Assembly (NCBI RefSeq): GCF_000622405.1
Contig: NZ_JASF01000009.1
Span: 1-32,606 of the forward strand
Origin: Sulfitobacter donghicola DSW-25 = KCTC 12864 = JCM 14565
Lineage (GTDB): Bacteria; Pseudomonadota; Alphaproteobacteria; Rhodobacterales; Rhodobacteraceae
Direction: 5' to 3'
DNA length: 32,606 bases
Every line of letters starts with the position of its first letter. The stretch's first letter is position 1. Positions 1 to 32,606 of the stretch are shown piece after piece. The notes under the pieces were generated by a model. That model saw only the letters and a program-made list of their open reading frames with translations, was not told the DNA's origin and made no database searches. The translations under genes were made by a program, and so were the position numbers.

Positions 1-618
1 ATCGAAACGCTGGCCTATGAAACACAAAGGCTGGGGTTGAACGGGCGGGTGGCTGGATCGCACCTGACCTCGATGCATTCGATGGACAATTATTATGTGT
101 CCAAACTGTTGCCGCTGATGGCCGAGGCCGATGTCAGAGCCATCCCCAACCCGCTGATCAATATCGTGCTACAGGGGCGCCATGATACATATCCCAAACG
201 CCGCGGCCTGACGCGGGTAAAGGAAATGCAGGCCCATGGGATCACGGTTGGATGGGGGCAGGATTGCGTGCTGGACCCTTGGTATTCGCTGGGCACCGCC
301 GATATGCTGGACGTTGCCTTTATGGGGTTGCACGTGGGGCAAATGACCAGCCCCGATGAAATGCGAAAATGTTTTGCGATGGTGACAGACGAAAACGCCA
401 AGATCATGGGGCTAGAGCACTATGGCCTAAAGGTTGGGGCAAAAGCATCGTTGGTGGTGCTAGACGCAGGTGACCCGATCGAAGCATTGCGCCTGCGCGC
501 GACACGGCTCTTTGTCGTCGCGAACGGCAAACTGGTGAGCGAAACCCCCCGCGCGGATGCAAAGATATCTTTGGCGGGGCGCCCTGCGGCGTCACGCAGG
601 CGGCATGTGACCACCTAA
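1..618 (+). CDS. codA: Cytosine/5-methylcytosine deaminase CodA, C-terminal part
   Basis: This is the C-terminal 205 residues of an amidohydrolase-superfamily cytosine deaminase. The open frame runs in from base 1 without a start and continues exactly the frame that leaves the other end of the window (31947-32606), giving a 425-residue protein on a circular molecule. Numbered on the joined protein, visible active-site residues are His241 (in SHLTSMHS, metal ligand) and Asp308 (in GWGQDCV, catalytic/metal Asp). The stretch NPLINIVLQGR..DTYPKRRG..RVKEM is nearly identical to E. coli CodA. Gln307, Cys309 and Leu311 replace His312, Asp314 and Phe316 of the E. coli enzyme. Loss of that Asp marks known 5-methylcytosine deaminases, so the substrate may be 5-methylcytosine (product thymine) rather than only cytosine. 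The gene is last in the BMP-type ABC importer operon and converges on nqrF over a shared terminator. Confidence 0.93.
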   Translation: METLAYETQRLGLNGRVAGSHLTSMHSMDNYYVSKLLPLMAEADVRAIPNPLINIVLQGRHDTYPKRRGLTRVKEMQAHGITVGWGQDCVLDPWYSLGTADMLDVAFMGLHVGQMTSPDEMRKCFAMVTDENAKIMGLEHYGLKVGAKASLVVLDAGDPIEALRLRATRLFVVANGKLVSETPRADAKISLAGRPAASRRRHVTT

Positions 619-654
619 CCCACAACCGCCGCAGCGGGGCAGGGGCCGAAAATC

Positions 655-692
655 AAACAACCCCGCAACAGATGCGGGGTTGTTTTGTTTTT
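655..692. terminator. Bidirectional intrinsic terminator between codA and nqrF
   Basis: A perfect 13-bp stem (655-667 with 673-685, GC-rich core CCCCGC) closes a 5-base loop. On the plus strand it is followed by TGTTTTT. On the minus strand the stem is followed by GATTTT. It lies between the 3' ends of two convergent genes and can end both transcripts. Confidence 0.85.
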
Positions 693-723
693 ATCGCCAT
701 TTTGACGGGGCCACTCAAAGGCG

Positions 724-1947
724 TTAACCGCCAAAATCATCCAGCATGATGTCTTCTGGATCAACGCCCATTTCGATCAGCATATTGGTGACAGACTGGT
801 TCATGATGGGCGGTCCACACATGTAATATTCACAGTCTTCTGGGGCAGGGTGGTTTTTCAGGTATTCGTCCATCAGCACGTTATGGATAAAGCCGGTATA
901 GCCTTTCCATTCGTCCTCGGGCAGGGCGTCTGACAGGGCAACATGCCATGTAAAGTTGTCAAACTGTTTGGCCAGCTCGTCAAAATCCTCAACAAAGAAC
1001 ATTTCACGTTTCGAGCGCGCACCATACCAAAAGGTGATCTTGCGATCGCGGTTTTCAAGGCGCTTGAGCTGGTCGAAAATGTGGCTGCGCATGGGGGCCA
1101 TGCCTGCACCACCGCCGATGAACACCATTTCTTTCTTGGTGTCGCGGGCAAAGAATTCGCCGTAAGGGCCGGAAATCGTGACCTTGTCACCTGGTTTCAG
1201 GTTGAAAATATAGGACGACATTTTGCCCGCAGGGATGCCGACCGAACCAGGAGGCGGGGAGGCAACACGCACGTTCAGCATGATCATGCCGCGCTCATCC
1301 GGATAGTTGGCCATGGAGTAGGCGCGCTCGATCGGTTCTTCCACATGGGATTCATATTCCCACAGTTTGAATTTGTCCCAATCTTCGCGGTACTCTTCCT
1401 GCACATCGAATTCGGAATACTTCAGATCATGCGCTGGGGCTTCGATCTGGATGTAGCCACCCGCGCGGAAGTTGACGTCTTCGCCTTCTGGCAAATCCAG
1501 AATAAGCGCCTTGATAAAGGTTGCGACGTTGTCGTTGGAACGCACGGTGCATTCCCATTTCTGCACGCCGAACACCTCTTCGGGGACTTCGATGTCCATG
1601 TCCTGTTTCACCGCAACCTGACAGGACAGGCGATCACCGCAAGAGGCTTCGCGTTTGGTGATATGGCCCTCTTCGGTGGGCAGGATCGACCCGCCACCAG
1701 AATGGACCTTTACGCGACATTGCGCGCAGGTACCGCCGCCACCACAGGCCGAGGGAACAAACAGTTTTTGTTCAGACAAGGTTTGCAGCAGCTTGCCGCC
1801 AGCCGGAACCGAGATCGTCTTTTCACCGTTGATGGTGATGTTGACGTTCCCCGTCGAGACCAGCTTGGAGCGCGCGGCGAGAATAATTGCAACAAGCGCG
1901 ATAACGATTGCTGTGAAAAGTAAGATACCAAGGCCAAAGGTTGCCAT
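724..1947 (-). CDS. nqrF: Na+-translocating NADH:quinone reductase subunit F
   Basis: NqrF is the electron-input subunit of Na+-NQR. It oxidises NADH at the cytoplasmic face and passes electrons through FAD and a 2Fe-2S cluster to the membrane subunits. The 407 residues match the usual length. One N-terminal membrane helix (about 3-25) is followed by a ferredoxin domain with cluster ligands Cys68, Cys74, Cys77 and Cys109. A ferredoxin-reductase module then carries the FAD motif RAYSMANYP (208-216), the nucleotide-binding loop GGGAGMAP (278-285), the CGPP motif (377-380) and the C-terminal LDDFGG. It is the last gene of nqrABCDEF, 13 bases after nqrE. No key residue appears to be missing. Confidence 0.98.
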
Positions 1948-1960
1948 CTGAGTTTCCCTT

Positions 1961-2569
1961 TTAGAGTTTCACGCCAGAGAAAGACATGAACGCCATAGCC
2001 ATCAGGCCAGCCGTGATGAAAGTAATGCCTAGACCCTGAAGGCCATCGGGAATGTCGGAGTATTTCAGCTTTTCGCGCACACCAGCCATCGCAGTGATGG
2101 CAAGGGCCCAGCCAAAGCCTGAAGAGATGCCATAGGTCACCGATTCAGGGAAATTATAGCTCCGCTCAACCATGAACAAAGACCCGCCAAGGATCGCACA
2201 GTTCACGGTGATCAGCGGCAGGAAAACACCCAGCGCGTTATAGAGCGGCGGGAAATATTTATCCAAAACCATCTCTAGGATTTGCACCAGCGCCGCGATG
2301 ACGCCGATATATGAGATCAGGCCAAGAAACGTCAGGTCAACCTCTGCAAAACCTGCCCATGCCAGTGCACCCGGTGCCAGCAGATAGGTCAGGATCAGGT
2401 TGTTGGCAGGCACCGTAATCGCCTGCACCACCATAACCGAAATACCCAGACCCAAGGCTGTTGAGATCTTTTTGGAAACAGCGATGAACGTACACATCCC
2501 CAAAAAGAACGACAGGGCGAGGTTCTCGACAAAGATTGCCTTTACGGCGATTGAAATCAAACCTTCCAT
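1961..2569 (-). CDS. nqrE: Na+-translocating NADH:quinone reductase subunit E
   Basis: NqrE is an integral membrane subunit of Na+-NQR with six helices. It pairs with NqrD around a pseudo-twofold axis, and the two hold an intramembrane iron-sulfur centre. Of 202 residues, Cys26 (in FFLGMCTF) and Cys124 (in TVNCAIL) sit where the paired cluster ligands are expected. The start ATG overlaps the nqrD stop by one base (TGATG on the minus strand), implying coupled translation. The protein is homologous to RnfA of the Rnf complex, but its place among nqrABCDF fixes the identity. Confidence 0.97.
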
Positions 2570-3222
2570 CAGTGTGCATCCATTACTTGAATTTTATATT
2601 CACGCTCTTCGACTTGCTCTGTCTTCCATGTGCGGAAGGCCCAGATCAAAAGCCCGATGATAAAGAACGCAGATGGCGGCAGCAGCAGCAGGCCGTTTGG
2701 CACATACCATCCGCCGTTGTTGACCGTTGGCAAAATGGTGATACCCATCAGGCTGCCCGAACCAAACAGCTCGCGGATGATGCCGACCAGCATAAGGATC
2801 AGCCCATAGCCCAGCCCGTTGCCGATGCCGTCAACGAAACTGTCGATGGGGCCGTTCTTCATGGCAAAAGCTTCGGCGCGGCCCATAACGATACAGTTTG
2901 TGATGATCAGGCCCACAAAGACCGACAGGGTTTTTGAAATCTCAAAGGCGTAGGCCTTGAGCATCTGGTCAACCAGAATAACCAAAGACGCGATGATGAC
3001 CATCTGCACAATGATCCGGATCGAACCCGGAATGTGGTTGCGGATCATCGAGATGAACATCGACGAAAACGCCGTCACCAATGTTACCGCGATCGCCATA
3101 ACCAGCGCCACTTTCAACGATGAGGTCACCGCCAGCGCCGAGCAAATCCCGAGAACCTGCAAGGTGATGGGGTTGTTATCGACCAGCGGGTCGATCAACA
3201 TTTTTCTACGGGTTTGTCCCAT
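2569..3222 (-). CDS. nqrD: Na+-translocating NADH:quinone reductase subunit D
   Basis: NqrD is the membrane partner of NqrE and shares the intramembrane iron-sulfur centre. The 217-residue protein has Cys27 (LGICSAL) and Cys110 (IITNCIV) as the two expected ligands, and the family signature [14 protein letters not shown]. It begins with a charged MGQTRRK segment, then hydrophobic helices throughout. Both ends overlap their neighbours by one base (TGATG with nqrC and with nqrE). The related RnfE is excluded by the operon context. Confidence 0.97.
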
Positions 3223-4043
3223 CAGATTTCTCCTTTTTTGAGCTTCTGAAGGAAGGGGCCGAAACCGGCCTCACCCATCCAGAACCTAACCAGGTTGTGG
3301 ACCCCATTGGTCGTGAGCGTCGCGCCCGCAAGGGCATCGATGTGATATTCATCCCCCGCCGCAGGGGCGGATTTTGAAACGCTGATGTGCAGGGTGCCTT
3401 CGTCATCAGACAGGCGCTGACCGTTCCAAAGAGCTTTCCAGCGCGGGTTATCCACTTCGGCGCCCAAACCAGGCGTTTCGGCGTGGTCATAAAACTGAAG
3501 GCCAAAGATATCGTTGCCGTTCTCTTCCAGCGCGATAAACCCGTATAGGGTCGACCACAGGCCATAGCCGTGAACGGGCAGGATCAGCTTGTCTATTTCA
3601 CCCGCATCATCGCGCAGAATGTAGACTGTCACGAATTTACCTTGGCGCACGATGCCGGCTGGATCATCGGCCAATGCGATTGATGTCGCAGGATCGTTGG
3701 CGGCCGCGCGGTCATCAAAGACAGCGGGGTCAAACTGATCCGTGAAATCGCCTGTGCTCAGCTCAAGAACCCGTGGCTCAAAAGCGGCAAAGGATTCAAC
3801 CACGTCTGCGCCTTCTTCGTAGATGCCAGCCACCTGAAGGATGTTGATCTGTTTGTCCTTCAGCGCGTTCACCTCTTGCAGCGGGCGCAAGGCAACCGCT
3901 GCGGCGGACACGATCATCGACGCAACAAGGCAAAGCGTGACCGCCACGAAAACGGTTTTCGGTGTCGAATCTGTTGGCAGGGCTAAAAAGCGGCCAATCG
4001 GACCTTTTGGCGCGACGACTACGTTTGTGTTTTCTTCAGACAT
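3222..4043 (-). CDS. nqrC: Na+-translocating NADH:quinone reductase subunit C
   Basis: NqrC carries a covalently bound FMN on its periplasmic domain and relays electrons between the NqrD/E centre and NqrB. An upstream in-frame start exists at 4091, but the ATG at 4043 is preceded by GGAGGG with nine bases of spacing and opens with MSEEN, so I chose it (273 residues). A membrane anchor spans about 31-50. The flavinylation motif is DALAGATLT (236-244), in which Thr242 should receive FMN from ApbE. The usual Ser of the SGAT box is Ala here, within the range seen in the family. The gene overlaps the end of nqrB by eight bases. Confidence 0.96.
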
Positions 4044-5235
4044 GACGTTTTGCCCTCCGACGAATGTTTGCTTGTACGACAAAGTGGTCAATCAATGGCG
4101 CAAAGACATTACCAAATAGGATTGCCAGCATCATCCCTTCTGGGAAGGCGGGGTTGATCACGCGGATCATCACCACCATGAAGCCAATCAGCGCCCCGTA
4201 AATATAGCGGCCCGCATTTGTATGGGATCCCGAAACGGGCTCGGTCACCATAAAGACAAGGCCAAAGGCATAGCCGCCCACAACAAGGTGCCAGTACCAA
4301 GGCATGGCAAACATCGGGTTCGTCTCGGAACCGATAGCGTTCAGCAAAAGCGAAAACCCGATCATGCCCGCAAGGCAGCCAACGATCATGCGGTAGTTGG
4401 CGATCTTGGTCGCCAGCAGGAACAACAGCCCGATAATCGCCGCGATGGTCGATGTTTCGCCCATTGATCCAGGCATAAAGCCGATAAAGCTGTCCCACCA
4501 TGTGAGGCCCTGTGCGGCCAGCGCCTGATAGCCGTCAGATGCCGACACAGCGAGGGCCGTTGCCCCCGTGAAACCATCCACAGGCACCCAAACGGAATCG
4601 CCAGACAGTTGCGCAGGATAGGCAAAATACAAAAATGCCCGCCCCGTCAGCGCAGGGTTGAGAAAGTTCTTACCGGTGCCGCCAAAGACTTCTTTGCCGA
4701 TGACCACACCGAAAACGATGCCTAGCGCAACCTGCCACAGCGGCGTGGTTGCTGGCAGGATCAGCGCATAAAGCATAGAGGTCACAAGGAAGCCCTCATT
4801 CACCTCATGGCGGCGCACGGTGGCAAAGATTACCTCAAAAATACCGCCAGCGATCAGCGTGGTCAGGTAGATCGGTATGAAATACATCGCGCCGTGCAGC
4901 ATATTGGCCAGCGGATTGGCAGGGTTAAACCCGATGCCCAAGGCCCCAATCACTGCGGCACGCCACCCAGAAGGGCCATAGGCCGCGATGGCCGTGTTTG
5001 TTTGCAGGCCGACATTATACAGACCCATCAAAATACAAGGAATGGTCGCCAGCACGACATAGGTCATGATGCGTTTCATATCGACATAAGACCGCGCGTG
5101 CGGCGCAACGGTGGTTACGGTCTTTGGCGTGTAGATGAAACTTTCGACCATCTCATAGATTGGAAAATAGCGCTCCCATTTCCCGCCCTTTAAGAAATCA
5201 GGCTCGATTTTATCAAAAAAACTTCTCAGGCCCAT
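4036..5235 (-). CDS. nqrB: Na+-translocating NADH:quinone reductase subunit B
   Basis: NqrB is the largest membrane subunit, contributing a covalent FMN, riboflavin, the quinone site and most of the Na+ path. At 399 residues it is close to the usual size. The cytoplasmic N-terminal tail is followed by about ten membrane helices. The flavin attachment box DGFTGATAL (220-228) places FMN on Thr226. GKEVFGGTGKNFLNPAL (180-196) and EPVSGSHTNAGR are conserved signatures also found in RnfD. Its start lies three bases after the nqrA stop and its end overlaps nqrC. Substrate of the plasmid-encoded ApbE. Confidence 0.97.
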   Translation of the reverse strand: MGLRSFFDKIEPDFLKGGKWERYFPIYEMVESFIYTPKTVTTVAPHARSYVDMKRIMTYVVLATIPCILMGLYNVGLQTNTAIAAYGPSGWRAAVIGALGIGFNPANPLANMLHGAMYFIPIYLTTLIAGGIFEVIFATVRRHEVNEGFLVTSMLYALILPATTPLWQVALGIVFGVVIGKEVFGGTGKNFLNPALTGRAFLYFAYPAQLSGDSVWVPVDGFTGATALAVSASDGYQALAAQGLTWWDSFIGFMPGSMGETSTIAAIIGLLFLLATKIANYRMIVGCLAGMIGFSLLLNAIGSETNPMFAMPWYWHLVVGGYAFGLVFMVTEPVSGSHTNAGRYIYGALIGFMVVMIRVINPAFPEGMMLAILFGNVFAPLIDHFVVQANIRRRAKRHV

Positions 5236-5238
5236 GGG

Positions 5239-6585
5239 TCAACCTTCCTTTTCGATGATTGTCAGGCAGTCACGTAAGGCGAGCCCATATTCGTATTTCG
5301 CTGGGCAGGCAAACCCTGCAAGGCTCAGGTCTTCTTCGTCGAGTTCCATCGCGCCGAGCGCCTGAGCCTGATCGGTGTCCATCGTAATCAGCGCACGCAA
5401 CAACTGTGTCGGCAGATAATCCTGCGGCATCAGCGTCTCAAAGGTGCCAACCGGCACCATGGCGCGGCGCCCGCCGTTCAGGTTGGACGTGAGCGGGAAC
5501 AAGCCGCGCGCCAGCGCCGAGCCCAGAACAGGCTGCACAGCATATTTGCTGATCATCGGCCTGATCCAACCCATCGGGATTTGTTTGTGATCTTCTTCGA
5601 TCAGCGTGATCTGGCGCGCATAGCGCCCTAGATACCCTGTTTCCCCTGCGCCCATCGTGCCGCTGAGGACCGAGCCAGAAATCACCCGAACAGGCGTGTC
5701 CGTTGCAAGATCGGGCGCGGCGATATCGGCCATCGAGGCCCCAACAACCGTGCGCACCACGCGCGGCTCGCCGCACATCGGCCCCGCGACGCTGATGATC
5801 CGTTCGCCGTCATACTGGCCAGTTTCCAAAAGGCGACCAACCGCAATCACATCCTGATAGCCGATGGTCCAGACCGTTTTGTCACCGTGGATCGGCTCTA
5901 GGAAATGGATGTGTGTGCCAGCTAGGCCCGCAGGGTGGGGGCCAGAGAAAACAGCGGTTTCAACGCTGCTGCTGTCACCAACTGCAATGTCGTTTTCGCC
6001 TGCGTGGCAAACATATGTTTTACCCTCGGACAGCTGCGAAATCGCGGTGACGCCACGGGCAAACGCGGCGGCATTTTCTGCAATGATCGGGGCAGGGTTG
6101 GCGGCCAATGGATCGGTATCCATGGCGGTCACAAAAATCGCGGCAGGGCGTGTTTCGGGGGCGGGAACCTTTGAATAAGGGCGCGTGCGGAATGACGTCC
6201 ACAAACCCGCCTGACACAGGCGTTCGGCCAAACCCTCGGGTGTTTTTTCATCGCCAACTGCTGAGAAATTAATCGCATCGCCCGCTTTTTCAGCAGCAAC
6301 TTCAATCTCGACGCTGATCAACTTGCGGCGCGCGCCACGGTTGATCGCTTTGATTCGCCCCGAAACGGGCGAAACAACCTGAACTTGCGGCGTGTCTTTA
6401 TGGGTGAAAATGGGTGTCCCGACCACGACAGGATCATCAACAGCAACCGACAATCGCGGCTTTAGCCCAATGTAATCATCCCCAAGGATCGCAACGGTTT
6501 TGACTGTTGTATCTTTGATGGATTCGTCATTCAGAACGCCTGAAATAGAAACATTCAGACCTTTCTTAAGCAAAAAATTCTGCAA
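5239..6585 (-). CDS. nqrA: Na+-translocating NADH:quinone reductase subunit A
   Basis: NqrA is the peripheral cytoplasmic subunit of Na+-NQR that packs on NqrB near the quinone site. The 448 residues fit the family. The opening LLKKGLNVSISG aligns with the usual IKKGLDLPI start, and an RnfC-like barrel-sandwich segment (HKDTPQVQVVSPVSGRI) follows. No ATG lies at the expected place. The best start is TTG at 6585, with GAGG six bases upstream. An ATT immediately before it and a second TTG four codons later are alternatives. It is the first gene of the operon, so the weak start may set the level of the whole complex. Confidence 0.95.
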   Translation of the reverse strand: MQNFLLKKGLNVSISGVLNDESIKDTTVKTVAILGDDYIGLKPRLSVAVDDPVVVGTPIFTHKDTPQVQVVSPVSGRIKAINRGARRKLISVEIEVAAEKAGDAINFSAVGDEKTPEGLAERLCQAGLWTSFRTRPYSKVPAPETRPAAIFVTAMDTDPLAANPAPIIAENAAAFARGVTAISQLSEGKTYVCHAGENDIAVGDSSSVETAVFSGPHPAGLAGTHIHFLEPIHGDKTVWTIGYQDVIAVGRLLETGQYDGERIISVAGPMCGEPRVVRTVVGASMADIAAPDLATDTPVRVISGSVLSGTMGAGETGYLGRYARQITLIEEDHKQIPMGWIRPMISKYAVQPVLGSALARGLFPLTSNLNGGRRAMVPVGTFETLMPQDYLPTQLLRALITMDTDQAQALGAMELDEEDLSLAGFACPAKYEYGLALRDCLTIIEKEG

Positions 6586-6769
6586 AATGGACCTCGTTGA
6601 GTCGGACTTTCTATCTCTTAGCGCATCTTGGTTTCTACAAAATGTGCCAAGCTGATTTGCGAGTGGTCGATAGCCTAGTAATTTTCCAATGAAAAGACTT
6701 CACTTTGAACAAGACACCACATGTGATGTTGTGTTAGAGCACGCCCGACTAGAAAATTGAGGATCTAAA
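6586..6769. promoter_or_regulatory. Divergent control region nqrA / apbE
   Basis: These 184 bases separate the two halves of the Na+-NQR gene set and must hold both promoters. Visible structure: an inverted repeat CTTGG-N15-CCAAG (6627-6631 with 6647-6651) in the nqrA leader, and an 8-bp palindrome CACATGTG (6718-6725) flanked by AACA and TGTT. No sigma70 boxes are convincing on either strand, and I saw no FNR or sigma54 site. Assignment of an operator is inference. Confidence 0.4.
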
Positions 6770-7807
6770 GTGTCTCGTTCAATCGGATTATCACGTCGTA
6801 ATTTCATCGTAATGCCGCTTTGCGCTGTTGGGCTTTCTGCCTGCAAGCTGGGCGATGAAATCCTAAAGTTCTCAGGCCTGACCATGGGGACGACATTCAG
6901 CCTTACGGTTGTTGATGCGCCCCGCGCGGTTGGTGAGGCAGAGGTTCAGAACGCTGTGAACACGGCTTTGGCGACTGTAAACAAACAGATGTCCAACTGG
7001 GACGAGACCTCAGAGATTTCGCGTTTCAACGCCAGCAAAAGCACCGATGAGCAGCAGATTTCGCCTGAGCTGGCCGAGGTCATGACAGCAGCCGAGCAGG
7101 TTCATATCGCCAGCGGCGGCAGCTTTGACACAACCGTCGGCCCCTTGATCGAGCTGTGGGGCTTTGGCGGGGATGATTCGAAACACAACGTGCCAAGCGC
7201 CCAAGATATTCAAATGGCGGCGCAGCGTTCCGGCCATGGGAACACGCTGCGCGTGGGCTCAGCTGCGCTACAGAAGAAACAGGATGACGTAAACGTCTAC
7301 CTCTCAGCCATCGGCAAAGGCTTTGGCGCGGATCTGATCGGGCGCGAGCTGGAAAAGATCGGCGTGAAAAACTATCTGATCGAAATCGGTGGTGATCTAT
7401 ACGCCGCTGGGTACAACGCCGAAGGCAGCGCGTGGCAGATCGGGATCGAAACACCAGACGCCAACACCCGCGGCCTGCTGGATCGTGTATCTGTTGCCAA
7501 CCTTGGTATGGCGTCATCCGGTGATTACCGGAACTTCTTTGAAGTGGACGGTACCGAATATTCCCACCTGATTGATCCACGCACCGGACATCCGGTAACC
7601 CACACCACCAAATCCGCAACGGTTCTGGCCGAAAGCGCGATGTTGGCGGATGCTTGGGCCACTGCGTTGCACGTGATGGGCCAAGAAGAAGGTCTGGCGC
7701 TGGCCGAACGCGAAGGCATTGCTGTTCTCTTCACCCAAGCAGATGTGAACGGCGCCGGCTTTACAACAACTGAAAGTGCGCGCTTTACAGCACTCCGAAG
7801 CGCGTAA
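6770..7807 (+). CDS. apbE: FAD:protein FMN transferase ApbE
   Basis: ApbE attaches FMN to the threonine of the [S/A/T]GAT boxes of NqrB and NqrC in the periplasm, using FAD and Mg2+. The start is GTG with GAGG seven bases upstream. The leader combines a twin-arginine motif SRRNF (8-12) with a lipobox LSAC whose Cys25 would be lipidated, so export as a folded lipoprotein is likely. Family motifs are MGTTFSL (39-45), GGSFDTTVGPL (116-126), AIGKGFGADLIG (180-191), EIGGDLYAAG (205-214), HLIDPRTGHP (266-275) and ADAWATAL (293-300; Asp294 a metal ligand). Length 345 is normal. It is divergent from nqrA and followed 19 bases later by nqrM. Confidence 0.96.
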   Translation: MSRSIGLSRRNFIVMPLCAVGLSACKLGDEILKFSGLTMGTTFSLTVVDAPRAVGEAEVQNAVNTALATVNKQMSNWDETSEISRFNASKSTDEQQISPELAEVMTAAEQVHIASGGSFDTTVGPLIELWGFGGDDSKHNVPSAQDIQMAAQRSGHGNTLRVGSAALQKKQDDVNVYLSAIGKGFGADLIGRELEKIGVKNYLIEIGGDLYAAGYNAEGSAWQIGIETPDANTRGLLDRVSVANLGMASSGDYRNFFEVDGTEYSHLIDPRTGHPVTHTTKSATVLAESAMLADAWATALHVMGQEEGLALAEREGIAVLFTQADVNGAGFTTTESARFTALRSA

Positions 7808-7826
7808 CCTTATAAAGGCAACTTTG

Positions 7827-8075
7827 ATGGCGACCTTTTTGTTCACCTTTGGCCTGCTGCTGCTCATCATGTTGGGGATGGCGGCAGGCGTTATGTTTGC
7901 AGGGCGCACCATCAAAGGCAGCTGTGGCGGGTTGAATGCGATCTCGGACGCGGATCAATGTCTGGTCTGCAAAAAAGACATCGACCCCGACAGCCCCCTG
8001 CGGGAGCGCCTTACTTGTCCGCGTGCCCGCAAGATGCTGGAAAGCATGGAAGACGAAGAAGCCGTCAGCGGCTAA
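7827..8075 (+). CDS. nqrM: Na+-NQR maturation protein NqrM
   Basis: NqrM (DUF539) is a small membrane protein needed to insert the iron-sulfur centre shared by NqrD and NqrE. An open frame extends upstream into apbE, but the ATG at 7827 with AAAGG eight bases before it gives the standard 82-residue form MATFLFTFG. One N-terminal helix (about 4-26) is followed by GSCGGLN (31-37) and the conserved cysteines Cys33, Cys45, Cys48 and Cys64, the presumed iron-delivery ligands. With apbE it completes the accessory set for the nqr operon on the opposite strand. Confidence 0.95.
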   Translation: MATFLFTFGLLLLIMLGMAAGVMFAGRTIKGSCGGLNAISDADQCLVCKKDIDPDSPLRERLTCPRARKMLESMEDEEAVSG

Positions 8076-8078
8076 TCC

Positions 8079-8231
8079 CTAAACGATCGGGATAAATCCC
8101 AGCATCAAAAGCCCGACAGCCGCCGCGACCCCATAAACCCAAAGCTGCCACGTCGGGCCTTCGGCCTTCCAGACATATCGGTATCGGTGCCCACACCAAC
8201 AGGCGACAACAAAAATCAGCGTTGCAGCCAT
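8079..8231 (-). CDS. Small membrane protein of unknown function
   Basis: A 50-residue frame starting at an ATG (8231) contains two hydrophobic segments, about 2-12 and 32-48. Between them lies a polar loop with CWCGHRYRYVWKAEGPTWQ, rich in Trp, Tyr and His. A GTG at 8297 would lengthen it by 22 residues, and neither start has a strong ribosome site. It converges on nqrM with three bases between the stops. I do not recognise a family with certainty, but the two-helix arrangement and aromatic loop look like a real protein rather than a shadow frame. It could be an accessory of the adjacent respiratory genes, though nothing in the sequence proves that. Confidence 0.5.
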   Translation of the reverse strand: MAATLIFVVACWCGHRYRYVWKAEGPTWQLWVYGVAAAVGLLMLGFIPIV

Positions 8232-8418
8232 ATGTGATAAAGTTAATTCCGGCACAGTTTTTTCCCAAATTTTTCGCCCAGAAAACACGCCTAACACAAT
8301 GATTTGTGCAGGGCCAACGAAACAGGATGGCCTATCGGGTTCGCTGTGGTTGTTGTTGGGCTTTACTTTAACATAATTCGGATTATGCGCACCAAGGCAT
8401 CGCTTACCCTTTCACAGA

Positions 8419-9777
8419 TCACCCCGCCCATAACATCGTCTGCGGGTGAAACTGCGACCATGCGAACCAAAAGGATTGATGGCTCCCCAAATCCGACCCA
8501 TCTGAACGCAGCGCACGTATGCCGCCCGCATATTTTTCCAATCTCACATCCCCAAACACCACCTCTTGCCCCGCAGTCAAAGCGGCCATGGCCCGCGCGC
8601 GTGGGAAGGCTATGGGCGTGCCGTCTGAGGTGACAGCGCCGATAACGTCCTCATGCACGGGCAAACGCGGGTCGACGTCACCCACCGGAAAAATAGGGCC
8701 ATGGGCATCGCGGGTTTCGCGCAAGTTAAAGTCACGCCCCAGCGCCAAATCCTCTATAAGGACAGTCGTTTCAGGGTGCGCTGCCCTCCATGTGCCCCAA
8801 TCAGATGTGATCACGGTGGCTGGCTTTAACTGCAACCCAATCTCGGCCAAGGGGCCAGTGACTGCTTTGCCAAGGAATGTGTCAAAGACCGACTGCGTCA
8901 CAAGATCATACATCACTTTGTTCGAACGGATCAGCAAACCCGATGTGCGCAGGATGGGGCGTTCGACTCCGCGGGGTAAATGATCGGTGAAATAGGCCTG
9001 CGCGGCCCCGCAAAGAGTACAGTATGGAATGCCAATATCTCGCCCCCCCAGCGTGTCGTTCACCATCTCTCGCACTTCCATGATCCGGCGCGGATAGGCG
9101 CGCGCCTCGCCGTTGATGACCACACCAAAAACGATATCGCTATCCTTTAGCCAGTCTGCCTCAGCGGCGGAACTGACCTGCGGGTTATCGGCAGCGGGGA
9201 TGCAATCACAAACCTCATCGGTTGCGTCAAATGGCCTTGCGTCGATGTTGACGCCCCCCCAATCCACAAGGTGCCACGCGATATCCCCCTCAACGAAAAT
9301 GTTTTCCCACCCGAGTATATAGTTGGTAAAGACACTGCGCTTATGGCCAAGATATCCAGGATAGGCCGGCATATCCCATGCCATCAGCCGATTGATAATA
9401 TCCGCCCGCTGTGTTCCGCTTTTGAAAGACATGTCCAGAATACCCTCGGCAGCATCTGCCAAGGCAGCGCGAAATTCGGGGCGCCACGCAAACCGAAGCA
9501 TATCGGTAATCGCCCAAACCAGCCGCGGATCTTGGGCCTGTACAACAGTATCAAACCCACCCGTATTTGAGGGGTTCCAATCTGCTTGGTTCATCGCAAA
9601 TTCAAGAACCTCTTCCAGCGCATCAACAACAGGTTCCGCCAGCGGTCCGGTTGGAATGGCTGGTGGCGTGCCAAACTCTGCGATCACATAATCAGGTAAT
9701 GGCGCACGCTCTTGCGCCCAAACGATATTCGACGAAATGCAAACTGCAATCGCCAGAGTGAAAAGGTGGCGAAACAT
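8419..9777 (-). CDS. Exported DUF3179-domain protein
   Basis: This 452-residue protein starts at the ATG at 9777, which has GGAG five bases upstream. A longer frame to 9828 lacks a ribosome site. A signal peptide (1-21, ending VWAQ) predicts export. The DUF3179 domain covers about 205-430, with VVINGEARAYPRRIM (219-233), VNDTLGG (239-245), the Cys pair in PYCTLCGAA (251-259) and SGLLIRSNKVMYD. The function of the family is unknown. The conserved CxxC could bind metal or be redox-active in the periplasm, which is inference. About 120 bases downstream (8298-8418) separate it from the small membrane gene and hold no gene I can support. Confidence 0.88.
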   Translation of the reverse strand: MFRHLFTLAIAVCISSNIVWAQERAPLPDYVIAEFGTPPAIPTGPLAEPVVDALEEVLEFAMNQADWNPSNTGGFDTVVQAQDPRLVWAITDMLRFAWRPEFRAALADAAEGILDMSFKSGTQRADIINRLMAWDMPAYPGYLGHKRSVFTNYILGWENIFVEGDIAWHLVDWGGVNIDARPFDATDEVCDCIPAADNPQVSSAAEADWLKDSDIVFGVVINGEARAYPRRIMEVREMVNDTLGGRDIGIPYCTLCGAAQAYFTDHLPRGVERPILRTSGLLIRSNKVMYDLVTQSVFDTFLGKAVTGPLAEIGLQLKPATVITSDWGTWRAAHPETTVLIEDLALGRDFNLRETRDAHGPIFPVGDVDPRLPVHEDVIGAVTSDGTPIAFPRARAMAALTAGQEVVFGDVRLEKYAGGIRALRSDGSDLGSHQSFWFAWSQFHPQTMLWAG

Positions 9778-10012
9778 ATAAGCTCCTGTGCCATGGGACT
9801 GTTCAAAAGAGCCTACGCCAAATCGCAATTTTGCGGCTTCACGATTGTATCAGGCACCGCATATTTGCGCTGCTGGGTGAAAATCGGCCCAAAACACCTG
9901 TAATGGGGCAAGCCACCAGCCTGATTTGCCGCCTTCAAAGCGTTAATTGGTTAATTTTTGTTAACTTCTACAAGCAGTTGCACCAGAGCGCACAAATTCC
10001 CGTAATTTGACT

Positions 10013-10042
10013 TTGACCCCCATGCACTCAAATGCCTATAAA
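10013..10042 (+). promoter_or_regulatory. Sigma70-type promoter
   Basis: TTGACC (10013-10018) and TATAAA (10037-10042) are separated by 18 bases and followed by T. This is the best promoter match seen in the window. Transcription would start near 10049, about 260 bases ahead of the next long gene. Confidence 0.6.
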
Positions 10043-10048
10043 TAGTTA

Positions 10049-10151
10049 GCTACACCACCAGTAGAGTATCTACGATTTGCTGCCGCAAGATTTGGGTGTA
10101 CCTATTTGGGGAGATATTCAGTGAACGCGCAGATGATGCGCGCCGTTTTTT
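10049..10151 (+). ncRNA. Candidate short RNA or leader/attenuator with a 10-residue ORF
   Basis: From the predicted start near 10049 the transcript meets GGGGAG (10108-10113), then a GTG seven bases later opening a 10-codon frame (10121-10153, reading MNAQMMRAVF). Inside this frame a 6-bp all-paired stem CGCGCA/TGCGCG (10126-10131 with 10137-10142) is followed by CCG and six T. A promoter, short frame and intrinsic-terminator-like hairpin together look like a small RNA of about 100 bases or a translation-sensitive attenuator for 10312. There is no match to a family I know. Confidence 0.4.
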
Positions 10152-10160
10152 GACGCCACC

Positions 10161-10216
10161 GCAAAGGGTAATCCTTTTGCGCTGCGCAACTCATTAAACT
10201 CGGATTTCTCTCCGAG
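10161..10216 (+). promoter_or_regulatory. Two leader hairpins upstream of 10312
   Basis: GCAAAGG and CCTTTTGC (10161-10180) can pair around GTAAT with one bulge. CTCGGA and TCCGAG (10199-10204 with 10211-10216) form a perfect 6-bp stem around TTTCTC. Neither has a T tract. They lie in the long leader of the following gene. Confidence 0.35.
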
Positions 10217-10311
10217 CAACAAAATTTACGCCCACCTTTCCTGCGCGCTTTATTGTATCTGTAATCCATATGGCAGGCACCGGGTCCGACAAAACAAGGA
10301 CAAAAAAGACA

Positions 10312-11031
10312 ATGAGCTTTTTAGATATGAACAGACAACCACACACGCAAAAGCCGCGAATTTTGCCCCTGTTCATGGCTGGATGCGCCGCCTTTACCAT
10401 TGGGATCGGCGTAACCTACGGCTATTTGCAATGGCAGGACCAAAAGGCCCAGCTGGCCCAAATGGCACAGGCCTTGGAAAACATTCAGATGGCCAACCAA
10501 ACCGATACAGCCACACGGGCCTCCAACCTTGAACTGTTGTCTGTTGCGCCAACGCCATCACAGGTCCCTGCGCCAGTACCCCAACCCGTAACCCAAGCAG
10601 CCGCCGTAGCAGAGCCAGCCCCCGCGCCTACCCCTGCCCCAGCCAGCGACGCCGCAAGCGAAAGCACCTTGGATGCTTTGCGCAAAATCATCTCCACGGC
10701 TTCAGCGCCAAAAGTAGCGCCCCAGAAAACGATTGCGGATGAGGGGCGTTTTGAAACGCTGGCCTATGCTATTCGCGGGGTGAACCAACTGACCGCCGCT
10801 GCTAACGCGGGCAAATTCATCCTCGTTAAACCCGAAGGCGCCGCCGATGGCACTACAGCGCAGACGCGCCTTGTCTTTCCTGACCATGCTGATGACCAAG
10901 GCCGGATTGAACAGGTTCTCGCTTTTGCGGCCGCCGACGGTTTGATCCCGATCGGCAGCGCAGCACAGCGCAGCGATGGGTCGTTCGACGGGAACTCGAT
11001 CCTGATGGACCTGATGAAAGACGCGCTGTGA
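10312..11031 (+). CDS. Membrane-anchored periplasmic protein of unknown function
   Basis: The chosen ATG (10312) has AAGGA upstream. A start at 10270 has no ribosome site. The 239-residue protein has a short basic N-terminus, one membrane helix (about 18-36), then a helical Gln/Ala-rich stretch (about 40-65) that could form a coiled coil. A Pro/Ala-rich linker (about 78-112, APVPQP.. and PAPTPAPAS) follows, then a C-terminal domain of about 100 residues beginning DALRKIIS. This is the topology of an inner-membrane protein with an extended spacer across the periplasm. I do not recognise the C-terminal domain. It precedes genes for a peptidoglycan-binding receptor fusion and two TRAP receptors, so a role in the periplasm with them is a reasonable guess only. 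Confidence 0.75.
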   Translation: MSFLDMNRQPHTQKPRILPLFMAGCAAFTIGIGVTYGYLQWQDQKAQLAQMAQALENIQMANQTDTATRASNLELLSVAPTPSQVPAPVPQPVTQAAAVAEPAPAPTPAPASDAASESTLDALRKIISTASAPKVAPQKTIADEGRFETLAYAIRGVNQLTAAANAGKFILVKPEGAADGTTAQTRLVFPDHADDQGRIEQVLAFAAADGLIPIGSAAQRSDGSFDGNSILMDLMKDAL

Positions 11032-11061
11032 AGCGCCCTGTTTAAAAGTGTTTGGGTTTGC

Positions 11062-11106
11062 GGCGCCCCTCGGCGCCCTGCCCCTTCGGGGTCGCATGCC
11101 GACCCC
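11062..11106 (+). other. Cluster of GC-rich hairpins downstream of 10312-11031
   Basis: Three stems follow each other: GGCGCC/GGCGCC (11062-11077, loop CCTC), CCCC-TTC-GGGG (11081-11091) and GGGGTCG/CGACCCC (11088-11106). The last two share GGGG and cannot form together. No T tract follows, so this may be a Rho-dependent end, an RNA-stability element or a switch ahead of 11189. The rest of the 11032-11188 gap shows nothing else. Confidence 0.4.
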
Positions 11107-11188
11107 GCCAAAGAAAATTGCCTAAAAGGGCAACGACAAAATCGAGGGCTGCTTAACCGTCGCTCTTACTAAAAACGGAACGCTTCGA

Positions 11189-12736
11189 ATGAAACACACG
11201 TTTGCCGCTGCTACATGTCTAGCCATGCTGCCTTTCGCAGCTTTTGCTGAACAAGTGACAATCTCCAGCCCCGATGGCGCAACGTCGATTGTGGGTGAAT
11301 TATTGTCCTTTGACGATGATACTTACGTTTTGGAAACCAGCATTGGTGAATTGCGCCTGTCACGGGAATGGACCACCTGCGAAGGCGCGGGATGCCCGAT
11401 TGTTGCCTCTGATCTTGAATTGTCGATCGCAGCGAACGCGGCCAACACATCACAGTTGCTGCAAAAACTGGTGGGCGGCTTTGTCTCGACAAAGGGCCTA
11501 AGCGGTGCGCCGACAGAGCAATCCAGCGATACCCAAACCCGCATCGAACTTGCCGATAGCACAGGCGCTAACGCGGCAGGCACTGTCGATATCAACGTGC
11601 AACCCATCGAAGCCGGATTTGAACAGCTCGGCGCAGGGTCGGTTGATATGTTCCTCTCCACCACTTTGGTGCCTGCAGCCATCGCCGAGGCGAACATCGC
11701 CAACGGTCAGGTTGATCTGCGCGATGAGGCCCGCGAACGGGTGATTGCGCTGGATGCGGTGGTGCCGATTGTGCACCCCGACAATCCGGTTCGATCCGTC
11801 TCTTTGGAAAACCTCGCGCAAATCGCAGGGGGCCGGATCACAAACTGGGCGGAACTGGGTGGTGATGATGCCCCTATTCGCATGCTCCTCCCTGCTGAGG
11901 GGTCTTCCTTGGATCAGGCCTTGGGTGAGTTGGTGCTAGAGCCAAACCGCATCCGCCTGCGCCGCACCGCCGAACGGGCCGAAAGCGAAAGCCAAGCAGC
12001 CGCAGCCGTGGTGGAAGACGTCAACGCCATCACAGTCACCAGCCTGTCAGGGCGCGGCGGCGGTGAAGTTCTGCCCATCCGCCAATCCTGCGGCCCCCTC
12101 GCCTATGCCAGCGATTTCGCGATCAAAGCCGAAGAATACCCGCTCAGCCAGCGTGTCTATGCCTATACAGCCGACGAAAAACAGGAACCGTTCAAAGCAG
12201 GTTTTGTTGATTACATGTCCTCGAAAGAGGCCCAGCCCCTGATCGAAGAGCTAGGCTTTGTCGGGCAAACAATCGTGACACAGCCCGTCAGCCTGCAAGG
12301 CACACGGATGACCTCGGCGATCCTGTCGGCAGCCAGCGCAGACACCCTTGGGGTTGTTCAGACCTTTGCCCGCGATCTGGCAACCGCTGATCGCCTGTCC
12401 ACCACCTTCCGCTTTACCTCTGCCTCTTCCGATCTGGATACCAAATCACGGACCGACCTTGAGCGCATGGTCGCCTATCTAAACAGCGAAGAAGCCGCCA
12501 ACCGCGAGATCCTTGTCATCGGCTTTTCCGACAATGTCGGACGGTATGACCTGAACGAACGTTTGGCCCTGCTGCGTGCAACCAGCGTAAAAGACGCCTT
12601 GATCGCGGTCCCTGGTGGCGGCGCCCTAACCGACCGTATTACCACGTCGGCCTATGGCCCGCTTGCGCCAGTGGGGTGCAACGACACGGCCAACGGGCGC
12701 GAAAGCAACCGACGCGTTGAAGTGTGGCTGCGATAG
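11189..12736 (+). CDS. Periplasmic phosphate-binding-like domain fused to OmpA C-terminal domain
   Basis: A 515-residue exported protein with a Sec signal peptide (1-20, cut after AFA). Residues of about 70-360 resemble the PstS-like class of periplasmic binding proteins (ENLAQIAGGRITNWAELGG and AYTADEKQEPFKAGFVDYMSS are typical). Residues of about 395-515 are an OmpA-like peptidoglycan-binding domain: FRFTSASSDLD, GFSDNVGRYDLNERLALLRATSVKDAL and the closing GRESNRRVEVWL. The Asp and Arg that clamp diaminopimelate in this family are present. The molecule is thus a solute receptor tethered to the cell wall. No pst transport genes are nearby, so a sensory or scavenging role is more likely than classical import. 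The ligand is unknown. Confidence 0.88.
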   Translation: MKHTFAAATCLAMLPFAAFAEQVTISSPDGATSIVGELLSFDDDTYVLETSIGELRLSREWTTCEGAGCPIVASDLELSIAANAANTSQLLQKLVGGFVSTKGLSGAPTEQSSDTQTRIELADSTGANAAGTVDINVQPIEAGFEQLGAGSVDMFLSTTLVPAAIAEANIANGQVDLRDEARERVIALDAVVPIVHPDNPVRSVSLENLAQIAGGRITNWAELGGDDAPIRMLLPAEGSSLDQALGELVLEPNRIRLRRTAERAESESQAAAAVVEDVNAITVTSLSGRGGGEVLPIRQSCGPLAYASDFAIKAEEYPLSQRVYAYTADEKQEPFKAGFVDYMSSKEAQPLIEELGFVGQTIVTQPVSLQGTRMTSAILSAASADTLGVVQTFARDLATADRLSTTFRFTSASSDLDTKSRTDLERMVAYLNSEEAANREILVIGFSDNVGRYDLNERLALLRATSVKDALIAVPGGGALTDRITTSAYGPLAPVGCNDTANGRESNRRVEVWLR

Positions 12737-12805
12737 GTTCGCTGCTCTCTCTATCAATTAGGCACAACGCGCGCCTCGGGTCGCGCAATGAAGGAATGAC
12801 TTGAT

Positions 12806-13837
12806 ATGAAACGCAGAACACTATTGGGCGCAGGTCTTGGTGTTGCGACAGTTGCGGCGGCCCCTGCCACCGCACAGGAAACACTGTCCCTGTCATTAAT
12901 CACCGACCGCCCCCAAGCAGCCGCTGGCATTGCGGCCCGCATTGCCGCCATGTCAGATGGTCGGATCACAATCGACGTTCAAACGGCGGGTGCTGATAGC
13001 GCTGCCAGTTTCCTCGACACTGTGTCGGGTGGCGCGGTTGATATCTATCTCACGTCCCAAGACGCCTTTGTCGCGCGCAACCCCGCCTTTGGGCTGTTCT
13101 CTGCCCACCCCGGCGGGATGAGCACAAGCGAACTGGAAAGCTGGATCATCGTTTCAGACGGGCGGTTTATGTGGGACCTCCTTGGCGATGAATTCGGGAT
13201 CAAATCCTTTATGGCTGGCGATGAGGGCGCGATGCCGCTTTGGTCGCGCGCGCCGATCACCAGTCTGGATGATCTAAAATCCGGCCCTGTCGGCTCAACC
13301 GGTCTGGGCCTTCAGCTTTTGAAAGAGATGGGCGTGACCGAGGTTGTCGATGTGATGTCCGCAAGCGATCTGGGATCACTCGTCGCGCTAGAAGGGCTCA
13401 ATGCCGCGCAAATGGTCGCCTCGGGGCTGGCCGCGACCTTCCCGCATATGACCACGCCGAATGCCGCACGCCCCTCGGCTGCGCTGAGCCTTGGCATAAA
13501 CATGCAACGCTGGACGGGCCTCTCTGAAGCCGACCAACTGCTGATCGAACGCTGCATCATGGCCGAACACGGCGTCCACCGCGCCCTTGCCTTGCATGAA
13601 AATGCGCTGGCCCTGAACAACGAGGCAGCAGGCATCGTGCCCCATGAAATGCCGCAAGACATCTGGGATGCCCAGATCGCCGCTGCCAATGTCGTTATGG
13701 CCAGCATGTTTGACGCGGGCGACATCGCCGCCGACACGGCTGATGCGTATCTCTACTTTATCAGCGATGTCGCTGAATGGAGCGAGATTGGTGAAACCGC
13801 CTATTTCTTGGGCCGCAAAGAGGCACTGTCCCAATGA
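12806..13837 (+). CDS. Degenerate TRAP-type solute receptor (DctP-like)
   Basis: A 343-residue exported protein with a KRRTLLG leader (Tat-like) ending near PATA|QE. Its fold can be traced by comparison with the next gene product: SDGRITIDVQTAGA, FLDTVSGGAVDIYLTSQDAF, APITSLDDLKS and the C-terminal helices AYLYFISDVAEWSEIGE. It lacks the MRMPG arginine segment (here SGPVGST) and the TEWVGPYND box (here AAQMVASGLAAT), which line the ligand site in TakP-type receptors. It is therefore either specialised for another ligand or has lost binding. An AAGGA ribosome site lies ten bases before the ATG. The stop overlaps the next start as ATGA, so the two receptors are made together. Confidence 0.78.
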   Translation: MKRRTLLGAGLGVATVAAAPATAQETLSLSLITDRPQAAAGIAARIAAMSDGRITIDVQTAGADSAASFLDTVSGGAVDIYLTSQDAFVARNPAFGLFSAHPGGMSTSELESWIIVSDGRFMWDLLGDEFGIKSFMAGDEGAMPLWSRAPITSLDDLKSGPVGSTGLGLQLLKEMGVTEVVDVMSASDLGSLVALEGLNAAQMVASGLAATFPHMTTPNAARPSAALSLGINMQRWTGLSEADQLLIERCIMAEHGVHRALALHENALALNNEAAGIVPHEMPQDIWDAQIAAANVVMASMFDAGDIAADTADAYLYFISDVAEWSEIGETAYFLGRKEALSQ

Positions 13838-14988
13838 CCGATAAACTGGACACCAAAAACATGCCCGCCACCTCGCACAACGCCGAGCCGCTGTCGCGCC
13901 GCCGCGCGCTATTAACGGGCGGTGCTGCGCTGACAGGTGCCGCCGCCCTTGCCGCGCCAGCCGTGGGGCAAAACACCCCCCAAACAATCCGCATGGCAAC
14001 CTCATGGCCGCCAAACCTTGGCGGTCTTGCCGATAGCGCCAAACGCGTTGCAAAAGGGATCACCCAAGCCAGCCAAGGCCGCCTGAACGTCGAGGTGCAC
14101 ACCGCTGGAACACTCGTACCACCTTTGGGTGTTCACGACGCCGCAAGTGCTGGCGAGATCGAGATGTACCACTCGGCCGATTACTATTTTCAGAAAAAAC
14201 ACCGCGGCCTGAATTTCTTTTCCAGCGTCCCCCTTGGCCTGACCTCTCTAGAGCAGATCGGGTGGCTGAAATACGGTGGCGGCCAAGAGCTGTGGGACGA
14301 GTTGAACGCAGGCTTTGGCGTCAAAGCCTTTTCCGCTGGTGGAACCGGTGTTCAGATGGGCGGCTGGTTTAACAAAGAAATCAAAAGCATAGATGACTTC
14401 AAAGGTCTCACCATGCGCATGCCGGGACTGGGCGCGCAGGTGATCACCAAACTAGGTGCGAATGCGGTTTCCCTGCCGGGTGGGGGCATTGTTGACGCGC
14501 TGTTTGACGGCACCATTGATGCTACCGAATGGGTCGGGCCCTATAATGATCTACAGTTCGGGTTTCAAAAGCTGCTGAAAACCTACATCTACCCTGGTTT
14601 CCATGAACCCACTGGACAGATCTCGATCGGGTTTAACCTTGGCTTTTGGGACGCGCTTTCTAGTGCGGATCAGGCGATAGTGACTGGCATCATCGACGCC
14701 GAGCTGACCCACCACAACGCTGATTATTACGGCAACAACGGTCTGGCCCTAACGCAGCTGCTAAAAGAATCCGGCACCAAACCGACCAAGCTGCCTGACG
14801 ACGTCTGGAACGCCTTGGCGCAGGCCTCGTTCGAGGTCACGGCAAGCGTCGCCCAAGACGACGATATGGGCCGCCGCATTGTCGAAAGCTATGACGCCTA
14901 CCGCGCCCTTGTGGGCAGTGCTGGCCCGATGAGCCAAGCCGAGTATCTGGCCAAACGCGGTGCAACAGACCTGTTTGCAGACGTCTAA
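13834..14988 (+). CDS. TRAP transporter substrate-binding protein, TakP-like
   Basis: A 384-residue receptor of the DctP family, closest in recall to TakP of Rhodobacter sphaeroides, which binds 2-oxo acids. The leader has a twin-arginine motif SRRRALL (21-27) and a likely cleavage after AVG (about 45). Diagnostic stretches are MATSWPPNLGGLADSAKRV, AGTLVPPLGVHDA, YGGGQELWDEL, GVQMGGWFNKEI, LTMRMPGLGAQV (ligand-binding Arg) and ATEWVGPYNDL. Family members deliver solute to DctQ/DctM membrane subunits, but neither is encoded here, so the receptor must use chromosomal ones or act without transport. It is translationally coupled to the degenerate paralogue upstream. Confidence 0.92.
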   Translation: MTDKLDTKNMPATSHNAEPLSRRRALLTGGAALTGAAALAAPAVGQNTPQTIRMATSWPPNLGGLADSAKRVAKGITQASQGRLNVEVHTAGTLVPPLGVHDAASAGEIEMYHSADYYFQKKHRGLNFFSSVPLGLTSLEQIGWLKYGGGQELWDELNAGFGVKAFSAGGTGVQMGGWFNKEIKSIDDFKGLTMRMPGLGAQVITKLGANAVSLPGGGIVDALFDGTIDATEWVGPYNDLQFGFQKLLKTYIYPGFHEPTGQISIGFNLGFWDALSSADQAIVTGIIDAELTHHNADYYGNNGLALTQLLKESGTKPTKLPDDVWNALAQASFEVTASVAQDDDMGRRIVESYDAYRALVGSAGPMSQAEYLAKRGATDLFADV

Positions 14989-15010
14989 AACCCGCCTGCC
15001 CGCTTTTACC

Positions 15011-15059
15011 ATCGGATCCGATTTTTAGCCATCAGGCCCCCAGTGGCCTGATGGCTAAA
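15011..15059. terminator. Strong inverted repeat after the receptor operon
   Basis: A perfect 15-bp inverted repeat (15024-15038 with 15045-15059, loop CCCAGT) lies 35 bases after the TakP-like gene, preceded by the 12-bp palindrome ATCGGATCCGAT (15011-15022). The stem is strong but is not followed by a T run on either strand, so it may be a 3'-end stabiliser rather than a true intrinsic terminator. The remaining gap to 15152 holds only the leader of the molybdoenzyme gene. Confidence 0.5.
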
Positions 15060-15152
15060 TACCGTCGCGGCACCCCATAAAAAACCCATGGCTATCCGCA
15101 ATTCACACAAATACGCTAACCTCACCCGACACGACACAAACAAGGCTTTGCC

Positions 15153-17399
15153 ATGAACGATGGATCAACGCGCGACACCAAGGTAACCACCAGCCATTGG
15201 GGCGCCTTTGAGGTCGATATCGAAAACGACCGCATCGTTGCAACACGGCCCTTTGCCGCTGATCCGCGCCCCTCGGCGATCCCTGAGGCTCTGCCAAAGG
15301 CGCTTCACCATAAATCTCGCGTCCTGCGCCCCTCTATCCGCAAGGCGTGGCTGGACACCCGCGAACGCACAGGCCGCGGCGCGGGCGAATTTGTCGAGGT
15401 ACCATGGGACGAAGCCCTCGACATTGCCGCAACTGAAATCACCCGCGTCTGTGACACCCACGGCAACGAGGCGATCTATGGCGGCTCTTACGGATGGGCC
15501 TCTGCGGGACGGTTCCACCACGCCCAAAGTCAGGTGCACCGTTTCCTGAACTGCATCGGCGGCTATGTGTCCTCCTTCGGCAGCTATTCAACGGGCTGTG
15601 CGCAATCCATCATGCCGCATGTCTTTGGCAGTAACTTTATGTCGCTGCTGTACGAACATCAGGACGGCTGGCAAACGATCTATGACAATGCCGAAACCTT
15701 GGTGATGTTCGGCGGGATCAATTCAAAAAACGCGCAGGTCAGCATGGGCGGGATCACCGAGCATGATACAGGCGTTTGGCTGGATCGGTTCATCGCCAAA
15801 GGGATCACCTGTGTTAACGTTGGTCCGCAACGCACAGACGCGCCAGACGGCTGTGATTGGATGGCCATTCGGCCTGCTTCGGATACGGCACTGATGTTGG
15901 CGCTTGCCCACGTGTTAGAGACTGAAAACCTCACCGATCGCGACTTTCTGAACCGCTACACTGTTGGTTATGAGCAATTCCGCCCCTACCTGCTGGGCGA
16001 AAGCGACGGCCAGCCGAAATCGCCTGAATGGGCGGCGCCGCTTTGTGGGGTGGGGCCGGACGAAATCCGCGCTCTGGCACGGCGCATGGCAAGCACCCCA
16101 ACGATGGTCACCGTGTCATGGTCGATCCAGCGGGCGCAGCATGGCGAACAGCCTTATTGGATGTCAGGCGTTCTGGCCGCCATGATCGGGCAGATCGGCC
16201 TTGCGGGATGTGGCGTGGGCTATGGCTTTGGCGCGATTGGCGGCGTGGGCAAGCGGCTAAAGGGTCTGCACGGCATGACCTTTCCGCAAAAGCAAAACCC
16301 GATCGACAAAGTGATCCCCGTTGCGCGTGTGGCCGACATGCTGCGCAACCCTGGCCAGCCTTTTGACTTTAACGGCAAACGTGAGCCCTATGCCGATATC
16401 CGACTGGTCTATTGGGCGGGGGGCAACCCCTATCACCACCATCAGGACCTAAACGCCCTGCATGACGCGTGGCAAAAGCCCGAAACCATCATCGTGAACG
16501 AACCCTATTGGACCGCCACCGCCAAACGCGGCGATATCGTCTTTCCCGCCACCACCCCGTATGAGCGCGAAGACATCGGGCGATCCAACCTTGATGATTA
16601 CCTGTTCCACATGCCGCAATGTGTGTCCCCCGTGGGGGAGGCGCGCAATGACTATGACATCTTTGCAGGGCTGGCCCAGCGGATGGGTGTGCAGGATGCC
16701 TTTACCGAAGGGAAAACCTCGGGTGAATGGATCGAACAGCTTTATGCCGCGTACCGCGAAGGTGCTGCGCAAAACGGGATAGACGTGCCCACCCTGCCCG
16801 CCTTGCGCGATGCCAATTGGGTGCAACTGCCGATCACCGTTGATGAACCGAACGACACGCTGTTTGCCCCGTTTCGCGCAAACCCTGATGCCGCGCCTTT
16901 GGGCACCCCTTCGGGCAAGATCGAGATCTATTCCGAAACGATTGCCAGCTTTGGCTATGACGATTGCATCGGCCACCCGATCTGGCTGCCGCCCGATGAA
17001 TGGCTGGGCAGCGCCTGTGCGCAGGCGCCGCTGCATATGGTATCGCCCCAGCCCGCAGACAAGCTGCACAGCCAGCTAGAAAGCGCGCTGGCCGACGTGA
17101 AGGGCGCACGACCGGAAACTGTTGTGCTGCATCCCGTTGATGCAGCCGCACGCGGCATTGCAAACGGTGATCTGGTCAAACTGTTCAACACCCGCGGCGC
17201 CTGCCGTGCCAAGGCGCAGATTTCCGAGGATATCATCCAAGGCGTCGTCGCCCTGCCCACAGGCGCATGGTACAGCGACCCTGACGCAGACATCGACCTT
17301 GATGGCAATCCCAATGTGCTGACCCGTGACATCGGCACATCACGTCTGGGCCAAGGGTGCAGCGCGCATACCGCCCTTGTGGAGGTTGCGAAACTTTAG
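15153..17399 (+). CDS. bisC: Cytoplasmic molybdopterin sulfoxide reductase, BisC/DorA family
   Basis: A 748-residue bis-MGD molybdenum enzyme of the DMSO-reductase family type III. GGSYGWASAGRFHHAQ (110-125) and SSFGSYSTGCAQ (140-151) are the family hallmark. Ser146 in YSTG is the expected Mo ligand, and no N-terminal Fe-S Cys motif is present. Later come VYWAGGNPYHHHQDLN, ANW and the C-terminal molydopterin-binding domain ending LGQGCSAHTALVEV. It has no signal peptide, unlike periplasmic DorA/TorA, so it should act in the cytoplasm on biotin or methionine sulfoxide like BisC. No cytochrome partner or dedicated chaperone is encoded. It follows the receptor operon with 164 bases between, so probably has its own promoter. 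Exact substrate is not readable. Confidence 0.88.
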   Translation: MNDGSTRDTKVTTSHWGAFEVDIENDRIVATRPFAADPRPSAIPEALPKALHHKSRVLRPSIRKAWLDTRERTGRGAGEFVEVPWDEALDIAATEITRVCDTHGNEAIYGGSYGWASAGRFHHAQSQVHRFLNCIGGYVSSFGSYSTGCAQSIMPHVFGSNFMSLLYEHQDGWQTIYDNAETLVMFGGINSKNAQVSMGGITEHDTGVWLDRFIAKGITCVNVGPQRTDAPDGCDWMAIRPASDTALMLALAHVLETENLTDRDFLNRYTVGYEQFRPYLLGESDGQPKSPEWAAPLCGVGPDEIRALARRMASTPTMVTVSWSIQRAQHGEQPYWMSGVLAAMIGQIGLAGCGVGYGFGAIGGVGKRLKGLHGMTFPQKQNPIDKVIPVARVADMLRNPGQPFDFNGKREPYADIRLVYWAGGNPYHHHQDLNALHDAWQKPETIIVNEPYWTATAKRGDIVFPATTPYEREDIGRSNLDDYLFHMPQCVSPVGEARNDYDIFAGLAQRMGVQDAFTEGKTSGEWIEQLYAAYREGAAQNGIDVPTLPALRDANWVQLPITVDEPNDTLFAPFRANPDAAPLGTPSGKIEIYSETIASFGYDDCIGHPIWLPPDEWLGSACAQAPLHMVSPQPADKLHSQLESALADVKGARPETVVLHPVDAAARGIANGDLVKLFNTRGACRAKAQISEDIIQGVVALPTGAWYSDPDADIDLDGNPNVLTRDIGTSRLGQGCSAHTALVEVAKL

Positions 17400-17412
17400 C
17401 TACGGCTGGCCT

Positions 17413-18306
17413 CTATTTTGGCGCCGTCACCCTGCGGCGCCAAACGATAAACAACCCCGAAGCGACAATCAAAGAGGACCCTAACAGCATTGGGAAACTC
17501 AGCTCTTCGCCAAAAACCGTGACGCCCAAGGCTACGCCAAACAAGAGCCGCGTGTATCGAAAGGGTGTAACGGCAGAAACTTCGCCCGTCCGCATGGCCT
17601 TCATCAGGCAGGAATAGGCCGCGATGCCCGACAGCACGGCCGCCAACAGGATCAAGGCGGCATCTGCGCTAGGCCGTACAAAGGGCGCGCCCTGCCAGAT
17701 CGAAAACAACACCCCTGCCACCACAACCGACAAGAACCCGTATAGGCCCAAGATCGACGTGCTCAGCGATGCAGGGGCCGCGCGGCTGGCCAGATCCCGC
17801 CCCGCAAACCCTAGCATCCCGATCACGGCCAAGACCGAGAGGATCGAAAAGCTGTCCGTTCCCGGCTCGACAATAATCACAACTCCGATCAGGCCGATGA
17901 CAATGGCAAGCCACCGACGCCAGCCCACCTGTTCCCCAAACAGCAGCGCCGCACAGGCCACAACGACCAAAGGCGTCGCCTGCAAGATGACCGTCGCCGC
18001 CGAAAGCGGGATCAACGACAGGGACAGAAAATAAAACAACCGCCCGATCACTTCGAACACCACCCGAATGCGCATGGGGCGGGACAGGACCTCGGGCGGG
18101 AAAAGGGGCTCTTTATTCAGGCGCGCCAGACAGGCAAATAGAAAGGCGCCGCCAAGCCCGAAGAGGATCAGGATTTGCCCGATCGGCACAGTAACTGACG
18201 CGGCCTTGATCAATGTATCCTCGATGGCGAATATCCCCATCGAAACAACCATCCAGAGGCTCCCTAATAGGTTTGCCTTGCGATCCGTGGCGATTGAAGC
18301 TGTCAC
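17413..18306 (-). CDS. EamA/DMT-family membrane exporter
   Basis: A ten-helix drug/metabolite transporter built of two EamA repeats. The GTG at 18306, with GGGA six bases upstream, gives 297 residues. A longer frame to 18369 would start at a poor TTG. Repeat one includes WMVVSMGIFAIEDTLIKAAS and PLSAATVILQATPLVVVACAALLFGE. Repeat two ends TPFRYTRLLFGVALGVTVFGEE. Substrate cannot be inferred. A GC-rich 9-bp hairpin (17417-17425 with 17436-17444) overlaps its last codons and may end transcripts coming from the convergent bisC gene. It is separated from parD by a short divergent promoter region. Confidence 0.88.
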   Translation of the reverse strand: MTASIATDRKANLLGSLWMVVSMGIFAIEDTLIKAASVTVPIGQILILFGLGGAFLFACLARLNKEPLFPPEVLSRPMRIRVVFEVIGRLFYFLSLSLIPLSAATVILQATPLVVVACAALLFGEQVGWRRWLAIVIGLIGVVIIVEPGTDSFSILSVLAVIGMLGFAGRDLASRAAPASLSTSILGLYGFLSVVVAGVLFSIWQGAPFVRPSADAALILLAAVLSGIAAYSCLMKAMRTGEVSAVTPFRYTRLLFGVALGVTVFGEELSFPMLLGSSLIVASGLFIVWRRRVTAPK

Positions 18307-18393
18307 AAATTTTCCCGACCTGTAAATCCCCTGCCCCCGCCTGTTGCAGGAACCATGACCACCCGTCAAGCCTAGGCCGCTTATGGTTTAGAA

Positions 18394-18422
18394 TTGAAAT
18401 TTGGCAATCTTTGCCATACACT
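18394..18422 (+). promoter_or_regulatory. parDE promoter with built-in operator
   Basis: TTGAAA (18394-18399) and TACACT (18417-18422) are separated by 17 bases. The spacer contains the inverted repeat TGGCAA-TCT-TTGCCA (18402-18416). A ribbon-helix-helix antitoxin bound there would block polymerase, as expected for autoregulation by ParD/ParE. Confidence 0.6.
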
Positions 18423-18441
18423 CAGCCCAAAGGAGCACATA

Positions 18442-18672
18442 ATGGCCACGATGAACATTTCCCTGCCCGATACGATGAAAAACTGGGTCGAGACGCAAGC
18501 CCAGAACGGGTTGTACGCCAATTCCTCAGATTACGTGCGGGACCTGATCCGCCGTGACCAAAGCCGCGCGCAAATCATCGGTGATGTGCAGGCCGCATTG
18601 GATGCAGGGCGGGCAAGCGGCCCTGCGACGGCGTTTGACGCTCAGGCGTTTAAACAGTCTCTAAAAGGCTAA
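18442..18672 (+). CDS. parD: ParD-family antitoxin
   Basis: A 76-residue protein with an N-terminal ribbon-helix-helix: strand MNISLPDTMKNWVE (4-17), then two helices through SSDYVRDLIRRDQ (28-40). The tail (about 55-76) is the part that usually wraps the toxin. The ATG at 18442 has AAAGGAG nearby. It is followed after three bases by the ParE-like toxin. The pair should kill or arrest plasmid-free daughter cells, since ParE-type toxins generally outlast their antitoxin and act on DNA gyrase. The antitoxin probably represses its own promoter through the inverted repeat at 18402-18416. Confidence 0.9.
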   Translation: MATMNISLPDTMKNWVETQAQNGLYANSSDYVRDLIRRDQSRAQIIGDVQAALDAGRASGPATAFDAQAFKQSLKG

Positions 18673-18675
18673 ATC

Positions 18676-18972
18676 TTGGAGAAAATCCGCCTTACCCCCC
18701 TCGCCCGACAAGACCTGCGCGACATCTGGACCTTTGGTGCCGAGACATGGGGAGACGCACAGGCCGAGCGGTATTTCGATGCGATCTACGCCACCCTAGA
18801 GCTGATCGCCGATTTCCCCGACATTGCGCGGCTGCGGCAAGAATTCTCGCCGCCCATCCGCCTGCACCCGCATCAAAGCCATGTCATCGCCTATGACGCT
18901 GCCGAGGGCGGGATTGATGTGATCCGCATCTTACATATGAAGGCAGATGTTTTGGCCTTGTTAGAGCCTTAG
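18676..18972 (+). CDS. parE: ParE-family toxin
   Basis: A 98-residue RelE/ParE-superfamily toxin starting at TTG (18676) with AAAGG seven bases upstream in the end of parD. Family features are LTPLARQDLRDIWTFGAETWGDAQAERYFDAI (7-38), then LIADFPDIARLR and the C-terminal strands SHVIAYDA..GIDVIRILH. The lack of RelE catalytic His/Arg arrangement favours a ParE gyrase poison over an mRNA nuclease. It converges on parB with only 34 bases between them, placing the addiction pair beside the partition genes. The gap has no clear terminator. Confidence 0.88.
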   Translation: MEKIRLTPLARQDLRDIWTFGAETWGDAQAERYFDAIYATLELIADFPDIARLRQEFSPPIRLHPHQSHVIAYDAAEGGIDVIRILHMKADVLALLEP

Positions 18973-19006
18973 ACGCCGCGCGAATTAGTCTCTAACAAAG
19001 GGTTTA

Positions 19007-20059
19007 TCAAACTGCGCCCTTTAGCAGGGCAATCACCTCTTGCATATCAGCATCATTGATATCGCCATCCAGTTGGATAACGATCCCCTGCCCTTTTCGC
19101 GACCATCCGATTGTGGTGCCGCGTTGGGTTTGGATGGTTTCCACCTGCGCCTTTGGGCGGCCGCCGCGTGGCTTTTCGCCGCTTTGGGGTTTCGCCACGA
19201 AACCCGACAGCACCCGATCAACAACCGCCCATTCTTCAACTGCATCCGCAGGGGCAGCCGCGGCCAAGCCCTCGCGCAGCGCGTCCCCTGCCCCATCCCT
19301 AAGGCCAGCGGCAATGGCCAGTCCTTGTTTTTCCTTCAACGCCAAAGGAAAGCTAAGCACATCGCCCAGACGTTCAAACACCATGGCAAAGGAGCGGATT
19401 TTAGAGCGCTTAGCCTTGGACGCAAAAGCAAACAGTTTTGCGGTTGCTTCTTCGACACTGCTGTACACACCGTTTTGCGCCGCCAGAACGGCGATGCGGC
19501 CGCGTTCAAAATGGGTCAGGTCCGAACGGATCTCATTCTCTTCGACCATCGCCTCCATGCTGGCGGCCGAGGACGCCGCAGGGCGCACCAGCGCTTCGAT
19601 CACACCTGCCCCCTGCCCTGGCTGGCCGCGCAGCTCGCTCACCGCGCGGAAACGGCGATAGCCCGAAATCAGCCCATAGCGCGGCTGGCCTTCCACAGGC
19701 TCTAGCTCGCACACTTCGACGGGCATGCGCAGACCATTGGCAAGGATCGCAGCCTTGAGTTCGGCGAAATCCTCTGGGTTCAGGTCCATCCTGTCGCGGG
19801 TTAGAACCGAGGCATCAACCGCATCAATCGGGATCAGCCGCGCCACCAGCCCTTGGGCCTCGATCGCGCGATATTTGTCCAGCTCGGCCAGTTTGGCGCG
19901 CATGGCCGGATCAACAGCATTCATGTTCATAGCACTCTCCGCTGCCACTTGGGCAATCGGCGCCATCCCGGGATTGGGAGAGGTTTCGCGACGAAACTCC
20001 TCTTCGATCTTATTGAGGTCTTCGGCGCTTGGCGCGGTGAGCTTGCGACGTTTAGCCAT
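19007..20059 (-). CDS. parB: Plasmid partition protein ParB
   Basis: A 350-residue centromere-binding protein of the ParB/RepB family. The N-terminal domain carries LNPEDFAELKAAILANGLRMPVEV (93-116) and the CTP-binding box GYRRFRA (133-139). The central helix-turn-helix domain begins MVEENEIRSDLTHFERGRIAVLAA. A Lys/Arg-rich linker (PRGGRPKAQ) leads to a short C-terminal dimer domain. It is six bases downstream of parA in one operon. Two of the four candidate parS near-palindromes lie inside this gene (19189-19203, 19983-19997). Together with ParA it should segregate the plasmid. Confidence 0.93.
   Translation of the reverse strand: MAKRRKLTAPSAEDLNKIEEEFRRETSPNPGMAPIAQVAAESAMNMNAVDPAMRAKLAELDKYRAIEAQGLVARLIPIDAVDASVLTRDRMDLNPEDFAELKAAILANGLRMPVEVCELEPVEGQPRYGLISGYRRFRAVSELRGQPGQGAGVIEALVRPAASSAASMEAMVEENEIRSDLTHFERGRIAVLAAQNGVYSSVEEATAKLFAFASKAKRSKIRSFAMVFERLGDVLSFPLALKEKQGLAIAAGLRDGAGDALREGLAAAAPADAVEEWAVVDRVLSGFVAKPQSGEKPRGGRPKAQVETIQTQRGTTIGWSRKGQGIVIQLDGDINDADMQEVIALLKGAV
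19187..19205. repeat. Candidate parS site 1 (inside parB)
   Basis: GTTTCG-CCA-CGAAAC at 19189-19203, extended by two more paired bases on each side (GGGTTTCG/CGAAACCC). It is one of four sites sharing GTTTCG-N3-CGAAAC, all within the partition region. A ParB-binding role is inferred from position and symmetry. Confidence 0.6.
19983..19997. repeat. Candidate parS site 2 (inside parB)
   Basis: GTTTCG-CGA-CGAAAC, an exact match to the shared 6-3-6 palindrome, about 80 bases inside the 5' end of parB. Confidence 0.6.
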
Positions 20060-20065
20060 GATGTC

Positions 20066-21463
20066 TTACTCCTCTGCTACCGTATCGGGCGTTGCGTCAT
20101 CCATTTGCAGATCCCGCCACCAACAGCCCAAGATGATCTCTTTGACCTCGCCCCATGTGCGGTCAAAGGCCTCGCGGCCGCGCACATAGGTGTCGCGGTT
20201 AAACTCGCGGTAATCTGCCTCGTAAATCCCGCTGACCTGTTCGCCCGCCTGCCCAACCATGGCGGTGAAATCCTGCCGATAGGTTGTCATGAAATCCCCG
20301 AAATAGGCCTGCACCACATTGGCCAGATCGGTCTGTTGTGCGGGGTCAAATCGGGTGATCATCGCGCGCACAGCGTCCCATTCAAACCGGACTTCCTCTA
20401 GCCCCGCACCGACACGCGACATGTTTTCGCCGTCCTCGATGCTGGCAAAAGTGGAATAGAGCATGTCAAAGAAACGGCCCGTTGAATCAAACTCAAGGAA
20501 AGAGGCCCCAAGCGGCACCAGCAGAATATCGGCAGCCGCCAGCGCGTTAATCGTGAGATAGCCGAGGGCAGGGGGCGTATCGAGGAAAATCAGGTCGTAT
20601 TTATCCAGCAACCCTTCGTCCTCTAGGAACCCACCCAAAGCATCCCACAGCGGCCACGAGCGCAGCTGCATCCGCCAGACGGGGACCTGAAATTCGGCCC
20701 AATAGAGGTTCAATTGCGCGCCGATCAGGTCGATGTTGGGCCAGTGGGTTTTCTGGATCACGTCATCAGCGGTGATCTCGGTCGCGGCTTGTAGGGTTTC
20801 GTCCAGAGGTTTCGTCGCGAAACCGCCTGCGGCCAGCACGCTGTTTTCCGCCGCCAGATGCCCTGCGAAATGTTTTGCAATCAGGGGAAAGGCGGTTTGC
20901 CATTCGTCCTCGACCTTACCGCCCATGATCGAGGTCATGGACCCTTGGCTATCGAGGTCAATCACCAGCACCTTATACCCGTCCAAGGCTGCGCTCATCG
21001 CGAGATGCGCACAGGTAGAGGTTTTGCCGACGCCGCCTTTGAAATTCGCCACGGCCAAAACTTTGGCGGGCAGACCTTCGGGGCGATAGGGCAGGTATTC
21101 ACGATCCGCGGCACCCTCGGCCGCAAAATGCTGGCGCAGCTGCAAGACCTCTTCGAGGGTGAACCATTTTGATCCGCCTTCGCCGGTGCCTTGCGGTAGA
21201 TCGGGGTGTTGTTTCAACACGCGCCGGAAATGAGCAGGGGCGAGGGGGATCAGATATTTGCACACTTCCCACGTTGAAAATTTGCGCAGGTGTTTTTGCC
21301 CATCTGGCGAATACCCGCGCCGCGCCAGATCATCACGCCCTTTGGCGGCGAAACTAGCCGCTTTTGCAAAGCGAGTCGTTGTGACAGGATCAGCTAACTT
21401 GCTAGCCGCTTGTTTCGGGTCGATGTTGTAGTATGGGGGGAGGGGGGTATCCTTGCTCGCCAT
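20066..21463 (-). CDS. parA: Plasmid partition ATPase ParA
   Basis: A 465-residue type Ia ParA. An N-terminal extension of about 130 residues includes a helix-turn-helix-like part (FSTWEVCKYLIPLAPAHFRR), typical of ParA proteins that repress their own operon. The deviant Walker A is KGGVGKT (142-148), followed by the switch DLDSQG (169-174) and the Walker B region LIFLDTPPALGY. GAGG six bases before the ATG supports the start. ParB follows immediately. One candidate parS lies inside the gene (20809-20823) and one just upstream (21538-21552). It is divergent from rep, with the origin between them. Confidence 0.94.
   Translation of the reverse strand: MASKDTPLPPYYNIDPKQAASKLADPVTTTRFAKAASFAAKGRDDLARRGYSPDGQKHLRKFSTWEVCKYLIPLAPAHFRRVLKQHPDLPQGTGEGGSKWFTLEEVLQLRQHFAAEGAADREYLPYRPEGLPAKVLAVANFKGGVGKTSTCAHLAMSAALDGYKVLVIDLDSQGSMTSIMGGKVEDEWQTAFPLIAKHFAGHLAAENSVLAAGGFATKPLDETLQAATEITADDVIQKTHWPNIDLIGAQLNLYWAEFQVPVWRMQLRSWPLWDALGGFLEDEGLLDKYDLIFLDTPPALGYLTINALAAADILLVPLGASFLEFDSTGRFFDMLYSTFASIEDGENMSRVGAGLEEVRFEWDAVRAMITRFDPAQQTDLANVVQAYFGDFMTTYRQDFTAMVGQAGEQVSGIYEADYREFNRDTYVRGREAFDRTWGEVKEIILGCWWRDLQMDDATPDTVAEE
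20809..20823. repeat. Candidate parS site 3 (inside parA)
   Basis: GTTTCG-TCG-CGAAAC, exact in both arms, with one further paired base outside (GG..CC). Confidence 0.6.
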
Positions 21464-21537
21464 ATGTCTGCCTCGATATGTTCGTTGTTTTCTGCAATAT
21501 CACAGAAACTATCACATATCACCATCCCCCCGTTACC

Positions 21538-21552
21538 GTTTCGCGGCGAAAC
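21538..21552. repeat. Candidate parS site 4 (upstream of parA)
   Basis: GTTTCG-CGG-CGAAAC, 75 bases upstream of the parA start and beside the origin. This is the only non-coding copy, so it may also serve as the operator of the parAB operon. A weaker relative CTTTGG-CGG-CGAAAC lies at 21340-21354. Confidence 0.65.
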
Positions 21553-21949
21553 CCAGTAAATCTGAAAAGAAGACAACACATAGTTTGTTATGTTTATGTA
21601 TCTTTAAGAAGTTTAGCTGGATTTTATGGACGTTAATTCAATGGGTTGACCTATTTTGGGGACCTGAATACAGGATGGCGGGGGCCCTGATACAGGGGCA
21701 AAGGTGCCCGAATACAGGGGCAAGGACTCCGATTCGCGGGATTGCAGGAACCCGAATACGGGTAGAGCCTAATATCGCCTGTTTAGAGCCTTTCGGGGTG
21801 ATGCGGCTCTGATCTCTCCCCAAAGTCATCCCGTATTCAGGTACCTTTAACACCAGAGCGCGCGTTGCGTTTGCCACTGCTTAAGGAACCCGTGCGCAGC
21901 TTTACTGTAGGTGCCTTTTGGGGTAACGTCCAAGAAAAAGAGCAGACAG
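21553..21949. other. Replication origin with iterons
   Basis: The non-coding region between parA and rep. An AT-rich stretch (about 21555-21650) suits strand opening. Next come repeats of CC[CT]GAATAC[AG]GG at 21663-21674, 21686-21704 (one A missing, extended by GGCAAAGG), 21707-21725 (extended by GGCAAGG) and 21751-21762, and an inverted copy at 21830-21841. Starts are 23, 21 and 44 bases apart, with a poor copy near 21729 filling the gap, so the spacing is about 22 bases or two helical turns. A TTGACC box (21646-21651) just before the first iteron hints that Rep may repress its own promoter. No clear DnaA box was found. Confidence 0.82.
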
Positions 21950-23122
21950 ATGAACGCAGAAGAAAACGCCAATCTCAGCGGCGCCTTGCGGCGGCCCTCG
22001 GTAAAAAAGAATGTCGCGGCTATTCATGTCTCGGGCAAGTTGACGCTGTTGCAGCGTAAATTGTCTAATGTTTTATTGCTCAACGCCTATGACACGCTGA
22101 TCTCGCGCAGCACGCACCGCATTGATGCGCGCACCCTGTGCATGATGATCGGCTATAATTCCAACGATACAGAATCGCTCAAGGCGTCTTTGCGCGGCTT
22201 GGCCGAAACGGTCGCCGAATGGGATATGCTGGATGAAAAGGGGCGGCAGGAATGGGGGGTTTCTGCGCTGCTGTCTTTTGCCAAGCTAAAGGATGGCGTG
22301 TGCGAATATGCCTATTCCCCCGCGCTGGCGGAAAAGCTGCACGACCCCAAAGTGTTTGCGCTGATCAATCTCAACATCCAGCGCCAGTTCACCGGTGGTC
22401 ACGCGCTGGCGCTGTATGAAAACTGTTTTCGCTTTATCGGGACGGGCTCCACCGGCTGGTGGCCGCTCGAGACGTTTCGCCGTCTGATGGGCGTTGACGG
22501 GTCGGAGTATTACGAGAGCTACAAACACCTGAACGCCAAGATCATCAAACCCGCCGTGGCCGAGGTGAACAAAGTTTCAGACATCACCATCACGCCCGAG
22601 ATCCGCAAACAGGGCAGGGCGGTTAGCCATATCCGCCTGCTGATCAAACGCAACCCGCAGCTGTCGATCCTTGATATTGATGACGGGGCGGGGCTGCGTA
22701 AGGGGGATGTTTATGCGCAGCTGCGCGCGCTGGGGGTGAGCGACCGTTTGGCGCGCCAATGGCTGACCGAGCACGGCGAAGACTATGTGAGCGAAAAGCT
22801 GGCCTATGTCTCGGCGCGCCGCGAAGTGAAAAGCCCTGTTAGCTATCTGCGCCGCGCCATTGACGAGGATTTCACGGCGGGGAGCGACAAACCCGCCGCC
22901 CCCGAGACCCCCCGCGCAAAGCAGCTAAAGGCGGTTCAGGATGCTGTTGCCGCGCGTTCCCCCACGCGGCGCGACGCGGATCGCGCGCTGTTTCGCAGCC
23001 GCCTGTCCGATGCGGCGCTGGTCGAGGATTTTGACCGCCACGGATGGATGTCTGCCCTGAACGCCAAAGCGATCTTTGCGTTTTGGGAGGACGTCGAACC
23101 AGGGATTTTTGAGGCGCTCTGA
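21950..23122 (+). CDS. repB: Replication initiator protein, Rep_3/RepB type
   Basis: A 390-residue plasmid initiator. The first winged-helix domain includes GKLTLLQRKLSNVLLLNAYD, DARTLCMMIGYNSNDTESLKASL and LKDGVCEYAYSPALAEKL. The second includes YENCFRFIGTGSTGWWPLETFRRLMGV, YYESYKHLNAKIIKPAVAEVN and KQGRAVSHIRLLIKR, the standard Rep_3 pattern. The C-terminal part (about 250-390) is longer than in minimal Rep_3 proteins and ends VEDFDRHGWMSALNAKAIFAFWEDVEPGIFEAL. I chose the ATG at 21950. A GTG at 21911 would add 13 residues but has no ribosome site. It should bind the iterons just upstream and recruit host DnaB. Confidence 0.93.
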   Translation: MNAEENANLSGALRRPSVKKNVAAIHVSGKLTLLQRKLSNVLLLNAYDTLISRSTHRIDARTLCMMIGYNSNDTESLKASLRGLAETVAEWDMLDEKGRQEWGVSALLSFAKLKDGVCEYAYSPALAEKLHDPKVFALINLNIQRQFTGGHALALYENCFRFIGTGSTGWWPLETFRRLMGVDGSEYYESYKHLNAKIIKPAVAEVNKVSDITITPEIRKQGRAVSHIRLLIKRNPQLSILDIDDGAGLRKGDVYAQLRALGVSDRLARQWLTEHGEDYVSEKLAYVSARREVKSPVSYLRRAIDEDFTAGSDKPAAPETPRAKQLKAVQDAVAARSPTRRDADRALFRSRLSDAALVEDFDRHGWMSALNAKAIFAFWEDVEPGIFEAL

Positions 23123-23158
23123 TAAGGGCGGAAATTCATCTAGCGTCAGAGTTTTTTG

Positions 23159-23806
23159 TCAAATCGCGTTGGCGTCAATCACTTCGTCGATTTGGGACAG
23201 ATTGGAAGCCTCTCTGATATGAGAGACATTGACCAGATCGGATGTTTCGATCTTGTCGCGTGCCTCTGCATCCGATTTACCACCCGCAAGATGCCTGCGC
23301 AAAAGACGGTCGTTGATGTCATCGTCTTTGGCTTCCAGAAAAATTTTGTAATCGATGAATTTGCCTGCCTCGGCCCATGCTCCTTGATCAAGGAAGAGGT
23401 AGTTTCCTTCCAGAACCGCGATTTGCAGATCGGGGCGCAGCAACACGCCTTGGCTCACGGGGTTGTGCAATTCTCGGCTATAGATCGGCCACCAAAATTC
23501 GGCTTTTGCGGTTTTTAGGTTTTGAATGGCAGCAAGCAGAAGATCTGGGTTGAACGTGTCTTCGCGGCCTTTGAATTTGACAAGGTCGCGTTCCTCTAGC
23601 TCGGCGTTGGTCATGTGAAACCCGTCCATTTGCAGGGCCTGCGCCGTGACGCCAGCGTCTTGCAGATCGCGAACCAGATTTTCAGACAGGGTGGTTTTTC
23701 CAGCCGCGGGGGGGCCTGCAATGCCAACCAGAAACGTGCCCGATATATCAGCCGCTGAGCATGCTTGCAGGACGCGCGCGCAAAGGCCTGCGGGGGAATT
23801 TGTCAT
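23159..23806 (-). CDS. P-loop kinase of the uridine kinase/phosphoribulokinase type
   Basis: A 215-residue P-loop kinase. The ATG at 23806 overlaps the stop of the upstream pfkB-type gene as ATGA. A longer frame lies inside that gene and was set aside. The Walker A is GPPAAGKT (31-38), followed by QMDGFHMTNAELEER (substrate-binding Asp), KFKGREDTFNPDLL, PIYSRELHNP, AVLEGNYLFLDQGAW (Walker B-like) and the lid RLLRRHLAGGKS. This pattern suits kinases of nucleosides, pantothenate or sugars. A nucleoside role would agree with the nucleobase importer on the same plasmid, but the substrate is not readable. It converges on rep; the 36-base gap holds only a T6 run. Confidence 0.85.
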   Translation of the reverse strand: MTNSPAGLCARVLQACSAADISGTFLVGIAGPPAAGKTTLSENLVRDLQDAGVTAQALQMDGFHMTNAELEERDLVKFKGREDTFNPDLLLAAIQNLKTAKAEFWWPIYSRELHNPVSQGVLLRPDLQIAVLEGNYLFLDQGAWAEAGKFIDYKIFLEAKDDDINDRLLRRHLAGGKSDAEARDKIETSDLVNVSHIREASNLSQIDEVIDANAI

Positions 23807-24642
23807 ACCGGTTTTACCCCGTCTCTGGGGCCAAAGACCTGCGTTGAGTTTGAGGCAACCAGCATTGCGTTTTCGGTGGCCTTGATCAAATCCGCCCCTG
23901 TTGATTTGTAATAGCAAAAGGCGCCGTGAAAAACATCGCCCGCGCCCAACGTATCCACCGAGATTACCTTGGGCGGGTGCAGTGTATTTTCCTGCGCGCC
24001 CTGTTTGATGGTGATCGCCTCGGCGCCGCGTGTGATGACCCAGCTTGCGTTCGGGTTTTGGGCGGGGAAGCCTTCGGTGTTGGCTTGGGTTTCGAATTTT
24101 TGCGAGGCAAGAAAGTGGTCTGCAACCTCGAGCGCGAAAGCCGATTGCGCCCGCAGGCTGCCCGCGTCAATGACGACTTCGGCGCGGCTGTCTTTGGTTT
24201 GTAGAATGTCCATCATCGAGGTTGGATAGTGCTGATCCCACAAAAAGACATCGGTGTCTTTTATCCTTTCCGCCAGCGCAGACATGTCGCCCGACGGGTC
24301 GGATATGGGCGAGGTAATGACAGTTCGGCTGCTTTTTTCCTTTGCGGAAATGATCACGGCAAGGGGTGGTTCAAAATCGGGATCGGCCAGATCAATGAGG
24401 TCGATCCCGTGTTTGTCCAGCTCTCGTCTGATCTCGATCGAGCGGTTGCTATTGGCCCCGACCATGGACACCAGCCGCGCGTGACCGCCCAGCATGGCAT
24501 AGGTGATCGCGGCATTCAGGGCAGGGCCGCCAGCAAAGATCTCAGACTGGAGGGATAGGGTTTTTGTATCCTCATTCGGGAAGTTTTCGGTCATGGTGAT
24601 GAGGTCCAATGTGGAAAGCCCCAGAAATGTGCCTGTTACCAT
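23803..24642 (-). CDS. PfkB/ribokinase-family kinase
   Basis: A 279-residue ribokinase-fold kinase. The N-terminal signature region is EIFAGGPALNAAITYAMLGGHARLVSMVG, and the second signature DTLGAGDVFHGAF contains the anion hole and the catalytic Asp. STLDLITMTENFPNEDTKT near the start is where sugar or nucleoside is usually recognised. It is somewhat short for the family but has both signatures. Its ATG overlaps the end of the upstream two-TM gene by seven bases, and its stop overlaps the downstream kinase start by four, so three proteins are made together. Members phosphorylate ribose, fructose, nucleosides and similar compounds; which one is unknown here. Confidence 0.9.
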   Translation of the reverse strand: MVTGTFLGLSTLDLITMTENFPNEDTKTLSLQSEIFAGGPALNAAITYAMLGGHARLVSMVGANSNRSIEIRRELDKHGIDLIDLADPDFEPPLAVIISAKEKSSRTVITSPISDPSGDMSALAERIKDTDVFLWDQHYPTSMMDILQTKDSRAEVVIDAGSLRAQSAFALEVADHFLASQKFETQANTEGFPAQNPNASWVITRGAEAITIKQGAQENTLHPPKVISVDTLGAGDVFHGAFCYYKSTGADLIKATENAMLVASNSTQVFGPRDGVKPV

Positions 24643-25568
24643 TCCACTGCTACCTTATTGCCGTCTCGATAGAACGCGATGGGTTCGGGGTATTCAGCAA
24701 CTGCTGGATTGACCTCTAGAACGGCGACGAATTCAGAATTTCCCATGATGGAGTGAATTTTCTTCCATTTTTTCGCTAAAAATACCGCGGCTCCAATTGT
24801 TGCATCAGGGCCCAGGCCCGCCACAAGGAACCAGATGACATCGGGCTGTTCTGGATCGGGGATGCATTTTGCGACGATCCCTATTTCCCGATCTTCGGTA
24901 GATTTGTAGGTGTCGAATTTTTCGCTGACACCTGTTGAGGCGCGGACAGAGATATGTTCGCTGTATCTTTCGGCTTCATCACCGTGAATGCGTTTCATTT
25001 GGTCTTGGTTTTTCGCAAGCCAACGCATGGACAGGATGTTGCTGCTAAACCCCACGGTGATGAAGGATCTTTCCATCAACCTTTGCCAGTCGGTATCGGG
25101 GAACAGGGGGGTCGGCAGATGCGTCACCTCTGACAAAAGCGAGGAAAGATCGGTCACCGCGCGCAGGTCGTTTGTGGCGGCGCATCTGGGCACATCCACC
25201 CGCGAAATTTCGTCTTCGTGTTTGGGTTTGATGAACAGGCGCTGGCTATCTGGAATGGTGTCGACCACTTGGGGGAGGTCGGGGATTTTCGGATCCAGTT
25301 GGAATTCGGGGTAAACGATGCCCATCTTTCCATTCAGGGCATGGCGGCCGAAAAAATCCACAAAACGAACATCGCGCAACACGGTTCCGTAGAATTCGGT
25401 CAGGCGGATGATGACAGCAAAAGCAACGGATGCAGAAACATTCAACGCGTAAGAGCGGAAGGTTTCATCTTTTACAAAGATGACCGATAAAATGGAGGCT
25501 GCGAGAAGGAACAGCAGGAAAAAGTCCGTCCGCCTTAGCAGTCGCCATGCAGCTCGAATTATCTTCAT
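24636..25568 (-). CDS. Two-TM protein with a soluble domain of unknown function
   Basis: A 310-residue protein that I cannot assign to a named family. Two membrane helices (about 16-31 and 42-56) follow a basic N-terminus (MKIIRAAWRLLRR). The remaining 250 residues look cytoplasmic. Noticeable stretches are NDLRAVTDLSSLLSEV, RSFITVGFSSNILSMRWL and IWFLVAGLGPDATIGAAVFLAKKWKKI. The last two have the glycine-rich turn after a hydrophobic strand seen in nucleotide- or ligand-binding Rossmann folds, including SLOG-type sensors, but this is only a resemblance. It is first in an overlapping operon with two small-molecule kinases. A membrane sensor or effector responding to a nucleoside-like ligand is a hypothesis. 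Confidence 0.8.
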   Translation of the reverse strand: MKIIRAAWRLLRRTDFFLLFLLAASILSVIFVKDETFRSYALNVSASVAFAVIIRLTEFYGTVLRDVRFVDFFGRHALNGKMGIVYPEFQLDPKIPDLPQVVDTIPDSQRLFIKPKHEDEISRVDVPRCAATNDLRAVTDLSSLLSEVTHLPTPLFPDTDWQRLMERSFITVGFSSNILSMRWLAKNQDQMKRIHGDEAERYSEHISVRASTGVSEKFDTYKSTEDREIGIVAKCIPDPEQPDVIWFLVAGLGPDATIGAAVFLAKKWKKIHSIMGNSEFVAVLEVNPAVAEYPEPIAFYRDGNKVAVEW

Positions 25569-25680
25569 AGGTCACTCATTTTGGGCTGGGGTGCAGTCAG
25601 TGCACGCATAACATGTCTGGTGCAGTGCCGAAATACAAAATGCCTTGGCCTGATCGAACGCATCATCGCTATGGGTTGGA

Positions 25681-27102
25681 TCAGGCCAGATTTTTCCAAA
25701 GGGTTTCACAGACGGGGGGAATGGTTTTTTCGATGGCTTGCATGGCGTCCACAATCAAATCCTCGCGCCATCTGCGCCCTGCAATTTGCACGCCGATGGG
25801 CTGCGCACCCCCTGCGGATTGGGCAATATGGGTAGGCAGATTGCCCGCAGGCAGGCCCAGAAAATTCATGATGAATGACCAATGCGCCGCGCCTAAAACA
25901 TCCAGAACGCCTTCGGCGCCTTCTTCGTCACGTGCGGGCGCAAAGAAGGGTTTGAGCAGGAAGGGCGTTAGCACCAGCGGATAATCCTCAAGAAACAGAG
26001 ACCACGCGCGCGCATAGTGGGTGCGTTGGGCCATCTGGACCAACAGGTCTTTGCCCTCATAGGGGGGGAACTGAAGATAGTATTCATCAAAGATCGTGTT
26101 CAAATCCGCCGAGCCGTGTGCCTTGATATCAGGGCCCAGCATTTCCTGCACTTCGCCCAGTAGCGCGCGATAGCCGACTTCGCCTGTTTCACGCGCCATA
26201 GGGGGCTCGACAGCTTCGACGATATACCCTGCATCTGATAGGGCAGAGGCGGCTTTGTCCAATGCGGTTGCCACCTCGGGGTGCAGGCCAAAGCCGAAAT
26301 CATCGTAGGATACAGCCACGCGGATCGGCCCCTGCAACGGGGCGCCGTGCCATGGCATCGGCACGTGGAACGGATCGCGCGGATCGGGGGCGATAAGGGC
26401 AGGCATCGACAGGGCAAGGTCGGCCGCATTGCGGGCAAGCAGCCCCTGAACGGACATGGATTGCGCCAGCAATCCGCGCTCGGCCTTTTGGCTGGGGTTA
26501 TAGGCAGGCACACGGCCTAATCCCGGTTTGACCGTCACGGCCCCATTGGCCGAAGCGGGAAACCGCAGCGACCCGCCGATGTCGTTGCCATGGGCCAGCG
26601 CGCCAATCCCCGCCATCACTGCCGATCCAGCGCCGCCCGAAGACCCCCCCGCCGAAACATGTTTGCCCCAAGGGTTGTGCGTGCGCCCAAACAGCGGGTT
26701 ATCCGTATCGGCGCGAAAGGAAAACTCGGGCGTGTTGCTGCGCCCGATCACGATCGCGCCTGCCGCCTTTAGGTTGCGCACAACGGGGGCGTCATCGGGG
26801 GCGATCATATCCTTTAGGGCCAGAACGCCATTCGACGTGGCAGAGCCCTTTTGATCGACGTTGATCTTGATGGTTACGGGCACACCATGCAGCGGCCCCT
26901 TTGGACCTTCCATTGCGTCCAGCGCTGTGGCCTCGGCCCTTGCGGTATCGGCCAAGGAGTCAACCACCGCATTCAGGCTGGGGTTTATCGCCTCCATCCG
27001 CGCAATCGCGGCCTCGGTGGCCTCGGTCGCGGTGAGGGCGCCGGCATGTGTGGCGGTGGCGATTTCTGTCGCGCTGAATTGCCAAAGGGGTGCTTTACGC
27101 AT
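25681..27102 (-). CDS. Amidase-signature family amidase
   Basis: A 473-residue hydrolase of the amidase-signature family. The frame extends to a GTG at 27120, but the ATG at 27102 with AAGGA eight bases upstream is better. Catalytic residues are visible as Lys79 in VTIKINVD, the cis-Ser Ser154 in AGGSSGGAG and nucleophile Ser178 in GNDIGGSLRFP. GPLHGVPVTIK and IGRSNTPEFSF are typical. There is no signal peptide, so it works in the cytoplasm, and no GatB/GatC neighbours, so it is not the tRNA amidotransferase subunit. It is divergent from the BMP-type importer, suggesting a linked substrate. The 112 bases downstream (25569-25680) show nothing supportable. Confidence 0.93.
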   Translation of the reverse strand: MRKAPLWQFSATEIATATHAGALTATEATEAAIARMEAINPSLNAVVDSLADTARAEATALDAMEGPKGPLHGVPVTIKINVDQKGSATSNGVLALKDMIAPDDAPVVRNLKAAGAIVIGRSNTPEFSFRADTDNPLFGRTHNPWGKHVSAGGSSGGAGSAVMAGIGALAHGNDIGGSLRFPASANGAVTVKPGLGRVPAYNPSQKAERGLLAQSMSVQGLLARNAADLALSMPALIAPDPRDPFHVPMPWHGAPLQGPIRVAVSYDDFGFGLHPEVATALDKAASALSDAGYIVEAVEPPMARETGEVGYRALLGEVQEMLGPDIKAHGSADLNTIFDEYYLQFPPYEGKDLLVQMAQRTHYARAWSLFLEDYPLVLTPFLLKPFFAPARDEEGAEGVLDVLGAAHWSFIMNFLGLPAGNLPTHIAQSAGGAQPIGVQIAGRRWREDLIVDAMQAIEKTIPPVCETLWKNLA

Positions 27103-27413
27103 GGATGTTTTCCTTTTCACATGGCGCGGTTCTGTGGCTGAGGAAATACCTCGCTGTTGGTTTAGTCAAGTTGGAGCTGAGACAGGGGCGCGATGGAAAG
27201 CCCATTTCGAATCGTGAACCTGTGGTTGTGGGGCGTTCCCGTTGCAGCGGCTTTGGCGGCCTGCCGAGTTGATTAAATTTTAGGCACCTGCGAGGCTGCG
27301 AAAATTATTTGGACTGGTGGAACAAGGCTCTGGGTGAAATGGCCCAAAGATTTATTGACCATTTGATAAACTTTCTAAAGCCTTCCCTTATCCAACCTTC
27401 AGGAGAGAACGAC
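27103..27413. promoter_or_regulatory. Divergent region between amidase and importer operon
   Basis: About 310 bases without a gene. It must hold promoters for both directions. TTGACC (27355-27360) is a possible -35 box for the importer but no good -10 lies at 16-18 bases. The importer ribosome site AGGAG (27401-27405) stands eight bases before its ATG. I looked for a purine- or xanthine-type riboswitch and could not trace one. Confidence 0.35.
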
Positions 27414-28421
27414 ATGCCACATGGTCCAAGACCTACACGCCGTCACTTTATGATAACAACAGCTGCTTCTGCGCTGGTAATGAACGCCGCGCAGGTTGCT
27501 GCCGCCGAGCCGATCAAAACCGCAGGGATTTATACCGTTCCAGTCGAGCAGCAATGGGTTAGCCGAATTCACATCGCGGCCGTTGCGGCCCAAGATCGCG
27601 GTGACATCGCCTATACCTACTCCGAAAACGTGAGCAACACAGATTACGCGCGCGTCATTCGTGAATACGCCGAGGCAGGTAACAAGCTGATCATCGGCGA
27701 AGTTTTCGGTGCCGAACAGGAAGCCCGCGAAGTTGCGGCGGAATATCCTGATGTGGCCTTCCTGATGGGCTCTAGCTTTAAGGAAGATCCGGCGCTTCCG
27801 AACTTTGCTGTTTTTGACAACTATATTCAGGATGCGGCCTATCTATCGGGCATCATTGCGGGTGCGATGACCACATCCAATAACATCGGCATGGTCGGTG
27901 GTTTCCCGATCCCCGAAGTGAACCGTTTGATGCACGCGTTCATGGCGGGTGCAAAGGAAATGAACCCTGATATCGCCTTCCAAGTTAGCTTTATCGGCAG
28001 CTGGTTTGATCCGCCAAAGGCGAAAGAGACTGCCTTTGCCATGATCGAAAACGGAGCCGACATCCTATATGCAGAACGCTTTGGCGTGTCTGATGCGGCA
28101 AAGGAAAAGGGCATTCTGGCAATCGGTAACGTCATCGATACCCAGTCAGAATATCCCGAAACGGTTGTGGCTTCGGCCATCTGGCATTTCGAACCGACCT
28201 TGGACAAAGCCATTGCCGAAGTTCAGGCAGGCAGCTTTGCAGCGGCTGATTACGGTATTTATTCCTACATGAACAAGGGCGGCACATCGCTGGCGCCTTA
28301 TGGGACGTTTGAGGGCAAGATCCCTGAAAAGGCATTGGCCTTGGTCACCAAACGCACCGAAGAAATCATGTCTGGGGCGTTTACTGTCGCGGTGAACGAC
28401 GACGAGCCGACCTCGTCGTGA
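27414..28421 (+). CDS. BMP-family ABC transporter substrate-binding protein
   Basis: A 335-residue periplasmic binding protein of the BMP/PnrA family, whose members bind nucleosides, purines or related bases. The ATG at 27414 has AGGAG eight bases before it. A longer frame to 27309 is rejected for lack of a ribosome site. The leader TRRHFMITTAASALVMNAAQVAAAE contains a twin-arginine motif and a cleavage site near AAA|EP, so it is exported folded and soluble. Diagnostic stretches: YARVIREYAEAGNKLIIGE, FLMGSSF, FDNYIQDAAYLSGIIAGAMT and NIGMVGGFPIPEVNRLMHAFMAGAKEMNP. It is the first gene of a five-gene operon ending in codA across the junction; the stop overlaps the ATPase start as GTGA. Confidence 0.94.
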   Translation: MPHGPRPTRRHFMITTAASALVMNAAQVAAAEPIKTAGIYTVPVEQQWVSRIHIAAVAAQDRGDIAYTYSENVSNTDYARVIREYAEAGNKLIIGEVFGAEQEAREVAAEYPDVAFLMGSSFKEDPALPNFAVFDNYIQDAAYLSGIIAGAMTTSNNIGMVGGFPIPEVNRLMHAFMAGAKEMNPDIAFQVSFIGSWFDPPKAKETAFAMIENGADILYAERFGVSDAAKEKGILAIGNVIDTQSEYPETVVASAIWHFEPTLDKAIAEVQAGSFAAADYGIYSYMNKGGTSLAPYGTFEGKIPEKALALVTKRTEEIMSGAFTVAVNDDEPTSS

Positions 28422-29959
28422 CGCAAACGCAGGGTGAAGCGCTTCGCCTAGAAGGGATCACCAAACGATTTGGTAAGCTGACCGCAAATGATGCGGTCAG
28501 CCTTTCGTTGAATGCGGGTGAGGTTGTCGCGCTGTTGGGTGAAAATGGCGCGGGCAAAACCACCCTGATGAATATCCTGTTCGGCCAATACACCCCCGAT
28601 GCTGGCACCGTGCGCGTGTTTGGCAAAACCCTCGCCTCTGGCAACTCAAGAGCGGCGATTGAGGCGGGCGTGGGGATGGTGCACCAGCATTTCACCTTGG
28701 CCGATAACCTGACGGTTCTGGAGAACATCACCCTCGGGGTTGAGCCGATGACCCGTTTCAGGGCGGATCACAAAGGCGCGCGCGAACGGATTCTAACCCT
28801 TTCGCAAAACTATCACCTAGAGGTTTCTCTGGATGCAAAGGTAGGGGCCTTAACGGTGGGCGAGCGCCAGCGCGTTGAGATCCTAAAGGCGCTGTACCGC
28901 GATGTGCGCATCCTGATTTTGGATGAACCGACGGCGGTTTTGACGCCCCAAGAGGTGGACAAGCTGTTTGCCACGCTGCGGCTGGCCATTGCGGGCGGCC
29001 TGTCGATTGTTTTCATTTCCCACAAACTGCACGAGGTGCTGGACATCGCGGATCGGGTTGTCGTCTTGCGCCATGGCAAGGTGGTGGGCGAAGCGGATAC
29101 AAAAGACACCGACAAAGCGGCGCTGGCGACAATGATGATGGGCACCAGCGCCCAAGCACCCGATGTTGCGGCGGCCACCCCTGGAAAGGCGCTGCTAAAG
29201 CTGGCGGAGGTCTCCACCCCTGATCGCGGCAATGCTCCGGGTTTGAAATCGGCTTCGCTGGATTTGCTGGCGGGGCAGATTATCGGGCTGGCGGGTGTAT
29301 CGGGCAACGGGCAGGCGGCGCTGGCCGATATTGTGGGGGGCGTGGAAAAACCCGCCTCTGGCCAGCTGGTTCTGAACGACACAGTGATAACAGATTGGAC
29401 CCCCCGCAGCGCGGTTGCCAATGGCATCGCCCGCATTCCCGAAGACCGTCACAAGACCGGAACAATTGCCGATTTTGACCTGACGCAAAACGCTGTGCTG
29501 GAACGCTATACCGCAGGGGAATTCAGCAAGGCAGGCTGGATGAATTGGCGCGCCGCGCGCAAGTTTGCCACCGACATCATCGCAAAATACGATGTCCGCT
29601 GCCCCGGTCCTGAAACGCCGATCAGGTTGTTATCTGGGGGGAATATGCAAAAGCTGATTTTGGGCCGCACGTTAGAGGCAGGCCCGCAGGTTATTCTGGC
29701 CAACCAACCTGTGCGGGGATTGGATATTGGCGCGGTGAACTATGTGCATAGTCAGCTATTGGCGGCGCGGGATCGCGGCGCGGCTGTTTTGCTGATCTCG
29801 GAAGATCTGGATGAAATCATGGCCCTGTCAGACGTCATCCATGTGATTGCGGATGGCCGCCTATCGCCCGGGTTTGATCGGGGCACCATGACGCCCGCGC
29901 AGCTGGGCCTGTGGATGGCTGGCCAAGGCACAGAAGGCGAGCCCGACTATGCGACTTGA
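28418..29959 (+). CDS. ABC transporter ATPase, two nucleotide-binding domains
   Basis: A 513-residue fused ATPase of the YufO/NupO (RbsA-like) type. The first domain has GENGAGKT (41-48), the weak signature TVGERQRVEI and LILDEPTAVLTPQE. The second domain lacks the Walker Lys (GVSGNGQAAL), as usual for this class, but has a full signature LLSGGNMQK and ILANQPVRGLDIG. One site is therefore degenerate by design. It starts with GTG overlapping the binding-protein stop. It should energise import of a nucleobase or nucleoside through the two permeases that follow. Confidence 0.95.
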   Translation: MTQTQGEALRLEGITKRFGKLTANDAVSLSLNAGEVVALLGENGAGKTTLMNILFGQYTPDAGTVRVFGKTLASGNSRAAIEAGVGMVHQHFTLADNLTVLENITLGVEPMTRFRADHKGARERILTLSQNYHLEVSLDAKVGALTVGERQRVEILKALYRDVRILILDEPTAVLTPQEVDKLFATLRLAIAGGLSIVFISHKLHEVLDIADRVVVLRHGKVVGEADTKDTDKAALATMMMGTSAQAPDVAAATPGKALLKLAEVSTPDRGNAPGLKSASLDLLAGQIIGLAGVSGNGQAALADIVGGVEKPASGQLVLNDTVITDWTPRSAVANGIARIPEDRHKTGTIADFDLTQNAVLERYTAGEFSKAGWMNWRAARKFATDIIAKYDVRCPGPETPIRLLSGGNMQKLILGRTLEAGPQVILANQPVRGLDIGAVNYVHSQLLAARDRGAAVLLISEDLDEIMALSDVIHVIADGRLSPGFDRGTMTPAQLGLWMAGQGTEGEPDYAT

Positions 29960-30998
29960 ACCCATCACCAACCCCAGTGTTTTGCGCAAGGTGGGGCTGC
30001 CCTTTGGGGCGCTGTGCCTTACGTTTTTGGCCGCATCCCTGCTGGCCATGATCGCGGGGGCAAACCCGTTTTCCGTGCTGAGCCTGATTGTCAAAGGCGC
30101 GTTTGGATCAAAGTTCGCGATCCTCGAAACGCTGAACCGCGCCACGCCTTTGATCTTTACGGGCCTTGCTGTGGCTGTCGCGTTTCGGGCCAAGTTTTGG
30201 AACATCGGGGCAGAGGCGCAGCTATATGCAGGCGCCTTGCTGACGGTGCTGCTTGGGACGGGGGCGTTGCCATGGCCCAGTTTCGCCTTGCTGCCCGCGC
30301 TGGCCATTGCCGCGATATTGGCGGGGGCGCTGATATTGCTGGTGCCTGCGTTTCTGAAAACCCGTTTTGGCGTAGACGAAGTTGTCACCACCTTGCTGTT
30401 CAACTTTATCTTTCTGCTGTTCATCTCGATGTTATTGGAAGGGCCGATAAAAGACCCGATGGGCATGGGCTGGCCCAAATCCGCCCGTGTTGTTCCAGAG
30501 GCGCGATTGCCGCGGATGCTGCCAGACTTGCGTCTTCATTGGGGGTTTGGCGTGGCGTTGATTTCTGCGGTGGTGATCTGGGCCATCCAGACGCGCAGCA
30601 CCTTGGGGTATGAAATGCGCGCCGTTGGCCTGAACAGGCAAGCGGCGGCATTTGCGGGCATCCCCGTCAACCGCGTGTTCCTCAAGACGGCGCTATTGTC
30701 TGGCGGGTTGGCCGCGCTTGCCGGTTTCTCCGAAGTGGCGGGCGTAAAGGGGAGCCTCACGCTCGACCTGTCGCCGGGGTATGGGTACACGGGGATCATC
30801 GTGGCGATGCTGGCGCTGCTAAACCCATTGGCCGTTGTGGGTGCTGCCCTGTTTGTGGCGGGGATTTTTGTGGGTGCAGATAGCATGAGCCGCGCTGCAC
30901 ATGTGCCGACCTATCTGGCAGACATGATGCTGGCCATTGCGCTGTTGCTGATGGTGCTGGCGATCATGCTAACGCGTTTCCGCATCGTAAAGGATTGA
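29949..30998 (+). CDS. ABC transporter permease 1 (nucleoside/nucleobase type)
   Basis: A 349-residue permease of the BPD_transp_2 family (YufP/NupP-like) with about eight to ten helices. Conserved parts are NRATPLIFTGLAVAVAFRAKFWNIGAEAQLYAGAL, FGVDEVVTTLLFNFIF and EMRAVGLNRQAAAFAGIPVNRVF, the last being the cytoplasmic coupling loop that touches the ATPase. It overlaps the ATPase gene by 11 bases and is followed by permease 2 after four bases. The two permeases form a heterodimeric channel. Confidence 0.94.
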   Translation: MRLEPITNPSVLRKVGLPFGALCLTFLAASLLAMIAGANPFSVLSLIVKGAFGSKFAILETLNRATPLIFTGLAVAVAFRAKFWNIGAEAQLYAGALLTVLLGTGALPWPSFALLPALAIAAILAGALILLVPAFLKTRFGVDEVVTTLLFNFIFLLFISMLLEGPIKDPMGMGWPKSARVVPEARLPRMLPDLRLHWGFGVALISAVVIWAIQTRSTLGYEMRAVGLNRQAAAFAGIPVNRVFLKTALLSGGLAALAGFSEVAGVKGSLTLDLSPGYGYTGIIVAMLALLNPLAVVGAALFVAGIFVGADSMSRAAHVPTYLADMMLAIALLLMVLAIMLTRFRIVKD

Positions 30999-31002
30999 CG
31001 TC

Positions 31003-31947
31003 ATGGAGATCGTGGAAATTCTGTTCACCGCCAGTTTCTGGGCCGCTGCCATCCGCATCGCCAGCCCGCTGATCTTTGCGACCTTGGGCGAGCTGATCTG
31101 CGAAAGGGCGGGTGTTTTGAACCTCGGGATTGAGGGGATCATGGTTGCGGGGGCTTTTGCGGGCTGGATGGCTGTTTATGCGGGCACGGGGCTTTGGGCT
31201 GGGGTCGGGGTCGCGATGGTTGTGGGCATGTTTTACGGCTTGCTGCACAGCACGCTGACCGTTCCTTTTGGCCTGTCCCAGCATGTTGTCGGGTTGGGGG
31301 TGACGCTGCTGGCTACGTCTTCGACCTATTACGCCTATCGCCTTGCTCTGCCAGAGGTCACAACCCCGCCGAAAATTCAGGCCTTTCAGCCCTATGAAAT
31401 CCCGTTGCTGTCCGACATTCCCCTGCTGGGGGAGGCCGTGTTTTCGCAAACGCCACTGACCTATCTGGCCTTTGTCCTTGTCGGCGTGGTGGCCTTTGTC
31501 TTGTACCGCACGCCTTTGGGGTTGGCGGTGCGGGCGGCGGGGGAAAACCCCAATGCCGTTGCCGCGCAGGGGCTATCGGTGACGGCCATACGCATGGGCG
31601 CGGTGATCGTTGGTAGCGGGTTAATGGCTGTTGGCGGAGCCTTCCTGACCATGTCGGCCTTTGACAGTTTCTTTTTCGAAATGGTGAACGGGCGCGGCTG
31701 GATTTGTATTGCCTTGGTGGTGTTCGGATCATGGCGTCCGGGTAAGGCGCTGCTGGGGGCTGTTTTATTCGCCGCCTTTGATGCGCTTCAAATCAGGGTT
31801 CAGCAAACCAGTTTGGGCACACTTGTGCCCTATCAAATATTCCTGATGATGCCCTATATCCTGTCCATCCTAGCGCTGGTCATCATGTCCAGACGCGCCG
31901 AGGTTCCCGCGGCCTTGATGGTGCCATTTAACAAAGGAGAACGCTGA
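31003..31947 (+). CDS. ABC transporter permease 2 (nucleoside/nucleobase type)
   Basis: A 314-residue partner permease (YufQ/NupQ-like). The N-terminal FWAAAIRIASPLIFATLGELICERAGVLNLGIEGIMV is highly typical of this family, as is the coupling loop GLAVRAAGENPNAVAAQGLSVTAIRMG. It ends in a one-base TGATG overlap with codA, so importer and deaminase are translationally linked. That link is the main reason to think the transported solute is the CodA substrate. Confidence 0.94.
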   Translation: MEIVEILFTASFWAAAIRIASPLIFATLGELICERAGVLNLGIEGIMVAGAFAGWMAVYAGTGLWAGVGVAMVVGMFYGLLHSTLTVPFGLSQHVVGLGVTLLATSSTYYAYRLALPEVTTPPKIQAFQPYEIPLLSDIPLLGEAVFSQTPLTYLAFVLVGVVAFVLYRTPLGLAVRAAGENPNAVAAQGLSVTAIRMGAVIVGSGLMAVGGAFLTMSAFDSFFFEMVNGRGWICIALVVFGSWRPGKALLGAVLFAAFDALQIRVQQTSLGTLVPYQIFLMMPYILSILALVIMSRRAEVPAALMVPFNKGER

Positions 31948-32606
31948 TGTTTGATCTGATCGTAAAGGGCGGCGTTCTGCCTGACGGGACTGTCGCAGAC
32001 ATCGGCATAACGGGTGACAAGATCGCCGCGATCGGGGATCTGGCCGGCGCTGACTCCGGTCAGGTGATTGATGCCAGCGGAGACCTAGTCAGCGCGCCCT
32101 TTGTGGATCCGCATTTCCATCTGGATGCAACGCTGTCCTATGGCACGCCGCGCATCAATGCCTCTGGCACCTTGTTGGAGGGGATCGGATTATGGGGCGA
32201 GCTAAAAGACGAAATGACCCAAGACCAAGTGGTCGAGCGCGCGCTGACTTATTGTGACTGGGCGGTCAGCATGGGCCTGTTGGCGATCCGCAGCCATGTG
32301 GATGTGTGCGACGATCGCCTGTTGGGCGTTGAGGCGCTGCTGCATGTGCGCGAGCAGGTGAAGGACTATATCGACCTCCAGCTGGTCGCCTTTCCCCAAG
32401 ACGGTTTTTACCGCGACCCGACCGCGCGCGAGAACACAATCCGCGCCTTGGATATGGGCGTTGATGTTGTCGGGGGTATCCCGCATTTCGAACGTACCAT
32501 GGCCGATGGGGCCGCATCCGTGCGCGAGCTGTGCGAGATCGCGGCCGCGCGGGGATTGCAGGTGGATATGCACTGCGATGAAACCGACGACCCGATGTCG
32601 CGCCAT
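31947..32606 (+). CDS. codA: Cytosine/5-methylcytosine deaminase CodA, N-terminal part
   Basis: The first 220 residues of CodA, ending on a whole codon at the last base and resuming at base 1. The ATG overlaps the permease stop and AAAGGAGA stands a few bases upstream. Metal ligands His56 and His58 are in DPHFHLD, Gln151 in FPQDGF, and His209 and Glu212 (the general acid/base) in MHCDETDD. All are displaced by five from E. coli CodA numbering. HVDVCD and DVVGGIPHFE are further matches. The joined 425-residue enzyme has all catalytic residues, but differs from E. coli CodA next to the catalytic Asp (see 1-618). It acts in the cytoplasm on the imported base, releasing ammonia. Confidence 0.94.
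   Translation, partial: MFDLIVKGGVLPDGTVADIGITGDKIAAIGDLAGADSGQVIDASGDLVSAPFVDPHFHLDATLSYGTPRINASGTLLEGIGLWGELKDEMTQDQVVERALTYCDWAVSMGLLAIRSHVDVCDDRLLGVEALLHVREQVKDYIDLQLVAFPQDGFYRDPTARENTIRALDMGVDVVGGIPHFERTMADGAASVRELCEIAAARGLQVDMHCDETDDPMSRH

Follow-up and report, generated by a model that had tools for sequence, protein, structure and literature searches.

The analysed stretch of Sulfitobacter DNA (the window, 32,606 bases) is, with a probability that we put at about 97%, a complete circular plasmid of putative RepB-I type that the assembler opened within codA, and it would carry the genome's sole detected Na+-translocating NADH:quinone reductase (Na+-NQR) together with an uptake and deamination operon. 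A sequence-only reading had proposed a complete circular plasmid cut inside codA, and the proposal withstood our analysis: the window is a whole contig, its two ends are adjacent codA residues, searches of its own genome returned no other continuation, and it holds a single replication and partition unit. Circular plasmids are ordinary, and assembly routinely opens a closed one at some arbitrary position; the parts worth keeping are the chromosome-like composition and the sole-NQR cargo. The features are collected in Table 1.

Table 1. Annotated features of the window, in order of position
Feature	Position	Strand	Remarks
codA 3' part, residues 221-425 + stop	1..618	+	continues 31947-32606 across contig ends
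nqrF, nqrE, nqrD, nqrC, nqrB, nqrA (Na+-translocating NADH:quinone reductase, predicted)	724..6585	-	NqrA, NqrF over NCBIfam cut-offs; B-E by Pfam
apbE, flavin transferase	6770..7807	+	PF02424
nqrM, NQR maturation protein	7776..8075	+	PF04400
DUF3179 protein	8419..9828	-	68% DNA match over 761 bases on C5
PBP-like + OmpA-domain protein	11189..12736	+	
Two DctP-type solute-binding proteins	12806..14988	+	
BisC/TorA-like molybdopterin S/N-oxide reductase	15153..17399	+	bisC_fam 888.4 bits, below cut-off 1017.55
EamA-family transporter	17413..18369	-	
parDE-type toxin-antitoxin pair	18394..18972	+	beside parB
parB	19007..20059	-	PF02195
parA	20066..21463	-	partition_RepA-like ATPase, below that model's cut-off
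Iterons, presumed oriV	21658..21846		4 direct copies (22, 22, 44 nt apart) + 1 inverted copy
rep, Rep_3 initiator	21911..23122	+	RepB-I by nearest typed relative
Nucleoside/uridine-kinase-like + PfkB-family kinase genes	23159..24642	-	overlapping frames
Amidase, PRK07487 subfamily	25681..27120	-	
Bmp solute-binding protein, ABC ATPase, two permeases	27309..31947	+	running into codA
codA 5' part, residues 1-220	31947..32606	+	HxH and HCDE motifs

The two ends of the contig are consecutive codons of codA

The window has the same length as contig C9, so nothing was trimmed off by the choice of window; the assembly comprises nine contigs (3,276,862; 92,402; 88,659; 32,606; 22,421; 10,023; 8,571; 7,223 and 1,392 bases) and is 99.92% complete. 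This whole-contig status, the gene content and the continuity of codA can be read directly from the data. The frame at the right end (660 nt) consists of 220 whole codons, that at the left end runs without interruption from base 1 to a stop, and joined end to start they give 425 amino acids plus a stop, in agreement with the earlier description of 220 codons in phase with a startless frame at base 1. That description had proposed a match to E. coli CodA, and PDB entry 1r9y does align across the join (hcdeiddeqsrf+vet versus hcdetddpmsrh+iet), gapless there. It had also equated 425 residues with the length of CodA, which holds as a close figure but not as an exact one, the PDB cytosine deaminase chains of this type having 423-431 residues. 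Alignment of the fusion to CodA homologues, the check that it had recommended, covered 19 codA loci, from 16 of 35 other genomes of the same genus and three genomes of other families (59 other genomes searched). A gap at residue 220/221 was found in none of the 19; 15 were gapless throughout, and four carried one single-residue gap at residue 14, 33 or 34.

With 766.7 bits the joined protein passed the cut-off of 438 for the cytosine deaminase subfamily PRK07572; on the E. coli-type model PRK09230 it reached 413, under the cut-off of 483. By family score it is a putative cytosine deaminase, predicted to deaminate cytosine. The cut falls shortly after its HCDE motif, which in CodA comprises a metal ligand and the catalytic Glu. 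In the alignment with PDB CodA the conserved Asp that precedes DPWY belongs to the opposite half; with the two separated in this way, neither half of codA should be an enzyme alone.

An in-phase open frame was rejected as a proof of circularity. When chromosomal ends were joined at random 2,000 times, a frame of at least 425 amino acids spanned 28% of the joins; for 2,000 true adjacencies the share was 41%. Because so many random joins do equally well, openness in phase is weak by itself. Homology over consecutive residues does exceed chance and, in our judgement, decides the matter: that the ends of a contig should be neighbouring residues of one gene is not a chance expectation. Terminal overlap fails as a proof as well, the ends sharing 2 nt, compared with the at least 50 identical terminal nucleotides that PMC9025767 sets for calling draft contigs circular. 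So short an overlap would be expected if the assembler trimmed it.

Physical circularity is thus what we infer, and two other accounts have to be weighed against it. The short overlap is also what a linear plasmid, or a fragment with its ends accidentally inside codA, might leave. Yet in all 19 homologous loci the two ends correspond to successive codons of a single gene, and no inverted repeat of at least 25 nt pairs the two contig ends, so that we give such an arrangement a vanishingly small chance. Slightly less improbable, though still very unlikely, is that the contig is a single repeat of a larger structure, for example of a multimer or a tandem duplication, or a chromosomally integrated copy, and closes on itself in the assembly graph alone; a repeat unit would yield an identical self-joining contig. 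DNA and protein searches of the own genome with window positions 1-3000, 8000-20000 and 27000-32606 and with the CodA protein argue against this, having returned no second place of high identity (the next CodA-like match, on the chromosomal contig C5, is 28% identical in the protein search), as does the presence of a replication and partition unit on the contig. The circular plasmid remains the reading that we prefer.

For comparison, the end of each other contig was fused to its own start as a control and the frames across the joins were checked, with a homology test that covered C1, C3, C4 and C8. Three contigs read through the join in a gene whose homologues cross it. For C1 this is an ABC permease with the join near residue 45, across which all 10 plasmid homologues listed have an unbroken alignment (for example 5-282), nine of them beginning at residue 29 or earlier; for C3 it is a His phosphatase whose Pfam match, from 4 to 200, covers the join near residue 158; and for C8 it is an acetyltransferase with the join near residue 42, of which one homologue (68%) aligns over 13-175 in one piece. 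C4 was rejected as closing inside a domain: a 585-amino-acid frame spans its join, but the MobA/MobL Pfam match (34-213) stops before the join at residue ~336. The C7 join gave short frames only, and that of C6 reads N. The read-through joins of C1, C3 and C8 fit, without proving, an assembly whose circles were trimmed.

A single replication and partition unit

Exactly one origin, one Rep and one ParAB had been counted in the sequence-only reading, and our scan agrees: the 31 frames scanned with Pfam contain one Rep_3 protein, one ParA and one ParB, and there is one iteron cluster, positioned between parA and rep. A relaxase, a transfer family or a second initiator was not found among these frames. 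Rfam and tRNA scans of the window gave no matches, and PADLOC, run on six proteins, returned nothing. If the circle is real, the window is readable as a whole replicon, and absences on the contig therefore carry meaning. Weaker Rep matches in the own genome lie on C2 (41%) and C3 (29%).

Among the matches listed, the highest for parA-rep with a published type is CP085156 (76.3% DNA identity), which a table in PMC9025767 gives as RepB-I with a partitioning system. The initiator carries Rep_3 domains, and its putative RepB-I label comes from this match; parAB partition genes, a RepB-I feature, are present. Judging from their families, Rep would bind the iterons at ~21.66-21.85 kb and start replication, ParAB would partition the plasmid, and ParDE would act against its loss. 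Iterons did not prove to be common to related rep genes: the window's pattern occurred within 600 bp upstream of rep in four of 29 loci (29 tested of 80).

After detrending, the cumulative GC skew bottoms out close to rep, at 20,676, and peaks shortly beyond the join, at 1,337; none of 2,000 shuffles of 1-kb blocks reached its range. As a proof of circularity the skew was set aside: it is confounded by gene orientation and no more than consistent with a circle.

The window carries the only detected Na+-NQR of its genome

All six subunits NqrA-F are present, A and F over equivalog cut-offs and B-E by Pfam, and the complex is predicted from these family matches to be a Na+ pump. ApbE acts in the maturation of NqrB and NqrC. 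Across the genus, NqrA over the curated cut-off was found in one of 62 genomes, namely this one, and there solely on C9. A divergent nqr cluster occurs in 5 of the 61 other genomes of the genus, with NqrA 28-36% identical and, in one of the five, internal stops; weak NqrA matches were seen in six further genomes (61 others searched). At the family level 75 of 295 genomes, the own genome included, match the window's NqrA; among the 294 others, 40 have a match that covers most of the protein with at least 56% identity. In 27 of 29 such family loci apbE and nqrM adjoin nqrA in the window's arrangement, as far as the examined flank reaches, and nqr operons are found on other roseobacter plasmids too.

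The chromosome encodes NuoB, a subunit of complex I, so the NQR is probably additional to complex I, as far as one subunit can indicate. The plasmid would supply the cell's only detected Na+-NQR along with that enzyme's own maturation factors. Searches of open-licence literature for NQR with plasmid in Roseobacter, Rhodobacteraceae or Sulfitobacter mostly came back empty; the few papers listed were four that, from title and abstract, deal with different topics, and two general ones on NQR.

The bmp-ABC-codA operon behaves as a module

The genes for the Bmp protein, the ATPase, the two permeases and CodA are contiguous in all five of the relatives' codA loci examined, which lie on contigs of 3.27-4.79 Mb (four) and 149,528 bases (one). 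The flanks are not common to the relatives: the other four loci match that of one relative, G002, in the operon alone, so the operon behaves as a module found in different places. A chromosomal site of origin was sought and not accepted: one G002 flank matches C5 (76% over 1.2 kb; 70% over 0.15 kb) and the other matches nothing, and with the ancestral site undefined there is no demonstrated relocation of the operon. From its families, a Bmp-type ABC transporter and CodA, it would serve uptake and deamination.

A syntenic plasmid was sought with window positions 8000-20000 in the 61 other genomes of the genus (four candidates per genome scored); the matches were piecewise only, the longest being 3.8 kb at 69% in G023.

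The composition of the window resembles that of the chromosome

Composition was measured against a chromosomal reference of 11 sampled 20-kb pieces, which together cover about 7% of C5. All 11 served as the reference for the window, whereas a chromosomal piece was set against the others without itself. The sister contigs C1, C3 and C2 contributed a single piece each, that of C2 being shorter (16.4 kb). The GC content of the window is 56.7%, within 2.5% of the chromosomal mean of 55.5% over the 11 pieces; the C1 piece (56.2%) and the C3 piece (55.8%) fall within this margin too, so GC does not discriminate here. Tetranucleotide correlation (TETRA r) was 0.84-0.88 for overlapping 20-kb stretches of the window versus 0.51-0.83 for the chromosomal pieces, the sister pieces giving 0.64 (C1), 0.67 (C3) and 0.36 (C2). 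For codon usage (RSCU r) the window reached 0.978 (halves 0.982 and 0.950) versus 0.930-0.982 for the chromosomal pieces, with 0.928, 0.887 and 0.836 for the pieces of C1, C3 and C2. The window thus matches the chromosome in codon usage and tetranucleotides, unlike the pieces of C1, C3 and C2, which was unexpected.

The chromid criteria of PMC9025767 are a parAB operon, a GC content at most 2.5% from that of the chromosome, chromosome-like codon usage and tetranucleotides, and a copy number below two. On three of these four the window falls with the chromids, namely parAB, GC, and codon and tetranucleotide usage, the last assessed here by correlations, where the paper used clustering; the copy number of the plasmid, like its enzyme functions, is a matter of prediction. 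It is conceivable, although we hold it to be rather doubtful, that the window is a very small chromid, a 32.6-kb replicon settled for so long that it has the chromosome's codon usage and tetranucleotide signature in common, with a respiratory module on a mini-chromosome. Such a replicon would combine the genome's only detected Na+-NQR with a codA operon that in several relatives lies on contigs the size of a chromosome. An identical composition would be expected of a mosaic whose genes came from chromosomes of this lineage. Among the chromids noted from PMC9025767, the smallest has 65,426 bp.

Discussion

The plasmid would be a small natural vehicle for a complete Na+-NQR and the genes of its maturation. 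It would be useful for asking why a marine bacterium with a chromosomal complex I subunit also has a predicted sodium pump encoded on a plasmid, and what the lower size limit of a chromid is.

Three known systems bear comparison with the window. In its backbone it has the layout of pDSM107133_b (CP085156), with parB-parA divergent from rep; that replicon, a chromid according to PMC9025767, is however far larger (246,683 bp, or 247 kb versus 32.6 kb), and other cargo adjoins its backbone. The nqr cassette finds its counterpart in the Phaeobacter sp. G2 plasmid CP104104 (119,939 bp), where nqrABCDEF/apbE-nqrM stand in the window's order and orientation, with 77.2% DNA identity over window positions 724-5943, but on a larger plasmid and among different neighbours. 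Within the genus, another Sulfitobacter genome, G009, has the six nqr genes and apbE, as does the window, whereas its NqrA is 34% identical, its apbE lies downstream in the same direction, and the cluster resides on a contig of 3,271,523 bp.

In both codon usage and tetranucleotides, the window (1-32606) matched the chromosome better than did single pieces of C1, C2 and C3, sister contigs of the same assembly. The features considered here are listed below.

Features of the window and their coordinates
Feature	Window position	Remarks
Na+-NQR operon	724-8075	complete, with apbE and nqrM
253-aa protein, PBP-OmpA protein, two DctP-type binding proteins	10270-14988	
BisC/TorA-like reductase	15153-17399	score below family cut-off
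310-aa protein	24636-25568	between PfkB-family kinase and amidase genes

The window encodes the only NqrA detected in the S. donghicola genome, and the nqr clusters in five other genomes of the genus belong to a lineage different from that of this NqrA. No TRAP permease was seen among the window frames scanned. The genes of the DctP-type proteins adjoin that of the reductase. The 253-aa protein had no Pfam match, and searches of the 310-aa protein with Pfam and PADLOC returned zero matches.

The bmp-ABC-codA operon was conserved across the codA loci of relatives (L195, L196, L197, L198 and L200), with flanks unlike those of the locus in one relative, G002, in all four of the other relatives' loci. 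Given this conservation within differing surroundings, the operon behaves as if it were a module settling at various sites.
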